This document shows, one piece after another, positions 1-64,000 of a stretch of 64,000 bases of DNA. The notes under the pieces were generated by a model. That model saw nothing but the letters and a program-made list of their open reading frames with translations. It was not told where the DNA came from and made no database searches. The DNA is taken from positions 219,980 to 283,979 of the forward strand of contig NZ_BMZF01000004.1 in assembly GCF_014652655.1 (NCBI RefSeq). The letters run 5' to 3'. The position numbers and the translations under genes are program-made. Every line of letters begins with the position of its first letter. Position 1 is the first letter of the stretch. The stretch comes from Paramylibacter ulvae. Lineage in GTDB: Bacteria > Pseudomonadota > Alphaproteobacteria > Rhodobacterales > Rhodobacteraceae.

Positions 1-686
1 AATATGCATTTATCATGTTGGTGATTGCCGCGGCCATGACCAGCTTTTATTCATGGCGCCTGATCTTTCTGACTTTTTATGGCACAGAGCGTGGTGACAA
101 GCATACACATGAACATGCGCATGAAAGCCCGATGGTGATGTTGATCCCATTGGCGGTTTTGGCGCTGGGTGCGATTTTTGCAGGCATGTTGTGGTATGAA
201 GATTTCTTTGGCCACCACGTTGAAGAATTCTTTGGTCATTCGGTTTACGCAAACCACGACACCAACCACGTGATCCATGATGCGCATAGCGTGCCAAACT
301 GGGTCAAGGTTTCACCGTTTGTTGCGATGTTGTCTGGCTTCATCTTGGCATGGATCATGTATATCAAAAAACCAACGGCACCTGCGAAATTGGCAGAGCA
401 ACACAGCGGGTTGTATGCGTTTTTGCAAAACAAATGGTATTTCGACGAATTGTACGATTTGATTTTTGTAAACCCAGCCAAGGCTCTTGGTCGGTTCTTG
501 TGGAAAAAGGGCGATGGCAAGGTGATTGATGGTGGCATCAACGGCTTGGCCATGGGGATTATTCCATTCCTGACCAAATGGGCAGGGCGGGCGCAATCTG
601 GTTACTTGTTCCATTATGCATTTGCGATGTTCCTCGGGCTCGCGGCGATTATCACTTACTTTGCGATTACTGGGGGGGCTCACTAA
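1..686 (+). CDS. nuoL: NADH-quinone oxidoreductase subunit L (NuoL), C-terminal part
   Basis: The reading frame is open from the window edge, so only the last 227 residues of this roughly 700-residue antiporter-like subunit of complex I are present. The visible part starts within a late membrane helix ([14 protein letters not shown]), carries the His-rich loop THEHAHES typical of NuoL, and then has further helices that should include the long lateral amphipathic helix and the final anchor. The protein sits in the inner membrane and takes part in proton pumping. Its TAA overlaps the nuoM ATG (TAATG), so the two are translationally coupled. Identity is secure from the following nuoM and nuoN; only the 5' end is unseen. 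Confidence 0.96.
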
Positions 687-2239
687 TGGCCTTGACTGAC
701 AGTCTTTTGTCCCTTGTGATATTCCTGCCTTTGGTGGCAGCGTTTATCCTGATGTTTGTTCTGCGTGGCGAAGATGCTGCGGCACAGCATAATGCCAAGG
801 TGTTGGCGCTGGTGGCAACGATTGCCAACTTTGTGGCGTCGATCTTTATCCTGACCAGTTTTGACAAAAACAACACAGGGTTCCAATTGGTGGAAACCCA
901 CGAATGGCTTGCAGGTTTGCAATACAAGGTTGGTGTTGATGGGATTTCGGTCCTGTTCGTGATGTTGACCACATTCTTGATGCCCATCGTGATTGGCGCA
1001 TGTTGGAAGGTTGAACACCGCGTCAAAGAATACATGATCGCTTTCTTGGTTTTGGAATCCCTGATGATCGCGGTTTTCTGTGCGCTTGATATGATCCTGT
1101 TCTATGTGGTTTTCGAAGCAGGCCTGATCCCGATGTTCTTGATCATTGGTATTTGGGGCGGCAAAGAACGCATTTACGCTTCGTTCAAATTTTTTCTCTA
1201 CACATTGCTTGGCTCCGTTTTGATGCTGGTTGCGATGCTGTATATGTGGTGGGATGCGGGTACGACCGATATTCCAACATTGTTGAACACACATACATTT
1301 GACAGCGCGGATTTCACCATCCTTGGGATTACCATTGTTGGTGGTATTCAAACATTGCTGTTCTTGGCATTCCTTGCATCATTCGCGGTGAAAATGCCGA
1401 TGTGGCCCGTGCATACATGGTTGCCCGACGCACACGTTCAGGCGCCAACAGCGGGTTCTGTTGTTTTGGCGGCGGTTCTGTTGAAAATGGGTGGTTATGG
1501 GTTCTTGCGGTTTAGCTTGCCTATGTTCCCTGAGGCATCTGCAATTCTGGCCGATTTCGTGATGACCCTGTCTGTGATCGCAATCATTTACACATCGCTT
1601 GTGGCGATGATGCAAGAAGACATGAAAAAGCTGATTGCCTATTCATCCGTCGCTCACATGGGGTTCGTTACCATGGGTATTTTTGCGATGAACCAACAGG
1701 GTATTGATGGTGCGATTTTCCAAATGATCAGCCACGGCTTTATCTCTGGTGCGTTGTTCTTGGCTGTTGGTGTGATCTATGATCGGATGCACACACGCGA
1801 TATCGACGCATATGGTGGTTTGGTTGTGCGTATGCCCGTTTACGCGCTGGTATTCATGTTGTTCACCATGGCCAATGTTGGTTTGCCAGGCACATCTGGG
1901 TTTGTGGGTGAATTCCTGACACTGGTTGGTGCATTCCAAGCAAACACATGGGTTGCATTTGGTGCAACCACGGGTGTGATCCTGTCGGCGGCCTATGCGC
2001 TTTGGCTGTATCGTCGTGTGGTGTTTGGTGATTTGATCAAGGAAAGTCTGAAATCAATCGCCGATATGGATACGCGCGAAAAGCTGATGATGGCACCATT
2101 GATCGTGATGACCATTCTGTTGGGTGTTTATCCTGCATTGGTTCTGGATCTGATTGGCCCAGCGGTAAGCAATTTGTTAGACAATGTCGCGACAGCACAG
2201 GGCGTGGTTGAAACCGTCGCACCTGTTGTGTCGCATTAA
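686..2239 (+). CDS. nuoM: NADH-quinone oxidoreductase subunit M (NuoM)
   Basis: A 517-residue, multi-helix antiporter-like subunit of respiratory complex I. The longer ORF upstream lies inside nuoL; the ATG at 686 overlaps the nuoL stop and gives the family length. Visible hallmarks are the charged helix [17 protein letters not shown], with the glutamate used in proton transfer, the segment [20 protein letters not shown] with its helix-breaking prolines and conserved lysine, and [14 protein letters not shown]. It lies between nuoL and nuoN in the usual order, so it belongs to the nuo operon and the inner membrane arm of the complex. Confidence 0.97.
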
Positions 2240-2254
2240 TTAAGGGTGACTGAC

Positions 2255-3694
2255 ATGATCGGCACAGATATCAAAATCGTTTTGCCAGAAATCATTCTGG
2301 CAGGCTATTCCATGTTTATCCTCATGGTCGCCGTATATGGCGGCAAGGATCGTCTGGCGGGCACCATTTTTTGGCTGACTGCGTTGGTAATGGCGGGCTT
2401 GGGGCTGTGGATTGCTGCTGACGTTGATGTATCGCGTAGCGCATTTCGTGGCGCATTCATCGATGATGGGTTTTCGCGTTTTGCCAAGGTTGTGATGTTA
2501 TTTGCATCTGCCATTATGTTGTTGCTGTCACAGGAATATCTGCGCCGTAACAATCTGTTGAAATTTGAATTTCCTGTCCTGATCGCATTGGCCAATGTTG
2601 GTATGATGATGATGGTATCGTCGGGTGATTTGATGGCGCTTTATATGGGGTTGGAATTGCAATCGCTGTCTCTTTACGTGATTGCGGCATTTCGCCGTGA
2701 TAGCCTGCGTTCAACCGAGGCGGGTTTGAAATATTTTGTGCTTGGCGCGTTGTCATCTGGTTTGCTGTTGTACGGTGCATCACTGGTTTACGGTTATGCG
2801 GGAACCACACAGTTTGCGGGCATCGCATCTACCATTCACGACGGCGAACTTGGGCTTGGCATGTTGTTTGGCCTTGTGTTCATGTGCGTCGGCATGGGGT
2901 TCAAAATCTCTGCCGCACCGTTTCACATGTGGACGCCCGATGTTTACGAGGGCTCGCCAACACCCGTGACCGCGTTTTTCGCAACCGCACCAAAGGTTGC
3001 CGCCGCATGTCTGTTTGCACGCGTCGTACATGATGCATTTGGTGGCGCGGTATCTGATTGGAAACAGATCGTTGCATTCCTATCTGTTGTGTCGATGTTC
3101 TTGGGCGCGATTGCGGCAATTGGACAGACCAACATCAAACGTCTGATGGCTTATTCATCGATCTCTCATATGGGGTTTGCGCTGATGGGTTTGGCTGCGG
3201 GTACAGAGCTGGGCGTGCAATCATTGCTGATTTACATGGTGATCTATGTGGTGATGAATGTGGGTGTGTTTGCGTTTATCCTGAACATGGAAAAAGACGG
3301 CAATCCGGTGACGGATATTTCCGCGCTTGGTCTTTATTCTCGCCAAGAACCATTGCGCGCAGCAGCACTTGCCGCATTGATGTTCTCACTTGCGGGTATC
3401 CCACCACTAGTTGGTTTTTTTGGTAAATTTTATGTTCTGAAAGCGGCGGTGCAGGCCGATCTGGCTTGGCTGGCCATTGCGGGTGTGATTGCATCAGTGA
3501 TCGGTGCGTTTTATTACCTGCGCATCATTTATCTGATGTATTTTGGCGAAGAGGCGGATGCCTTGAACGGTAAAATGCCAACATTGCACTACGTGGCCTT
3601 GATGGCATCTGCGTTTGTGATGATCGCGGGTATTGTGAACCTATTCGGGATCGAAGGTTTGGCCGCCAACGCCGCCGCGAGCTTGTTGCGCTAA
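2255..3694 (+). CDS. nuoN: NADH-quinone oxidoreductase subunit N (NuoN)
   Basis: A 479-residue integral membrane subunit of complex I. I chose ATG 2255 because AAGGG lies 8 bases upstream; a GTG at 2246 is in frame but overlaps that site. Typical NuoN segments are [35 protein letters not shown] (the conserved lysine and the discontinuous helix), and [17 protein letters not shown]. It is the last nuo gene; birA begins one base after its stop, so the downstream housekeeping genes are probably co-transcribed with complex I, as is common in Rhodobacterales. Confidence 0.97.
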
Positions 3695-3695
3695 A

Positions 3696-4442
3696 ATGAA
3701 TGGCTGGCCCACCGGCGTGGGCCGCCGCGTATTTGATACCATCGACAGCACCAATATTTATGCACGCGCGATCGTTAATGATGGCGCGTCGCCCGTTTGG
3801 ATCATGGCCCATGAACAAACGGATGGCGTTGGGCGTCGCGGGCGTGCGTGGTCAACGCAGCGGGGCAATTTTGCTGCGACGTATCTGGCAGATATCAAGG
3901 ATGATTTGAACACGGTTGCATTGCGCAGCTTTGTCGCCGCACTTGCATTATACGATGCGCTGATTGATGTGGGTGTGTCGGCGGATCGATTATCATTAAA
4001 ATGGCCAAATGATGTATTGCTAGATGGTGGCAAGGTTGCGGGCATTCTGTTGGAAACGGCGGGTGTCGGGCCCAGCCATATTTGCATCGGTATCGGTGTA
4101 AACCTTGCCCATGCGCCCGAGCCTGACAAAATGGAAACCACCGCGACACCTGCAAAATCGTTGCTTGGCGATGTTGGCCTGAACATCAGCGCAGAACGTT
4201 TCTTGGATGCGCTGGCACCCGCATATGATGCCCGTGAAACGCAATTCCGTGCAAATGGTTTTGACAGCACCCGTAGTGATTGGTTGGCACATGCCGCACG
4301 CTTGGGGGAAACCATTGTTGCGCGCACGCCAAAAGGTGATACCGTTGGCACGTTCGAGACGCTAGACCAAACAGGCGCGGTTATATTACAAACCGCCAAA
4401 GGGCGCTGTGCAATTCACGCCGCCGAAATCTTTTTCACCTAA
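3696..4442 (+). CDS. birA: Biotin--[acetyl-CoA-carboxylase] ligase
   Basis: A 248-residue biotin protein ligase that makes biotinyl-AMP and transfers biotin to the carrier protein of acetyl-CoA carboxylase and related enzymes in the cytoplasm. The biotinyl-AMP binding loop GRRGRAW and the catalytic block KWPNDVLLDGGKVAGILLE are intact. There is no N-terminal helix-turn-helix, so this is a monofunctional (group I) ligase and not a repressor like E. coli BirA. ATG 3696 begins one base after the nuoN stop. The nuoN-birA-coaX-rnj order is a familiar alphaproteobacterial arrangement. Confidence 0.95.
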   Translation: MNGWPTGVGRRVFDTIDSTNIYARAIVNDGASPVWIMAHEQTDGVGRRGRAWSTQRGNFAATYLADIKDDLNTVALRSFVAALALYDALIDVGVSADRLSLKWPNDVLLDGGKVAGILLETAGVGPSHICIGIGVNLAHAPEPDKMETTATPAKSLLGDVGLNISAERFLDALAPAYDARETQFRANGFDSTRSDWLAHAARLGETIVARTPKGDTVGTFETLDQTGAVILQTAKGRCAIHAAEIFFT

Positions 4443-4452
4443 AGGATACCAA

Positions 4453-5220
4453 ATGTTATTGGCCATCGATATTGGGAATACAAATTCGGTTTTTGCCATT
4501 CACGATGGTAAAGAATTCATCGCATCTTGGCGCTGTGAAACCGTGGCGAAACGCACGGCGGATGAATATTATGTATTCCTCAAACAGTTGATGGACTTAA
4601 ACGGGATCAAGGCAACGCTTGATCGTGTGATTGTCAGTTCTACCGTGCCACGCGCAGTGTTTAATATTCGTGTCCTATCAGACCGCTATTTCGATTGTCG
4701 CCCGATTGTGGTTGGTAAACCTGAAACCGAATTGGGCATTGATGTGCGCGTCGATGCGGGCACGACCGTGGGGCCAGATCGATTGGTTAATACCGTTGCG
4801 GCGCATGATTTATACGGCGGCGATTTGGTTGTCGTGGATTTTGGCACGGCCACCACGTTTGACGTGGTTGACCAAGATGGCGCATATATCGGTGGTGTGA
4901 TTGCACCCGGCGTGAACCTGTCGATGGAGGCATTGCACGCCGCTGCCGCAGCATTGCCACATATCGACGTTACAATGCCAGACAAGGTGATTGGGACAAA
5001 TACAGTGGAATGTATGCAATCGGGCGTGTTTTGGGGTTACGTCGGGTTGGTTGAAGGGATATGTAAACAAATCCGCGCCGAACACCCACGCAAGATGAAA
5101 ATCATCGGCACAGGCGGCTTGGCCTCGTTGTTTGAACGTGGCACAGACATATTTGATAACTTAGAAACAGATTTGACCCTGCATGGGTTAAAGTTGATCG
5201 CAGAACGAAACGACACATAA
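4453..5220 (+). CDS. coaX: Type III pantothenate kinase
   Basis: A 255-residue enzyme for the first step of coenzyme A synthesis, phosphorylating pantothenate. The N-terminal phosphate-binding motif DIGNTNSVF, the GPDRLVN segment, the DFGTATTFD block and the GGVIAPG segment identify the CoaX (type III, ASKHA-fold) family. An ORF extends upstream into birA, but ATG 4453 follows AAAGGA by 6 bases and starts directly before the first motif. Its stop is one base before the rnj start. Together with panB at 42.7 kb, the window holds two steps of the pantothenate/CoA route. Confidence 0.95.
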   Translation: MLLAIDIGNTNSVFAIHDGKEFIASWRCETVAKRTADEYYVFLKQLMDLNGIKATLDRVIVSSTVPRAVFNIRVLSDRYFDCRPIVVGKPETELGIDVRVDAGTTVGPDRLVNTVAAHDLYGGDLVVVDFGTATTFDVVDQDGAYIGGVIAPGVNLSMEALHAAAAALPHIDVTMPDKVIGTNTVECMQSGVFWGYVGLVEGICKQIRAEHPRKMKIIGTGGLASLFERGTDIFDNLETDLTLHGLKLIAERNDT

Positions 5221-5221
5221 T

Positions 5222-6892
5222 ATGACTTCGAAAAATAAATTGGTGTTCCTGCCACTGGGTGGTGCGGGCGAAATTGGCATGAACATGTATCTGTACGGCT
5301 ATGGCCCTGCGGGTAAGGAACGCTTTATTCTGGTGGATGTGGGTGTGACATTCCCCGATATGGATGGCACGCCTGGTGTTGATCTGATCATGGCGGACCC
5401 TGCGTATATCGAACAACGTGCGGATCGTTTGGATGGTATTTTCATCACCCACGCGCACGAAGACCATATCGGTGCGATTGGCCTGTTATATCCCCGCCTG
5501 AAAGCACCGATCTATTGTCGCAAATTCACAGGTGCGGTTGCACGCGCCAAAATGGAAGAACGCGGCCAAGACCCAAATTTGGTTGAGGTTGTCGGTCCAT
5601 ATCCAGAACAGGTGACATGTGGCGAAATGAAGATCGGTTTCTTGCCCGTATCCCATTCCATACCGGAGGCATCTGGTTTGGTGATCGATACGCCAGCAGG
5701 GCGCATCGTTCACACGGGGGATTTGAAACTGGACGAAAGCCCAATGGTTGGCGAACCCTTTAACGCAGCGCTGTTCGCAGAGCTTGGCAAACAGGGCGTG
5801 CACGCGTTGGTCTGTGACAGTACGAATGTCTTTAGCACCCAGCCAGGGCGTTCAGAGGCGACATTACCCGAACCACTTGGCAAAATGATCAAAGGTGCCA
5901 GCGGCATGGTTGTCGCCACCACATTTGCATCCAACATCGCGCGTCTGCGCACATTGGCGCAAGCGGGTGTTGATGCAGGGCGTTCTGTCTGCGTGTTGGG
6001 GCGTTCAATGCAACGCATGTTGGGATATGCCCAATCAACGGGTGTGTTGGATAATTTTCCACCCACCATTCCACTGGAAGACATCCAAGACGTGCCACGC
6101 GATCATTTGATGTTACTCGTGACAGGGAGCCAAGGCGAACGTCGCGCGGCATCTGGCCAATTGGCTAACGGTAAATATCTGGGCATCACGTTGAAAGAGG
6201 ATGATACATTCCTGTTTTCATCCAAAACCATCCCGGGCAATGAAAAATCCGTTGGGCGTATTATCAACAGCTTTGCGATGCAAGGGGTGAATGTAATTGA
6301 TGATAGTGCTGGGATTTATCACGTATCGGGCCATGCCAATCGCCCCGATTTGGAACGTATTCATGACCTGTTGAAACCCAATATGTTGATCCCGATGCAT
6401 GGTGAATTCCGCCATCTGCGTGAACATGCTGATTTGGCCGAATCCAAGGGCATCAATGCAGCGGTTGCGGCCAATGGCACGATGCTGGATATCACTGGCA
6501 AAGCCCCGGCAACATATGATCACATCGAAACTGGGCGCGTTTATCTGGACGGTACACGTTTGATCGGTGCGATGCACGGAGTGGTGTTGGAACGTATCCG
6601 CATGGCAACGCGCGGCATGGTTTCCGTATCACTGGTGATCGAAGAAAAAGAATTGCTTGGCGTTTGGGCCGAACCAACGGGTTTACCAGAAACCAACCCG
6701 ATCGAGGATGATCTGGCCGAACAAATCGAAGCGATGGTTGAACAAGCGTTGATGGCCGCCAATGCAAAATCATTGGGCGATGATAACAAGGTCGAAGAGT
6801 TGACCGAACGTGCTGTGCGCAAAGTGTGCAAAGACGAAACAGGTAAAAAACCAGTGGTCAAGGTTTTGATCAACCGTTTAGAAGCCGCATAA
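5222..6892 (+). CDS. rnj: Ribonuclease J
   Basis: A 556-residue metallo-beta-lactamase-fold ribonuclease (endo- and 5'-to-3' exonuclease) used in rRNA and mRNA processing in the cytoplasm. The metal-binding motif HAHEDH is at residues 77-82, further histidines occur in PVSHSIPEA and HTGDLKLD, and the beta-CASP signature region contains SGHANRPD and PMHGEFRHL. Alphaproteobacteria such as Sinorhizobium use RNase J for 16S/23S rRNA 5' ends. It is the last gene of the nuo-birA-coaX run and is followed at once by a strong terminator. Confidence 0.95.
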   Translation: MTSKNKLVFLPLGGAGEIGMNMYLYGYGPAGKERFILVDVGVTFPDMDGTPGVDLIMADPAYIEQRADRLDGIFITHAHEDHIGAIGLLYPRLKAPIYCRKFTGAVARAKMEERGQDPNLVEVVGPYPEQVTCGEMKIGFLPVSHSIPEASGLVIDTPAGRIVHTGDLKLDESPMVGEPFNAALFAELGKQGVHALVCDSTNVFSTQPGRSEATLPEPLGKMIKGASGMVVATTFASNIARLRTLAQAGVDAGRSVCVLGRSMQRMLGYAQSTGVLDNFPPTIPLEDIQDVPRDHLMLLVTGSQGERRAASGQLANGKYLGITLKEDDTFLFSSKTIPGNEKSVGRIINSFAMQGVNVIDDSAGIYHVSGHANRPDLERIHDLLKPNMLIPMHGEFRHLREHADLAESKGINAAVAANGTMLDITGKAPATYDHIETGRVYLDGTRLIGAMHGVVLERIRMATRGMVSVSLVIEEKELLGVWAEPTGLPETNPIEDDLAEQIEAMVEQALMAANAKSLGDDNKVEELTERAVRKVCKDETGKKPVVKVLINRLEAA

Positions 6893-6897
6893 AATAA

Positions 6898-6930
6898 GGG
6901 CGCTTGGTTTGGTACCAAGCGCCCTAAATT
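6898..6930. terminator. Intrinsic terminator between rnj and rhlE (possibly bidirectional)
   Basis: Perfect 11-bp stem GGGCGCTTGGT / ACCAAGCGCCC (6898-6908 and 6914-6924) with a 5-base loop, followed by TAAATTTTTC on the plus strand. It lies between the convergent rnj and rhlE genes and can end transcription of the nuo operon. Confidence 0.9.
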
Positions 6931-6948
6931 TTTCAAAATTTGCGTTGA

Positions 6949-8430
6949 TTATGCGTCGTCGTTTGTATCGGTGTCTTCATCCGATACATTTTGAGGCGCT
7001 GGGTCTTTTTTCACAAAATCAAAGGATTGCGTCATAAATGCGGGCATATGGTCGCCCATGCCTTTGACCGTGTTCTTTGGTTCTTGTTTGTGATTGCGCG
7101 GCTGTTTTTGACGATTGTTTTGATCGTTCTTTTCCGGTTGCTGTTTCGCAGGTGCTTTATCTTGCTTGTCGGTTTTGTCCGCTGCTGGCTTGGCCTGTTG
7201 TGGCTTGGCGCGTTGCGGTTTTTCTTTTTGGTCGTGTTTTGGTTTATCGGCCTTTGGCGCGCGTGTTGATTTTGGCGTTTCTGCAATAGGCGCATCAATA
7301 CGTGGAATGGGCTGTTTCACCAATTCTTCGATCTTGTCCAGATGCTTTTGCTCGTGGGGTAGGCAAAGCATGAACGCCCAGCCACTACGCCCTGCGCGAC
7401 CTGTGCGGCCAATACGGTGGACGTAGTCTTCGGAATGGATTGGAACGTCATAGTTAAAGACATGTGATACATTCGGAATGTCCAAACCACGCGCCGCCAC
7501 ATCAGATGCGACCAACAATTGAATGTCGTTATTGCGAAATCCGTTCAGCACTTCCATGCGGTAACGCTGATCCAGATCGCCGTGAATGGCGCCTGCGTTA
7601 TAGCCGTGTTTTTTCAATGACTTCAGAACGATATCAACATCAACCTTGCGGTTGCAAAAGATAATACCGTTGGTCAGCGTTTCGGATTGGCTCTCGATAA
7701 TTGCGCGCAATGTATCGCGTTTCACCTTCGCCTCGACTTTGCGATTTGGCGCTTTGAAACAGCAAACTTTTTGTTCTATATTTTCCGAAGTCGTTGCTTG
7801 GCGCGCGACTTCGATCCGTGTTGGATTTTGCAAAAACTCTTGTGTGATCCGCGTAATTTCAGGTGCCATTGTCGCGCTGAAAAACAGGGTTTGTCGGGTG
7901 AAAGGTGTCAGTTTGAAAATACGTTCAATATCGGGAATGAACCCCATATCCAACATACGGTCAGCTTCGTCCACCACCATGATCTCAATACCCGTAAGCA
8001 ACAGTTTGCCACGTTCGAAATGATCCAACAAACGACCTGGTGTTGCGATCAACACATCAACGCCGCGATCAATCAGCTTATCTTGTTCGTTAAACGATAC
8101 GCCACCGATCAACAGGGCCATATCCAGTTTTACGTATTTCGCATAAAGCTCGAAGTTTTCCGCAACCTGTGCCGCCAATTCGCGGGTCGGCGCCAAAACA
8201 AGGCTGCGTGGCATCCGTGCGCGTGCGCGACCCCGTGCCAATTTGTGGATCATTGGCAGGGTAAAGCCCGCCGTTTTGCCCGTACCCGTTTGCGCAATGC
8301 CTAAAACATCGCGTCCTTCCAATGCGGGGGGTATTGCCTCGGCTTGGATGGGGGTGGGGGTATCATAGCCAACATCGGCTATTGCTTTTAGGACCTTTGG
8401 AGACAGGCCCAAATCTATAAATTTTGTCAT
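6949..8430 (-). CDS. rhlE: DEAD-box ATP-dependent RNA helicase, RhlE type
   Basis: A 493-residue cytoplasmic RNA helicase. In order: Q motif (TPTPIQ, about residues 24-29), Walker A AQTGTGKT (46-53), PTREL, DEAD (154-157), SAT (185-187), the helicase C domain with RIGRTGRAG, and a lysine/glutamine-rich low-complexity tail over the last 100 residues likely to bind RNA. The start at 8430 (MTKFIDLGLS) begins at the conserved N-terminus; the longer ORF adds 15 residues with no family support. It converges on rnj with a shared terminator. RhlE proteins act in ribosome maturation and RNA decay, so its position beside RNase J is suggestive but may be incidental. Confidence 0.93.
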   Translation of the reverse strand: MTKFIDLGLSPKVLKAIADVGYDTPTPIQAEAIPPALEGRDVLGIAQTGTGKTAGFTLPMIHKLARGRARARMPRSLVLAPTRELAAQVAENFELYAKYVKLDMALLIGGVSFNEQDKLIDRGVDVLIATPGRLLDHFERGKLLLTGIEIMVVDEADRMLDMGFIPDIERIFKLTPFTRQTLFFSATMAPEITRITQEFLQNPTRIEVARQATTSENIEQKVCCFKAPNRKVEAKVKRDTLRAIIESQSETLTNGIIFCNRKVDVDIVLKSLKKHGYNAGAIHGDLDQRYRMEVLNGFRNNDIQLLVASDVAARGLDIPNVSHVFNYDVPIHSEDYVHRIGRTGRAGRSGWAFMLCLPHEQKHLDKIEELVKQPIPRIDAPIAETPKSTRAPKADKPKHDQKEKPQRAKPQQAKPAADKTDKQDKAPAKQQPEKNDQNNRQKQPRNHKQEPKNTVKGMGDHMPAFMTQSFDFVKKDPAPQNVSDEDTDTNDDA

Positions 8431-8573
8431 ATTTCTCGCGTTTAGTTGCGGCATTAATAATTGCCGCATGCTCATCGCGGCCCGATGACCGAAGTGTCAT
8501 CATATCCTCTGGGCATGATTTAAAGGATTTTACGCATATGTCAATCTGGCGAAAAGAACAGGTGTGGTTAAGA

Positions 8574-8603
8574 TTGTTTGCGCGACAAAATTGCCTATAT
8601 AGT
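8574..8603 (+). promoter_or_regulatory. Candidate promoter upstream of the 8631 gene
   Basis: TTGTTT (8574-8579) and TATAGT (8598-8603) are 18 bases apart. Transcription would begin near 8610, which favours the ATG at 8631 over earlier in-frame starts. This is pattern matching only. Confidence 0.35.
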
Positions 8604-8630
8604 GGACAGATATTGATGTTTGGGGGCGCT

Positions 8631-8966
8631 ATGCCAGATTGGTTTATTTATTTCGTGGCCGCGATTGTGGTTGGAATTATCGCATTGATCATGTTGCGCA
8701 TGGCGTGGCGCGCAGGGCGACGTGCGTTGTGGATGAAACGATACAACGATGTTGAAATGGTGAACAGCATGATGGCAGGGCGCATTGCGCGTGGCATGAC
8801 CATGGATATGGTTGTGGATGTCTGGGGCATTCCCGCTGATCTGGATGAAGTGGTAATGAAAACTAAAACTAAACATGAAATGAAATACGACGAAAAAGGT
8901 AAAAACCGTTATGGAACGCGTGTTTACCTAGAGGATGAAATCGTGGTTGGTTGGGAAACCAAGTGA
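8631..8966 (+). CDS. Small single-pass membrane protein of unknown function
   Basis: A 111-residue protein with one N-terminal membrane helix (about residues 5-25) followed by a basic stretch and a soluble domain of about 70 residues. The segment IARGMTMDMVVDVWGIP followed by alternating charged strands resembles the layout of BamE/SmpA-like small domains (G-M-T, then W-G-x-P), but the similarity is weak and I do not assign a function. In-frame ATGs also exist at 8538 and 8616; 8631 was chosen because GGGGG lies just upstream and the candidate promoter lies between 8538 and 8616. Its stop overlaps the next gene's GTG (GTGA), so the pair is co-translated. Confidence 0.7.
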   Translation: MPDWFIYFVAAIVVGIIALIMLRMAWRAGRRALWMKRYNDVEMVNSMMAGRIARGMTMDMVVDVWGIPADLDEVVMKTKTKHEMKYDEKGKNRYGTRVYLEDEIVVGWETK

Positions 8967-9394
8967 TCCGTTACCTGTTGGATATTTGGCAAAGCTTTCG
9001 CGCATTACCGCTTTGGGTGCAATTGTGGATCGCGCTAATATTGGTGCCTGTGAATGTTCTGTCATCCAACTTTTTGTTCGATCCTATGGGCTGGTTAATT
9101 GGGTTGCTGGCGTTTTTAGGCTTGGCGATGAACGCTGTGATCATGTTGGTTCAACGTGGGTTTTCCAAGGCGATGGCGATACCGCATCTGATATTTTGGA
9201 TACCGTTGTTGATCGTCGCATACCCGTTGGTGGGGGCGGATGTCGATTACAAGTACGGTGCGTTTATCGCGATTATCTTTTGGGTGAATCTGATATCCAT
9301 CCTGTTTGATCTGCGCGATGCATGGCAATGGTGGCAGGGTGACCGCAGCGTGGCACGGCGTGATCGGGCGCGAAACACCGCGCCCGCAGGTTAA
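8963..9394 (+). CDS. Multi-pass membrane protein of unknown function
   Basis: A 143-residue hydrophobic protein with about four membrane helices (for example LWIALILVPVNVL and WLIGLLAFLGLAMNAVIML) and a short basic C-terminal tail. The GTG at 8963 overlaps the stop of the previous gene and has GGGA 6 bases upstream; a TTG at 8951 is less likely. It probably forms a two-gene unit with the preceding membrane protein. Its stop overlaps the prfC stop on the other strand by a few bases. No recognised catalytic or transport motif is visible. Confidence 0.75.
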   Translation: MIRYLLDIWQSFRALPLWVQLWIALILVPVNVLSSNFLFDPMGWLIGLLAFLGLAMNAVIMLVQRGFSKAMAIPHLIFWIPLLIVAYPLVGADVDYKYGAFIAIIFWVNLISILFDLRDAWQWWQGDRSVARRDRARNTAPAG

Positions 9395-10998
9395 ACCATC
9401 ACCGTTTTGATATCAGTCAGGTTCAGTTCAGGGAAATCACGTTCCACACGATCAATATCCCATTGTAAGCGGGTCATATAAACGGGGTCACCATCATGAT
9501 CCGTTGCCATATGCCCCTTGTTTCCATCAATGAACTTATCAACATTTTCTTTCGGACCGGTTAACCAACGGGCCGATGTGAATTGGGTTTGTTCAAATCG
9601 CACGGGAATGCCGTATTCCAATTCGATGCGTGATGCCAAAACCTCGAACTGCAACGCGCCCACAACGCCCACAATCCAGCCCGCACCGATCATCGGTTTG
9701 AACAGCTTGGCAGCACCTTCTTCGGCGAATTGGGTCAATGCTTTGTCCAGATGTTTTGCCTTCATCGGGTCGGTGGCGCGTACGGATTGCAGCAATTCGG
9801 GTGCGAATGAGGGGATGCCTGCGAACCGCAGCATTTCGCCTTCGGTCAGGGCATCACCGATGCGCAATTGGCCGTGGTTGGGGATGCCGATAATATCGCC
9901 TGCCCATGCTTCTTCGGCCAATTCACGATCTGATGCGAGGAACAACATAGGGCTGGCGATGGCCATGATTTTTTTGCTGCGCACGTGGGTTAATTTCATG
10001 CCGCGTTTGAAATGCCCGGCGCACAAACGCACGAATGCAATGCGGTCGCGGTGTTTGGGGTCCATATTGGCTTGAACCTTGAACACAAATCCCGAAACCT
10101 TTGACTCATCAGGGGAAATTGGGCGTACGTCGGATGGGCAAACCTGTGGTTTGGGGCCAAATTTTCCGATGCCTTCCATCAATTCCTGCACGCCAAAGCT
10201 ATTGATCGCAGAGCCAAACCAGATTGGGGTCAACGTGCCATCAAGGAATGCTTGGTGGTCGAATTCTGGCAGCAATTCGCGTGCCATTTCGACCTCTTCC
10301 AAGAATTTTTCAAGCAAGTTCGCAGGCACATGTTCGGCCAGTTTTGGATCATCCAAGCCGTTGATTTCAACGCTTTCCGCGATCACATTGCGATCAGAGC
10401 GATCCATTAATTCGAGGCGATCATTTAACAGATCGTAACAGCCCAAAAATTCACGACCAACACCAATTGGCCAACTCGCAGGACAGACATCAATTGCAAG
10501 ATTTTCTTGGATTTCGTCAATAATATCAAATGTTTCACGGCTCTCGCGATCCATTTTATTACAGAACGTCAGGATCGGCATATCGCGCAGGCGACAGACC
10601 TCGAACAATTTGCGCGTTTGGCTTTCAACACCTTTGGCACCGTCAATCACCATGACGGCAGCGTCAACGGCGGTGAGTGTGCGATAGGTGTCTTCGGAAA
10701 AATCTGAGTGACCGGGTGTGTCCACCAGATTGAACCAGAAATCCTTGAATTCAAAGGACATAGCGGATGCGGATACGGAAATGCCGCGATCCTTTTCCAT
10801 TTGCATGAAATCGGAACGTGTGCGGCGTGCTTCGCCTTTGGCGCGCACCTGTCCAGCCATCTGAATCGCACCACCATAGAGCAGAAATTTTTCCGTCAAA
10901 GTGGTTTTCCCCGCATCGGGGTGAGAGATGATGGCGAATGTGCGCCGCCGATCAATTTCGGGGGGCAAAACGAATGAATTATCTGCGCGATCTAACAT
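9391..10998 (-). CDS. prfC: Peptide chain release factor 3
   Basis: A 535-residue translational GTPase that recycles class I release factors RF1 and RF2 from the ribosome after termination. The G1 motif SHPDAGKTTLTE (residues 25-36), G3 DTPGHSDFSEDT and G4 NKMDRESR are intact, and the length and C-terminal domains match RF3 rather than EF-G. The gene has a 5' region of about 200 bases that contains the 11-bp repeat array at 11041-11084, oriented toward it. It is monocistronic as far as can be seen. Confidence 0.96.
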   Translation of the reverse strand: MLDRADNSFVLPPEIDRRRTFAIISHPDAGKTTLTEKFLLYGGAIQMAGQVRAKGEARRTRSDFMQMEKDRGISVSASAMSFEFKDFWFNLVDTPGHSDFSEDTYRTLTAVDAAVMVIDGAKGVESQTRKLFEVCRLRDMPILTFCNKMDRESRETFDIIDEIQENLAIDVCPASWPIGVGREFLGCYDLLNDRLELMDRSDRNVIAESVEINGLDDPKLAEHVPANLLEKFLEEVEMARELLPEFDHQAFLDGTLTPIWFGSAINSFGVQELMEGIGKFGPKPQVCPSDVRPISPDESKVSGFVFKVQANMDPKHRDRIAFVRLCAGHFKRGMKLTHVRSKKIMAIASPMLFLASDRELAEEAWAGDIIGIPNHGQLRIGDALTEGEMLRFAGIPSFAPELLQSVRATDPMKAKHLDKALTQFAEEGAAKLFKPMIGAGWIVGVVGALQFEVLASRIELEYGIPVRFEQTQFTSARWLTGPKENVDKFIDGNKGHMATDHDGDPVYMTRLQWDIDRVERDFPELNLTDIKTVMV

Positions 10999-11040
10999 GA
11001 GGCTGCGTATAGATAAGGTTTATAGGAAGGGCAAGAAAAC

Positions 11041-11084
11041 ACTGTGTGACATCTGTCGGACAAATGGCGGACAAGTGTATGGCA
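11041..11084 (-). repeat. Array of 11-bp direct repeats upstream of prfC (array A)
   Basis: Four consecutive 11-bp units end in GACA or GGCA on the plus strand: boundaries 11041-11051, 11052-11062, 11063-11073 and 11074-11084. Read toward prfC the central units are TGTCCGCCATT and TGTCCGACAGA, preceded by GCCATACACT. The array ends 43 bases before the prfC start codon. It matches array B upstream of serS in unit, phase, orientation and flank. The 11-bp phasing is typical of winged-helix or LexA-type direct-repeat operators; the binder is unknown. Confidence 0.7.
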
Positions 11085-11115
11085 TGCGTGGGGTGTTTTG
11101 GCAGATGTTGTCATT

Positions 11116-11136
11116 TGGATATTTAAAACATTTGGA
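11116..11136 (+). repeat. 21-bp intergenic repeat, copy 1
   Basis: This copy reads TGGATATTT...ACATTTGGA and differs by one base from the copy at 13686-13706. A third, more divergent copy is at 25798-25818. It is followed by AGGG and lies about 80 bases before the 11215 gene. Confidence 0.55.
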
Positions 11137-11214
11137 AGGGTGTGGCGGTGTTAGGAATGGTGCCTTTGCTTGTAAATTGTCAGTGGCGGCATAGATATAA
11201 TGGAAGGGGGAATT

Positions 11215-11694
11215 ATGAAAATAATATCACAAGACAGTAATCGGATGGTTGTGTGTGAGGACAATAAAGTCATGCGCATGTTTTTTGGTGCGTTTTTATT
11301 GGCTGGCTTTTATTTCATTTACAAAGTGGTATCAGGGCAGCTGGGCGATTATTTTGGGGCGGTTTTGTTTTTCGTGATGCCAATGGCAGGGTTGATGTTT
11401 TTTGCACCTGTCACGGTAATGACAATAGATCGCCAACAGAATGCGGTGCTGCATTCCCATAAACACCCGCTGCGCGCGGCTGATGAAACACGATATGAGT
11501 TATCGGATATCTCAGGGATCTGGTTTGCGCGGTTACGCGGTGATCATCGCGGGATGCGGCGCGTGTTGTTTCGGGTGCGGGATGCGAATGTCGGGTTCAC
11601 ATTACACAGTTTTGGTATATTTCGCGCAGAGACCATGCATACAGTTGTGTCTGAAATGCAGAAATTCATGAATATTGGTGGTGATCCCAGATAA
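11215..11694 (+). CDS. Hypothetical membrane protein
   Basis: A 159-residue protein with two adjacent membrane helices near the N-terminus (about residues 17-38 and 46-68), a short loop, and a C-terminal soluble domain of about 85 residues. The layout, with a strand-rich domain in which an arginine-rich stretch and FRVRDANVGFTLHSFG occur, recalls small bacterial PH-like membrane proteins, but I cannot confirm that. ATG 11215 has GGAAGGGGG upstream; an earlier ATG at 11200 is less suited. It stands alone between prfC and the SDR gene. Confidence 0.7.
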   Translation: MKIISQDSNRMVVCEDNKVMRMFFGAFLLAGFYFIYKVVSGQLGDYFGAVLFFVMPMAGLMFFAPVTVMTIDRQQNAVLHSHKHPLRAADETRYELSDISGIWFARLRGDHRGMRRVLFRVRDANVGFTLHSFGIFRAETMHTVVSEMQKFMNIGGDPR

Positions 11695-11759
11695 TGCCAT
11701 TTCTGCTGGACGTGGTGCGATGATGCGTTAGTCTGCGCCAAAAGCAGAAGGAATGCATT

Positions 11760-12536
11760 ATGGATTTAGGAATCAAAGGCAAACGCGCGATCGTATCGGC
11801 GGCGTCAAAGGGGCTTGGTTTTGGCTGTGCAGAGGCATTGGCAAAAGCGGGCGTTGATTTGGTGATTTGTGCGCGGACACAAGAAACATTGGACGCGGCG
11901 GCAGAAAAATTGCGTGTACACGGTGTGGATGTGACTGCGGTGGCGTGTGACATCACAACCGAAGCGGGACAAAAGCAGGTTTTGGATGCGGCGGGCCATG
12001 TAGATATTTTGGTCACCAACGCAGGTGGGCCGCCCCCCGGTGTGTGGTCTGATTGGAATCGTGATGATTTCATCAAGGCGCTGGACGCCAATATGTTAAC
12101 ACCAATTGCGTTGATGAAGGCCTGTTTGCCAAGCATGATGGAACAGGGTTGGGGTCGTGTGGTGAATATCACTAGCCAATCCGTGAAAGCACCGATTGCA
12201 GCACTTGGCCTGTCTAATGCCGCACGCACAGGGTTGACGGGTTATGTTGCAGGAACTGCGCGCCAAGTGGCCGGAAGCGGTGTGACAATTAACAACCTGT
12301 TGCCTGGGATTCACGCAACTGATCGTGCGGTTTCCTTGGATACTGGCGTGTCCAATGCGCAAGGGATCAGCATGGATCAAGCGCGTAAAAACCGCGAGGG
12401 CACCATTCCTGCAGGGCGTTATGGCGAGGCATCTGAATTTGGTGCGGCCTGCGCGTTTTTATGTTCAACGCAGGCTGGGTTTATCGTTGGGCAAAACCTA
12501 TTGCTTGACGGTGGCGCGACATTGGCGACGATTTAA
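11760..12536 (+). CDS. Atypical SDR family protein, 3-oxoacyl-ACP reductase-like
   Basis: A 258-residue Rossmann-fold protein. The cofactor loop is SAASKGLGFG instead of the classical TGxxxGxG, and the NAG motif (VTNAGG) and the active-site serine region (NITSQSVK) are present. At the place of the catalytic YxxxK it reads GLSNAARTG, so the tyrosine is leucine and the lysine is arginine. Family knowledge: a subgroup of BKR-like SDRs is known for exactly such imperfect tetrads. It may therefore bind a nucleotide without classical dehydrogenase activity. Its stop directly abuts the alkC start, so the two are almost certainly co-transcribed. Confidence 0.82.
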   Translation: MDLGIKGKRAIVSAASKGLGFGCAEALAKAGVDLVICARTQETLDAAAEKLRVHGVDVTAVACDITTEAGQKQVLDAAGHVDILVTNAGGPPPGVWSDWNRDDFIKALDANMLTPIALMKACLPSMMEQGWGRVVNITSQSVKAPIAALGLSNAARTGLTGYVAGTARQVAGSGVTINNLLPGIHATDRAVSLDTGVSNAQGISMDQARKNREGTIPAGRYGEASEFGAACAFLCSTQAGFIVGQNLLLDGGATLATI

Positions 12537-13661
12537 ATGGCAGAAAAGTTCAGCCTGAAAGACGAGTTGTTCAACCTTGATCGGGTGACTTATCTGGCTG
12601 AACTTTTCCATGCATCAGATTCTGAATTTGATCGGGATGGGTTTATTGCAGCCGTGATGGAGCGGATGCTGGATCTGGAATTGATGGCGCGCATTGGCTG
12701 GATCGCGCAATGTTTGACGCGGTTCTTACCAGATGATTTTGCAAATGCAGTGGATCGGATTGAAGCGGCATTGCCGCCAGAGCTCGATCCGAGCAAATCA
12801 GATGATGATTTTGGCAGCTTTATTTTTGCGCCTCTCAGTGAATATGTGGTGATGCACGGGCTGAATGATCAGCATTTTGAGCGATCAATGGTGTTGTTAC
12901 ACGCAATTACACGCCGCTTTTCTGTGGAATTTGCGATGCGGCATTTTTTGATCAGATACCCCGAGCGGGTGCTGGCGATATTTGATGAATGGGCGCGCGA
13001 TGACAATTATCACGTGCGCAGGTTAGTCAGCGAAAGCACGCGCCCCGTGTTGCCGTGGGGCAAGAAGGTCGCGCTGGAACAGACGCAAACGATACCGCTG
13101 TTGGATCAGTTATATGCCGATCGGACACGGTTTGTGACGCGATCAGTTGCCAATCACCTGAATGATATTTCCAAGATTGACCCAGAATTGGTGGTGGCGA
13201 CATTGCACGATTGGCGCAATCGTGGAGCGCAGGACGCAAAAGAGATGGCGTGGATGTGCAAACATGCGCTGCGCACATTGATCAAACAGGGGGATATGAA
13301 TGCGTTGTCCTTGTTAGGGTATCGTGAAAATCCAGCGGTGACGGTGGGGGGCGTCACCGTGCCCAAGCGCGTGAAAATGGATGATTATTTGGAGATTTCG
13401 AGCACGATTACAGCGACGCAAGATGAGCCGTTGATCGTAGATTTCATAATAGAATTCGTCAAAGCAAATGGTGAGCGCAAGCCCAAAGTGTTCAAGTTAA
13501 AACAGTTTGAGATCAAGGAAGGGCAGGTGGTTGAACTGCGTAAACGCCACCGTTTGGTTGCCAACGCGACGACGTTTAAATTGTTTACAGGTGCGCACCG
13601 CGTGCATTTGCAAGTAAACGGGCGTGTGCTGGCGAGCACGGATTTTGAATTGATCGCGTAG
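12537..13661 (+). CDS. alkC: DNA alkylation repair protein, AlkC-like glycosylase
   Basis: A 374-residue protein whose first two thirds are helical repeats of the AlkC/AlkD HEAT-like type, including MRHFLIRYPERVLAIFDEWA and LVSESTRPVLPWG, the latter resembling the conserved strand-recognition region of AlkC. Residues about 265-374 are beta-rich and fit the C-terminal Ig-like domain found in one AlkC subtype. AlkC removes 3-methyladenine and related cationic lesions from DNA by base excision. The ATG follows the SDR stop without a gap. I am confident of the superfamily and fairly confident of AlkC over AlkD. Confidence 0.8.
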   Translation: MAEKFSLKDELFNLDRVTYLAELFHASDSEFDRDGFIAAVMERMLDLELMARIGWIAQCLTRFLPDDFANAVDRIEAALPPELDPSKSDDDFGSFIFAPLSEYVVMHGLNDQHFERSMVLLHAITRRFSVEFAMRHFLIRYPERVLAIFDEWARDDNYHVRRLVSESTRPVLPWGKKVALEQTQTIPLLDQLYADRTRFVTRSVANHLNDISKIDPELVVATLHDWRNRGAQDAKEMAWMCKHALRTLIKQGDMNALSLLGYRENPAVTVGGVTVPKRVKMDDYLEISSTITATQDEPLIVDFIIEFVKANGERKPKVFKLKQFEIKEGQVVELRKRHRLVANATTFKLFTGAHRVHLQVNGRVLASTDFELIA

Positions 13662-13685
13662 CGTGCGGATGCGCCATCGCTTTTA

Positions 13686-13706
13686 TGGATATTTTAAACA
13701 TTTGGA
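13686..13706 (+). repeat. 21-bp intergenic repeat, copy 2
   Basis: TGGATATTTT...ACATTTGGA, 20 of 21 bases identical to the copy at 11116-11136. It follows a small imperfect hairpin (GATG cgc CATC at about 13668-13678) and a TTTT run, and lies about 95 bases before the symporter gene. Confidence 0.55.
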
Positions 13707-13799
13707 GAGATGACCCAGCGTTCACGGCTTTGTCAGGAAAAGCTATGATGTGAATCGGATTTTGCGTGATAGAAGCGCGCAAATTTTAAGGGGAAAATC

Positions 13800-15221
13800 A
13801 TGGAAATATTTGCAAGCCCGTGGGCGTTGGTTGGGTTTGTTTTGATTGTGTCAGGGATCAGCCTGTATTTGGCGCCGCGCAATGTTGGGCTCGCGGGATT
13901 TTTTGAAGGGGCGGATCACGCTGGCGGACAGCCCAGTTTGTGGGTGTTGGTATTGAGCCAAGTGACCACATGGATATTTGCACGATCATTGATGAATGCC
14001 GCGATTTTGGGGTATTTTTATGGGTTTGCGGGCACGTTGGCCTATACCACATATTATCTGAGTTTTCTGACGGGTGGCTTTATTGTTGCGCGGTTGCGGC
14101 GCGATCGCGCGGGATCGGTACAGGATTGGCTGTTTGATCATTTTGGGCGTACCGGGGAATGGACTTATAATGTGGTGATTGCGCTGCGCCTGTTGTCCGA
14201 GGTGTTTGCGAATTTGATCGTTGTTGGATTAATTTTCGCGGCGGCATTTCCAGATGTGGTTTGGGCAGAAGCGGGATCGGTGATTGCCCTTGCGTTCATC
14301 GGGTTGGTGTATTCTGCGCTTGGTGGATTGCGTGCATCGCTGCGTACAGATGTGTTGCAGATGCTTATTTTTCTGGTGGTGTTTATCATCGCATTTTGCG
14401 TGATGGTGTTGGGCGATGGGTTTTCGTTTGGCGCAATTTTTGGCGCACAGGGTGTGCATGATCAGGCCAGCCGCCCAGGGTGGGTTTTGGTCGCAGTGGC
14501 CGCATTGCAAGTGTTTTCATACCCCGCGCATGACCCCGTGATGATGGACCGTGGTTTTTTGGCGGATGAAGAAACAACGCGCAAGAGCTTTGGTTTTGCA
14601 TTTATCATTTCGGCGCTGTGCATATTTGGGTTTGGCATGTTTGGTATTCAGGCAGGGTTGATTGGTGCCGCTTATGAAAACCAATTGTTGGGTACTTGGT
14701 CCACGATGTTTGGGCCGTTTGTGTATTTTCTGATTGCCGCGTCATTGTTGGTTTCTGCGATTTCAACACTGGATAGCGCGTTGGCGTCTGCTGCGCGCCT
14801 GGTGATTGATGAATTCAATGTCGCCGCACGCAGCGTGTTAAACGGGCGCATTGCGATGGTGTTCTTCATGGTCGGTGGTGCAATTTTGACCCTGTGGGGG
14901 AATAAAACATTGTTTGATGCGGTGGCGGTTTCAGGCACAGCGTCGATGTTTTTAACACCTGTTTTGATACTGGCATTCATGGGAATGATTGTGCCGCGTT
15001 GGTCGTATTTGGTGGCGTGGACGGCGGCAATTTTAGGGGCAGCGGCGTATATGTATCGTGGTACTGAACTGGTTGCGCAAATGGTGAATCCATGGATATC
15101 GGCGGGTGAAATTCACAAATACGATCAGCTATTGGTGATTTGTATCGCTGTGCTTGTTGTCGGATTTGCCGCAGGAATTTTGGGGATCATCAGCAATCGG
15201 ATACTTGCCGTTCGCGCGTGA
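13800..15221 (+). CDS. Sodium:solute symporter (SSS) family transporter
   Basis: A 473-residue inner-membrane protein with about 13 predicted helices and the character of the SSS family (TLAYTTYYLSFLTGGF; SLLVSAISTLDSALASAARL, resembling the conserved sodium-site helix near TM8). The substrate cannot be told from sequence. ATG 13800 has AAGGGGAAAA upstream. No regulator or catabolic gene is adjacent; the next gene is an ABC ATPase 62 bases downstream that may share the transcript. Confidence 0.85.
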   Translation: MEIFASPWALVGFVLIVSGISLYLAPRNVGLAGFFEGADHAGGQPSLWVLVLSQVTTWIFARSLMNAAILGYFYGFAGTLAYTTYYLSFLTGGFIVARLRRDRAGSVQDWLFDHFGRTGEWTYNVVIALRLLSEVFANLIVVGLIFAAAFPDVVWAEAGSVIALAFIGLVYSALGGLRASLRTDVLQMLIFLVVFIIAFCVMVLGDGFSFGAIFGAQGVHDQASRPGWVLVAVAALQVFSYPAHDPVMMDRGFLADEETTRKSFGFAFIISALCIFGFGMFGIQAGLIGAAYENQLLGTWSTMFGPFVYFLIAASLLVSAISTLDSALASAARLVIDEFNVAARSVLNGRIAMVFFMVGGAILTLWGNKTLFDAVAVSGTASMFLTPVLILAFMGMIVPRWSYLVAWTAAILGAAAYMYRGTELVAQMVNPWISAGEIHKYDQLLVICIAVLVVGFAAGILGIISNRILAVRA

Positions 15222-15283
15222 CACTGGTATCGCCACGCTATGCCTGATTAAATTGGTCAGGTGAAGGAACCAAGGCAACCACC

Positions 15284-16369
15284 GTGACGCAAGACGCAAA
15301 TGATACTGCAATATTGGAACTGTGCGATATTACGCGCCGTTTTGGATCGCGCAATGTGGTTGATGGACTAAGCATTCGCTTGCTTGCGGGGCAGGTGACG
15401 TGTTTGTTGGGACCATCTGGTTGCGGCAAATCAACGACCCTGCGTATCGCGGCGGGTGTTGACCAGCAAACATCTGGGCGCGTTTTGATAAATGGCGAAA
15501 CCGTATCGGGTGATGGGCATCATTTACCACCAGAATCGCGTGGTATCGGATTGATGTTCCAAGATTTTGCCCTGTTCCCGCATTTGACCGTTGCGAAGAA
15601 TGTCGGGTTTGGGATTTCGCGTGATCCCAATCGGGACGTGCGAGTGCGCGAATTGCTCGGCAAGGTTGGATTAGAGGATTTTGGTGACAAGTACCCCCAT
15701 CAATTATCGGGTGGTGAACAGCAACGGGTTGCATTGGCGCGTGCATTGGCACCGCGCCCTGCCGTGATGTTGATGGATGAACCGTTTAGCGGGCTTGATA
15801 ATCGGCTGCGTGATACCGTTCGCGATGCAACGCTGGAATTGTTGAAATCCGAAGGCACGGCAGTGTTGATGGTCACGCATGAACCAGAAGAGGCGATGCG
15901 CATGGCCGATCAGATCGCATTGATGCGCGATGGGCGTATCGTGCAATCGGGTGCGCCGTATAATATCTATAATTCCCCAGTTGATCGCCGCGCTGCAGCA
16001 TTTTTTTCCGACATTAACGTGATAAACGGTCAGGTAAACGGTGCATTAACCCGTACGCCATTTGGTGAATTTTTGACACCTGGTATTGCCGATGGAACGG
16101 ATGTTGAAATTGTTATTCGACCACAACATTTGCGCATTGATTTTGATCGCGGTGGTCGCGGCCCAAACCCAACCGTCGAAGAGGGCACACCTGCACGTGG
16201 CGTGGTGGAGCGCGCTCGGTTTTTAGGGCATCAGAGTTTGGTCGAATTTGCGATGGATTATGACAATGTGCGCCTGCATGCGGTTGTTCCAGGTGTGTTT
16301 TTGCCTAACGCGGGCACGCCATTATGGTTAAGTGTGCGCCGCGATCGGTGCTTTGTTTTTGCGCAGTGA
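15284..16369 (+). CDS. ABC transporter ATP-binding protein (FbpC/PotA-like)
   Basis: A 361-residue cytoplasmic ATPase of an importer. Walker A GPSGCGKST (residues 43-51), Q-loop MFQDFALFPHLTV, signature LSGGEQQRVALARAL, Walker B VMLMDEPFSGLD and the switch histidine VTHEPEEA are intact, followed by a C-terminal TOBE-like regulatory domain (VEIVIRPQHLRI). The overall layout is that of ferric iron (FbpC) or polyamine-type importers. The start is GTG 15284. No permease or binding protein is next to it, so it is an orphan ATPase here and its substrate is open. Confidence 0.85.
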   Translation: MTQDANDTAILELCDITRRFGSRNVVDGLSIRLLAGQVTCLLGPSGCGKSTTLRIAAGVDQQTSGRVLINGETVSGDGHHLPPESRGIGLMFQDFALFPHLTVAKNVGFGISRDPNRDVRVRELLGKVGLEDFGDKYPHQLSGGEQQRVALARALAPRPAVMLMDEPFSGLDNRLRDTVRDATLELLKSEGTAVLMVTHEPEEAMRMADQIALMRDGRIVQSGAPYNIYNSPVDRRAAAFFSDINVINGQVNGALTRTPFGEFLTPGIADGTDVEIVIRPQHLRIDFDRGGRGPNPTVEEGTPARGVVERARFLGHQSLVEFAMDYDNVRLHAVVPGVFLPNAGTPLWLSVRRDRCFVFAQ

Positions 16370-16507
16370 AGGAAATGTTTCAATAAATCGGCAAATATTC
16401 ACGCAATCGCGATTGTTTAGGCTTTGAAACCATTGAAAAAGAGCCTAACTATATATCGGAAACAAAAAAACGGCGCATCTGTGCTGGCGATTTTTTAGGA
16501 GGATCAC

Positions 16508-16747
16508 ATGATTCCAATGACACCACTTTTCATCCAAAACATTGGCTTGCCAGGCTTGCTGCTGATTGCAGTTGTGGTTCTGGTCATGTTTGGCCGTGGT
16601 AAAATCAGCAACCTTATGGGCGAGGTGGGCAAAGGCATCACCGCATTCAAAAAAGGCGTGAGTGAAGGCAAAGACGAAATGGATGCCGCACTTGAAGACG
16701 CATCCGAAGAAGCCAAAGATATTACACCCAACAAAGACAAGGCATAG
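16508..16747 (+). CDS. tatA: Sec-independent protein translocase subunit TatA
   Basis: A 79-residue protein with one N-terminal membrane helix, the conserved hinge [16 protein letters not shown], an amphipathic helix and an acidic-then-basic tail. TatA oligomers form the pore for folded proteins with twin-arginine signals. ATG 16508 follows a strong site (TTAGGAGGATCAC). The N-terminus has about eight residues before the helix, somewhat longer than in many TatA proteins. First gene of tatABC. Confidence 0.95.
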
Positions 16748-16775
16748 GCCCTGTTGCCGCGCATAGGGGATTTGC

Positions 16776-17222
16776 ATGTTTGATATTGGTATGGCCGAAA
16801 TGTTGGTCATTGGCGTTGTCGCCTTGATCGTTGTTGGCCCCAAAGATTTGCCCATGATGTTTCGCAAAGTGGGCAATTTTGTTGGCCGTGCCCGTGGCAT
16901 GGCGCGCGATTTCCAGCGTGCCATGGATCAGGCCGCGGATGACACGGGTATCAAGGATATTGGTGACACGGTGCGCAAGGCCACCGATATCAAAGATTTG
17001 GGTCTTGATACCATCAAGGACCCAATGAAATCATACGCTGACAATTTTGGCAGCGGTGCAAAATCTGCAAGCGATACAAGTGCATCGGGCGCGTCGGGCA
17101 CACCCGCAAAGGTTGCGAGCAAAACAACCGCGACCAAAACCGCCGCTAAAAAGCCTGCAAAAGCAGCGGCGAAAAAGACCACTAAAACAGCCGCAAAAAA
17201 GACCGCCAAGAAAGCAAGTTAA
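16776..17222 (+). CDS. tatB: Sec-independent protein translocase subunit TatB
   Basis: A 148-residue protein beginning MFDIGMAEMLVIGVVALIVVGPKDLP, or more precisely the usual TatB helix ending in VVGPKDLP, followed by an amphipathic helix. The last 45 residues are a lysine/alanine-rich, histone-H1-like tail of AAKK-type repeats, which is unusual in degree. TatB binds twin-arginine signals together with TatC. The stop TAA overlaps the tatC ATG (TAATG). Confidence 0.94.
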   Translation: MFDIGMAEMLVIGVVALIVVGPKDLPMMFRKVGNFVGRARGMARDFQRAMDQAADDTGIKDIGDTVRKATDIKDLGLDTIKDPMKSYADNFGSGAKSASDTSASGASGTPAKVASKTTATKTAAKKPAKAAAKKTTKTAAKKTAKKAS

Positions 17223-18097
17223 TGAGCGACACACCTGATCTGGAACATGATGATATCGAGGCGAGCTCCGCACCATTAATCGAACATCTTGCGGAATTAC
17301 GCACACGGTTAATCTATTCCGTCGGCGCATTTATCGTTGCGATGTTATTGGTGTTTTTCGTTGCTGAACCATTGTTGAATTTTCTGTTCGAACCAATTGC
17401 AAAAATCTTGCAAGAACGTGGACAGGATGCGCGCCTAATATTCACCGCCCCCCAAGAAAAATTCTTTGTCCTGTTTCGGATATCGGTCATCGGTGGTTTG
17501 ATGCTGGCATTCCCTGTGATCGCCTATCAGATGTGGCGCTTTGTGGCGCCGGGATTGTATAAAAATGAGAAGGGCGCATTTTTACCGTTTATTGTCGCAT
17601 CCCCTTTGTTGTTCCTGTTGGGCGCGGCATTCGCGCATTACGTTGTAACACCGCTGGCGATGCGGTTTTTCATCGGCTTTGGCGATATCCTTCCTGCCGT
17701 GACAGATTTGTTGACCAGCGGTGATGTGGGCAAGGTCGCCAACCCAGACGCCAGCCAAGAGTTGGAAACGGTGTTCTTAGGCTCGGTTAAGGAATCGCTA
17801 GATCTGACGTTAAAGTTCATCTTTGCCTTTGGGCTTTGTTTTCAGTTGCCTGTGTTGTTGACTTTGTTGGGTTTAGCAGGGATCGTTTCATCCCAAGGCC
17901 TGAAAGACATGCGCAAATATGCGGTTGTTGGGATCTTAACACTCGCCGCTGTGGTGACGCCCCCTGATGTGATTACACAGGTGATTTTGTTTAGCGTTGT
18001 TTACATGCTTTACGAGGTGTCCATCTGGTTGGTGATGATGGTGGAAAAGAAACGCGACGCACGCATCGCCGCCGAAGAAGCAGAGCTTGACCTGTGA
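17222..18097 (+). CDS. tatC: Sec-independent protein translocase subunit TatC
   Basis: A 291-residue, six-helix membrane protein that recognises twin-arginine signal peptides. The N-terminal block LIEHLAELRTRLIYS with the conserved glutamate and FAFGLCFQLPVLL are diagnostic. It is about 30 residues longer than E. coli TatC. The extra length lies mainly in a loop between helices near residues 155-185 (SGDVGKVANPDASQELETV). Its stop overlaps the GTG of the next ORF, so the ATPase gene is coupled to the tat operon. Confidence 0.95.
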   Translation: MSDTPDLEHDDIEASSAPLIEHLAELRTRLIYSVGAFIVAMLLVFFVAEPLLNFLFEPIAKILQERGQDARLIFTAPQEKFFVLFRISVIGGLMLAFPVIAYQMWRFVAPGLYKNEKGAFLPFIVASPLLFLLGAAFAHYVVTPLAMRFFIGFGDILPAVTDLLTSGDVGKVANPDASQELETVFLGSVKESLDLTLKFIFAFGLCFQLPVLLTLLGLAGIVSSQGLKDMRKYAVVGILTLAAVVTPPDVITQVILFSVVYMLYEVSIWLVMMVEKKRDARIAAEEAELDL

Positions 18098-18924
18098 ACG
18101 AAGATACATTGAATCGTATAGCATCGGCTCTGGAACGATTGGCACCAGCCGCATTATCCGAACCTGATCTTGATGCGGCGAACGCGTTCGTTTGGCATTC
18201 AAGCCCCGAACAATTGATGCCCGTTGTTGATGTCAGCCGCGTATCGCTGGACCTGTTGGTTGGCGTTGATCGTGCGCGTGACACTTTGCTGGCCAATACC
18301 ACGCAATTTGGCGATGGGCTGCCTGCGAATAATGCCTTGTTATGGGGCGCGCGGGGCATGGGTAAATCATCCTTGGTCAAGGCAGTGCATGCCGCGGTTG
18401 GTGGCTCGCTTAAGCTTGTTGAAATTCAACGTGAAGACTTGGCAAGCGTTTCAACGCTTTTGGCGATCCTGCGCCAAAGCGAGCATCGGTTTTTGCTGTT
18501 TTGTGATGATCTTAGCTTTGATGGTGATGATGCCGCATACAAGAGCCTGAAGGCCGTTTTGGATGGTGGTGTCGAAGGTCGCCCCGACAACGTGTTGTTT
18601 TACGCCACTTCAAATCGCCGCCACCTGATGCCACGCGATATGATCGAAAATGAAAAATCAACAGCGATCAATCCATCCGAAGCGGTGGAGGAAAAGGTAT
18701 CGCTGTCCGATCGGTTCGGCCTATGGCTTGGTTTTCATCCTTGTGATCAGGATCAGTACCTAAAAATGATTCGTGGGTATTGCGATTCATACGGTGTTTC
18801 GATCGACGATTCTGACCTGCGTGCGCAAGCAATCGAATGGCAAGCTACGCGCGGGGCGCGATCTGGACGCGTTGCATGGCAATTTTTTGTTGATCTTGCT
18901 GGACGTAAAAAAATAAAACTATAG
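18094..18924 (+). CDS. AAA+ ATPase of the DUF815 type
   Basis: A 276-residue P-loop ATPase. Walker A GARGMGKSS lies at residues 85-93 and Walker B FLLFCDDLSF at about 133-142, followed by FYATSNRRHLMPRD, a sensor-1-like block with an asparagine. This arrangement matches DUF815 proteins, whose substrate is not known. The GTG start at 18094 overlaps the tatC stop, so it is the fourth gene of the tat operon. Whether it helps Tat export or only shares a promoter cannot be judged from the sequence. Confidence 0.85.
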   Translation: MNEDTLNRIASALERLAPAALSEPDLDAANAFVWHSSPEQLMPVVDVSRVSLDLLVGVDRARDTLLANTTQFGDGLPANNALLWGARGMGKSSLVKAVHAAVGGSLKLVEIQREDLASVSTLLAILRQSEHRFLLFCDDLSFDGDDAAYKSLKAVLDGGVEGRPDNVLFYATSNRRHLMPRDMIENEKSTAINPSEAVEEKVSLSDRFGLWLGFHPCDQDQYLKMIRGYCDSYGVSIDDSDLRAQAIEWQATRGARSGRVAWQFFVDLAGRKKIKL

Positions 18925-18958
18925 ATAACTTACTGTTTTTAAAAGTAAAATATGCGTA

Positions 18959-18998
18959 TATACCTTTGGTTTATGCCAGTATACCTTTCGTTTATAGC
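18959..18998 (+). repeat. Two direct repeats with 21-bp period
   Basis: The 19-bp unit TATACCTTTsGTTTATrsC occurs at 18959-18977 and 18980-18998, 16 of 19 bases identical, separated by AG. The 21-bp period equals two helical turns, which would place two protein molecules on the same DNA face. Confidence 0.65.
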
Positions 18999-19150
18999 GC
19001 TGAATTCGAAATTTTGTTTAATTGCAGATGTTCCGTGCTGGATACCCATTTTCACTAGGTACACTTGTCGGGGACAAGGCGAGTGTAGATTTTGATTTCT
19101 AGCGTTGATGACAAAGGCGAAGGTGCAACCAGAACCGATGTCATACAGAG

Positions 19151-19179
19151 TTGACGACGACACGCAACGTTGCTCTATT
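19151..19179 (+). promoter_or_regulatory. Candidate sigma-70-type promoter for the repeat-protein gene
   Basis: TTGACG (19151-19156), a 17-base spacer and TCTATT (19174-19179). Transcription would start near 19186, within the left arm of the inverted repeat. Confidence 0.5.
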
Positions 19180-19224
19180 TGGATGCAAGTGAATAGCCCC
19201 TCTTTATTATTCACTTGCATCCAA
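19179..19224. promoter_or_regulatory. Perfect 17-bp inverted repeat overlapping the promoter
   Basis: TTGGATGCAAGTGAATA (19179-19195) is followed after 12 bases by its exact reverse complement (19208-19224). There is no T-run after it, so it is not a standard terminator. It begins at the last base of the candidate -10 and covers the start site, as an operator would; in RNA it would form a strong hairpin 29 bases before the start codon. Confidence 0.65.
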
Positions 19225-19253
19225 TACCCGTTCCTTAATTCAAAGATTGGCTC

Positions 19254-19778
19254 ATGTTAAAAATTACCCGTACCGCGATCATTGTCAGCCTTTCCATGGC
19301 GACACCAAGTTTTGCCCAACAGGCGACGACGCCTGCGGATGCTTTGGTGCGCCAATTAACCAACCAAGGTTTCACAGTTACCAAGCGCGGGCGTACATGG
19401 CTTGGCCGCACGGTTATCACTGCACACAAAGGCGCATTGGAACGCGAGATCGTCGTGGCCCGTGGGTCTGGCCAAATATTACAAGACGACTGGGTTTTCG
19501 GTGCAGAAAACGGCGCCAATGCGACATCTGAAGATGAAGACGAAAATGACGACGAAAGCGAGTCGCCCGGTGGCAATGGCATCAGCGGCGGCAATGGTAA
19601 CGGCCAAAGCGGCGGCAATGGTAACGGCCAAAGCGGCGGCAATGGCAACGGCCACGGCGGCGATAATGGCAACGGCCACGGCGGCGATAATGGCAACGGC
19701 CACGGCGGCGATAATGGCAACGGCCACGGCGGCGGTAATGGTAACGGCAATGGTCGTGGCGGCGGCCGTAATCGATAA
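19254..19778 (+). CDS. Exported protein with PepSY-like domain and Gly/Asn repeat tail
   Basis: A 174-residue protein. Residues 1-21 are a signal peptide ending SFA|QQ. Residues about 24-85 form a small domain with LVRQLTNQGFTVTKRGRTWL and REIVVARGSGQILQDD, resembling PepSY-type domains. Residues 92-105 are strongly acidic. From about 112 to the end there are eight-residue repeats (GGNGNGQS twice, then GGDNGNGH-type units) and a GRGGGRNR tail. It should be periplasmic or outside the cell. Function is unknown; the following gene encodes a membrane-anchored LuxR-type regulator on the same strand. Confidence 0.8.
   Translation: MLKITRTAIIVSLSMATPSFAQQATTPADALVRQLTNQGFTVTKRGRTWLGRTVITAHKGALEREIVVARGSGQILQDDWVFGAENGANATSEDEDENDDESESPGGNGISGGNGNGQSGGNGNGQSGGNGNGHGGDNGNGHGGDNGNGHGGDNGNGHGGGNGNGNGRGGGRNR
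19587..19757 (+). repeat. In-frame 24-bp tandem repeats within the exported protein gene
   Basis: Two copies of a 24-bp unit encoding GGNGNGQS are followed by about four copies of a related 24-bp unit encoding GGDNGNGH; three of the latter are identical at the DNA level. Unit length is a multiple of three, so copy-number changes keep the frame. There are no spacers, so this is a minisatellite and not a CRISPR. Confidence 0.85.
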
Positions 19779-19922
19779 CAGCATCGCATCGCACATCAGC
19801 GATGAATGCAAACAATGCGTGACCTAATAAAATAATAGCGCGTGATTTCTCTCTAAATTCTGGTTAACTTCGTTTTGCACACTAATTCATTTCAACACCC
19901 TGACGGTTTTTGGGGAAACACA

Positions 19923-20441
19923 TTGAACAATCGCAAGTTTTTGCTCTGGGCCACTGTTGGGATTCAGGTTTTATGTTCGGGTATCTTTATCGCCAATTTG
20001 GCGGTGTCGATTCTTGGGCTGCGTACAACAAGTATTGGCTGGCAGTTGCGTGAAACGCTTGAGGTCAGCGCAAGTGTTGGATTAATGCTGGGCGCTATTT
20101 TGGGCGTGCGTATGATTTTACGTGCTGAACGTAGCCAGCAACGCGCCGAAGAAAAGCTGCGCGGGGCATCAGATGCATTTGTGACGGTGGTCAATCAAAA
20201 ATTCGAAAGATGGGCGCTTTCGGCCGCTGAACGAGACGTCGCTTGGTTTACCATCAAAGGTTTTTCCATCAAGGAAATCGCGCAATTACGTGGATCATCA
20301 GAGGGCACGGTCAAGGCGCAGAGCAATGCGATTTATCGCAAAGTAGGCGTCAGCGGTCGCGCACAGCTTTTGTCGATCTTGGTGGATGATATGTTAATCA
20401 ACAATGATAAATTCGACGATCGCGAAGTGAACGAGTTTTAG
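19923..20441 (+). CDS. Membrane-anchored LuxR-family transcriptional regulator
   Basis: A 172-residue protein. Two hydrophobic segments (about residues 8-32 and 47-67) place the N-terminus in the membrane; a short coiled stretch (AERSQQRAEEKLR) leads to a C-terminal helix-turn-helix at about 97-155 (LSAAERDVAWFTIKGFSIKEIAQLRGSSEGTVKAQ in outline; key parts GFSIKEIA and SEGTVK) of the LuxR/NarL type. No receiver or ligand domain is seen. The start is TTG 19923, with GGGGA 6 bases upstream; no in-frame ATG fits. It follows the exported repeat protein by 144 bases and may control it. Confidence 0.82.
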   Translation: MNNRKFLLWATVGIQVLCSGIFIANLAVSILGLRTTSIGWQLRETLEVSASVGLMLGAILGVRMILRAERSQQRAEEKLRGASDAFVTVVNQKFERWALSAAERDVAWFTIKGFSIKEIAQLRGSSEGTVKAQSNAIYRKVGVSGRAQLLSILVDDMLINNDKFDDREVNEF

Positions 20442-20459
20442 TCGTATCACGCAATAAAA

Positions 20460-20489
20460 ACCACCCAACGCGCGTTCACGCTGGGTGGT
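20460..20489. terminator. Terminator between the LuxR gene and the nlpD-like gene
   Basis: ACCACCCA (20460-20467) pairs with TGGGTGGT (20482-20489), with a further GCG/CGC inside. On the minus strand it is followed by TTTTTATTG, so it best serves the nlpD-like gene; it may also stop transcription from the left. Confidence 0.8.
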
Positions 20490-20495
20490 ATTTCA

Positions 20496-21692
20496 TTATA
20501 GATATGGTGTTGGATCAACCGCTTCTGTGCCGCGGCGCACTTCGAAATGGACAAAGGGTGGGTTGCCGCCCGACACTTTGCCAATGGTTTGGCCGCGCGT
20601 TACGGTGCTGCCTTTTTTCACCGTTGCATCCGATACATTTGAATAAACTGTATAGAGGTTATCGGGGTGGCGCACCAAAATGATCGATGATCCGTTGACG
20701 GAATTGGATGTCAGCGCAACCGTACCATTTTCGGCGGCCTTGACGTCGCTTCCCTTGTTCGCGGCGAAATCAATGCCTTCGTTCCCGCCTGATTTGGATG
20801 AAAATCCGCGAAGGATTTTACCATTCACTGGTTTTAACAATTTGCGTGAACTGGTTGTTGGTTTGCGCTCTGGCGCGGCGGCCACCACTTGTTCAGCAGG
20901 CTTTGCCGCTGGTACTGGTTTTGGCAAGCTTTTGGTTGAACTGGGTGGGACAGGGGCCGACGATCCTGATCCAGGTTTGCTGACCGCTGATGGGCGCGGC
21001 GCAGGTTGGGTTGCGGTACTATTGCTGGCCACTTGAACTGGTGCTGCGGCGACCGCGGCAGAGTTATCCTCGACCGGTACCAACAATTGCTGACCTGTGC
21101 GCAGGCTTAAATCTTTGTCCAAGCCGTTCCAAGACGCAAGGGATGTAACCGACACACCGTAAAGTCGCGCAATCGTATAAGCGGTTTCACCCGATTTGAC
21201 GACATGGCGTTTGGGTTCGGTACCCGTTGGAATGCGTGCTGGTGAATTTGGTACATCGTCAAGTGCAGATGATGCGATATCCTCAACACTGGATCCGCTG
21301 ACGCCAGTTTCGGCGGGTGTGATTGCCACGCCGCGATCTGCGTTTTTCGGCAAGGCCAAAACTTCGCCATCGCGTGGCATATGATCCACCTTTAGGCCGT
21401 TAAAGCGGGCCAATTCATCGGCGGAAATCCCCACACGCGCGGCCAAATCGGTCATTGTGTCAGATCGATTTGCAACAATTACTTGATAATTCGGATAGGT
21501 AATCACCCCACGTTCATCGGCCTGAGGGCGCGATTGGGTCTTTTTGACATTGCTTCCAGGAATGGGATCAACCTTGCGGCCAATGTCGGTGATTGAACGA
21601 ATATCTTTGATATCATCGCACGCGGTAAGTGCGAAAATGCTTGCGAAAATTATACCTGTCGACAGGTGAAAACGTTTCGTTTTCAATGACAT
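20496..21692 (-). CDS. nlpD: NlpD-like lipoprotein: two LysM domains and a degenerate M23 domain
   Basis: A 398-residue protein with a lipobox (FALTAC, cysteine at 25). LysM domains lie at about residues 66-115 and 162-210, then a Pro/Ser/Ala-rich linker, then an M23 (LytM) fold from about 290. Two metal-site positions are altered: the usual HxGID reads NEGID and HLHFEIR reads FVHFEVR, so it is probably not an active endopeptidase. Family knowledge: such degenerate LytM proteins (NlpD, EnvC) activate cell-wall amidases at division. The nlpD-pcm-surE cluster is the well-known neighbourhood. Confidence 0.88.
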   Translation of the reverse strand: MSLKTKRFHLSTGIIFASIFALTACDDIKDIRSITDIGRKVDPIPGSNVKKTQSRPQADERGVITYPNYQVIVANRSDTMTDLAARVGISADELARFNGLKVDHMPRDGEVLALPKNADRGVAITPAETGVSGSSVEDIASSALDDVPNSPARIPTGTEPKRHVVKSGETAYTIARLYGVSVTSLASWNGLDKDLSLRTGQQLLVPVEDNSAAVAAAPVQVASNSTATQPAPRPSAVSKPGSGSSAPVPPSSTKSLPKPVPAAKPAEQVVAAAPERKPTTSSRKLLKPVNGKILRGFSSKSGGNEGIDFAANKGSDVKAAENGTVALTSNSVNGSSIILVRHPDNLYTVYSNVSDATVKKGSTVTRGQTIGKVSGGNPPFVHFEVRRGTEAVDPTPYL

Positions 21693-21729
21693 GTGCCTGT
21701 TTCCTTTGCCTGTTCACCCTCTGCGGGGC

Positions 21730-22380
21730 CTATCTGAGCACGCGCGGTGCGATGCCTTCTATTAATGGGACAAATCGTACGTCTTCTAATTCTTCATAAT
21801 CCAAACCTGTGGCACTTTTGGTGACCTTGATCAGGGTTTGAACCGTGTCCGACTGTCCTACTGGTAATACCATAATACCGCCCTCTTTCAACTGCGCCAA
21901 GAGGGTTGCAGGTGGATCTTCTGCAGCTGCGGTTAAAATGATGCGGTCAAAGGGGGCTTGTTCGGGCAAACCAAGCGCGCCATCCCCCACAATTATCGTC
22001 ACATTGACCACACCAAGATCGTTCAATGTTTTATTTGCTTCTTGTGCCAATGGGCGGTGGCGTTCCACGGAATAAACACGGCGCGATAACTGGCTGAGCA
22101 CGGCGGCCTGAAAGCCAGACCCCGTGCCGATTTCCAAAACCTTGTGGCGTGGACCGACCTCTAATGCTTGGGTCATTTTGCCAACGACGGATGGCATCGA
22201 TAGCGTTTGACCACAGGCAATCGGCAATGCCGCATCATCATAGGCATGTTTGGCAAAACTGCCCTGTGCAAACGGGTGGCGCGGGATCAATTCCATGGCA
22301 TGCAACACACGTTTGTCGCGCACCCCTTTGTTGCGCAACAGCAGCATGTATTGCATCATTACTTCGGGTGTCACCTGCAT
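21730..22380 (-). CDS. pcm: Protein-L-isoaspartate O-methyltransferase
   Basis: A 216-residue SAM-dependent methyltransferase that repairs isoaspartyl residues in damaged proteins. The SAM-binding motif [18 protein letters not shown], the [13 protein letters not shown] block and [14 protein letters not shown] are present. It lies 37 bases upstream of nlpD and directly abuts the surE stop, so surE, pcm and nlpD form one transcription unit on the minus strand, a classic stationary-phase or stress-survival cluster. Confidence 0.95.
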
Positions 22381-23142
22381 CTAGAACACTTCTTTCAATT
22401 GCGCGATTTGCGCGTGTGCTGTCAGATCAACATGGCAGGGTGTTATGGAAATATACCCCGCCAAATTGGCATGCACATCGGTTCCCGCAGCAGTGCTTTC
22501 ATGTTGGGGCGTGCCTTTGATCCAAAGCGTATTTTCGCGCCGCTCTGTGCTGAACGGGGAACCGTTGCGAAACCCTTGCGTGGTGATCCGATGCCCCTGC
22601 ACATCTGCGGCAGGAACGGGTGGAAAATTCACATTGTAAAACAACATGCCCTGATCAGCGGTCCAAGCATCCGCACCCAGAATTTTTTGAACTGTCTCTG
22701 CACCATATGCGCGGGCGGGATCGAATGTGTCGCAATCAAGAAGTGCGGGGCCATAAAATTGCGACAGCGCGATGGATTTTATGTCATGCATTGCCGCCTC
22801 AATCGTGGCGCCAACCGTGCCAGAATAAAGCGTGTTTTGCGCGGCATTATTCCCCTTGTTAACGCCCGAGAGGATCAGATCAGGTTTGTTGCCATCCAGA
22901 ATTTCAAACACACCCGCAATCACACAATCCGCAGGTGATCCATGCACCGCAAATGCGCCGTCGCCCCGATCATCATAATGCAGGGAATTTGTATATGTAA
23001 TGCAATGACCAACCCCCGATTGTTCAATGGCAGGAGCGACCGTAGTGATGTTATTCGCATCGGTGAGTTTGCGCGCAATATCCAACAGCACCGCCAGACC
23101 AGGTGCATCGATACCATCGTCATTGGTTATTAAAATGCGCAT
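22381..23142 (-). CDS. surE: 5'/3'-nucleotidase SurE
   Basis: A 253-residue metal-dependent nucleoside monophosphate phosphatase. The metal site ILITNDDGIDAPG is at the very N-terminus, HGSPADCVIAG and LSGVNKGNNAAQNTLYSGTV follow. I chose the start at 23142 (MRILITNDDG), preceded by GGGGACGGG; the longer ORF adds ten residues. First gene of surE-pcm-nlpD. The opposite-facing 5'-nucleotidase gene starts about 200 bases away. Confidence 0.95.
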   Translation of the reverse strand: MRILITNDDGIDAPGLAVLLDIARKLTDANNITTVAPAIEQSGVGHCITYTNSLHYDDRGDGAFAVHGSPADCVIAGVFEILDGNKPDLILSGVNKGNNAAQNTLYSGTVGATIEAAMHDIKSIALSQFYGPALLDCDTFDPARAYGAETVQKILGADAWTADQGMLFYNVNFPPVPAADVQGHRITTQGFRNGSPFSTERRENTLWIKGTPQHESTAAGTDVHANLAGYISITPCHVDLTAHAQIAQLKEVF

Positions 23143-23340
23143 CCCGTCCCCGATATAATCTGCTGTTATCACTGCTATCGGAGTTGGGGGGTGGTTAAAA
23201 GAGTCTTTTGTTCAAAAAAATGATTTCGCTTACCCTTACGTCACAAATTTGTTGCGCCAAATTGATATGTTGATTTGTGATATGTTCAAGGAGTAGGCTT
23301 TGAATAATCTTTTAACAACAACACAAAACAGGGTGCTGCT

Positions 23341-24915
23341 ATGACAAAAAAACTCCTCACTTCATTGGCATTGCTGGCGACAACGGCTGGTTATGCTTCT
23401 GCTGATTATTCGTTGACGATTCTGCATACCAACGATTTTCACGCACGTTTTGAACCAGTAAGCAAATATGATTCAGGCTGTGGCGAAGAAGATAACGCCG
23501 AAGGTAAATGTTTCGGTGGTTCCGCGCGTTTGGTGAATGCGGTTGCGGATGCACGTAAACGATCCAACAATTCCATCTTGGTTGATGGTGGCGATCAATT
23601 CCAAGGCACGCTTTTCTATACCTATTACAAAGGCAAGGTTGCCGCGGAAATGATGAACAAGATGGAATATGACGCGATGACCGTGGGCAACCACGAATTC
23701 GATGATGGGCCAGAGGTTCTGCGTGGGTTCATGGATGCGGTGAATTTCCCCGTTTTGATGTCAAACGCCGATTTTTCGGGCGAACCGAAATTGGCGGATA
23801 AGCTGGCAAAATCTACTGTGATTGAACGTGGTGGTGAAAAACTCGGCCTGATTGGCTTGACACCAATCGACACCAAGGAATTGGCAAGTCCTGGCGATAA
23901 CATAATTTTCACTGACCCGACCAATGCCGTTCAAGGCGAAGTTGACAAGCTGACCGCAGAAGGCGTGAACAAAATTATCGTGCTGTCCCATTCTGGTTAC
24001 GAAGTCGACAAAGTTGTCGCTGCTGGTACCACAGGCGTTGATGTGATCGTAGGGGGGCATTCAAATACATTGTTGTCCAACAGCAATGATGGCGCCGCAG
24101 GACCGTACCCAACGATGGTGAACGACACCGCGATTGTGCAAGCCTATGCATACGGTAAGTTCTTGGGCGAATTGAATGTCACATTTGATGATGCGGGAAA
24201 TATTACCGAGGCCAAAGGCGAGCCATTGGTTATTGATGCCACGGTCGTCGAAGACGAAGCCACCAAAGCACGCATCGCGGAATTGGCCGTGCCATTGCAA
24301 GAAATCCGCGACAAAGTCATCGGATCAGCAGCAGGTGCAATTGAGGGCGATCGCGCCATTTGTCGGATCGAGGAATGTTCCATGGGCAATCTGATTGCCG
24401 ATGCGATGTTGGATCGGGTCAAGGATCAGGGGATTTCAATCGCGTTCCAAAACTCTGGAGGTGTACGGTCTAGCATTGATGCAGGCGAAGTCACAATGGG
24501 CGAAGTTTTGACCGTGTTACCATTCCAAAACACGCTGTCCACATTCCAAGTATCAGGTCAAACAATGATTGATGCGCTTGAAAATGGTGTGAGCCAAGTG
24601 GAAGAAGTAAAGGGGCGTTTCCCACAGATCGCTGGGATGAAATTCACTTGGGACGCAAGTGTTGCACCAAATGAAGGTCGCATCCAAGACGTGATGGTGA
24701 TGAAAGATGGCGCATGGGCACCGATTGATCCAAGTGCGACGTACGGTGTTGTTTCAAACAACTTTGTGCGTGGCGGTGGTGATGGATTTAAAATGTTCCA
24801 AGATGCCGCAAACGCATATGATTTTGGCCCCGATGTGGCCGATGTATTGGCCGAGTTCATTGCCAAAAATGCGGATTACAAACCGTACGTTGATGGGCGT
24901 ATCGCCAAAAAATAA
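23341..24915 (+). CDS. Secreted bifunctional metallophosphatase/5'-nucleotidase (UshA/NT5E family)
   Basis: A 524-residue periplasmic enzyme with a signal peptide of about 21 residues (cleavage near YASA|DY). The N-terminal metallophosphatase domain has ILHTNDFHARF, DGGDQFQG, VGNHEFDDG, LSHSGYEVD and GGHSNT. The C-terminal substrate domain has QNSGGVRSSIDAGEVT and NNFVRGGGDGF. It removes phosphate from nucleotides outside the cytoplasm, salvaging phosphate and nucleosides. It is monocistronic, with its own terminator at 24931. A weak Pho-box-like element lies upstream at 23238-23255. Confidence 0.92.
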   Translation: MTKKLLTSLALLATTAGYASADYSLTILHTNDFHARFEPVSKYDSGCGEEDNAEGKCFGGSARLVNAVADARKRSNNSILVDGGDQFQGTLFYTYYKGKVAAEMMNKMEYDAMTVGNHEFDDGPEVLRGFMDAVNFPVLMSNADFSGEPKLADKLAKSTVIERGGEKLGLIGLTPIDTKELASPGDNIIFTDPTNAVQGEVDKLTAEGVNKIIVLSHSGYEVDKVVAAGTTGVDVIVGGHSNTLLSNSNDGAAGPYPTMVNDTAIVQAYAYGKFLGELNVTFDDAGNITEAKGEPLVIDATVVEDEATKARIAELAVPLQEIRDKVIGSAAGAIEGDRAICRIEECSMGNLIADAMLDRVKDQGISIAFQNSGGVRSSIDAGEVTMGEVLTVLPFQNTLSTFQVSGQTMIDALENGVSQVEEVKGRFPQIAGMKFTWDASVAPNEGRIQDVMVMKDGAWAPIDPSATYGVVSNNFVRGGGDGFKMFQDAANAYDFGPDVADVLAEFIAKNADYKPYVDGRIAKK

Positions 24916-24930
24916 GTTATAGTTTAACTG

Positions 24931-24959
24931 AAAAGGCCCTGCGTTTGCGGGGCCTTTTT
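24931..24959 (+). terminator. Intrinsic terminator of the 5'-nucleotidase gene
   Basis: AAAAGGCCC (24931-24939) pairs with GGGCCTTTTT (24950-24959) across an 10-base loop, ending in a T-run. Confidence 0.9.
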
Positions 24960-25065
24960 GCATCTATAGGTTGATATTGGGTGATCTACGTCACTGCAAT
25001 AATCATCAAAATTTGCCAGTGTTCGGTATTCGATTTTTTATCCCATATTTGGAAGGGAGACTGAA

Positions 25066-25707
25066 ATGACCAATACCGAAACGAATTTAAACACCCCACC
25101 AGAGGTCGCAGCGCAACCTGCCAATCCTGCACATGTTTGGGAAGTTGTGGTTGGATCATTTGTTGGCGGTGCTTTTCTAACAATTGCGGATTTGATATTT
25201 AACAAAAGCAATTCGATCACAGGTAAAATTGTGGATTTTGTCACGGCGCGTAACATGATTGGGCTTGGCCAAATTTGGCTGGAACTGATCGCATTTGGAT
25301 TGATGATTGGCTTGGGTTTGGGGCTTTGCTTTGTGTACCGTCCACAGACGCGATTTGGCGCATTTACCCGTGGTTCCAGCGTGATTGCGGTGCTGACAGG
25401 GATGAATATCAGTGCAACATTGATGGCTGGCGAAGCCATAGGGCAGCAATTGATGTTGCGCGGGAATGTCGATGTTGCGATTGAAAAACCGCAAGCCTAT
25501 GGCCCGCTGGGGTTGGGAACATTGTTAAATGGCGATTCCAATGCACATCTGAAAAATGTTCCGATCACGGGTATGATATCCGTAAATTGTAAAGAAACCC
25601 TAAAGGTGGGGCGCGAAGATTATTGTCCTGTGGATGTCGAACAATTGGACGCGGGCGTGCGTGAACAATTACAACCCGCTGGTCAACAGATTTGGTTCAA
25701 AAAATGA
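25066..25707 (+). CDS. Membrane protein of unknown function
   Basis: A 213-residue protein with a Pro/Ala-rich N-terminus and three hydrophobic stretches (about residues 28-45, 68-90 and 105-122), followed by a soluble C-terminal domain of about 90 residues containing two cysteines (ISVNCKE and REDYCPVD). The first helices could form an anchor and the C-terminus a periplasmic domain held by a disulfide, but this is inference. GGAAGGGAG precedes ATG 25066. It is a single-gene unit ending in a hairpin cluster. I do not recognise the family. Confidence 0.75.
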   Translation: MTNTETNLNTPPEVAAQPANPAHVWEVVVGSFVGGAFLTIADLIFNKSNSITGKIVDFVTARNMIGLGQIWLELIAFGLMIGLGLGLCFVYRPQTRFGAFTRGSSVIAVLTGMNISATLMAGEAIGQQLMLRGNVDVAIEKPQAYGPLGLGTLLNGDSNAHLKNVPITGMISVNCKETLKVGREDYCPVDVEQLDAGVREQLQPAGQQIWFKK

Positions 25708-25720
25708 TCCGCTAAAATGA

Positions 25721-25764
25721 GCAGGCAAGCCTGCATTAGATGAGCTTGGGGCCAAGCCCCAAGC
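25721..25764. repeat. Two consecutive perfect hairpins
   Basis: GCAGGC aa GCCTGC (25721-25734) and GCTTGGGG ccaag CCCCAAGC (25744-25764). Neither has a T-run; together with the terminator that follows at 25769 they form three hairpins in 74 bases. Confidence 0.7.
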
Positions 25765-25768
25765 GATG

Positions 25769-25798
25769 CCATTTGCACCAAAAGGTGCAAATGGTTTT
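25769..25798 (+). terminator. Intrinsic terminator after the 25066 gene
   Basis: CCATTTGCACC (25769-25779) pairs perfectly with GGTGCAAATGG (25784-25794) around an AAAA loop and is followed by TTTT. It lies between two convergent genes. Confidence 0.88.
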
Positions 25799-25818
25799 GG
25801 ATATTTTTACAAAATGGA
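25798..25818 (+). repeat. 21-bp intergenic repeat, copy 3 (divergent)
   Basis: TGGATATTTT...AAATGGA, 16 of 21 bases as in the 13686 copy, placed directly after the T-run of the terminator at 25769-25798 and abutting the serS stop. Confidence 0.4.
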
Positions 25819-25819
25819 A

Positions 25820-27112
25820 TTAGGCGAGTTGCCCATCCGCAGTCACCTGTGTTTTGCCGCCCAGATAGGGGTGCAATACGTCGGGCATGGTGATGGAACC
25901 ATCGGCGTTTTGGCCGTTTTCCAAAACCGCAATCAAGCAGCGCCCAACCGCAAGGCCAGAACCATTCAGCGTGTGAACGAATTCGGGTTTTTTCTCGCCC
26001 TCACGTTTGAACCGTGCGTTCATGCGGCGTGCTTGGAAATCGCCGCAAACCGAACAAGAGCTGATTTCGCGATAGGTGTTTTGGCCAGGCAACCACACCT
26101 CGATATCATGGGTGCGCTGGGCGCCAAATCCCATGTCACCCGTGCATAAAACCATGGTGCGATAGGCCAGATTGAGTTTTTCCAAAATTCCTTCTGCGCA
26201 TTTGGTCATGCGATCCAATTCCGCGCGGGAATCTTCGGGTTTTGTGACCGAAACCATTTCGACCTTTTCGAATTGATGCTGGCGCAACATGCCCGATGTA
26301 TCGCGCCCTGCTGATCCAGCCTCGGAGCGGAAACACAAGGAATGGGCAGTGTAGCGACGGGGCAGGTAATCCTCTGAAATCATTGATCCTGCAACAATAT
26401 TTGTGAGTGTCACCTCTGACGTTGGCACCAACCACCAGCCGTTTGTGGTTTGATAGCTGTCTTCGGCGAACTTGGGCAATTGGCCCGTGCCAAGCATGGC
26501 TTCGTCGCGCACGAGCACGGGGGCGTTAACTTCTGTTAATCCGTTTTCTGACGTGTGGGTATCAAGCATGAATTGCGCCAATGCGCGGTGAATGCGTGCG
26601 ATTGCACCGCTGAGCAGGACAAAGCGAGAGCCGCTGAGCTTGGCCGCAGTTTCGAAATCCATACCGGGCATGACGCCTGTGATTTCAAAATGCTCTTTAG
26701 CGTCAAAATCAAATGCTGGCGGGGTGCCCCATTTGTGGATTTCGACGTTATCATTTTCATCCGCACCCTCTGGCACATCGTCATGTGGGCTGTTGGGCAG
26801 GGCCATTAGAATGTCGTTTAATTTGGCGTCTTCCACCTTTGCCAGTTCTTCAAGATCGGCAATTTCTGCTTTCTTTTCAGCAACTAAGGTGCGAAGACGT
26901 TCGAATTCTGCATCGTCGCCTTTGGCCTTGGCGGCACCCACATTTTTGGATGCAGCGTTGCGATCGGCAAGGGCGGCTTCGGCGGCGGTGATTTTGGCGC
27001 GACGTGATTCATCAATGGCCAAAATTTCAGAGGACATCGGGGCCACACCACGTTTGGCCAAAGCGGCGTCAAAGGCAGATGGGTTTTCGCGAATTGCGCG
27101 GATATCGTGCAT
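25820..27112 (-). CDS. serS: Serine--tRNA ligase
   Basis: A 430-residue class II aminoacyl-tRNA synthetase charging tRNA-Ser (and tRNA-Sec where present). The N-terminal coiled-coil arm that contacts the tRNA (about residues 30-105, rich in Ala/Glu/Lys), motif 2 [20 protein letters not shown] and motif 3 [15 protein letters not shown] are intact. The long upstream extension in frame (about 190 residues) runs through the repeat array and is not protein-like; [10 protein letters not shown] is the family N-terminus. Array B lies 88 bases upstream of the start. Confidence 0.96.
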
Positions 27113-27199
27113 GGGTTTGTCCCTGAATTGAAGTTTCGAATTGGGGGCGTGATACACCAAACCCATCGGATGGTTAAGCCCAAATATCGCACCAAAACC

Positions 27200-27254
27200 A
27201 GCGTGGGACATATGGCGGACATGCGTGGGACAAGTGTCGGACAACTGTATGGCG
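27200..27254 (-). repeat. Array of 11-bp direct repeats upstream of serS (array B)
   Basis: Five 11-bp units at 27200-27210, 27211-27221, 27222-27232, 27233-27243 and 27244-27254; the first four end in GGACA on the plus strand. Read toward serS the units are of the type TGTCCGACACT and TGTCCCACGCA, preceded by GCCATACAGT. Array A upstream of prfC has the same flank (GCCATACAsT before the first TGTCC), the same 11-bp phase and the same orientation relative to its gene. The yajC start lies 143 bases on the other side. Confidence 0.75.
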
Positions 27255-27397
27255 CCAGCGCAGGACACAGATTTGGCCAAACACTCACGGTTTTGCGATG
27301 TTTGCGCGGTTATGCTTGCCAATATCCAATGCCGCCTATAGTAATCGTGCGACTGAAATTTTACGGGTGTTTGGCACCCAAAACACGAGGGTTTTAA

Positions 27398-27748
27398 ATG
27401 TTTGTTTCTCCTGCTTATGCACAGGCTGCGGGTGCACCGGGTGGTGCGTTGGGTTCCTTTATCCCGTTGATCCTGATTTTTGCGATCATGTATTTTTTGA
27501 TGATCCGTCCACAGCAACAGAAAATCAAACAGCATCGCGCGATGGTTGATGCACTGCGCAAGGGTGATCAGATTGTGACATCTGGTGGTATCATCGGCAA
27601 AGTGACCAAAGTTGGCAGCGATAATGAAATCGAAGTTGAAATCGCAACTGGTGTTAAAGTGCGCGTTGTACAGCACACGGTGCAAACGGTTTTGAACAAA
27701 ACCGAGCCAGCGAAATCTGCAAAAGCAGAAAAAACAGTTAAAAAATAA
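27398..27748 (+). CDS. yajC: Preprotein translocase subunit YajC
   Basis: A 116-residue single-pass membrane protein. The helix [20 protein letters not shown] ending in [10 protein letters not shown] is the YajC hallmark, followed by the conserved block [18 protein letters not shown]. It associates with SecDF-YidC at the Sec translocon. The C-terminal 15 residues are Lys/Ala-rich. First gene of yajC-secD-secF; promoter signals should lie in the 285-base gap shared with serS. Confidence 0.95.
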
Positions 27749-27772
27749 TCACACTCATACAGGCGCAAGTTC

Positions 27773-29461
27773 ATGCTCCAATTTTCTCTCTGGAAAAAGA
27801 TCGTTATCTGGGGGCTGTGTGCTCTTGGTATTTTATTGGCAATTCCAAACGGGTTTTACGACCGCGTTGAACAAAGTAATGATGCCAATGTGGTGTTAAG
27901 CGGTGGATTGGCCGCGAACCCAGAAATCGGGGCGATGAGCGGGGCAGAGCTGGAAGCAGTGGCGGATCAGTGGCCATCATGGATGCCATCGTCATTGGTG
28001 AACCTTGGGCTTGATTTGCGCGGTGGTGCGCATTTGTTGGCTGCGGTGCAGGTTAGCGATGTGTACGCCACACGCATGGATGATTATTGGCAACAAGTAT
28101 TGGGTGAATTGCGCAGCGAGCGTGCCACGATTGGCACCATTCGCCGTGTGGACGCCGCAGATGGTGAATTGCGCGTGCGCATATCCAAGCCAGAGCAAAT
28201 GGAACGTGCGTTGGAATTGGTGCGTGGATTGGCCAGTCCGATTGTGACCCTGTCTGGTGCAGGTTCCAATGATATCGAGGCACGTGCCGACGGCGATGTG
28301 ATTGTGATTACGATGTCAGAGGCCGAGAAATTGGCCACCAATGATCGCACTATGGCGCAATCATTGGAAATCGTACGTCGCCGCGTGGACGAAGCAGGGA
28401 CACGCGAGCCGATTATTCAACGCCAAGGCGAAGATCGCATTTTGATCCAAGTCCCCGGTATCGGTAGCGCGGAAGAGTTGAAATCCCTGATCGGGAAAAC
28501 GGCGAAGTTGACTTTCCATCCCGTTGCAGGTCGCACATCAGACGAAAATGCCCGATTGCAAGCGCGCCAAATTTTGTTGCCAGCGGGTGACGAGCAGGGC
28601 GTGTATTACATTTTGGATAAAACGCCCGTAATTACGGGTGATCATTTGGTGGATGCATCCGCACAGTTTGATCAAAACAATCGCCCAGCAGTTGGATTTC
28701 GTTTGAACACCACAGGTGGCAAGATTTTTGGTGAATATACCGCCAATAATATTGGCCAGCCATTTGCGATTGTTCTGGATGAAGAGGTCGTAAGTGCCCC
28801 AACCATTCAATCACATATTTCAGGTGGTTCAGGCATTATCACCGGTAATTTTAGCGTGGAAGAAACAACCAACCTGTCCATTCAGCTACGCGCAGGTGCG
28901 TTGCCCGCAGCACTAACATACCTCGAGGAGCGCACCATCGGGCCAGAGCTGGGCCAAGATAGCATTGATGCGGGCGCGTTGGCCTGTATCGTCGCGTTTA
29001 GCGCGGTGCTGGTTTTCATGTTCCTCAGCTATGGGTTGTTTGGATTGTTTGCCAATGTAGCCTTGATCATCAACGTAGCCTTGATTTTTGGCCTGTTATC
29101 CGCAATTGGCGCGACACTAACATTACCTGGTATTGCGGGGATCGTGTTGACGATTGGTATGGCCGTGGATGCCAATGTGTTGGTGTTCGAACGTATCCGC
29201 GAAGAATTAAAGGCAGCCAAAGGCCCCGCACGTGCGATCGAGTTGGGTTATGAACGCGCATTCAGTGCGATTATTGACGCCAATATCACCACATTGATTG
29301 CCGCGATCATCCTGTTTGTGATGGGCAGCGGCCCAGTGCGCGGTTTTGCCGTCACACTTGGACTTGGTATTGTGACATCGGTGTTCACCGCGATTTGGGT
29401 GACACGCCTGATTATTTCAACTTGGCTTGCGCATAAGCGGCCAAAAACAATCGACGTTTAA
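27773..29461 (+). CDS. secD: Protein translocase subunit SecD
   Basis: A 562-residue RND-superfamily membrane protein that uses the proton gradient to pull exported proteins through the SecYEG channel. The conserved LGLDLRGGAHLL motif follows the first helix, a large periplasmic domain (about residues 90-370) comes next, and the membrane half contains ERTIGPELGQDSI and IGMAVDANVLVFERIREE. Twelve bases separate it from secF, so the two are one unit. Confidence 0.97.
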   Translation: MLQFSLWKKIVIWGLCALGILLAIPNGFYDRVEQSNDANVVLSGGLAANPEIGAMSGAELEAVADQWPSWMPSSLVNLGLDLRGGAHLLAAVQVSDVYATRMDDYWQQVLGELRSERATIGTIRRVDAADGELRVRISKPEQMERALELVRGLASPIVTLSGAGSNDIEARADGDVIVITMSEAEKLATNDRTMAQSLEIVRRRVDEAGTREPIIQRQGEDRILIQVPGIGSAEELKSLIGKTAKLTFHPVAGRTSDENARLQARQILLPAGDEQGVYYILDKTPVITGDHLVDASAQFDQNNRPAVGFRLNTTGGKIFGEYTANNIGQPFAIVLDEEVVSAPTIQSHISGGSGIITGNFSVEETTNLSIQLRAGALPAALTYLEERTIGPELGQDSIDAGALACIVAFSAVLVFMFLSYGLFGLFANVALIINVALIFGLLSAIGATLTLPGIAGIVLTIGMAVDANVLVFERIREELKAAKGPARAIELGYERAFSAIIDANITTLIAAIILFVMGSGPVRGFAVTLGLGIVTSVFTAIWVTRLIISTWLAHKRPKTIDV

Positions 29462-29473
29462 GGGGCGAAAACC

Positions 29474-30439
29474 ATGCGTTTAAAACTGATCCCATCCGAA
29501 ACAAATTTTGATTTCTTTCGCTTTTCGCCGATTACATTGGGTGCATCTGCGCTGGCGATGATCGTGTCGATCTTTCTGTTCTTTTCTATGGGGCTGAACT
29601 ACGGCATTGATTTTAAGGGTGGTACAACCATTCGCACGGATTCCACTCATGCGGTGGATGTTGCGCAATATCGCGCGGCGTTGGATGCGTTGAATTTGGG
29701 CGATATTTCCGTGACCGAGGTGTTCGACCCAACCAAGCCTGACCAACATGTTGCACAGGTACGTTTCGAAGCCCAAGAGGGCGACGAGGCCGTAACAACC
29801 GAAACCATTACGGCGGTAAAGGCAGCATTGAATGCAATCGACCCTGACATGACATTCCCACAGATCGACAGTGTTGGCCCACAGGTATCTGGCGAATTGG
29901 TCAAAACCGCGGTGATTGCGGTGTTATTATCCGTAGGCGCGGTGTTGTTTTACATCTGGTTGCGGTTTGAATGGCAATTTTCATTGGGTGCAGTGGCCGC
30001 ATTGGTGCATGATATTGTGCTGACAATTGGGGTGTTTTCGCTGTTTCAAATGAGCTTTGATCTCAACATCATCGCGGCGTTGCTGACAATTGTTGGATAT
30101 TCGTTGAACGATACGGTTGTTGTGTTTGACCGCGTGCGTGAAAACCTGCGCAAATACAAAAAACGCCCATTGCGCGAGGTTCTAAACCTGTCGATCAACG
30201 AAACGCTGAGCCGTACGGTAATGACATCTGTCACCACCTTGATCGCATTGATCAGCTTGTTTGTTCTGGGTGGCGATGTGATCCACGGGTTTGTGTTTGC
30301 GATGATCTGGGGCGTAGTGGTTGGGACATATTCATCTGTGTTTGTGGCCTCTGCGATTTTGTTGAAATTGGGCGTTAAGCGCGATTGGGAAAAACAAGAC
30401 GGAGCCGCAGGCACGCAATTCGCCAATATCGACGCGTAA
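29474..30439 (+). CDS. secF: Protein translocase subunit SecF
   Basis: A 321-residue partner of SecD with six membrane helices. The first periplasmic block begins at GIDFKGGTTIRT, and the helix LTIVGYSLNDTVVVFDRVREN carries the family signature. An ATG at 29474 follows AAGGGGCGAAAACC. The TauE-like gene begins one base after its stop. Confidence 0.97.
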   Translation: MRLKLIPSETNFDFFRFSPITLGASALAMIVSIFLFFSMGLNYGIDFKGGTTIRTDSTHAVDVAQYRAALDALNLGDISVTEVFDPTKPDQHVAQVRFEAQEGDEAVTTETITAVKAALNAIDPDMTFPQIDSVGPQVSGELVKTAVIAVLLSVGAVLFYIWLRFEWQFSLGAVAALVHDIVLTIGVFSLFQMSFDLNIIAALLTIVGYSLNDTVVVFDRVRENLRKYKKRPLREVLNLSINETLSRTVMTSVTTLIALISLFVLGGDVIHGFVFAMIWGVVVGTYSSVFVASAILLKLGVKRDWEKQDGAAGTQFANIDA

Positions 30440-30440
30440 T

Positions 30441-31190
30441 ATGGAATTGATCCAGCAGGCGTTGCATATTGACGGTCTGTGGCTGTTAATATTTGCGGTA
30501 AGTCTTGCTGGATTGGTGCGTGGGTTTGCGGGGTTCGGTACGGCAATGGTATTTATGCCGTTTGCCGCACAGGTGGTGGAACCCATCACCGCCATTATCA
30601 TGTTGCTGGTTTTTGATCTGTTCGGCCCACTGGCGCTGTTGCCCCGTGCTTGGCGCGATGGTGAACCGCGCGATGTGGGTTTGTTAGGGTTCGGCGCGAT
30701 TATCGGGTTGCCGTTTGGCGTGTACCTGTTGACCCAGCTTGACCCCGTTGTGTTTCGCTGGATGGTGTCGTGTTTGGCATTGATGATGCTGGTTCTGTTG
30801 ATCAGCGGTTGGCGCTACACCAACCCATTAAATGCAATCATGACGTCACTTGTTGGCGTGATCAGCGGGTTTTTATGCGGGATTGCGGCATTGCCGGGGC
30901 CGCCAGTTATTTTGTCGTACATGTCCAGCCCGCGTGCACCCGCAATGGTGCGGGGCAATACGATATTATATCTGTTCCTTGTGGATATCATGACGTTCGT
31001 TGTGTTCCTGATCAAAGGGTTGTTAACCATCTTGCCCATGGTCATTGGCGTGATCCTTGCTGTGCCATATGGCATTGGCGGGCTGGTAGGCCAGTGGATT
31101 TTCAATCCTGACAAGGAGCATATCTATCGCCGTGTGGCCTATGCCATTATTGGGATCAGTGCCCTTGCAGGCATGCCAATTTGGGATTAG
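30441..31190 (+). CDS. TauE/SafE family sulfite or organosulfonate exporter-like membrane protein
   Basis: A 249-residue protein with about eight membrane helices in two halves, with the N-terminal repeat motif LVRGFAGFGTAMVFMP and the second-half motif ISGFLCGIAALPGPPVILSY typical of the TauE/SafE (DUF81) family. Substrate is unknown; relatives move sulfite, sulfoacetate or taurine products. It sits one base behind secF and ten bases before the Mth938 gene, so it is inside the sec operon. Confidence 0.85.
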   Translation: MELIQQALHIDGLWLLIFAVSLAGLVRGFAGFGTAMVFMPFAAQVVEPITAIIMLLVFDLFGPLALLPRAWRDGEPRDVGLLGFGAIIGLPFGVYLLTQLDPVVFRWMVSCLALMMLVLLISGWRYTNPLNAIMTSLVGVISGFLCGIAALPGPPVILSYMSSPRAPAMVRGNTILYLFLVDIMTFVVFLIKGLLTILPMVIGVILAVPYGIGGLVGQWIFNPDKEHIYRRVAYAIIGISALAGMPIWD

Positions 31191-31199
31191 GCAGGGGAT

Positions 31200-31553
31200 A
31201 TGCAATTAAAAGAAATCACATATGACGGTCAGCCTCCGATTGATTCATACGGGCCTGGTTTTTTTCGTGTCGAAGATAAAATTCATGACGGCAACCTGTT
31301 GATGTTGCCAAGCGGTGTGTTCAGTTGGGGTGGGTTTGATGATTTGGATCAAATCATTGCCGCGACTGAAACATTGGATGTTATTTTCATCGGAACGGGC
31401 GATGCGATTACCCAAATTCCAGTCGCCACACGCGAAATATTTGAAAAAAACGCAGTGCCGTTTGAGATCATGGCGAGCCCATCAGCAAGCCGCACATATA
31501 ATATCCTGCTGTCCGAAGGGCGGCGGGTTGGTGCGGCGTTGATCGCGGTCTAA
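31200..31553 (+). CDS. Mth938-like domain protein (NDUFAF3/DUF498 family)
   Basis: A 117-residue globular protein. The pattern IDSYGPGFFRVEDKIHDGNLLMLPSG in outline (key parts YGPGFFRV and LLMLPSG) and the central TGDAITQIP block match the Mth938/NDUFAF3 family; the human relative is a complex I assembly factor. In many alphaproteobacteria this gene follows secF, so its location supports the call. Its bacterial function has not been settled. Confidence 0.85.
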   Translation: MQLKEITYDGQPPIDSYGPGFFRVEDKIHDGNLLMLPSGVFSWGGFDDLDQIIAATETLDVIFIGTGDAITQIPVATREIFEKNAVPFEIMASPSASRTYNILLSEGRRVGAALIAV

Positions 31554-31665
31554 TCCCAAAGGATGACGCAAATTTGCGCCGAGCAGAATTATTTACCACT
31601 GTAATTGCATATCATTTGCGCTATAGCTGAAACAGAAATTACCACTCTAACGAAAGAGGCATAAC

Positions 31666-32274
31666 ATGGCTTTTGAACTTCCTGATCTACCTTATGCGCA
31701 TGATGCGTTGGCCGCTGGCGGCATGTCTGCGGAAACATTGGAATTCCACCACGACCTGCACCACAAGGCATATGTGGATAATGGCAACAAATTGATTGCT
31801 GGCACAGAATGGGATGGCAAATCCTTGGAAGAGATTATCGTTGGCACATATGATGCAAAATCTGTTGCGCAAAACGGTATCTTTAACAACATCAGCCAGT
31901 TGTGGAACCACAACGAATTTTGGAAAATGATGGGCCCAACAGGACGCGCGATGCCATCCGAATTGGAAGCGGCGATCACAGACAGCTTTGGTTCTGTTGA
32001 TGATTTCAAAACTGCGTTTGGCGCAGCGGGTGCTGGCCAATTTGGTTCAGGCTGGTGCTGGTTGGTGAAAAATGCCGATGGCGGTTTAGAAGTAACCAAA
32101 ACGGAGAACGGTGTGAACCCATTGTGCTTTGGCCAAACGGTATTGTTGGGCTGTGATGTTTGGGAACATTCATATTACATTGATTTCCGCAACAAGCGCC
32201 CAGTTTACTTGTCAAACTTCCTCGACAATCTTGTTGATTGGGAAAATGTAGCGAGCCGTCTGGCCGCCGCATAA
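31666..32274 (+). CDS. sodB: Superoxide dismutase, Fe/Mn family
   Basis: A 202-residue enzyme converting superoxide to peroxide and oxygen in the cytoplasm. Metal ligands are visible in HHDLHHKAYVDN, LWNHNEFWKMM and CDVWEHSYYID (Asp and His). The family signature DVWEHSYY is exact. Iron or manganese cannot be distinguished with confidence; the roseobacter context makes the Fe type usual. AACGAAAGAGGC precedes the ATG. It is monocistronic with its own strong terminator. Confidence 0.95.
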   Translation: MAFELPDLPYAHDALAAGGMSAETLEFHHDLHHKAYVDNGNKLIAGTEWDGKSLEEIIVGTYDAKSVAQNGIFNNISQLWNHNEFWKMMGPTGRAMPSELEAAITDSFGSVDDFKTAFGAAGAGQFGSGWCWLVKNADGGLEVTKTENGVNPLCFGQTVLLGCDVWEHSYYIDFRNKRPVYLSNFLDNLVDWENVASRLAAA

Positions 32275-32291
32275 ACCAAACCAACTAACTG

Positions 32292-32328
32292 AACGGCCCG
32301 AGAATCGATGTGATTCTTGGGCCGTTTT
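32292..32328 (+). terminator. Intrinsic terminator of sodB
   Basis: A 15-bp stem (32292-32306 with 32312-32326, one G-T pair) around a 5-base loop, followed by TT and a C. Left arm begins AACGGCCC, right arm ends GGGCCGTT. Confidence 0.93.
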
Positions 32329-32477
32329 CATTTGTGCTCTGCACCATTTGGCAACCAATGGTTGTGCGGTAAGTGGATTTAAAGAAGAAAAGCTAATATT
32401 TGTGCAAAGTTGCGAAATTTGTGCAGAAAATTCGCATGATTTTCTTGACTCTGAACGCTGTTACAGTGACGTTACGT

Positions 32478-32562
32478 TCAAACGCTAAACAACGGGAGGA
32501 CTAGACCTTGGTCTAGGTTGTTGGGCAAAGACCCTGCAGAGCAATCTGCGGGGTTTCTTTTT
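32478..32562 (+). ncRNA. Candidate small RNA or rarD attenuator
   Basis: About 80 nt that fold compactly. AACAAC (32488-32493) pairs with GTTGTT (32517-32522); inside is a 7-base purine bulge GGGAGGA (32494-32500) and the hairpin CTAGAC-CTTG-GTCTAG (32501-32516), whose CUUG loop is an extra-stable tetraloop. After GGGCAAAG comes a 10-bp terminator hairpin (32531-32540 with 32545-32554) with a GCAA (GNRA) loop, then TTCTTTTT. A TTGACT box at 32445-32450 could be its -35; no good -10 is seen. sodB has its own terminator, so this is a separate transcript or the leader of rarD. Confidence 0.55.
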
Positions 32563-32586
32563 GCAAAAATGAATAAGGATTCGGAT

Positions 32587-33483
32587 ATGCGTGAAAGCAC
32601 AAAAGGTGTGATTGCGATGGTTTTGGCCTGTACGATCTGGGGCCTGTCCGCGCTGTATTATCGCCAAATCGCACACGTCCCCCCGTTAGAGGTGTTAAGC
32701 CATCGCACGATCTGGTCTGCGTTGTTGTTATTGCTGTTCATCGGGATCAAAGGGCGGTTGCATGAATTACGCGCATTATTGCGCGATGGGCGTGCAATGG
32801 CGTTGGTTGTGCTGGCGGCGGTGATGATTTCAATCAACTGGTTTGTGTTCATCTATTCCGTACAGGTCGGCAAATTGGCCGAGAGCAGCCTTGGTTATTA
32901 CATATTCCCATTGATCGCTGTTGTGCTGGGTTATCTGTTCTTAGGTGAACGATTGTCGCGCAGACAATGGTTTGCCGTTGTGTTGGCGTTTATTGCGGTC
33001 AGTTTGATGACATATGGATTGGGTGTGGCACCATGGATTTCATTGATCCTTGGCGGTACGTTTGGACTATACGGCCTAATCAAAAAACCACTGGCGGCGG
33101 GGCCCACGATTACTGTGTTGGGCGAGGTAGTGTTGTTATCACCGCTGGCGGCGATCTGGTTATGGGGCGCACATACCCAAGGCTGGATCGGCATTGTTGA
33201 TCGCCCAGGTGGTTATTTTGGTCATGGCATCGATACGTTTTGGTTGATCTTTGCAGGGCCGATGACGGCGGGGCCGCTGGTTTTGATGGCCTATGCGATG
33301 AAACGGCTCAGCCTTGCCAGTGTTGGATTGGTGCAATACGTCAATCCAACAATCCAGTTTTTATTGGCAACGGTCATTTTCATGGAACCGTTCACCAATT
33401 GGCATCTGATTGCATTTGCACTGATCTGGGCTGGGCTTGCGATTTATTCGGTGGAAAGCTGGCGCAATCAAGATAAAACCTGA
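32587..33483 (+). CDS. rarD: EamA family transporter RarD
   Basis: A 298-residue membrane protein with ten helices in two EamA repeats. The sequence ACTIWGLSALYYRQI near the start and the second-half block VQYVNPTIQFLLATVIFMEPF are typical of RarD. ATG 32587 has AAGGA 8 bases upstream; the earlier ATG 32569 and the TTG at 32518 would have to begin inside or directly behind the terminator hairpin and lack a binding site. Substrate unknown. It overlaps the convergent LOG gene by 16 bases. Confidence 0.9.
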   Translation: MRESTKGVIAMVLACTIWGLSALYYRQIAHVPPLEVLSHRTIWSALLLLLFIGIKGRLHELRALLRDGRAMALVVLAAVMISINWFVFIYSVQVGKLAESSLGYYIFPLIAVVLGYLFLGERLSRRQWFAVVLAFIAVSLMTYGLGVAPWISLILGGTFGLYGLIKKPLAAGPTITVLGEVVLLSPLAAIWLWGAHTQGWIGIVDRPGGYFGHGIDTFWLIFAGPMTAGPLVLMAYAMKRLSLASVGLVQYVNPTIQFLLATVIFMEPFTNWHLIAFALIWAGLAIYSVESWRNQDKT

Positions 33484-34028
33484 TTAAGCACGCGCATTGC
33501 CGCGGGCACGGAATTACAAATCGTGAAAAAATCTCGGTTATGCGGTGCGACAAATCCATTTTCGATTTGATGGTCAATCATTGTGATCATCGGATCCCAA
33601 TACCCATCCACATTCAAAATCACACAATGTTTTTCGTGCAATCCCAATTGGCGCCATGTCAGCAATTCGAAAAATTCATCCAGTGACCCAAGCCCACCTG
33701 GCAACAGAACAAAGGCATCTGAATTCATCACCATCACCTTTTTGCGTTCATGCATATTTTCGGTGATGATAAAATGGGTCAGGTCGCGTTTGCCCACCTC
33801 TTGGTCCAATAAGTGCACGGGGATTACGCCAAAGGTTTGCCCGCCCGCGGATTGCGCCGCATTGGCGACAGCGCCCATCAATCCGACATCACCCGCACCG
33901 TAAACAAGGCGCAAATTTGATTCTGCCAACGCTCGGCCAAGGTCAGTTGCGGATTGTTTGAAGCTATCCTGTGTGCCCATACGAGAGCCGCAATAAACAC
34001 AGACGGATTTGTTTAAATTTTGCGCCAT
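33468..34028 (-). CDS. LOG family protein (nucleoside 5'-monophosphate phosphoribohydrolase)
   Basis: A 186-residue cytoplasmic protein of the LOG (Lonely Guy) family. The signature PGGLGSLDEFFELLTWRQLG corresponds to PGGxGTxxE, and VCVYCGSRMG and VYGAGDVGLMG are the N-terminal nucleotide-binding segments. Relatives release adenine-type bases from nucleoside monophosphates, making cytokinins in some bacteria and plants. The gene overlaps the end of rarD tail to tail. Confidence 0.9.
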   Translation of the reverse strand: MAQNLNKSVCVYCGSRMGTQDSFKQSATDLGRALAESNLRLVYGAGDVGLMGAVANAAQSAGGQTFGVIPVHLLDQEVGKRDLTHFIITENMHERKKVMVMNSDAFVLLPGGLGSLDEFFELLTWRQLGLHEKHCVILNVDGYWDPMITMIDHQIENGFVAPHNRDFFTICNSVPAAMRVLNQVLS

Positions 34029-34114
34029 TGAAAAAACCTTTGTGAAAAAACTAGGGAGAATACGTTTTATGGCATTATAGTTGTGTGAAACCGAATGTCA
34101 CGCGGGTGGGTTAT

Positions 34115-35095
34115 ATGAACGACGAAATTAACACTGTTTCGAACAAGGGAAAATACGGAGTGCTGATAGCAGCAGTGATCCTGTTGGCGGTGATTGTTTG
34201 GATAGCGCAATCATTCATTCCAGATTCTGCGGTGCAGGTGGCGGATACGTCAACAGCCGTTGAAAAAGAGCCTGAAACAACCGTTTCCGTTGAACCCAGT
34301 GTGGAACCCACGCCACTCACATTCGATGTGGTGCGCGTTGATGAAACCGGGGGCGCGGTCATTGCGGGGCGCGGTGAACCATCCAGCACCATTACCGTCA
34401 CGGGCAATGGTCAGGAATTAGGCCAAGCAGAGGTGGGCGCGGATGGAAATTTTGTGGCGCTGTTGGATGTGCCAACGGGGGATGAACCAACCACGCTGCG
34501 ATTGAAATCCGAACAGGATGGCGCGACATCGGATGATAGTTTTTTAGTGATGCCAATCGCCCCTGAAACCAACGCAACCCCGATGATTGTTGGCACGCAG
34601 GATGGGCAGGTAATCACCACCCCATCCCATCAAGTGGATCAATCCCAATCGCCTAGTGTTGTCAGCGAAATCACATTGGACACGATTGATTATGCCGCCA
34701 CGGGTGATGTGGTGTTTTCAGGGCGCGGTGTTGCCGATAATTCCGTGCGCGTGTACGTGAACAACGAACCCCAAGAAATAGGACAGATTGATAATGGGCG
34801 CTGGTCTGTTGCCCTGCCAGATGTGGACGAGGGAATTTATACCGTGCGTATCGATTCTATTTCAGAAACGGGTGCGGTGACATCGCGGATCGAGAGCCCG
34901 TTTAAACGTGAAATCCCCGATGGCGATACGCTGCGCGATAGTGTCACTATTCAACCTGGTTTTACGCTTTGGGCATTGGCGAAACAAAAATATGGCGCGG
35001 GGACACGGTTTGTGCAGATATATGACGCCAATCGCGACACAATCAAAGACCCCGATCTGATTTATCCTGGACAAGTGTTCACATTGCCGAACTAG
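34115..35095 (+). CDS. Membrane-anchored Ig-like/LysM domain protein
   Basis: A 326-residue protein. An N-terminal helix (about residues 14-33) anchors it, then comes a Glu/Thr/Val-rich linker, two beta-sandwich, Ig-like modules (about 65-150 and 185-260; AGRGEPSSTITVTGNG and FSGRGVADNSVRVYVN are the matching strands of each), and a C-terminal LysM domain (QPGFTLWALAKQKYG to YPGQVFTLP). It should sit in the periplasm and bind peptidoglycan. ATG 34115 follows GGGTGGG; the in-frame GTG at 34085 overlaps a TATAGT box and is less likely. Similar genes are widespread in Rhodobacterales. Confidence 0.85.
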   Translation: MNDEINTVSNKGKYGVLIAAVILLAVIVWIAQSFIPDSAVQVADTSTAVEKEPETTVSVEPSVEPTPLTFDVVRVDETGGAVIAGRGEPSSTITVTGNGQELGQAEVGADGNFVALLDVPTGDEPTTLRLKSEQDGATSDDSFLVMPIAPETNATPMIVGTQDGQVITTPSHQVDQSQSPSVVSEITLDTIDYAATGDVVFSGRGVADNSVRVYVNNEPQEIGQIDNGRWSVALPDVDEGIYTVRIDSISETGAVTSRIESPFKREIPDGDTLRDSVTIQPGFTLWALAKQKYGAGTRFVQIYDANRDTIKDPDLIYPGQVFTLPN

Positions 35096-35161
35096 GCACT
35101 GGTCATTCTGGGTGCTGGGGCGTAGTTTCCGATCAGGCACGATGAATAAAGGAAATATCCC

Positions 35162-36991
35162 TTGCGCAAATCCACCAATACCCAGCAAACCGTTGACAAA
35201 AAACAAGCCATAAATGTCGTCCAAAAAGTATTGCCATACCTGTGGCCAGCCGAACATTCTTGGGTAAAAGTCCGCGTTGTATTGGCGATGATTTCGCTGG
35301 TTCTGGCCAAGATTGTTTCCGTTATCACCCCGTTTTTTTACAAAGGTGCGGTGGATGCACTCGCACCTGAACAGGGCGAGCCGAACACCGTGTTTATGCT
35401 GACCGCAGGTGCGGTTGGGTTAACTGTTGCATATGGTGTTTTGCGATTGATGTCCGTGGGATTTAACCAGCTGCGCGATGTGATTTTTGCACGTGTTGGA
35501 CAGCGTGCCTTGCGCCAATTGGCGTTGGAAACGTTTCGCCATATGCACCGTTTAAGCCTGCGATACCACATCACGCGTAAAACGGGGGGGCTGAGCCGGA
35601 TTATTGAACGCGGGGTTAAGGGCGTTGAATTCCTACTCCGCTTCATGCTGTTTTCCATTGGCCCGTTGATTTTGGAATTGTTGTTCATCGCAGGCATTTT
35701 GTTTTTCGTCTTTGATGTTTGGTATTTGGCGGTGGTGGTTGTCACCATCGGGATTTACATTTGGTTTACCTTTGCCGTCACCGAATGGCGCGTCAAAATT
35801 CGCAAGGAAATGAACGACCAAGACACAGACGCCAATCAAAAAGCAATTGATAGTCTGCTTAATTTTGAAACCGTGAAATATTTCGGCGCCGAAGAACGCG
35901 AAGCCATGCGTTATGACGAAAGCATGCGTGGATACGAGGCGGCGGCGTTGAAAACCAACTATTCCCTCGCATTTCTGAATTTCGGGCAATCGCTCTTTAT
36001 TACTGTTGGTCTGGTTGGTGTGATGGTGATGGCGGCGTTTGGCGTGCAGCGTGGCGATTTGACCGTAGGCGATTTCGTGATGGTCAATGCATATATGATC
36101 CAGATTACGATGCCGTTGAATTTCCTTGGCACAGTGTATCGCGAAATTCGCCAAGCATTGGTCGATATGTCTGAAATGTTTGAACTGTTGGAACAACCCG
36201 CCGAAGTGGTAGATAAACCAAACGCCAAATCATTGCGCGTATCAGGTGGCCAAATTGAATTTGACGGAATTGATTTTGGCTATAACGCAGATCGTCAGAT
36301 TTTGGATGATCTCAACATCACGGTTGAGGCGGGCAAAACATTGGCAGTTGTTGGACCATCTGGTTCGGGAAAATCCACCATCGGGCGGTTGTTATTCCGT
36401 TTTTATGATGTCGACGGGGGCGGTGTGAAAATTGACGGCCAAGACATTCGTGATGTGACGCAATCAAGCCTGCATATGATGCTGGGGATTGTGCCACAGG
36501 ATACGGTGCTGTTTAACGATACAATCGGGTATAACATCGCCTATGGTCGTGATGGGGCAAGCCAGAATGAAATCGTTGCCGCCGCCAAATCCGCCAAAAT
36601 CCATGATTTTGTCATGAGCCTGCCAGATGGATATCAAACCACCGTGGGCGAACGGGGTTTGAAATTATCAGGCGGTGAAAAGCAACGCGTGGGCATTGCG
36701 CGCACCTTGCTGAAAGATCCGCCAATTCTGGTACTGGACGAGGCGACATCAGCGCTGGATACCGAGACCGAGCGCGATATCCAAGAATCCCTGCGCGGTC
36801 TTGGCCGTGGACGCACCGTGATCACCATCGCGCATCGTCTGTCCACGGTGGTGGATGCCGATGAAATTGTGGTGCTAGAGGCAGGCAAAGTTTCCGAGCG
36901 TGGCACACATGATGACCTGCTGGCGCAAAACGGGCGTTACGCACAGATGTGGCAAAACCAAATTGCAGAGGAAGAGCAGGGCGTTGCTTGA
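35162..36991 (+). CDS. Atm1/HMT1-type ABC exporter, fused permease and ATPase
   Basis: A 609-residue half-transporter. Residues about 45-350 hold six membrane helices; the ATPase has Walker A GPSGSGKST, Q-loop PQDTVLFNDTI, signature LSGGEKQRVGIARTLL and Walker B LVLDEATSALD. NYSLAFLNFGQSLFI in the membrane domain is typical of the Atm1 branch, which exports glutathione-linked compounds, metals or a sulfur species for Fe-S assembly. The start is TTG 35162, with AAGGAAAT upstream. The preceding LysM gene ends 66 bases earlier. Confidence 0.9.
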   Translation: MRKSTNTQQTVDKKQAINVVQKVLPYLWPAEHSWVKVRVVLAMISLVLAKIVSVITPFFYKGAVDALAPEQGEPNTVFMLTAGAVGLTVAYGVLRLMSVGFNQLRDVIFARVGQRALRQLALETFRHMHRLSLRYHITRKTGGLSRIIERGVKGVEFLLRFMLFSIGPLILELLFIAGILFFVFDVWYLAVVVVTIGIYIWFTFAVTEWRVKIRKEMNDQDTDANQKAIDSLLNFETVKYFGAEEREAMRYDESMRGYEAAALKTNYSLAFLNFGQSLFITVGLVGVMVMAAFGVQRGDLTVGDFVMVNAYMIQITMPLNFLGTVYREIRQALVDMSEMFELLEQPAEVVDKPNAKSLRVSGGQIEFDGIDFGYNADRQILDDLNITVEAGKTLAVVGPSGSGKSTIGRLLFRFYDVDGGGVKIDGQDIRDVTQSSLHMMLGIVPQDTVLFNDTIGYNIAYGRDGASQNEIVAAAKSAKIHDFVMSLPDGYQTTVGERGLKLSGGEKQRVGIARTLLKDPPILVLDEATSALDTETERDIQESLRGLGRGRTVITIAHRLSTVVDADEIVVLEAGKVSERGTHDDLLAQNGRYAQMWQNQIAEEEQGVA

Positions 36992-37045
36992 GGTAATCGC
37001 TGACATTGTTGAAGGTGACTGGTTGTGGTGCTGGCGCGATATCGC

Positions 37046-37076
37046 TTGACGTAACCTCGATACGCCCAGTTATAAT
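37046..37076 (+). promoter_or_regulatory. Near-consensus promoter for the 37108 gene
   Basis: TTGACG (37046-37051) and a perfect TATAAT (37071-37076) separated by 19 bases (18 if read as TTATAA). The start site would be near 37083, giving a leader of about 25 bases. This is the most consensus-like promoter I found in the window. Confidence 0.6.
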
Positions 37077-37107
37077 TAATATTATTTTTCGTATGGGAGC
37101 CAACACA

Positions 37108-37767
37108 ATGTCACATCTTGTTACTTCAGAAAAATACCAATCTGATGAAATTGTAGTCGAAGAAATTCTTATCGAATTAAACGACGATGAAGTCATATTG
37201 AACAGATTACTGGAACCATTTGAAGCAGATACTCTGGTTGTAATTCAGAACGAACTTGGTGAAATCGAGCAATTTTCAGAAGTGCATTTGGAGCAAAGTA
37301 TTCGTAATGCACGCGGCACGATTTTTACGGGAATTACAAAACAGTCGCGCAAGTTACTATTTAGATTCAAAGCAAAAGGTTTTGCAAAAGCGAAAGTCAT
37401 TATTTCGCAGGTTCGGAGTGGTTTTGCGAGCGCATTTAAGGGCTTTCCCTGTAAGCTTTGTAAAATGGTGGTTAAGACCGTCGTCTCAACTATATTGGTT
37501 CACTTAGGCGTTCCGATTGCACCTACTGGAGAGTATGATTTCAAGGGTTTTGTCGCTTCGGTTACTAACGCTGCAACGGATATTGCGAATGGAGTTTATG
37601 GACAAGTTGTGCAAGCCCTTTCGAGCCTGTTGCCAGCAAATTGGTGGAACGCAGTTCTTAATGTATTGCATCTCGCGAATTGGATGTTGGACGCGACGGA
37701 TGCGTTCTTTGAAAAGATATGCAATTTGGTTGGAATGTGTTCACCTCCTTCGCAGGCAGCACCCTAA
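37108..37767 (+). CDS. Orphan protein with saposin-like cysteine pattern
   Basis: A 219-residue protein that I do not recognise. Residues 1-110 are soluble, with an acidic start and a basic stretch (KQSRKLLFRFKAKGFAKAKV). Residues 112-212 are hydrophobic and helical, framed by CKLC (C115, C118) and CNLVGMC (C205, C211). The CxxC near the start and Cx5C at the end match the outer disulfide pairs of saposin-like domains; the middle pair is absent. No signal peptide is evident. GGGAG precedes ATG 37108. Its codon use is richer in A/T than that of its neighbours. It stands alone with a strong promoter. Confidence 0.7.
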   Translation: MSHLVTSEKYQSDEIVVEEILIELNDDEVILNRLLEPFEADTLVVIQNELGEIEQFSEVHLEQSIRNARGTIFTGITKQSRKLLFRFKAKGFAKAKVIISQVRSGFASAFKGFPCKLCKMVVKTVVSTILVHLGVPIAPTGEYDFKGFVASVTNAATDIANGVYGQVVQALSSLLPANWWNAVLNVLHLANWMLDATDAFFEKICNLVGMCSPPSQAAP

Positions 37768-37806
37768 CCAAGCTTTCTTGACTGATTTATTCACATAATA
37801 AGCTGA

Positions 37807-40800
37807 TTACTCCGCTGCGTTCAGCTTGGTAACGTTTCCATCATCCACGTTGTCATCATCCCATGACACAGTGCCAAGTGATGCTTTTTTCGTGGATTTT
37901 TGCAATGTTCGATCGCGGCCAACGCGGCTGTTGCGCCCACCGGTTATCGTGCCCATCCACGCGGATGAATTATAAACACCTTTGTTAAACCAAACGCGTA
38001 GCGCCAATAGGGACGGTGTGACGACCAAGGTTAACACAGTGGCAAGCCCCAGACCAAACACCACCGCCGTTGATAGCTGTTTCCACCACAGCGCGGTGGG
38101 GGCATCAATCGTATAACCACCGTTATAAAAATCAATCGACAACCCCAAAACCATGGGTGTTAGTCCCGCAATTGTGGTGACAGTGGTCAAAAATACAGGG
38201 CGAATGCGATCCTGAGCGGTGCGCGTAATCGCCGTGAGTTTTGGCATATATGCGGCGTATTCTTGATAGGTATCAATCAATACGATGTTGTTATTCACCA
38301 CGATCCCCGCAAGTGCGACAATCCCTGTACCCGTCATGATGATCGAAAACGGTTGATCCATAATCAACATGCCGATCAACACACCCGTGGTTGACAGGAT
38401 CACCGCCAACAACACCAAGATGGCGTTATAAACGCTGTTAAATTGTGCCAGTAAGATCACGAACATGAGGCCAAGCGCACCGATGAATGCTTGGCTTAAA
38501 AATGCTTGGCTTTCCTCTTGTTCGGCTTGGTCGCCCTTCCATTCGTAATCAATACCCGCGGGCAGGGGATTTTCGGTTTCTAACCATGTTGTTAGTTTGG
38601 CAATTTCTTCGTTTGCGTTGGCGCCATCAATTACATCGGCCTTAACATCGAAATAACGTTTTGAATCGACGCGATCAATTTGCCCCAGCTTTTGCACGGG
38701 TTCGAGTGTGATGAAATTTGATATCGGGATCAGACCACTGGATGTGCGCACGCGCAGTGTTTCCAGCGTAGAAATTAAGCGGTCTTTTTCGGGTAAGCGT
38801 ACGCGAATGTCGATTTCATCGTCGGATGTGTCAACGCGCATTGTGCCCAGTTGCAATCCGCGCGTGACCAGCTGCACCATCGCGCCCACTTGGGCCACAT
38901 CGGCTTGATAGCGCCCTGCTTTTTCAACATCGACATCTATTTCCCAATCAATGCCCGGCAGGGGGCGTGTGTCCTCGATTTTGACTGCGGCGTCGGTATT
39001 TTCGAATTTTGTGCGCACGATTGCGGCGGCATCCATCAAATCTTGCCAATCTTGGCCCTTGATTCGCAACGCCAGTGGTTTGCCAGACGCAGGACCCATT
39101 TCAAGCACCAAGATTTCCGCCTGAACACCTGCTATTTTAGCGATACGATTTGAAATGTCGTCGATGATTTCAGTGCCCGTGGGGCCAGAGAGGCGCGTAT
39201 CCCATTCTGTCAGCTCGACCTGCACCTGTCCGACGGTATCAAGGGGGGCTTGTGCACCGCCTGTGTTGTTATTCAATCCACCCTCACCAGCAAAGGCGAA
39301 TACGTTTTTGATACCCTCGACGCCTTGCATCAGTTCTTCGACTTGTTGCACCAGCGCGTCTTTTTCGGGCAGGGAAAAATTGCCGCGTGCGCGGACATAA
39401 ACAATGGCGTTCTCAGGTTCGGTTTCAACAAAAAACTCAACACCATTGTTGTTTTTGCCAAAAATTCCAAACACGGTCATCACAAAGAAACCCGTTGCTG
39501 CCAATGTCACCACGGGCATGATGGGATTACCAACGATGAAATGGATGAAATGACCAAACCAGTTTCGCTGATATCCACCCTTAATCGGTTTTTCACGCGC
39601 ACCGTGGCGCAGGGCATGGCCAAGGGTTGAACCCCCAACACAGCCGACAATGAACAAAATCGCACCAAACAGGATGTTGCCACCCAGCAGTGTCATCAAC
39701 CCAAACACCAACACGCATGCAGCGCCGACCAATAATGCAAAACGGACTGTCCAATGGAATTTTGCGCGCAACCAACGCGCGCTACCGCCGACGCCGCGTG
39801 AAAAACGCCCCGCAATGCCACCGATTACCGGCAGATATACAAGCGCCACCAACAATGATGCAGTTAGGACATAGATCAAGGTCACGGGCAACATGCCCAT
39901 GAATTCACCAGGGACACCGGGCCAAAACAACATGGGCAAAAATGCACAAAGCGTTGTCGCCGTGGACGACACGATCGGCCAGAACATGCGTTTGGCGGCC
40001 ATACCATATGCTTTCATCGGGCCCACGCCCTCTGTTATCTTTTTATCGGCATATTCCACCACAACGATGGCGCCATCCACCAGCATACCAACCGCAAGGA
40101 TCAGACCAAACATCACGATGTTTGAAATTGCGATCCCCGTGGTGCCCATGATGGCAAAGGCCAACAGGAACGACGTTGGAATGGCAAACCCAACCAAGAG
40201 CGCGGATCGCACGCCAAGCGCGGCTAAGATCACAATCATCACCAGCGCAATCGCGGTAAAGACCGACGATTCAAGCTGGCTGACCATGCCGCCGACCTGA
40301 ATGGATTGGTCTGTGGAATAGTTGATCGCAATTGCATCGCGCAATTCTTGGGGCCATTCATCAACGGCGGCGGCGACCTCTTCTTTTACCAAGCTTACGG
40401 TTTCGATCAGATTGACGCCTTTGCGTTTCACAACTTGTAACGCGACGGTACTGTTGCCGTTAAACCGTGCCGTTCCTGCGCGATCCTCAAACGTGAGACG
40501 AATTTCAGCCAGATCACCCAGCGTGATAACGCGATCACCATTCACCTTGACAGGCAGGGAATAAACATCCTGTGGTTCATCAAATGACGATGGGATTTTG
40601 AAGCTAAACGCCCCCGTTTTGGTTTCCAATTCGCCCGCTGCGATCAACAGGTTGTTGTTGTTCACAACGTTGATCAATTCGCTGGCAGTGACGTTATATG
40701 CTTCTAGCTTGAGCGGATCGATCAGAACCTCAAGCATTTCATCGCGATGTCCTGCGAGCCCTGCTTCCAGTACTCCGGACATGGCCTCGATACGATCTTG

Positions 40801-41280
40801 TAAATCGGTGGCCACGCGCAACATGGTGCGTTCCGGAATGTTGCCCGACAGGGACACAACCACAATTGGAAATTCGGAAAAGTTGATTTCGTTGATTGTG
40901 TATTGATCTGCACCATCTGGAAAATCGGCTTCGGCCTGATTAACTTTGTCACGCACATCGGCGATGACGGCGGCTTTATCCCAGCCAAACTCGAATTCAA
41001 GCGCGACACCGCCATAACCTTCGGCGGCAGTGCCTGAAATGGTTTTTAAACCGTCCAAGCCCTTAAGTTTGCTTTCAAGCGGTTTGACCAATAGCTTTTC
41101 GGAATCTTGTGCGGAAATGCCGGGGAAGGGGACTGAAACGAACAAGGCCGGGATGTCGATATCCGGTTCACCCTCTTTTGGAAGCCCAGTATAGGCCAGA
41201 ATACCCGCGCCAAGTGATAAAAGCACGAGCGCAACAATCATGCGCGCACGCTCAATGGCCCAATCAATTATCCCCGTCAT
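37807..41280 (-). CDS. RND efflux permease
   Basis: A 1157-residue inner-membrane proton-driven pump of the AcrB-like (HAE1) superfamily. The N-terminal motif GLPKEGEPDIDIP, the first porter domain, the central helix GMLVDGAIVVVEYAD with its proton-relay aspartate, and the C-terminal copy VVNNNIVLIDTYQEY are visible. It is about 110 residues longer than AcrB: residues about 501-575 add two extra helices (near 512-532 and 535-556) at the junction of the two halves. Translationally coupled to the adaptor gene (ATGA overlap). No outer-membrane factor is adjacent. Substrate unknown. Confidence 0.92.
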   Translation of the reverse strand: MTGIIDWAIERARMIVALVLLSLGAGILAYTGLPKEGEPDIDIPALFVSVPFPGISAQDSEKLLVKPLESKLKGLDGLKTISGTAAEGYGGVALEFEFGWDKAAVIADVRDKVNQAEADFPDGADQYTINEINFSEFPIVVVSLSGNIPERTMLRVATDLQDRIEAMSGVLEAGLAGHRDEMLEVLIDPLKLEAYNVTASELINVVNNNNLLIAAGELETKTGAFSFKIPSSFDEPQDVYSLPVKVNGDRVITLGDLAEIRLTFEDRAGTARFNGNSTVALQVVKRKGVNLIETVSLVKEEVAAAVDEWPQELRDAIAINYSTDQSIQVGGMVSQLESSVFTAIALVMIVILAALGVRSALLVGFAIPTSFLLAFAIMGTTGIAISNIVMFGLILAVGMLVDGAIVVVEYADKKITEGVGPMKAYGMAAKRMFWPIVSSTATTLCAFLPMLFWPGVPGEFMGMLPVTLIYVLTASLLVALVYLPVIGGIAGRFSRGVGGSARWLRAKFHWTVRFALLVGAACVLVFGLMTLLGGNILFGAILFIVGCVGGSTLGHALRHGAREKPIKGGYQRNWFGHFIHFIVGNPIMPVVTLAATGFFVMTVFGIFGKNNNGVEFFVETEPENAIVYVRARGNFSLPEKDALVQQVEELMQGVEGIKNVFAFAGEGGLNNNTGGAQAPLDTVGQVQVELTEWDTRLSGPTGTEIIDDISNRIAKIAGVQAEILVLEMGPASGKPLALRIKGQDWQDLMDAAAIVRTKFENTDAAVKIEDTRPLPGIDWEIDVDVEKAGRYQADVAQVGAMVQLVTRGLQLGTMRVDTSDDEIDIRVRLPEKDRLISTLETLRVRTSSGLIPISNFITLEPVQKLGQIDRVDSKRYFDVKADVIDGANANEEIAKLTTWLETENPLPAGIDYEWKGDQAEQEESQAFLSQAFIGALGLMFVILLAQFNSVYNAILVLLAVILSTTGVLIGMLIMDQPFSIIMTGTGIVALAGIVVNNNIVLIDTYQEYAAYMPKLTAITRTAQDRIRPVFLTTVTTIAGLTPMVLGLSIDFYNGGYTIDAPTALWWKQLSTAVVFGLGLATVLTLVVTPSLLALRVWFNKGVYNSSAWMGTITGGRNSRVGRDRTLQKSTKKASLGTVSWDDDNVDDGNVTKLNAAE

Positions 41281-42497
41281 GATTTGTCGCCTTTATATGT
41301 CACCTCAACTGGTGTGCCAGTGACAACATATTCATGACCCAACACAATCACGTCGATATTTTCTGGCAACCCTGTCACCCAGATACCGTCTGGCGTGTCT
41401 CTGATCATTTGAACGGGCATGAATTGCGCATGTCCATCGACCGCGGCGCGAATGCCAAAGCGCCCATCGCCATCCAATGTCATCGCAGATTGGGGCAACA
41501 AATGCCCCTTGGTGCCATCAAGCCCAATGTAGATATCCGCAGTAGATCCATCGCGCATTTTCAATAATGGGTTTGGAACCGTGGTTTCCACCAAAAATGT
41601 GCGTGTGATTTGATCGGCAGAACGTGAAATATAGGTAACTTTCCCTTGGACCTGATCACCTGTGATCAAGCTGGCCAATGCGGGGGCGCCCACGGCGATT
41701 TTCGCAACCTGTTGTTCCGTGGCATAACCTGTCAATTTAATCGGATCGAGCGCGATTACCGTGGCACATGTGGAACCCGCCAGCAGCAGATCACCAAATT
41801 CAGCGGCATCAGATTCCAGCAATCCCGAAAACGGTGCGGTGATTTGTAAATTTTCGATGTCTTTATTCGCACGGATCACGGATGCTTGCGCGGCTTCTAA
41901 TGCAGCTTTGCGGCTGATGACTTGGGTTTCAGATGCGAACCCTTTTTTGACCAAATCTTCGCTGGTTTTGCTGTTGTTTTGGGCTTCGGCAAGGCGCGCT
42001 TGTGCCTCTGCTAATGCAGACGCTTTGGTGCCTGGGTCCAGTTCACATAACAATTCGCCCTGTTCCACCAATGTACCCTTGCGCAAAGGTTGCGAAATAA
42101 CGGTGCCAGATGTTTCGGCCTTAACTTCTACGAATTTGTACGCGGTGGTTTCACCGCGTAACAATATCCCGCTGGTCACATCTTGTGCGGTAGATTTCAT
42201 CGCGAGCACTGAAATTTTGTCAGAGGTTTCTGTTGCAGGCGCGTCGTCACTGGTCGCCAGTGCCATTTTGGCGTTTTGAACAACCGCATTCGCGGCATCG
42301 CGTTTGGCGCGGGCTGCATCAAATTCGCTTGCGGCAGTGGCGGCGTCTTCTTCGGCGAGTTTTAACGCTTCTTGTGCGGCGGATAATTGCTCTGCGGCGT
42401 TTCCGCGAACCAATTCCATCACAAAATCACGCTTCATAATTAGGAAAAATGTTGCAACACAGACCAAGATTGCAGTGATGATTGATGAAATTTTCAT
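41277..42497 (-). CDS. RND efflux periplasmic adaptor subunit (HlyD/AcrA family)
   Basis: A 406-residue membrane fusion protein. An N-terminal helix (about residues 4-22) anchors it; a coiled coil follows at 35-85, then the lipoyl/barrel-sandwich halves (VEVKAETSGTVISQPLRKGT and LQITAPFSGLLE) with a helical hairpin between, and beta-barrel and membrane-proximal domains. The first coiled coil directly behind the anchor is an addition to the standard layout. It is the first gene of the two-gene pump operon and is divergent from panB across a 204-base AT-rich gap. Confidence 0.9.
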   Translation of the reverse strand: MKISSIITAILVCVATFFLIMKRDFVMELVRGNAAEQLSAAQEALKLAEEDAATAASEFDAARAKRDAANAVVQNAKMALATSDDAPATETSDKISVLAMKSTAQDVTSGILLRGETTAYKFVEVKAETSGTVISQPLRKGTLVEQGELLCELDPGTKASALAEAQARLAEAQNNSKTSEDLVKKGFASETQVISRKAALEAAQASVIRANKDIENLQITAPFSGLLESDAAEFGDLLLAGSTCATVIALDPIKLTGYATEQQVAKIAVGAPALASLITGDQVQGKVTYISRSADQITRTFLVETTVPNPLLKMRDGSTADIYIGLDGTKGHLLPQSAMTLDGDGRFGIRAAVDGHAQFMPVQMIRDTPDGIWVTGLPENIDVIVLGHEYVVTGTPVEVTYKGDKS

Positions 42498-42701
42498 AAG
42501 AGACCCGTGGTTCGTGAATTTGTAACTGACTTAACTTATTTTTTGCGAAATATCAGCCTTAAGTTGCAGCTGTTAGCAATGCTTACTTTTATATGACTTT
42601 TGTAATATATCAACAGTGTATCTGTGAGCGTTGTGGTTTAGAGTCGCAATGATAAAACTTTGCTTATATATAAAGCAGAGCGAAACAATAAGAGGCAGCA
42701 C

Positions 42702-43577
42702 ATGTCAACCACCAGCACAATTTCAAAAAAATCTGCGGTTTCTGATCCTGAACAAGTGTCGGAAACAATGCCAAAGCGCAAAAAAATGACCGTGCCTGCG
42801 TTTACCGCCGCCAAGGGTGGAAGACCATTGGTTTGCCTTACTGCCTATACCGCACATGTGGCCCATATTGTGGATGAACAGGCGGATATGATTTTGGTAG
42901 GCGACAGTCTGGGTATGGTGATCCACGGTATGCCCAATACATTGGGTGTGACCATGGAACATATGATTATGCATGGTCAGGCCGTAATGCGCGGTGCTGA
43001 AAAAGCATTGGTCGTGGTCGATATGCCATTTGGAAGTTTCGAAGAAAGCCCAGAGGTTGCATTTCGAAACGCGGCGCGGTTGATCAAGGAAACGGGTTGT
43101 ACGGCGGTTAAATTGGAAGGCGGGCGTGAAATGGCACCAACCATTCGCCACCTTACCAACCGTGGTATTCCTGTGATGGCGCATGTTGGTTTGATGCCCC
43201 AACAGATGAACACGGCGGGTGGGTTCAAGGCCGTGCGTGAAAAAGATCAGTTCGACGAAGTTATCAAAGATGCACAAGCTGTCGAAGAGGCGGGCGCATT
43301 TTCTGTGGTTGTCGAAGGTGTGGCGGTGCGATTGGCCAATAAAATCACCAAATCAGTTGGCATTCCAACCATTGGCATTGGTGCCAGTGTGGAATGTGAC
43401 GGGCAAATATTGGTGTTCGAGGACATGATTGGCCTGTTCCCTCGTGTACCAACATTCGTCAAACGCTATGGCAACATGGAAGAAATGATGCGCGATGCGG
43501 TGGAACGTTATTCATCCGAAGTGCGCGAACGTAAATTTCCAAGCGATGATTATACCTATAAGATGAAAGCAGACTAG
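42702..43577 (+). CDS. panB: 3-methyl-2-oxobutanoate hydroxymethyltransferase
   Basis: A 291-residue enzyme that makes ketopantoate from 2-oxoisovalerate and methylenetetrahydrofolate, the first dedicated step of pantothenate synthesis. VGDSLGMVIHGMPNTLGVTM, VVVDMPFGSF, VKLEGG and GIPTIGIGASVECDGQILV are the active-site segments. The N-terminus is about 25 residues longer than in E. coli. ATG 42702 has AAGAGG upstream; a TTG at 42660 is in frame but lacks one. panC is not adjacent, which is unusual since the two are often paired. Confidence 0.95.
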   Translation: MSTTSTISKKSAVSDPEQVSETMPKRKKMTVPAFTAAKGGRPLVCLTAYTAHVAHIVDEQADMILVGDSLGMVIHGMPNTLGVTMEHMIMHGQAVMRGAEKALVVVDMPFGSFEESPEVAFRNAARLIKETGCTAVKLEGGREMAPTIRHLTNRGIPVMAHVGLMPQQMNTAGGFKAVREKDQFDEVIKDAQAVEEAGAFSVVVEGVAVRLANKITKSVGIPTIGIGASVECDGQILVFEDMIGLFPRVPTFVKRYGNMEEMMRDAVERYSSEVRERKFPSDDYTYKMKAD

Positions 43578-43670
43578 GGTTTCAAGAGACCTGATGGATA
43601 TGCGTTTATCTGCTTGGCTTTCCCACGCGATTTACGCTAGTTTCCCCGCAGAAATACGCAGGAGCAAAAC

Positions 43671-44360
43671 GTGAGCAATACAGATTCCTTTATCGAAGAA
43701 GTGTCCGAAGAGGTTCGCAAAGACCAACTTTACGGATATTTCAAAAAATACGGCTGGATTGCTGGTTTGTTAATTGTCGCCATCGTTGGCGGCACGGCCT
43801 ATTCTGAATGGTCCAAAGCATCCAAAGCATCCAATGCAGAAGAATTGGGTGATCGCATCGCGGCAGCATTGGAAACAGATGGTAACGTGCAACAAGCCGA
43901 TGCATTGGCCGCGATTTTACCAGATGCGGGTGGTGCTGCTGCGTTGATCGAAATTCAACGCGCTGCTGTTTTGGCCGATAATGATGACAAGGCTGGGGCC
44001 TTGGATATTCTGGATACACTTGCACTTGATGGTGCTGCACCTGAAATTTACCGTGAATTGGCAATGTTGAAATCATTGATGCTGCGCGGTTCGGAAACCG
44101 AATATGGCAAACGCATTTTGGCGTTGGATGTTTTGGCAAAACCAGGTGCTGCGTTTCGCGCCGTTGCTTTGGAACAAAAAGCGCTGGCAATGATGGATGC
44201 GGGCAAAACGGATGATGCGATTAAGCAATTCCAAGCATTATTGCTGGAACCACAAGTCAGCAACGCCATGAGCGAACGCGCCCGGCAATCCATTATCGCG
44301 CTGGGCGGCACATTGCCCGATATTGCGGAAATGCTTTCAAATGGCGTGCAAGCGCAATAA
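43671..44360 (+). CDS. YfgM-like tetratricopeptide membrane protein
   Basis: A 229-residue protein: cytoplasmic N-terminus (residues 1-25), one membrane helix (about 28-46, GWIAGLLIVAIVGGTAYSEW) and a periplasmic alpha-helical repeat domain. This is the TPR_21/YfgM layout; YfgM assists export and folding near the Sec translocon. Start GTG 43671, with AGGAGC upstream. The order YfgM-bamB-der is the same as in E. coli (yfgM-bamB-der), which strengthens the call. Confidence 0.88.
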   Translation: MSNTDSFIEEVSEEVRKDQLYGYFKKYGWIAGLLIVAIVGGTAYSEWSKASKASNAEELGDRIAAALETDGNVQQADALAAILPDAGGAAALIEIQRAAVLADNDDKAGALDILDTLALDGAAPEIYRELAMLKSLMLRGSETEYGKRILALDVLAKPGAAFRAVALEQKALAMMDAGKTDDAIKQFQALLLEPQVSNAMSERARQSIIALGGTLPDIAEMLSNGVQAQ

Positions 44361-44397
44361 ACTATTTTAAACAGTGACAAAGGCGATTGGTGTAAAC

Positions 44398-45723
44398 ATG
44401 CAATTGAATAAATGCTTGATAAGTGTGGTTACTCTGGCTGTCCTGATCACGGGCTGTTCTCGCAAAGAAGAGATTCTGCAAGGTGAACGGTTTGATTTAC
44501 GCGCGGATAACAGCGAAACCGCTGGTGTTACGGATGAAACTGCACTGAATGCAGTGAACGGACAGCCAATTTCGCTATCGGCCGCGCGATCGAATGCCAA
44601 TTGGACACATCGCAATGGCACAACAGCACATGCGATCACCCACCCCGCATTATCAACAGCCCCCACATTACGCTGGTCGCGTGATATTGGCACGGGTACG
44701 AACGCGCGGTTGCGATTGTCTGCTGATCCGGTGATCGCCGATGGGCGTGTGTTCGCAATGGATGCGGATGGGCGACTATCTGCATTTTCCACATCGGGTG
44801 GCGCATTATGGTCTGTAGATATTTCGGCGTCCACAGATACCAAAGATTCCATTTCTGGCGGCGGATTGGCCTATGGTGATGGCATTTTGGTTGCGACCAC
44901 AGGATATGGCGAAGTGTACGCAATGGACCCTGCCACAGGGACAAAACGCTGGAGCCACCGTGTGCACGCATCTGTTTCAAGCGCGCCATTGGTCACAAAT
45001 GGCAAAGCGATATTAATCGCTGGCAATAACAAGGCGGTTGCCTTGGAATTGTCAAACGGGCGCATCGCGTGGGAAAAAGATACCGCACAATCAGGCGCTG
45101 GTGTGATCGGCACAGGTAGCCCTGCCGCGGCTGGTAAGATTACATATTTACCTTTCGCGACTGGTGAAATTTCGGCCAATTTGATGGATAGCGGTTTGCA
45201 ATTATGGACACAAGTCGTGTCGGGCTATCGTTTGGGCAGCGCGCGCGGATTTGTTGATGCGTTTTCTGGCGAACCGGTGGTTTCGGGTGATGTGGTTTAT
45301 GCAGGTAAACAATCTGGTCGTCTTACGGCATTGAACCGCCGCACAGGCGAACGTCTGTGGACAATTGACGAAGGCGCACTTGGCCCCGTTTGGCCGGCGG
45401 GAAATTCGGTTTTCGTTGTGACTGATCAAAACAATTTGAAACGTTTGAATGCCGCGGATGGATCTGTGATCTGGTCGCAAGAGCTGCCAAAATATAAAAA
45501 CATCAAACGTAAACGCGGTGCATATGCTCATTATGGCCCTGTTGTTGCGGGTGGTCGTGTGATCGTCGCTGGCAGCGATGGTCAATTGCGAAGCTTTGAC
45601 CCAACAAACGGCAATCTGGTTTCCAGCGCAAATATCCCAAACGGTGCTGCATCACAGCCAGCAATCGCGGCGGGTGTGCTGTATATTCTATCGAACAAAG
45701 GTCAATTGCACGCTTTCCAATAG
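44398..45723 (+). CDS. bamB: Outer membrane protein assembly factor BamB-like lipoprotein
   Basis: A 441-residue lipoprotein with signal peptide and lipobox LITGC (cysteine at 18), followed by an eight-bladed PQQ-like beta-propeller; blade signatures include DADGRLSAFSTSGGALWSVD, MDPATGTKRWSHRV and LNRRTGERLWTID. BamB scaffolds BamA during outer membrane protein insertion. ATG 44398 starts a typical lipoprotein signal; an in-frame GTG at 44374 lacks a binding site. It lies between the YfgM-like gene and der. Confidence 0.9.
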   Translation: MQLNKCLISVVTLAVLITGCSRKEEILQGERFDLRADNSETAGVTDETALNAVNGQPISLSAARSNANWTHRNGTTAHAITHPALSTAPTLRWSRDIGTGTNARLRLSADPVIADGRVFAMDADGRLSAFSTSGGALWSVDISASTDTKDSISGGGLAYGDGILVATTGYGEVYAMDPATGTKRWSHRVHASVSSAPLVTNGKAILIAGNNKAVALELSNGRIAWEKDTAQSGAGVIGTGSPAAAGKITYLPFATGEISANLMDSGLQLWTQVVSGYRLGSARGFVDAFSGEPVVSGDVVYAGKQSGRLTALNRRTGERLWTIDEGALGPVWPAGNSVFVVTDQNNLKRLNAADGSVIWSQELPKYKNIKRKRGAYAHYGPVVAGGRVIVAGSDGQLRSFDPTNGNLVSSANIPNGAASQPAIAAGVLYILSNKGQLHAFQ

Positions 45724-45773
45724 GTTCAATTAACTGTATGGGGCGTGCTACACTTTAACACACAGGCAAAATC

Positions 45774-47258
45774 ATGTCTTTTACACTTGCGATTGTTGGT
45801 CGCCCGAATGTTGGGAAATCAACGCTGTTTAACCGTTTGGTCGGGCGAAAGCTGGCGCTGGTTGATGATCAACCAGGGGTTACGCGTGATTTGCGCGAAG
45901 GCGACGCACGCCTTGGGCCATTAAAATTCACCGTGGTCGATACCGCAGGGTTAGAAGAGGCAACAGACGAAAGCCTACAAGGGCGTATGCGTATGTTAAC
46001 GGAACGCGCTGTGGACATGTCCGATGTTTGTTTGTTCATGATTGATGGGCGCGCAGGCGTATTGCCCGCCGATCGTGTTTTCGCCGAAATTTTGCGCAAG
46101 AAAAACGCCCGCGTCATTTTGGGTGTGAACAAGGCCGAAGGCCGCGCAGGCGAAACTGGTTTTTTCGATGCATATTCGTTGGGGCTCGGTGAGCCTTTGC
46201 AATTGTCCGCAGAACACGGCGAAGGTATGGCCGATTTGCAAGAAGTGTTGATGCCAATCGCCGCTGAATTTAAAGACCGTGAATTTGAACCTGAAACCGA
46301 TGTTGTTCTGGACGAAGATGACGAAGGCGAGGAAATCACATTTTCCGAAAAACGCCCGTTGCAAATTTCCGTTGTTGGCCGCCCGAACGCGGGTAAATCA
46401 ACGCTGATCAATCAAATCCTCGGCCATGACCGCCTGTTAACGGGTCCAGAGGCAGGGATCACGCGCGATTCAATTTCTGTCAATCACAACTGGGACGGTG
46501 TGCCGTTTCGGATTTGGGACACGGCGGGGATGCGTAAAAAAGCCAAGGTTCAAGAAAAGCTGGAAAAGCTTTCTGTTTCCGATGGCCTGCGTGCGGTGAA
46601 ATTTTCTGAGGTGGTTGTTGTTCTGCTTGACGCTGCAATTCCGTTTGAACAACAGGATTTGCGCATCGCCGATCTGGCCGAACGCGAAGGCCGTGCCGTT
46701 GTTGTTGCGGTGAATAAATGGGATGTAGAAACCGAAAAACAGGCCAAATTAAAAGATTTGCGCGAAAAATTCGAACGCCTGTTGCCCCAGTTGCGCGGCG
46801 CACCGATGGTGACGATTTCTGGAAAAACAGGACGTGGGCTTGATCGTTTGCACGAGGCAATCTTATCCGTGCACAAAGTGTGGAATAAACGTATTTCCAC
46901 GTCAAACTTGAACCGCTGGTTAATGGGCATGACCGAAAGCCATCCACCACCCGCACCAGGTGGTCGCCGCATTCGGCTGCGTTACATGACCCAAGTCAAA
47001 TCACGCCCACCAAGTTTTGTGATCATGTGTTCGCATCCTGATTTGCTGCCAACCAGTTATTCACGTTATCTGGTCAACGGATTGCGTGTGGACATGGGCA
47101 TGCCGGGCACACCGATCCGCATTTTCATGCGCTCGCAAGCGGATAAAAATCCATATGCCGAGAAAAAAGAAAAACGTGTGACCAAGTTGAACAAACACAT
47201 CGAGGGTAAATTCCAAAAAGATGTGGGCCGTGGAACCAAACCTAAATCTCAAAAATAA
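45774..47258 (+). CDS. der: Ribosome biogenesis GTPase Der
   Basis: A 494-residue protein with two tandem GTPase domains, unique to Der/EngA. The first has GRPNVGKST (residues 8-16), DTAGLEE and NKAEG; the second has [19 protein letters not shown] and NKWD. A C-terminal KH-like domain follows, ending in a lysine-rich tail. It acts in 50S subunit assembly. The first NKxD reads NKAEG, a common alphaproteobacterial variant. Convergent with the sulfatase gene with no gap. Confidence 0.97.
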
Positions 47259-48617
47259 CTAGCTTTTGAATGTGATCGGTTGGGCCATCTGGGCGGGAAT
47301 ACAATCCAGATGGTTTGCGATGATATCGTCCATCGTTGGATCATCACAGCGATTGCAATGTTCAAACGGATCTACCCGATGATCGTAAAATTCATGCCCC
47401 CCGTCCCAATAGAGGATATGGCGATAATCGCGCGTGCGCACAGATATTGCATGCTTATACCGCGCCTTGTCCAGATTTTTACCCCAAATTGAAACCGCAT
47501 GACCGCGCAAAGTTTGATCGGGATCCTTGAATAAGGGGGACAGGTCTTGTCCTGAAAACTGATCTGGTTTAGGCAGGCCAGATTGCGCGAATAGGGTTGG
47601 CGCGATGTCAATCAATGACACGGGTTCTTGGGTTTTACCCTTATCAATGCCTGCTCCTGCGAAAATAAGCGGTACGCGTAACGCCCGTTCCCAGAGCGAA
47701 AATTTACGAAAGGTAAGCTTTTCGCCCAGCTCCCATCCATGATCCGACCATAAAACCACCAGCGTGTTTTCCCAAAGGGATTGTTCATCCATGCGATCCA
47801 AAACACGCCCCAACAAATGATCGGCATAGGCGATGGAGGCAAGATAGGCGCGAATGAAGTCCTTGTATTCCCCCGTTTTGTGCAGCGCACGCCCAAGATT
47901 GGCATTGCGATTGGCGATAAATCGCCCCGCTTTGGGCAATTCCGCCTGTGGAGACAGATTATCAGGATCAAATTGGTTCGCACCCAATCCTGGTGGATCG
48001 GTGATGTCGCCATCAAACATATCGAAAAACCGCTTAGGTACGATAAACGGCAAATGTGGACGATAAAGCCCAAGCGCCCAGAATTGCCCTGTGGCATCCG
48101 ATTTCATGTGGTCGCAAATCCAATCAGTGTTGCGTTCGTCGTTCAGGGTTTCCACATCGTCACAGGCACCAAAATCAGACAGATGACCAATATCTCCGTT
48201 TTTCAAAACGCGGCTGATCGGGGTAAATTTATCCTGATCTAACAGATTGTAATCTGTCCAATCATTGGCATCGTGATGGGCGCGTGATTGGTGAAAAACC
48301 TTACCCGCGCCATAAGTATCAAATCCTGCATCGCGCATTCGACCAACCAGCGATTTACGTGCACCCGTTGCGTAAACATCGTGCCACTTATGTGCATTCG
48401 CATAAATTCCTGTTTCCCACGGGTTTTGCCCAAACAGGGTCGCTGTGCGTGACGGTGAACAGGCAGGGACGGGGGCATATGCGTTTTCAAACAACATCCC
48501 GCGATTGGCCAATCGGGTGATGTTCGGCGTGATCGTTTGGGGATGCCCGCGCAAGGGTTCAACCCAATCGTTCAAATCCTCGATTGACAAAAATAGGATG
48601 TTTTTCGCAACGCTCAT
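47259..48617 (-). CDS. Sulfatase (formylglycine-dependent)
   Basis: A 452-residue alkaline phosphatase-superfamily hydrolase. The N-terminal metal site LSIEDLNDW, the catalytic motif CSPSRTATLFG, in which the cysteine is converted to formylglycine, and WSDHGWELGEK with Asp/His ligands are present. The sequence layout is near iduronate-2-sulfatase-like enzymes. There is no signal peptide, so it appears cytoplasmic. ATG 48617 is preceded in frame by a GTG at 48620. The substrate is unknown, and no other sulfatase, maturase or polysaccharide gene is adjacent. Confidence 0.88.
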   Translation of the reverse strand: MSVAKNILFLSIEDLNDWVEPLRGHPQTITPNITRLANRGMLFENAYAPVPACSPSRTATLFGQNPWETGIYANAHKWHDVYATGARKSLVGRMRDAGFDTYGAGKVFHQSRAHHDANDWTDYNLLDQDKFTPISRVLKNGDIGHLSDFGACDDVETLNDERNTDWICDHMKSDATGQFWALGLYRPHLPFIVPKRFFDMFDGDITDPPGLGANQFDPDNLSPQAELPKAGRFIANRNANLGRALHKTGEYKDFIRAYLASIAYADHLLGRVLDRMDEQSLWENTLVVLWSDHGWELGEKLTFRKFSLWERALRVPLIFAGAGIDKGKTQEPVSLIDIAPTLFAQSGLPKPDQFSGQDLSPLFKDPDQTLRGHAVSIWGKNLDKARYKHAISVRTRDYRHILYWDGGHEFYDHRVDPFEHCNRCDDPTMDDIIANHLDCIPAQMAQPITFKS

Positions 48618-48636
48618 CACGCCACTGTCGCAGGTT

Positions 48637-49290
48637 TTACAAGCTTTGCAACAGACGCTTTGCTTCTATGCTTGGGTGGGTCAGCGCATCGCGATCCTCG
48701 CCGGGGTGAAACCGTGCGCGGGTTGCGGTTGGCATTGGGTTTGGTGCCAATGATCGGACACTCATACCACTATTGGCGGTTTCCAACGCCCAGCTTTTGA
48801 ACAATGCGCCCTGTGCAGCCTTGGCCGCGCCGTAGTTGCCGTAAAACTTTTTGCCAACAACAGGATCGTCAAAATGGACGGCGGTGCCAGATTTCATTTG
48901 CAACAATGGCTCGACATTCGCGATTAATCGCCCCGTGGCGGTGATGTTCACCGCTATGCTTTTGGCCCAATCTTTGTCGCCGATGTGGGGCACGGGGGCG
49001 AGCGGCGTGGCGTGGATGGCGCAATGCATCCAATAATCCAAACCAGCCCAGCGTTCATAGATCGACAGACATAGACGCTGCAATGCGCCCTCGTCGGTGA
49101 TATCAAACGGGGCCAAAGTGGCGCTACCACCTGCGGCCTGAATGCGATCATCCAATTCTTCGAGCGCGCCAGATGTACGTGCCACTGCAATCACATGGGC
49201 GCCCTGTGCGGCCATGTGTTCGGCGATTGCCGCACCCAACCCACGCGATGCACCAGTGACCAGCGCAATTTTACCAGAAAATTTTGTCAT
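48637..49290 (-). CDS. SDR family oxidoreductase
   Basis: A 217-residue classical-type short-chain dehydrogenase: TGASRGLGAAIAEHMA at the N-terminus for NAD(P), and YGAAKAA as the YxxxK catalytic pair. The serine position reads HFDDPVV, so the tetrad serine appears replaced. Its start codon overlaps the purF stop by one base, and this purF-SDR pair is common in Rhodobacteraceae. Substrate unknown. Confidence 0.87.
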   Translation of the reverse strand: MTKFSGKIALVTGASRGLGAAIAEHMAAQGAHVIAVARTSGALEELDDRIQAAGGSATLAPFDITDEGALQRLCLSIYERWAGLDYWMHCAIHATPLAPVPHIGDKDWAKSIAVNITATGRLIANVEPLLQMKSGTAVHFDDPVVGKKFYGNYGAAKAAQGALFKSWALETANSGMSVRSLAPNPMPTATRARFHPGEDRDALTHPSIEAKRLLQSL

Positions 49291-50762
49291 TATTCAGCGG
49301 CCAGTTTAAAACCCTTGGCGATTTGATCGCGAGGCTCCACTGGGTATTCGCCCGTGAAACACGCATCGCAATATTTAGGGGCTGCGTTATCGCGACCTGT
49401 TTTGATACCTGTCGCACGATACAGCCCGTCAATCGAAATAAATTTCAGGCTTTTGACATTCAAATGTTCGCGCATTTCTTCGGCGGTCATTGTGGCAGCC
49501 AGCAACTTTTCTCGTTCTGGTGTATCCACGCCGTAAAAACATGGCCATGCTGTGGGTGGCGATGCGATACGAAAATGAACTTCGGCAGCACCTGCATCCA
49601 AAATCATTTCCTTGATCTTGCGGCTGGTTGTGCCACGCACCACACTATCGTCCACCAAAATCACGCGTTTGCCTTCGATTAAGGCGCGGTTGACATTCAA
49701 TTTCAGGCGTACACCCATATTGCGGATTTGCTCGGATGGTTCGATAAATGTACGCCCCATGTAAGAATTGCGGATAATACCCATGCCATACGGGATGCCG
49801 CTTTCGTGGCTGTATCCAATTGCGGCGGGGGTTCCTGAATCGGGAACGGGGCAGACTAGATCTGCCTCGACCGGTGCTTCGCGTGCCAATTCAACGCCGA
49901 TCTGGCGGCGGGTTTCATACACAGATTGCCCACCCAGAATGCTGTCTGGGCGTGAAAAATATACATGTTCAAAAATACACGGGCGTGGTTCATTGCGTTC
50001 AAATGGAAAGCTGCTTTCGATGCCCGCAGGGCCGATCACGACCATTTCGCCAGGTTCGATTTCGCGCACATATTCAGCGCCGATGATATCCAGCGCACAT
50101 GTTTCCGAGCTGAGCGCGTAGCCATCACCGATTTTGCCCAACACAAGCGGGCGCACACCACGTGAATCGCGCACACCGATTAATTTGGTGCGTGTCATGG
50201 CCACAACGGAAAACGCCCCTTCTACACGGGAAAGGGCGTCTTTGATGCGGTTGGTGTGGTTTTTATGTAATGAACGCGCCATCAGATGGATAATGCATTC
50301 ACTGTCGGACGAGCTTTGGAAAATAGAGCCACGCTCGATCAATTCTTTGCGCAATGTATCGGCGTTGGTCAGGTTACCATTATGCGCAATCGCACAACCA
50401 CCCATTGAAAATTCGCCGAAAAACGGTTGCACATCGCGAATGGCGGTGTTGCCCTTGTTCCCCGCGGTGGAATAACGCACATGCCCAATGGCGTTTTCGC
50501 CGGGCAGGGTTTCCATCAAGGATTTTTTGGTGAAATGATCGCGGACGTATCCGAAACGACGCGCCGAATTGAACCCGTTTTCGGCGTCATAGGCGACAAT
50601 GCCACCTGCCTCTTGCCCGCGATGTTGTAACGCGTGCAATCCAAGTGCCACAAAATTCGCCGCATCGGTCACGCCGATCACGCCGAAAACGCCGCATTCT
50701 TCTTTTAGTTTATTGTGATCAAATGGATGAGCAAGGAAAGGCTTTGTATCGCTTAAGCGCAT
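49290..50762 (-). CDS. purF: Amidophosphoribosyltransferase
   Basis: A 490-residue enzyme making phosphoribosylamine from PRPP and glutamine, the first step of purine synthesis. The nucleophile cysteine is at position 23 in KEECGVFGVIG, so a 22-residue leader must be removed to expose it, as in B. subtilis-type PurF. The PRPP loop VILVDDSVVRGTTSRKI is intact. Cysteines near the C-terminus could bind an Fe-S cluster (for example CDACFTGEYP). The start at 50762 was preferred over a longer ORF that runs into the terminator region. Confidence 0.96.
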   Translation of the reverse strand: MRLSDTKPFLAHPFDHNKLKEECGVFGVIGVTDAANFVALGLHALQHRGQEAGGIVAYDAENGFNSARRFGYVRDHFTKKSLMETLPGENAIGHVRYSTAGNKGNTAIRDVQPFFGEFSMGGCAIAHNGNLTNADTLRKELIERGSIFQSSSDSECIIHLMARSLHKNHTNRIKDALSRVEGAFSVVAMTRTKLIGVRDSRGVRPLVLGKIGDGYALSSETCALDIIGAEYVREIEPGEMVVIGPAGIESSFPFERNEPRPCIFEHVYFSRPDSILGGQSVYETRRQIGVELAREAPVEADLVCPVPDSGTPAAIGYSHESGIPYGMGIIRNSYMGRTFIEPSEQIRNMGVRLKLNVNRALIEGKRVILVDDSVVRGTTSRKIKEMILDAGAAEVHFRIASPPTAWPCFYGVDTPEREKLLAATMTAEEMREHLNVKSLKFISIDGLYRATGIKTGRDNAAPKYCDACFTGEYPVEPRDQIAKGFKLAAE

Positions 50763-50871
50763 GGTGGGGTTCCGACTCGTGCAGCTGTTTTGGTCAACCC
50801 GTTTATAGGGGTTGGCTGAACAAGTGTCACGCGCCGATACGTAAGGTTTATTACAATTTTGCGTCACCAAC

Positions 50872-50897
50872 AAAAAACGGCGCAGAAATCTGCGCCG
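50872..50897 (-). terminator. Intrinsic terminator between cvpA and purF
   Basis: CGGCGCAG (50878-50885) pairs with CTGCGCCG (50890-50897) around a 4-base loop; on the minus strand it is followed by TTTTTT. It would separate cvpA from purF. Confidence 0.88.
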
Positions 50898-50923
50898 CTT
50901 TGAAATGATTTTAAGACTGGGGG

Positions 50924-51523
50924 TTAGTTACCAGTGCTTGGTGTTTCTGCGTTTGGCGTAGTACCACCGTTACAACTGGTTGTGAGTTCTGCATATTTCG
51001 CCATCAACCAGTTTGTTGATTCTTCGGTTGGCAATGCTTCTTGCGCTTGGGCTTGTGTGCCAGCCAGCAATTCTTTGGTTTTGCTTTGCTCAACCATTGG
51101 AATGCCTTCGTCGCCTGGGATGATGAATTGATACAAGATCAATGCAACCAAGATTAAAACGATACCGCGACCGATACCAAACAAGAAACCCAATCCTTGG
51201 TCAAAACCGCTGAGCGCGGAACGTTGAACCGCACCTGCAAACAACGGCGTGAAAATTGCAACGACGATTAACGTCAGTGCAAAAACGGCGGTGAATGCAA
51301 CGATCATTGATAATTCGCAAGATGACGATAGGAATTTTGACAAAACGGGCACTTCGGCGATCAGTGGTTCAACCTGTGGTGCAAAGATGAATGCAACGAT
51401 TGCCGCAACCACCCAGCCAGCGATTGACAGGATTTCGCGAACGAACCCACGAGAGTAGGCCAAAATTGCCGACAACAGCAGAACAATTGCCGCGCCCCCA
51501 TCTACGATTGTGAAACCTTCCAT
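50924..51523 (-). CDS. cvpA: CvpA family membrane protein
   Basis: A 199-residue protein with four hydrophobic segments in the first 130 residues. DGGAAIVLLLSAILAYSRGFVRE and WVVAAIVAFIFAPQV match the CvpA (colicin V production) family, and the neighbouring purF is its usual partner. The C-terminal 60 residues are soluble. Family members affect purine metabolism, colicin export or envelope stress in other bacteria, but the mechanism is not settled. It is 14 bases from radA on the same strand. Confidence 0.9.
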   Translation of the reverse strand: MEGFTIVDGGAAIVLLLSAILAYSRGFVREILSIAGWVVAAIVAFIFAPQVEPLIAEVPVLSKFLSSSCELSMIVAFTAVFALTLIVVAIFTPLFAGAVQRSALSGFDQGLGFLFGIGRGIVLILVALILYQFIIPGDEGIPMVEQSKTKELLAGTQAQAQEALPTEESTNWLMAKYAELTTSCNGGTTPNAETPSTGN

Positions 51524-51536
51524 GATAATCCCCTTG

Positions 51537-52910
51537 TTATTGCTCTATCGTGCCGAAACAATTTTCGACGAACTGTGCAATATCCTCTATCTTTTGTACA
51601 TTCATGCCCGATTCGGACGCAAGTTTCATCCTCGAAGGTGCATATGCGTTCGAAAATCCTAACTTTGTTGCTTCTTTAAGTCGGTTTTCAGCCTGAGATA
51701 TAGGCCGAAGTGCGCCAGATAGGCTGATTTCGCCAAAAACGACTGTATCCTTAGGTAGTGCCCTATCCTGACGTGCGGAAATGAGCGCAGCAGCAACCGC
51801 AAGGTCTGCTGCGGGTTCAGAAATGCGCAAACCACCTGCGATATTCAAATATACGTCCAAACCAGCAAAGCTAATTCCGCAGCGCGATTCCAGCACCGCA
51901 AGTATCATGGATAACCGCGCGCTGTCCCAACCCACAACCGCACGGCGCGGTGTGGCGAGCGATGATTGTGCAACCAATGCTTGGATTTCCACCAGCAACG
52001 GGCGTGATCCCTCGATCCCTGCAAAAACGATGGAACCAGCGGCGGGATTGTCCCGTTCGCCCAAAAACAACGCAGATGGATTTGTGACTTGTTGCAAGCC
52101 CATACCCGTCATTTCAAATACGCCAATTTCATCGGCGGGGCCATAACGGTTTTTCACAGCGCGCAAAATGCGAAACTGATGCCCACGCTCGCCTTCGAAA
52201 TACAAAACCGTATCGACCATATGTTCGACAACGCGTGGCCCTGCGATTTGCCCTTCTTTGGTGACATGCCCGACAAGGATCACGGAAACACCACGGCGTT
52301 TGGCAAATGTTGTTAATTCATGTGCGGTTGCACGCACCTGTGAAACAGAACCTGGGGCGCTATCAACATGATCGGACCACATGGTTTGAATGGAATCGAT
52401 AATCGCGATGTCGGGGCGTTCTTCTTCCAATGTGGTCAGAATATCGCGCAAGTTCGTTTCGGTGGCCAACCGAACCGGTGCATCTGTTAATTCAAGACGC
52501 TGTGCGCGCATGCGAATTTGGCTACTGGCTTCCTCGCCCGAAATATAGATCGCTTTTTGTCCGTTACGCGCAAAACTGGCGGCGGCTTGTAACAACAACG
52601 TGGATTTTCCGATCCCCGGATCACCACCAACCAAAATCGCCGATGATGGCACCAAACCACCACCCAAGACACGATCCAGCTCTTGAATCCCAGACAGGCC
52701 ACGGGGTAGGGGTGCATCAACGGTTGATAAATCCCCGAGTGGAATTTTACGCCCCTTGTTCGCGCCCAGCGTTTTTCCCTTGGGCCCTGCGGCAAGAGGG
52801 GCTTCTTCTTGGATGGAATTCCATTCACCACATGTTTCACAACGCCCCGCCCATTTTTTATGGGACGCGCCGCAATTGGAACATGTATATGCAAGGGTTG
52901 TTTTAGCCAT
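51537..52910 (-). CDS. radA: DNA repair protein RadA
   Basis: A 457-residue ATPase that promotes branch migration in recombination. In order: a C4 zinc finger (CSNCGASHKKWAGRCETC), Walker A GGDPGIGKST, the RadA motif KNRYG (usually KNRFG), and a C-terminal Lon-like domain (GLDVYLNIAGGLRISEPAAD). All key residues are in place. It lies between cvpA and pqiA in a minus-strand run. Confidence 0.95.
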   Translation of the reverse strand: MAKTTLAYTCSNCGASHKKWAGRCETCGEWNSIQEEAPLAAGPKGKTLGANKGRKIPLGDLSTVDAPLPRGLSGIQELDRVLGGGLVPSSAILVGGDPGIGKSTLLLQAAASFARNGQKAIYISGEEASSQIRMRAQRLELTDAPVRLATETNLRDILTTLEEERPDIAIIDSIQTMWSDHVDSAPGSVSQVRATAHELTTFAKRRGVSVILVGHVTKEGQIAGPRVVEHMVDTVLYFEGERGHQFRILRAVKNRYGPADEIGVFEMTGMGLQQVTNPSALFLGERDNPAAGSIVFAGIEGSRPLLVEIQALVAQSSLATPRRAVVGWDSARLSMILAVLESRCGISFAGLDVYLNIAGGLRISEPAADLAVAAALISARQDRALPKDTVVFGEISLSGALRPISQAENRLKEATKLGFSNAYAPSRMKLASESGMNVQKIEDIAQFVENCFGTIEQ

Positions 52911-52950
52911 GCGCGTTTCTAGCCCAAGCGCATTTCATTGCGCAAGTATA

Positions 52951-53382
52951 TCATTTTGATTTTGCACCAAATAATGTGATTGCAAAGCTGGCTAGAACGC
53001 ATGCCGTAAACAGATATAACCCCCATGCGGTTTCAAGACGCCCAACGCCAACGCCTTTGGCCACTACGATATAAATCGCGATCAAGAATATATCGGCCAT
53101 GGCCAGTTTGCCCAACAATGCAAGCACTGGTTTGACACTATCCTTTAGCAAATTAAATTGGATCAATGATGTTCCCACCACCTTTACCATCGGCGCGATA
53201 AGGGCAAAAAATGTGACCAGCAATGCAAGGAAAACATCCTTGTCCCATAATGCCTGTAATCCTGTGATGACACTGATTTCATCAAGTTTAAAAAACGGTA
53301 ATAACCCTGCGCGCAGCAAGGGCGCAAACCATGCGATGGGGAATAGGATTAACAGGGCTAGGTTAGCAATTTTAAGCGTCAT
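52951..53382 (-). CDS. pqiA: Paraquat-inducible protein A family membrane protein
   Basis: A 143-residue protein with four membrane helices, equivalent to a single PqiA domain (E. coli PqiA has two). FFALIAPMVKVVGTS and LGKLAMADIFLIAIYIVV are the family signatures; the DxF-like motif after the helix is intact. PqiA proteins work with MCE-domain lipid transporters. No MCE protein is adjacent, but mlaF and mlaE lie just upstream in the same run. The ATG overlaps the stop of the glycosyltransferase gene by four bases. Confidence 0.85.
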   Translation of the reverse strand: MTLKIANLALLILFPIAWFAPLLRAGLLPFFKLDEISVITGLQALWDKDVFLALLVTFFALIAPMVKVVGTSLIQFNLLKDSVKPVLALLGKLAMADIFLIAIYIVVAKGVGVGRLETAWGLYLFTACVLASFAITLFGAKSK

Positions 53383-54392
53383 AATTTATCGTAAACTTCG
53401 GTTTGAAAATATTGTGTTAAATCGGCGCGAAATGTTACGGCCTGTTTGAATATATCATTCTTGTTGATCGCTTTTTCAACCAAACCCGCCAGTTTTTCAA
53501 ATCGTGCGATGGCATCATCTTCGGCGGTTTTGATCGCGGGGATTTCGCGCATTTCTTGTGCGATCATGCGCCCGCGTTGATAGGCTTGGTTTTTAAACGG
53601 CAGTTCAACATCATTTGCATCCATCGAATGAAACGCAGGCAATCCGATTTGGGGCAGTTTTTTATTACCGTGCGATGCATATCCGCGCAGCATTTTGACC
53701 ATAAACTCTGCGCGTGATTTACAATGATAATGGCGCAGTTGCGCAAAGGAATAATCAAAATCATCTGAGACATTCGCGGACAGTTTGATATTACGCCCAT
53801 CGGGCGTGACCCATCGCCAATCGTGATCGGCGGCATTCAATGGACGGTGGACGTTGAACTTTTGCGTCAGCGTTGGTTTGAACGCGGATTTGATTTGTTT
53901 GAATGCGCGAAGCCCACCTTGATCGAAAATAGCCGCCGCGCGGGTGAAACGCTCGCAAACGGGTTTATGCGCAAACGCGGTTTCCCCTGCAGATCCAAAC
54001 ACCCGCCATGCGATGCTGATAATATCGGGATTATCCAATCGAGCGATCATATCGCTAAACGTATCATCTATCGCTAATTCCAGATATTCATCGATATCGG
54101 CCAAGAACATGTAATCAGATTGCGCGACCTTATCCAACAACTGCCCCCAGCCATACGCGCGACGTTGGGCGGGGAAATGTTGAACATCTTTGGGGGCGTG
54201 TTCAGGGTCGGAATTCTCGTAATAGTCAATAAAATCTGCATCTTGCAATGCAGAGCAAAGGTGATCTGCCCCATCAACGCTATCATTTTGGAAAATCACA
54301 ATGTGATCAAAACCCAATGCGCGGTAATGGGCAACCCAGTCGATGATATATGGGGCTTCGTCTTTGATCGATGTGATCAAAGACGTGATCAC
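53379..54392 (-). CDS. Glycosyltransferase family 2-type protein
   Basis: A 337-residue protein with a GT-A fold beginning SIKDEAPYIIDWVAHYRALG, a DxD-like motif in FLADIDEYLEL, and a downstream RHYHCKSRAEFMVK block. This is the glyco_tranf_2_4 (GT92-like) pattern often found in marine alphaproteobacteria. It lacks a membrane anchor. The acceptor is unknown, perhaps an envelope polysaccharide. The GTG at 54392 overlaps the mlaF stop (GTGA), so it is coupled to mlaEF. Confidence 0.8.
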   Translation of the reverse strand: MITSLITSIKDEAPYIIDWVAHYRALGFDHIVIFQNDSVDGADHLCSALQDADFIDYYENSDPEHAPKDVQHFPAQRRAYGWGQLLDKVAQSDYMFLADIDEYLELAIDDTFSDMIARLDNPDIISIAWRVFGSAGETAFAHKPVCERFTRAAAIFDQGGLRAFKQIKSAFKPTLTQKFNVHRPLNAADHDWRWVTPDGRNIKLSANVSDDFDYSFAQLRHYHCKSRAEFMVKMLRGYASHGNKKLPQIGLPAFHSMDANDVELPFKNQAYQRGRMIAQEMREIPAIKTAEDDAIARFEKLAGLVEKAINKNDIFKQAVTFRADLTQYFQTEVYDKL

Positions 54393-55135
54393 CGTACGGC
54401 CTCGATCGGGCCTTCTGCGCGACCATTCAAAAATTGATCTAGATATGGATTGTTGGAATGTTCCAATTGATCAATTGGGCCTGTCCATTGAACCGAACCA
54501 TCGTGCAACATTGCAACCTTATCCGCAATCGCGCGTACCGATGACATATCATGCGTAATGGTCATGGCGGTGGCGCCAATTTCCACAACAATTTCGCGGA
54601 TCAAATCATTGATAACGCCAGACATTATCGGATCAAGGCCAGTGGTGGGTTCGTCAAAAAATATAATCTGTGGTTCGGCTGCGATGGCGCGCGCCAATCC
54701 CACACGTTTTTGCATACCACCCGATAACTCGGCGGGGAAACGATCTGCAACATCCGATTTCAAACCAACGCGACGCAGCTTTTCAATCGCGACATCACGC
54801 GCATCGGTTTTGGACAGTTTCAACGGCCCGCGTTGCAAACGAAACGCGACGTTTTGCCAAACAGACAGGCTGTCAAATAACGCGCCCCCTTGGAACAACA
54901 TGCCAAATTGCGCCAAGAATGCATCGCGATCACCCTTGGTCGCGTCTTTGCCGTTCACTGTGATTGTGCCGCTGTCGGGTGTAATTAGCCCCAAAATGCA
55001 TTTCAACAACACGGATTTACCCGTGCCTGAACCGCCGATAATGACCATGCTTTCGCCTTTGCCAATCGACATATCAACCCCGTTTAAAACGTGATTATCA
55101 CCAAATGCTTTGTGGAGGTTTTCAACGTTTATCAT
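54389..55135 (-). CDS. mlaF: Phospholipid transport ABC ATPase MlaF
   Basis: A 248-residue ATPase. Walker A GGSGTGKSV, signature LSGGMQKRVGLARA, Walker B IIFFDEPTTGLDPI and the switch histidine ITHDMSSVRAIAD are intact; the IMSGVIN segment is typical of MlaF/Ttg2A. With MlaE it powers phospholipid movement between the membranes. The start at 55135 (MINVENLHK) overlaps the mlaE stop (ATGA); a longer ORF is not family-like. MlaD is not in the window. Confidence 0.93.
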   Translation of the reverse strand: MINVENLHKAFGDNHVLNGVDMSIGKGESMVIIGGSGTGKSVLLKCILGLITPDSGTITVNGKDATKGDRDAFLAQFGMLFQGGALFDSLSVWQNVAFRLQRGPLKLSKTDARDVAIEKLRRVGLKSDVADRFPAELSGGMQKRVGLARAIAAEPQIIFFDEPTTGLDPIMSGVINDLIREIVVEIGATAMTITHDMSSVRAIADKVAMLHDGSVQWTGPIDQLEHSNNPYLDQFLNGRAEGPIEAVR

Positions 55136-55926
55136 GCGGAAAAGAACAACTCTGTTAATGTGTAATTGGCAGCCAAGATTAAAACGGATGCAGCAACCAC
55201 GGATGTTTTTGTGGCCTTGCCCACACCCTGTGCGCCGCGATCGGATTGCATACCGTAATAACACCCCATCAATGCGGCGATCACGCCAAATGCAGCACCT
55301 TTTACAAGGCTGGATATGATATCCATGATTTCTAGAAAATCAGCGGTGTTTTGCAAATAAGCAGCGGCATTAAACCCAAGCCGCCCCGTGGCCACAAAAT
55401 ACCCGCCCATGATCCCGATGATATCGCCGATGCCAACCAAAATCGGCACAACACATAATGCTGCCAAAACCCGTGGCACGGTCAGATATTTCATAGGGTT
55501 GGTGGACAAGGTGGTAAGCGCGTCAAGCTGTTCTGTCACCTTCATCGTGGCAATTTCGGCGGCAATGGATGACGTCACGCGCGCAGCAATCATCAGGCCA
55601 ACCAATACGGGGCCAAGTTCACGTACCATACCCACGGCCACGATTTGTGGCACCACGGCTTCTGCATTAAAACGTGCACCACCTGCGTAAATTTGCAAGG
55701 CGAGCGCAGCACCCGTGAAAACGGCCGTTAGGCCGACAACGGGCAGGCTGAAATATCCGATATGCAACAATTGTTGTGCGAATTCCTTGGGGTAAAAGGG
55801 TGGGCGAAAAATATGGCTGATGGTAGAGAGCGCAAAAATCACGACGCGCCCGATGGATGCAAACATTCCCAATGTTGCGGCACCAATCGCGGCGAGAAAT
55901 CCGTTAATCCAAGATACCAAAATCAT
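55132..55926 (-). CDS. mlaE: MlaE family phospholipid ABC permease
   Basis: A 264-residue membrane protein with five to six helices. The MlaE core is FTGAALALQIYAGGARFNAE, then RELGPVLVGLMIAARVTSSIAAEIATMKVTEQ in outline (key parts RELGPVL, EIATMKVTEQ) and VKGAAFGVIAALMGCYYG. The start at 55926 has AGAGGG upstream. It begins one base behind the alr stop, so alr, mlaE, mlaF, the glycosyltransferase and pqiA look like one transcription unit. Confidence 0.93.
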   Translation of the reverse strand: MILVSWINGFLAAIGAATLGMFASIGRVVIFALSTISHIFRPPFYPKEFAQQLLHIGYFSLPVVGLTAVFTGAALALQIYAGGARFNAEAVVPQIVAVGMVRELGPVLVGLMIAARVTSSIAAEIATMKVTEQLDALTTLSTNPMKYLTVPRVLAALCVVPILVGIGDIIGIMGGYFVATGRLGFNAAAYLQNTADFLEIMDIISSLVKGAAFGVIAALMGCYYGMQSDRGAQGVGKATKTSVVAASVLILAANYTLTELFFSA

Positions 55927-55927
55927 T

Positions 55928-56977
55928 TTACCCTCTTGCCTCGCCAACATACCTGCGTTCATATCGACCGCCAAGCGAGGTTAAAATTTCGTACCCGATT
56001 GTACCAGCAGCATCTGCCAAATCGTCAACCGTTTGTTGGCTGTTTAACAGGTGTAATTCATTTGGAACAGCGTCCAAATCAGTGACATCAACTGTTAGTA
56101 AGTCCATTGAAACCCGCCCAATCAGCGGACAGGGGGTGTTGCCCGCATATAGCGAAACTGAATCGTGGCCCATCGCGCGGATTAAACCATCGGCATAACC
56201 CGCAGCAAGTGTTGCAACGATACTGTCACGTTTTGCGACCCATGCCGCCGAATATCCAACGGTTTCACCCTTGGTGACACGTCGCGTTTGGATAACGGGG
56301 ATGGCAAGGTGCGCCGTGGGGGTCGCATCGTTAAAAGGAAAACCGCCATAAAGACCAACACCAGGGCGACAGAGATCGAAATGATAATCCGCGCCCAGCA
56401 ATGTTCCGCCCGTTGCTGCCAATGATCGGCGCACGGATAACCCGTTGGTCATGGCATGAAACGCGGCCAGCTGTTGCGCGTTTTGAGGATGCGCTGGATC
56501 GTCGGCACATGCAAGATGGCTGATGATCAGATCGGCATCATTTGCGGCATCTTTGACACCATTAAATTCATCAGGCTCCAACCCCAATCGGTTCATACCT
56601 GTGTCCAATTGCAAGCCATAGGTTAAATCAGAGGTTTCGTTACGAAACCTTGCCACTTGGTTAGGGGCATTGAGCATGGGGATCAGATTGTATTCGCGAA
56701 TGGGTTGCGCATCAGTCAGCATCATGCCCGAAAAAACATAGATTTTGGCATTGTTTCCAACCGCTTTGCGAATGACAATGCCTTCTTCTGCGACGGCAAC
56801 GAAAAAGCTGCGCACACCAGCATGATATAGTGATTTCGCCACGACCGCCGCACCAAGCCCATATGCATCGGCTTTGATTACAGCGGCTGTTTCGACGCTT
56901 TGCGCTGATTTTGCATCTAACGCGCGCCAGTTTTGCGTGATCGCATCAAGATCAATTGTTAACGTTGCTGTCGCCAT
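55928..56977 (-). CDS. alr: Alanine racemase
   Basis: A 349-residue PLP enzyme supplying D-alanine for peptidoglycan. The PLP lysine lies in AVIKADAYGLGA (lysine near residue 35), and the second active-site tyrosine is in ETVGYSAAW. RPGVGLYGGFPF and RVSMDLLTVDVTDLD are further family blocks. The start at 56977 follows AAAGGACTTGGTG; the longer frame adds 17 residues. dnaB-alr is a common pairing in this family. Confidence 0.95.
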   Translation of the reverse strand: MATATLTIDLDAITQNWRALDAKSAQSVETAAVIKADAYGLGAAVVAKSLYHAGVRSFFVAVAEEGIVIRKAVGNNAKIYVFSGMMLTDAQPIREYNLIPMLNAPNQVARFRNETSDLTYGLQLDTGMNRLGLEPDEFNGVKDAANDADLIISHLACADDPAHPQNAQQLAAFHAMTNGLSVRRSLAATGGTLLGADYHFDLCRPGVGLYGGFPFNDATPTAHLAIPVIQTRRVTKGETVGYSAAWVAKRDSIVATLAAGYADGLIRAMGHDSVSLYAGNTPCPLIGRVSMDLLTVDVTDLDAVPNELHLLNSQQTVDDLADAAGTIGYEILTSLGGRYERRYVGEARG

Positions 56978-57049
56978 CACCAAGTCCTTTGTTGGAATGC
57001 ATTGGCCACAGCCAGCGTTCAAGGTCAAGTGCTTGGTGAAGATAAACGC

Positions 57050-58549
57050 CTAAAAGCTGTCTTCGCCACCGCCCTGTTGCCACGCCTGTGCAAGGTTGCC
57101 AAAGCGGGTGAATTGACCCTCGAATGATAATTCAACTGTGCCGATGGGGCCATGGCGTTGTTTGCCGATCACGACCTCTGCTTTGCCGTGCAGGGCTTCC
57201 ATTTCTTCTTGCCAGATCATCATTTTATCGGCTTCGTGATCACCTGGTTTTTCGCGCTCTTTGTAATATTCTTCGCGATAAACGAACATCACGATATCGG
57301 CGTCTTGCTCGATCGAACCCGATTCACGCAAATCCGACAATTGTGGGCGTTTGTCTTCACGGCTTTCAACTTGGCGCGAAAGCTGGGACAGGGCGATCAC
57401 GGGGATATCCAATTCCTTGGCAATCGCTTTTAGTCCTTGGGTAATTTCGGACACCTCGTTCACACGGCTGTCTTTGGCGGTGGCGGGGCGGACAAGTTGC
57501 AAATAATCCACGATCAACACATCCAATCCATGTGTCCGTTTCAGACGCCGCGCGCGGGCGGCCAGCTGGCTGATTGGTAATGCGGCAGTATCGTCAATAT
57601 AAAGCGGGCATGTTTCCAAATCTTTCGCGGCCTGGACAAAACGGCGAAATTCTTCTTCGGTCATGTCACCTGAACGAATTTGTTGCGATGGTACTTGTGC
57701 GGCCTCTGACAGAATACGCCCAGCCAATTGTTCCGCTGACATTTCGAGCGAATAAAACCCGACAACGCCGCCCTCTACCGCGCCCTCGGTTCCATCTGCG
57801 GTGATGCCTTTTTTATACGCTTTGGCCACGTTAAACGCGACGTTGGTCGCCAGCGCAGTTTTGCCCATCGATGGACGACCCGCCAGAATAATTAGGTCGG
57901 ATCGGTGTAAACCGCCGAGTTTTTTATCCATATCGCGAAGCCCCATGGAAATCCCCGCCAAACCGCCATCACGTTGATATGCGGCGTTGGCTTGGGTCAC
58001 GGCCTCTGTCACCGCTTGTAGGAAACTTTGAAATCCACTTTCAACCTGGCCTTGCTCGGACAGGCTGTATAATTTCTGTTCGGCTTCGACGATTTGATCT
58101 TTGGGTTCTGATGCGACCTCTACATTGCCAGCCTTTTGTGAAATTTCTTCGCCAATCGCCATCAGATCACGACGAATGGCCATATCATAAATCATTTGGG
58201 CATAATCTCGCGCGGCAAAAACGGATACAGATGCACCTGCAAGACGCGCCAGATAAGCAGGTCCGCCCAGTTCGGCCAAACCTTCGTCGTCTTCCATAAA
58301 TGCCTTGATGGTGACGGGCGATGCAAGTGCGTTTTTTTGAATACGGGCGGTGATGACCTGAAAAATACGACCATGCACGGGATCAAAGAAATGGATGTCT
58401 TTGACCACGGATGCAATCCGATCAAACACATCGTTGTTGACCAACAACGCACCCAACAATGCCTGTTCCGCCTCGATATTATGGGGCAGGGTCGGTGATT
58501 CTGATGCTTCGGCAGGGACACCGTTGCCTAACGCGCTAATCTCATTCAT
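57050..58549 (-). CDS. dnaB: Replicative DNA helicase DnaB
   Basis: A 499-residue hexameric helicase. The N-terminal domain begins LPHNIEAEQALLGALLVNND; the RecA-like domain has Walker A GRPSMGKTA, Walker B VLIVDYLQLV and VIALSQLSRQVESRED. No intein is present. The start at 58549 (MNEISALGNG) is the family start. Upstream, between pyrC and dnaB, lies a 110-base gap with two DnaA-box-like sites. Confidence 0.97.
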   Translation of the reverse strand: MNEISALGNGVPAEASESPTLPHNIEAEQALLGALLVNNDVFDRIASVVKDIHFFDPVHGRIFQVITARIQKNALASPVTIKAFMEDDEGLAELGGPAYLARLAGASVSVFAARDYAQMIYDMAIRRDLMAIGEEISQKAGNVEVASEPKDQIVEAEQKLYSLSEQGQVESGFQSFLQAVTEAVTQANAAYQRDGGLAGISMGLRDMDKKLGGLHRSDLIILAGRPSMGKTALATNVAFNVAKAYKKGITADGTEGAVEGGVVGFYSLEMSAEQLAGRILSEAAQVPSQQIRSGDMTEEEFRRFVQAAKDLETCPLYIDDTAALPISQLAARARRLKRTHGLDVLIVDYLQLVRPATAKDSRVNEVSEITQGLKAIAKELDIPVIALSQLSRQVESREDKRPQLSDLRESGSIEQDADIVMFVYREEYYKEREKPGDHEADKMMIWQEEMEALHGKAEVVIGKQRHGPIGTVELSFEGQFTRFGNLAQAWQQGGGEDSF

Positions 58550-58622
58550 GAATTTCTGCTCGCCGTTGAAATTGATTTTTTTATGTTGCAAACACTATGC
58601 CACAAATCCGTTACAGAAGCTA

Positions 58623-58642
58623 TCTGGATAACCTGTGGATAA
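58623..58642 (-). promoter_or_regulatory. Two DnaA-box-like sites upstream of dnaB
   Basis: TGTGGATAA (58634-58642), the exact complement of the DnaA box TTATCCACA, and TCTGGATAA (58623-58631) with one mismatch, 11 bases apart in the same orientation. The pair is about 75 bases before the dnaB start. Confidence 0.6.
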
Positions 58643-58659
58643 GCTGTGATTTGTGAATT

Positions 58660-59700
58660 TTATGCAATTTTCCAATGTAAATCAAAACCAGGATCGAACA
58701 CGGTTACGGTGCTGTCGGCGGTTTCAATCTTGCTTGGATAGGTAACGGGCGTGTCCGATTTCACCAGTGTTATTTGGCTGTTGTTCACCGGCAGATTGTA
58801 ATGTTTTGGGCCATTTAAGCTGGTGAATTTTTCCAAATTATCCAATGCATTTGCGGCTTCGAACACATGTGCCAAACAAGACATGGTATTGGTCGCGGTG
58901 AAACACCCCGCACAGCCACATGCGTTTTCTTTGGTGGGGTCGGTGTGCGGTGCACTGTCAGTGCCAAGGAAAAAACGTGCATCACCCGATGTTGCTGCAT
59001 CCACAAGTGCAACGCGGTGGGTTTCGCGTTTGGCCACTGGCAAACAATAATAATGCGGTTTTATCCCGCCAACCAAGATGTGGTTGCGGTTGATAATCAA
59101 ATGATGCGTGGTGATCGACGCGGCCAAATTGCGATCTGCGGATTTGACATAATCCACCCCGTTTTTCGTGGTGATATGTTCCGATGTGATCCGCAATTCA
59201 GGCAAGGCATTGCGCAATGGGTCAAGGATGGTTTCCAAAAACACTGCCTCACGATCAAAAATGTCGACCTCTGGGTTCGTGACCTCACCGTGGATACACA
59301 GGTTGCATCCGATTGCGGCCATGCGTTCCAACACGGGCATGACGTTTTTGATATCGGACACACCAGCGTCGGAATTGGTGGTTGCGCCCGCTGGATAATA
59401 TTTGACCGCGCTGATGAGCCTATCGTGAAACGCGGCCGCCACATCATCGGGATCGGTATTTTCGGTGAGATATAGTGTCATCAGCGGTTTGAAATCTGAA
59501 CCATCAGGCATCGCTGCCATGATGCGATCACGATATGCGCTGGCGTCTTTGGCAGTGACAACTGGTGGCACCAGATTGGGCATGATAATCGCACGCCCAA
59601 AATCACGCGCCGTTTCAGGCAGAACCGCGCACAGCATGTCACCATCGCGCAGATGTAAATGCCAATCGTCAGGGCGGATGATGGTGATGGATTTTGTCAT
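58660..59700 (-). CDS. pyrC: Dihydroorotase (class II, PyrC type)
   Basis: A 346-residue metal-dependent amidohydrolase for the third step of pyrimidine synthesis. The metal motif [11 protein letters not shown] (HxH) is near the N-terminus, [15 protein letters not shown] supplies another histidine, [10 protein letters not shown] follows, and the catalytic aspartate is in GTDSAPHT. Length and motifs are those of E. coli-type PyrC. It is upstream of dnaB on the same strand and divergent from mbfA. Confidence 0.95.
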
Positions 59701-59823
59701 GGTGTGCTCCGTAAATCTGTTAAATGGTGTTTAACGGTGCAGGGCAGCGATGCGCAATGCGGGATTTATCAATTTGAAAAATTCCGCTAATTGTATTCGG
59801 CGAATAGGGAAAAGGGTTTTAAC

Positions 59824-60807
59824 ATGTTGTCGCGAATTTTATCTGGCAATCGCCGCGCATTTCAGGATTTGTCTGAACAAGAAATTTTGGCACTGGCGAT
59901 TTCATCTGAAGAAGACGATGCCCGTATTTATGCAGCCTATGCCGATGGATTACGCGACGAATTTCCAGATTCCGCCAAGGTGTTTGATGGCATGGCTGCC
60001 GAGGAAAACACCCACCGTGCTGCGTTGATTGACTTGCATCAGAAACGATTTGGCGATGTTATCCCATTGATACGCCGCGAACATGTGCGCGGGTATTTTC
60101 AGCGCAAACCTGATTGGCTGGTACGCCCATTGGGCATTGAAAAGGTGCGCAAAGTTGCAGAAGACATGGAACACCAAGCCGAACGGTTCTATCGACAAGC
60201 GCTGAAACGCACCCAAGATGCAGACACGCGCAAATTGCTGGGCCAATTGGCTACAGAAGAGCGCAACCACGAAAGTTTGGCACGCCGATTGGGCGAAAAA
60301 CATATTACCGACGAAGTTGCCGATGACGAGGCCGCACGCGAACATCGCCAATTTGTTTTAACCTATGTGCAACCTGGATTGGCGGGTTTGATGGATGGTT
60401 CGGTTTCCACACTCGCGCCCATTTTTGCAGCGGCTTTCGCCACGGGTGACACATGGCAAACCTTTCTTATTGGCCTGTCGGCATCGGTGGGTGCGGGTAT
60501 TTCCATGGGCTTTACCGAGGTGGCGAGTGACGATGGGGTCATTTCGGGGCGCGGTTCACCCATGAAACGCGGGTTCGCCGCAGGGATCATGACAACAATT
60601 GGTGGGTTGGGGCATGCATTGCCATACTTGATCACCGATTTTTGGACAGCAACCGTAATTGCGATGATTGTGGTGGTGGTTGAGCTTTGGGTTATTACGT
60701 GGATCCAAAACAAATACATGGAAACACCGTGGATGCGCGCGGCATTCCAAGTTATCCTTGGTGGTGCGTTGGTGTTTGCTGCGGGTATTTTGATTGGCAA
60801 CGCATAG
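59824..60807 (+). CDS. mbfA: Membrane-bound ferritin MbfA (ferritin-like plus VIT1 domain)
   Basis: A 327-residue fusion protein. Residues about 15-165 form a ferritin-like di-iron domain with repeated ExxH-type ligands (EEDDARIYAAYAD, AAEENTHRAAL, ATEERNHESLA). Residues about 190-327 form a VIT1-like membrane transporter domain (QPGLAGLMDGSVSTLAPIFAAAFATG outline; key part GLMDGSVSTLAP, then MGFTEVASDDG). In Bradyrhizobium and Agrobacterium MbfA exports iron and protects against iron and peroxide stress under the Irr regulator. ATG 59824 opens the family N-terminus MLSRILSG. Confidence 0.92.
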   Translation: MLSRILSGNRRAFQDLSEQEILALAISSEEDDARIYAAYADGLRDEFPDSAKVFDGMAAEENTHRAALIDLHQKRFGDVIPLIRREHVRGYFQRKPDWLVRPLGIEKVRKVAEDMEHQAERFYRQALKRTQDADTRKLLGQLATEERNHESLARRLGEKHITDEVADDEAAREHRQFVLTYVQPGLAGLMDGSVSTLAPIFAAAFATGDTWQTFLIGLSASVGAGISMGFTEVASDDGVISGRGSPMKRGFAAGIMTTIGGLGHALPYLITDFWTATVIAMIVVVVELWVITWIQNKYMETPWMRAAFQVILGGALVFAAGILIGNA

Positions 60808-60875
60808 CGCAAATGTTGACGCAACGGTGTATTTTTTCCACTTGGCCTGAAAATCAATTTATGCCAAACAACGGA

Positions 60876-61010
60876 TATTCTCAGGGCGGGGTGTAATTCC
60901 CCACCGGCGGTGTTTAAGGAAACTTATCAGCCCGCGAGCGCCTTTTTCGAAAGGGTCAGCAGACTTGGTGCAATCCCAAGGCCGACAGTGAAAGTCTGGA
61001 TGAAAGAGAA
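60876..61010 (+). ncRNA. FMN riboswitch (RFN element)
   Basis: The conserved RFN core is present in order: TCTCAGGGCGGGGTGTAATT, CCCCACCGGCGGT, AGCCCGCGAGCG, GTCAGCAGACTTGGTG, CAATCCCAAGGCCGACAGT and GAAAGTCTGGATGAAAGAGAA. It ends about 95 bases before ribH. FMN binding should reduce expression of the downstream gene. The expression platform (61011-61104) contains a TTGC gaat GCAA hairpin and no clear T-run, so control of translation is plausible. Confidence 0.95.
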
Positions 61011-61104
61011 GGGGCAGATGGGGGAGTCCGTCTGTCTATCGCTCTGGGTTTTGTCTGGGCGTTTCTTGCGAATGCAAGGCGTCTTATTGAAAGGAACCTA
61101 AACG

Positions 61105-61545
61105 ATGACAAAACCCCTTAAAATTGCTTATGTAAAGGCGCGCTGGCATGCGCCAATCGTTGATCAAACCCAAGCAGGGTTTGAAGCAGAAATGAAATCC
61201 CAAGGTGTGGAATGTGAACTGGACGTGTTTGGCGTGCCAGGTGCATTGGAAATGCCATTGGTTGCGAAAAAGCTGGCCGCGACGGGCAAATATGACGGCG
61301 TGGTCGCCGCCGCGTTGGTGGTAAATGGTGGCATTTATCGTCATGAATTTGTGGCGCAGGCCGTGGTGGATGGCTTGGTTCAGGCAGGAATGGAAACGGG
61401 TGTGCCCGTTTATTCCGTAAGCCTGACACCACATGAATTCCAAGAAACGCCAGAGCATATCGAATTTTACACGAAACATTTCGTGAAAAAGGGTGCCGAG
61501 GCAGCACGCGCCGTGATCATGATGGCGGATTTGGATATCGAATAG
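61105..61545 (+). CDS. ribH: 6,7-dimethyl-8-ribityllumazine synthase, RibH2 type
   Basis: A 146-residue enzyme joining the ribitylaminopyrimidine and dihydroxybutanone phosphate in riboflavin synthesis. ARWHAPIVDQ near the N-terminus, GGIYRHEFVAQAVVDG and LTPHEFQETPEH resemble the RibH2 (decameric) form known from Brucella and Mesorhizobium, rather than the usual RibH1, whose first motif lacks RWH. RibH2 genes in those organisms are also preceded by an RFN element. AAAGGAACC lies before ATG 61105. It is a single-gene unit. Confidence 0.9.
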   Translation: MTKPLKIAYVKARWHAPIVDQTQAGFEAEMKSQGVECELDVFGVPGALEMPLVAKKLAATGKYDGVVAAALVVNGGIYRHEFVAQAVVDGLVQAGMETGVPVYSVSLTPHEFQETPEHIEFYTKHFVKKGAEAARAVIMMADLDIE

Positions 61546-61565
61546 AGTTCAACACGGTTGAAACG

Positions 61566-61600
61566 AAAAACGGCGCGCAAGGTTTTGCGCGCCGTTTTTT
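61566..61600. terminator. Intrinsic terminator after ribH (bidirectional)
   Basis: CGGCGCGCAA (61571-61580) pairs with TTGCGCGCCG (61585-61594) around GGTT, extended by AAAAA/TTTTT. It lies between ribH and the convergent lipoprotein gene and fits both. Confidence 0.92.
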
Positions 61601-61614
61601 TGTTCGAAAATGAT

Positions 61615-61749
61615 TTACAGTTTTGACATTGGCTCGTCAGTTGTCATCATTGTGTCTTCCATCATTGGTGCTGGCTCTTCTTTTTTAGCGCACGCAGTTA
61701 GAAAGCTGGCAGTCAGAATAAGTAGCAGAGATGTTTTTAGTACAGTCAT
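61615..61749 (-). CDS. Small lipoprotein of 44 residues
   Basis: Reading the minus strand gives a 44-residue protein: a hydrophobic signal (LKTSLLLILTASF), lipobox LTAC with cysteine at 20, then KKEEPAP and a Met/Thr/Asp-rich end (MMEDTMMTTDEPMSKL). AAGGGAAATTGAA precedes the ATG, and the ribH terminator ends it. The mature product would be about 25 residues, a membrane-attached stub like those near iron, cytochrome or toxin genes. No function can be assigned. It is too short for a default ORF search. Confidence 0.7.
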   Translation of the reverse strand: MTVLKTSLLLILTASFLTACAKKEEPAPMMEDTMMTTDEPMSKL

Positions 61750-61873
61750 TTCAATTTCCCTTGTTTTCGCCATAATAGGCGAGCAAAGGGTTACACCATT
61801 ATTTCGATAGGTAAAGAAAATTAACTTTTTTGAAGCAATAAATTGCCGTTAGGGCAAGTTTAGTTAAATAACT

Positions 61874-62020
61874 CTACTTATGCGTGTTTTCTTGTCGTGC
61901 CAATTGATCCTTGGCACGTTTGGCCTGTGCCAAGCTCCAGCCGACAAGGGCGATGATCATTACAATGGATACACCATAAGCAAGCAAAACCTCGGTGGCG
62001 TGTTTGCCGAGATCAACCAT
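61874..62020 (-). CDS. ccmD: Heme exporter protein CcmD
   Basis: A 48-residue single-helix protein (MVDLGKHATEVLLAYGVSIV in outline at the start) with a C-terminal basic coil (AQAKRAKDQLARQENTHK), the standard CcmD layout. It overlaps the ccmC end by eight bases. CcmD releases holo-CcmE from CcmC in cytochrome c maturation. The gene is below common length cut-offs, but order and overlap make it secure. Confidence 0.92.
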   Translation of the reverse strand: MVDLGKHATEVLLAYGVSIVMIIALVGWSLAQAKRAKDQLARQENTHK

Positions 62021-62744
62021 GTGAATTCCTCCGATTTGCCAATGCTACCGCACGGCGCAGGCGAATTTCTGTGCGCGTGCGCAACAAAACCAACGTGAAG
62101 AAAAGCAAAATAAATGCGCCAATACAGACCAGTAATGGAAAATAAAACGCATTGTCCACGTGCTGTTCTTTGTCCAATGATAGCGATGCGCCTTGGTGTA
62201 ATCCTTGCGACCAAAAATTCACCGCGTAACGTGATAACAGCGCAAACACAGATCCAACCATGCACAAAATTGATGTGAGGTCAGCAGCGGTATCTTTGTC
62301 CTCGATCGCTTCCCACAACGCGATATAGCCAAGATAGAAAACAAGCAAAATCATGAATGCGGTTAAGCGTGGATCCCATTCCCAATACGTGCCCCAAGTG
62401 GGTTTTCCCCAAATTGCGCCCGTGGCGATTGCAATCAATGTCATGGTGATGCCAATAGGGGCGGCGGCCTTGGCTGCCAATGCGGAAACGTGGTGGCGAC
62501 GGATCAACCAGATCAGGGATGCCACCAACATCATTACCCACGCGTTAATTGCCATCATCGCGGCAGGAACATGTAGGAATATGATTTTAACTGTGGAACC
62601 TTGTTTGTAGTCATCAGGCGTAAAGAAAAACCCCCAGATCAGTCCAGCAACCAGCAAAACTGCCGACATGATGGTTAACACAGGTAAAACGCGCCCCGAG
62701 AGCGCCATAAATTTTACTGGATTTGCGTATTCCCATAATGACAT
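62013..62744 (-). CDS. ccmC: Heme exporter protein CcmC
   Basis: A 243-residue, six-helix inner-membrane protein that loads heme on CcmE. The WWD motif is visible as WGTYWEWDPRLTAFMILLVFY, with conserved histidines in HVPAAMMAINAW and SLHQ-type loops. Start at 62744 (MSLWEYANPVKF). It is between ccmB and ccmD on the minus strand; all four genes are in the standard order ccmA-B-C-D. Confidence 0.95.
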   Translation of the reverse strand: MSLWEYANPVKFMALSGRVLPVLTIMSAVLLVAGLIWGFFFTPDDYKQGSTVKIIFLHVPAAMMAINAWVMMLVASLIWLIRRHHVSALAAKAAAPIGITMTLIAIATGAIWGKPTWGTYWEWDPRLTAFMILLVFYLGYIALWEAIEDKDTAADLTSILCMVGSVFALLSRYAVNFWSQGLHQGASLSLDKEQHVDNAFYFPLLVCIGAFILLFFTLVLLRTRTEIRLRRAVALANRRNSHG

Positions 62745-62803
62745 AGGCGACCTTTTATTTGGTTGGTTACATCGTCGCAACGGTTCAGAACGTCACGCTT
62801 GTG

Positions 62804-63460
62804 TTATTTTAAATTCACTTTCAAAGCCAAAGCACAGGCAAACGGCATCAATGCGATGGAAAACAAGCTGATCCCAACGGTAAGCAATAGTGCGGGCATC
62901 GGGTTCAGCGAAATCGTGGCGCGGATCACAGTTTGTGCACCAAATATCAATGTTGGAATATAAAGCGGCAGCACGAGAAGGGATAACAACAGCCCACCAC
63001 GTTTCACCCCAACCGTCACAGCGGCGGCAAATGTTCCGATAAAGCTAAGCGCGGGTGTACCGATAAGAAGGCTGCTGATTAACCAAAAATATCCCGCGTA
63101 AGGCAATTGCAATAAATATGCCAGCAATGGCGCGATAATGGTCAGTGGTAATCCTGTTGTGATCCAATGGGCGGCTGCCTTGGACGCGGCGATGGATTCG
63201 AGGGGTAGGGGCGATGTCGCCAATGCCTCCAGTGTGCCATCTTCGAAATCAAGCTGGAAAATCCGATCAAGTGATAACAGGCATGATAAAATCGCACCAA
63301 TCCATAAAATACCCGGTGCAATGCGTGCAAGTATCGCGTTATCCGCACCAACGCCAAGTGGGACAAACAGGATCACGATCAGGAAAAATGCGAGTGTCAG
63401 GCCAAAACCACCACCAGAACGAAACGCCAGTTTAATATCGCGCAAGAATAAAGACTTCAT
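62804..63460 (-). CDS. ccmB: Heme exporter protein CcmB
   Basis: A 218-residue permease of the CcmAB transporter with six helices, beginning MKSLFLRDIKLAFRSGGGFG, with LFFLIVILFVPLGVGAD-like and GTLEALATSPLP segments that fit the CcmB family. With CcmA it uses ATP to release holo-CcmE. The start overlaps the ccmA stop (ATGA). Confidence 0.94.
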   Translation of the reverse strand: MKSLFLRDIKLAFRSGGGFGLTLAFFLIVILFVPLGVGADNAILARIAPGILWIGAILSCLLSLDRIFQLDFEDGTLEALATSPLPLESIAASKAAAHWITTGLPLTIIAPLLAYLLQLPYAGYFWLISSLLIGTPALSFIGTFAAAVTVGVKRGGLLLSLLVLPLYIPTLIFGAQTVIRATISLNPMPALLLTVGISLFSIALMPFACALALKVNLK

Positions 63461-64000
63461 GAAAAGCCCCCTTGCAAAAACGGATCGGTTTCGGTGGCAC
63501 CAGTGGGTGCGAAATCGGACAGGTCCAAGGTTTGGGTGTTGGGGATATGCAAGTCAATATGACTGGATAAAACCGCGACACCACCGTTGGAGCAATGTTT
63601 GTTCACAGCCTTGGCAAAAATGGCGGCATGTTCGGCATCCAATGAATTTGTCGGTTCATCCAACAGCCAAATTTGACATTCTGTTAAAATCATACGCGCC
63701 AGTCCCAAACGGCGGCGTTGCCCCGCTGATAATGTTTGCCCGTATCTGTCTGCAAGCGTTGTTAAATCGAATTCTGACAAAACGCGGTCAAGATTCCCCG
63801 CGTCATAAATCCCCGCCCAAAAGGTAAGATTTTCACGCACCGTTAATTGCGCCTTGATCGCATCCAAATGCCCAGCATATGAAATTTGCGCGGGATCACA
63901 GTGAATTTCGCCCGTGGCGCTGGGCAAAATTCCCGCAAGGGTTTTTAACAACGTGGTCTTACCGCTCCCGTTAGGGCCGCGCAGCACCAGACAATCACCT
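63457..64000 (-). CDS. ccmA: Heme ABC exporter ATP-binding protein CcmA, 5' end missing
   Basis: The frame is open to the edge of the window, so about the first 25 residues are missing; 180 are visible. Walker A GPNGSGKTT, the CcmA-typical Q-loop region, signature LSAGQRRRLGLARM, Walker B IWLLDEPTNSLD and switch histidine SSHIDL are present. Partner ATPase of CcmB in cytochrome c maturation. Identity rests on motifs plus the ccmB-C-D order. Confidence 0.94.
   Translation of the reverse strand, partial: GDCLVLRGPNGSGKTTLLKTLAGILPSATGEIHCDPAQISYAGHLDAIKAQLTVRENLTFWAGIYDAGNLDRVLSEFDLTTLADRYGQTLSAGQRRRLGLARMILTECQIWLLDEPTNSLDAEHAAIFAKAVNKHCSNGGVAVLSSHIDLHIPNTQTLDLSDFAPTGATETDPFLQGGFS

Follow-up and report, generated by a model that had tools for sequence, protein, structure and literature searches.

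The window analyzed here, a 64,000-nucleotide stretch of Paramylibacter ulvae DNA (NZ_BMZF01000004.1 of assembly GCF_014652655.1, positions 219,980–283,979 of the forward strand), holds two arrays of 11-bp direct repeats that read on the minus strand. Array A (11041–11095) precedes prfC, encoding peptide chain release factor 3 (9391–10998, minus strand; NCBIfam NF001964/TIGR00503), and faces a divergent 164-amino-acid open reading frame with no Pfam match (11200–11694, plus strand). Array B (27200–27254) precedes serS, encoding serine–tRNA ligase (25820–27112, minus strand; NCBIfam TIGR00414), and has yajC as its divergent neighbor (27398–27748, plus strand; NCBIfam TIGR00739). The genes are given as context only; the family matches of prfC and serS uphold the identities proposed in the initial annotation. 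The near edges of the arrays lie 42 bp (A, prfC) and 87 bp (B, serS) from the minus-strand start codons, within the 40–90 bases originally estimated. Read on the minus strand, the five units of array A are CACCCCACGCA TGCCATACACT TGTCCGCCATT TGTCCGACAGA TGTCACACAGT, with units 1 and 2 worn, and those of array B are CGCCATACAGT TGTCCGACACT TGTCCCACGCA TGTCCGCCATA TGTCCCACGCT. Both arrays exist as first described, array B at precisely its reported limits; the four units reported for array A (11041–11084) also stand, but the count was short of a worn fifth unit at 11085–11095. The string GCCATACAsT, described as a shared opening, is indeed common to both arrays, and we reinterpret it as a unit whose core is worn, the second in A and the first in B. 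The exact pattern TGTCC-N6-TGTCC occurs four times in the window, always within A and B. With up to one mismatch it matches eight times versus 3.5 ± 2.1 in shuffled sequences, a modest excess for the window alone because 4 of 100 shuffles reach eight.

At the scale of the genome, A and B are two of 18 arrays in P. ulvae (G000), which belongs to the same genus as Amylibacter kogurei, its sister species (G020). The pattern TGTCN3CN3TGTCN3C matched the P. ulvae genome 57 times versus 4 for a reversed-pattern control. A four-unit pattern allowing at most two mismatches gave 41 matches in P. ulvae, 39 in A. kogurei and 6 in a more distant member of the genus (G028), against 0 for the backward control; once merged, these matches correspond to 18, 18 and 4 arrays in assemblies of 25 contigs, 20 contigs and 79% completeness, respectively. 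Excesses this far above the controls bear out the view that the arrays are a repeat of non-chance origin. One copy spans 55 bp and consists of five helix-phased 11-bp units with the consensus TGTCCBMCRBN; the first unit additionally carries C at positions 1 and 3, an end unit is often worn, and the 11-bp period was present in every array read. With registers assigned by the analyst, 36 of the 38 arrays had five units and two had four at the cut-off used; stricter cut-offs gave five units in 28 and four in 10, and more than five were never found. The unit position before or after the array carried no core signal in 36 arrays (L044 was placed one unit off). Within the library searched, the literature on 11-bp direct repeats, intergenic repeats of Amylibacter and hotspots (the last judged by title and the opening of the abstract) gave no description of such arrays.

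P. ulvae and A. kogurei share all 18 places and orientations, including the arrays upstream of prfC (orthologous array L328) and serS (L329, 2 bases different). Between the two species the core changed at 18 of 450 positions (4%) and the spacers at 71 of 270 (26%), while fourfold-degenerate sites changed at 663 of 2171 (31%) over eight genes of the window (0.15–0.40 per gene, lowest at serS). The array core is therefore under purifying selection between the two species, and the spacers look neutral because fourfold sites change at 31%. This comparison also led us to reject unit conversion between arrays as the cause of the fast spacers. Changes were weakly clustered within units (within-array permutation P 0.03).

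Within the genus, arrays are present in 3 of 33 genomes, and the four-unit pattern was absent from the 30 others; the arrays therefore do not serve any process that the genus needs. A serS tree (one gene, 29 sequences) placed G028 with genomes that lack arrays (G022 and five others forming a clade, support 94–99), apart from P. ulvae and A. kogurei. The tree omits L368 (G012), whose start was unreadable, two genomes without the locus (G005 and G019) and one without a match (G014). In G028, a hydroxypyruvate-isomerase-like gene contains one of the arrays in frame, its homologue in G022 having none, and three of the four G028 arrays adjoin genes without a match in the 18 array regions of P. ulvae. 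This patchiness, the in-frame copy and the places without counterpart genes are what a selfish or inert dispersed repeat family, similar to MITEs or RPEs, could produce if it had spread, within an ancestor or from lineage to lineage, before becoming static. However, an inert repeat should decay neutrally, and the core changed at 4% versus 31% at fourfold sites; furthermore, the copies have stayed in place since P. ulvae and A. kogurei diverged, and no inverted ends were seen. MITE and REP-type repeats carry inverted ends or a hairpin, and their copies decay once inserted; three arrays examined have no hairpin, and the core is kept over the 18 shared copies. We regard an inert repeat as distinctly improbable. 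A comparison of one array (75 bases) with plasmids and phages, and of the BrnA-like protein described below with plasmids, gave no match, and spread on such elements was set aside.

The initial annotation had suggested, beside a repeat family placed by chance, that the arrays could be operators of a regulator linking translation genes. The part of this proposal that stands is the site of a DNA-binding protein, which fits the phasing, the selected core and the presence in the sister species; the link between translation genes does not. Five of the 18 arrays are flanked by convergent genes and have a gene start on neither side, five lie between divergent genes and eight are in tandem contexts. 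The neighbors include a cold-shock gene, gltD, ilvE, cmk, lpd and a TerB gene as well as genes for a chorismate mutase, an SDR and a YghX-type hydrolase. The names HigA, gyrB/parE, pyrG, ABC-F, zinc ribbon and hydroxypyruvate isomerase used in this work come from reading the sequence rather than from a family search. Thus, the arrays do not mark promoters, occur independently of gene arrangement and have neighbors without a common function or pathway. The translation regulon is ruled out by these convergent sites and functionally unrelated neighbors, and the scattered positions that we found had been named beforehand as evidence against it. Upstream of serS, the pattern TGTC-N7-TGTC was absent from 27 other genomes of the genus with a readable serS start, G028 included (two of the 27 offer just 206 and 315 bp of upstream DNA); the comparison upstream of prfC covered A. 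kogurei.

A broader operator function, in which an OmpR- or ribbon-helix-helix-type regulator would bind the five phased half-sites and control the adjacent genes at the 18 loci, draws on the same contexts. Ten of the 18 arrays precede the start of a right-hand gene that reads away in the orientation of the array (three more have a gene start on the left side only), the core is under selection, and 11-bp direct repeats are typical of such sites. OmpR/PhoB-type operators such as the Pho box and the CenR site also arrange half-sites head to tail with one helical turn between starts. In the Pho box, the PhoB half-site is CTGTCAT with the core TGTCAT, and it shares the word TGTC with the arrays. 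The CenR motif of Rhodobacter sphaeroides is a tandem direct repeat, TGA-N8-TGA (PMC9275681). The array unit (TGTCC-B-M-C-R-B-N) differs from the CenR motif as given there and from the PhoB core, and the CenR regulon was discarded as a candidate on this basis. Furthermore, OmpR/PhoB-type sites comprise two or few half-sites at promoters, whereas the arrays have five units irrespective of promoters. Together with the five convergent sites and neighbors that share no pathway, these differences make an operator array unlikely as a general explanation, though one to be taken seriously; some of the sites could have a regulatory role, given the 10 arrays before a gene start.

We also considered readings in which the array acts as a folded nucleic acid. 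Folded as DNA, three arrays gave z scores of -0.17, 1.60 and 0.53 and did not fold (two of these stretches were offset by one base). This result favors protein binding to double-stranded DNA over an RNA element. Rfam searches of five loci (L031, L047, L332, L334 and L038; E up to 1) returned two tmRNA models and two cspA matches below threshold, and none of these covered an array. We therefore rejected an RNA element. An integron attC or similar recombination site is an imperfect inverted repeat with a single-strand fold, and such a fold was likewise lacking in the three arrays.

The orientation of the arrays tends weakly to follow replication, the sole sign of a link between the two. The TGTCC strand is C-rich in 14 of 18 local 6-kb regions (two-sided P 0.03; exceptions L031, L045, L047 and L048), and the fourfold skew of the nearest 20-kb sample agrees for 13 of 18 (P 0.10; exceptions L031, L036, L044, L047 and L049); calls for individual arrays disagree between these two measures. 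On a 1.3-Mb contig of A. kogurei, polarity agrees for nine of ten arrays (P 0.02). Such a weak polarity would resemble that of KOPS or Chi, sites whose strand bias relative to replication is strong; KOPS, matS and parS are further examples of chromosomal landmark sites. Like the sites of Noc (about 70) and SlmA (24–52) over the chromosome (PMC4726725), the arrays are short, conserved, putative protein sites that are dispersed. As described there, Noc and SlmA sites are palindromes and rarer near the terminus, whereas the arrays are phased direct repeats whose terminus depletion is not significant: the array-free gap at the skew turnover of A. kogurei (666–1091 kb, 425 kb) is estimated to be within chance for 18 sites. 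We therefore dismissed terminus depletion, and a role in nucleoid occlusion finds no support.

The arrays also invite comparison with plasmid centromeres. In plasmid R1, parC is composed of two sets of five 11-bp repeats. One account describes the parC of type II centromeres as 10-bp repeats, continuous in pSK41 and split in two in R1, and the title of a paper cited there counts ten direct repeats in R1 (PMC5016525). This parC, to which the ribbon-helix-helix protein ParR binds, resembles the arrays in having tandem direct repeats of about one helical turn but is a single locus beside the par operon rather than 18 chromosomal copies. Matches to ParM or ParR were absent among the array neighbors whose families were tested. 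One array is common to P. ulvae, A. kogurei and G028 (L039/L326/L468), and a BrnA-like gene adjoins it. BrnA is a ribbon-helix-helix protein. The predicted product is the sole candidate binder with any link to the arrays, and this link is weak.

Outside the genus, a Blastocatellia metagenome-assembled genome (JAEUQI01) carries dispersed, phased TGTCC arrays with 57 pattern matches, mostly as five 11-bp TGTCCAC units in the eight copies read. There, unlike here, the array is embedded in a longer conserved repeat and is followed by an inverted GTGGACA, and we claim no homology because the search pattern enforced the core. Among the matches listed were also TGTCCAAC repeats, present in IMG/VR contigs and in the genomes of enterobacteria and of Streptococcus suis. 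These lie inside open reading frames where checked and may be phage replication iterons, and were set aside for those reasons.

The 5' edge of the arrays often abuts variable DNA. Homology between P. ulvae and A. kogurei ends within 60 bp of the 5' edge at seven of 18 sites (L031, L032, L034, L036, L040, L044 and L047), and in five of these within about 6 bp. The 3' edge has such a break at a single site (L047). The baseline was 4 breaks in 43 intergenic spaces (144 kb from two P. ulvae contigs, the window with A and B included), giving a binomial P of about 8e-4 for the 5' excess, with baseline breakpoints judged by chained alignment, a procedure slightly unlike that at array sites. Accessory genes at the 5' edges differ between the species and encode, for example, a HigA-like HTH protein, a DUF3800 protein, a protein whose HEPN match is below threshold and proteins that belong to no family. 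Furthermore, an exact double-hairpin pattern occurs exactly twice per genome in P. ulvae and A. kogurei, always less than 1 kb from an array and on its 5' side, and is absent from 31 other genomes of the genus. A gene-bearing segment separates hairpin and array in three of the four copies; in the fourth (L332) the two are directly adjacent.

This polarity is consistent with a landing pad, an array that attracts or bounds the insertion or exchange of accessory genes at its 5' edge in the manner of attTn7 or an integron site; such activity could be what the array is for, or a by-product of a putative docking protein. Yet the variable segments inspected showed no recombinase gene, terminal repeats or target duplication, and their left boundaries differ, one example lying directly after a stop codon. 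Additionally, 11 of the 18 arrays show no such change, and PADLOC returned only weak RmrA matches, for one of ten proteins tested. We consider the landing pad rather improbable as the explanation.

The reading that we favor, at a confidence approaching but short of even, is that each array is a docking site at which one lineage-specific DNA-binding protein would bind cooperatively on one face of the DNA through the five helix-phased units, with a role that is probably chromosomal rather than transcriptional. We infer that a single protein may bind all arrays. Its function would more likely concern the whole chromosome (its organization or segregation, the passage of forks, or recombination) than the transcription of adjacent genes. 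Each array could be a landmark of a clade-specific putative binder, with gene turnover concentrated at its 5' edge. A more speculative extension, which we think improbable, is a previously undescribed and horizontally mobile chromosome-marking system. A clade-specific protein, perhaps of the BrnA ribbon-helix-helix type, would act on five-unit ‘half-parC’ arrays at about 18 fixed places, with an orientation biased relative to replication, both marking the chromosome and making the 5' edge preferred for the exchange of single accessory genes.

A five-unit, helix-phased site that two species retain at 18 of 18 places, and that most of the genus lacks, points to a DNA-binding system able to be acquired or lost in one piece. 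Should the arrays prove to be landmarks, alphaproteobacteria would have in them a direct-repeat equivalent of the Noc, SlmA or matS sites. Should gene exchange be steered by their 5' edge, the landing of accessory genes would be predictable at places other than tRNA genes and integrons.

The two arrays that the initial annotation had described upstream of minus-strand genes are borne out: array A (window 11041–11095, minus strand) lies 42 bp before prfC, and array B (window 27200–27254, minus strand) lies 87 bp before serS (both genes named by NCBIfam). Although the excess in the 64-kb window is modest (8 matches versus 3.5 expected, with up to one mismatch allowed), a two-unit pattern matched 57 times across the Paramylibacter ulvae genome versus 4 times when read backward, which settles the excess. 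A four-unit pattern (up to two mismatches, overlapping matches merged into arrays) was counted in 33 genus genomes. It matched 41 times in P. ulvae, 39 times in its sister species Amylibacter kogurei 4G11 and 6 times in the more distant metagenome-assembled genome (MAG) UBA7416, giving 18, 18 and 4 arrays, respectively. The remaining 30 genus genomes had no matches, nor did the backward control in any of the 33. Among 101 genomes across the class (own included), a three-unit pattern was confined to the same three.

The element has a nearly constant size. One scoring rule gave five 11-bp units in 36 of 38 arrays and four in the other two; stricter cut-offs gave five units in 28 arrays, four in 10 and none above five, and laxer ones added a sixth or seventh unit to up to 4 arrays. 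Inner units follow the consensus TGTCC-B-M-C-R-B-N, and the first unit also permits C at positions 1 and 3. Across 36 arrays, there was no core signal one unit before or after the array, and A or T occupied positions 3–6 downstream in 31–35 of them. Single-strand folding was absent in the three arrays tested.

All 18 P. ulvae arrays have an A. kogurei counterpart at the orthologous place in unchanged orientation. Over their 90 units, changes affected 18 of 450 sites at core positions 1–4 and 8, 39 of 270 at positions 5–7 and 71 of 270 at spacer positions 9–11. Fourfold-degenerate sites of eight window genes changed at 663 of 2171 (0.15–0.40 per gene), and the 200-bp array flanks diverged by 7% on the right (17 pairs) and 10% on the left (11 homologous pairs). 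Spacers that drift at about the fourfold rate around a core that is held leave the footprint of selection. Three features favour a cooperative protein site: selection on the core at the 18 places common to the two species, phasing to the helix and a unit count that hardly varies. The rival explanation, an inert repeat, seems improbable to us.

Such a site could be the operator array of a regulator, and the initial annotation had proposed one linking translation genes. The neighbours do not support this translation regulon. In array orientation, gene arrangements assigned by reading were convergent at 5 arrays, divergent at 5 and tandem at 8. Neighbours include a cold-shock gene, gltD, ilvE, cmk, lpd, TerB, chorismate mutase, an SDR, a PhnA-domain gene and an Lrp/AsnC regulator; only prfC and serS, among those named, are translation genes. 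The repeat was also absent upstream of serS in the 27 other genus genomes with readable DNA there. Arrays placed between convergent genes, and neighbours unrelated to one another, speak against a regulon operator and make this an unlikely role.

The 5' edge is variable. Homology between P. ulvae and A. kogurei ends within 60 bp of it at 7 of 18 sites (within about 6 bp at five of these), and the 3' edge differs only at array region L047. The differing genes encode, in one case, a HigA-like protein versus a zinc-ribbon-like protein that belongs to no family and, in another, following a gyrB/parE-like gene in both species, a small no-family protein versus a protein of 327 aa whose winged-helix (Forkhead) match is sub-threshold; elsewhere a DUF3800 gene stands against other genes. 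P. ulvae also carries an inserted GFA gene and, following a pyrG-like gene, an insertion of 2.6 kb. Control intergenic spaces (43 in 144 kb) had a breakpoint in only 4 cases (P about 8e-4 for 7 of 18), a contrast that fits a landing pad guiding insertion at the array's 5' edge. So does the placement of a double hairpin whose exact pattern occurs twice in each of the two species but in none of the 31 other genus genomes: each of its four copies lies within 1 kb of an array, on its 5' side (e.g., L047:2008–2095, at G000:C10:47525, and L031:2198–2319, at G000:C1:31420, both in P. ulvae). Three copies had DNA fold z values of −7.5, −7.0 and −3.7. However, the variable segments inspected revealed neither a recombinase nor terminal repeats, and at 11 of 18 sites there is no 5'-edge breakpoint, leaving a landing pad doubtful. 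A weaker hairpin copy lies about 2 kb from an array in P. ulvae region L038. The two species also differ by inserted or replaced stretches as long as 1.9 kb at places in the window that have no array close by (near 19681–19829, 20441–20456, 36991–37807, 57031–57050 and 59775–60829), and overlapping ORFs at 19235–19827 contain a 24-bp tandem repeat (19571–19748; 7.4 copies, 92% matches; TGGCAACGGCCACGGCGGCGGTAA).

Array orientation may be biased relative to replication. The TGTCC strand had negative GC skew at 14 of 18 arrays (6-kb regions; two-sided P 0.03). The A. kogurei 1.3-Mb contig has a terminus-like turnover of fourfold-site skew at about 960–980 kb, and 9 of its 10 arrays obeyed the polarity rule (P 0.02), as did 13 of 18 in P. 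ulvae with the nearest 20-kb skew sample (P 0.10). The 6-kb and 20-kb measures yield different sets of exceptions, and the bias is suggestive only.

The four UBA7416 arrays have five units each, some worn. One (region L338, 1973–2027 in array orientation) lies in frame within a hydroxypyruvate-isomerase-like gene, whose homologue in an array-free genus genome (G022) has no array and is 15 bp shorter at that place. Another, in region L468, occupies the place of the P. ulvae array in L039 and is the only one common to both genomes. An ABC-F-like and a BrnA-family gene (PF14384; L039:3146–3547, also in L468) flank it on one side, and a different gene flanks it on the other side. In both genomes the BrnA-family gene starts 71–72 bp from the array, and its product is a candidate array binder. 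In a serS tree, UBA7416 groups with array-free genomes, apart from P. ulvae and A. kogurei, so either the array system has been lost more than once or it has passed from one lineage to another.

A scan of 84,980 species genomes, which may omit records of the window's own genome, returned 75 stretches: 12 from A. kogurei, one from UBA7416, one from an uncultured Roseobacter, 10 from two Acidobacteria MAGs and 51 from other taxa. The Acidobacteria MAGs carry dispersed 11-bp TGTCC-unit arrays (L084, L115, L126, L132, L134, L136, L139, L153, L145 and L083), mostly of five units in one MAG, where the array is followed by conserved DNA that includes GTGGACA in inverted orientation, and of eight units in L145. 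Similar 11-bp repeats lie within ORFs of about 300–350 aa (L081, L122, L160, L089, L105 and L155) in enterobacterial and Streptococcus suis genomes and at least one IMG/VR contig; these are possibly phage replication iterons.

The variability of the 5' edge favours either a process at the level of the chromosome or a role in guiding insertion, and the polarity does so less strongly. Our preferred reading, to which we give slightly less than an even chance, is that the arrays are the docking site of a putative protein with a chromosomal role, which would bind cooperatively to the helix-phased units and act at the level of the chromosome. It is a good deal less probable, but conceivable, that they belong to a mobile chromosome-marking system that would also steer gene exchange.
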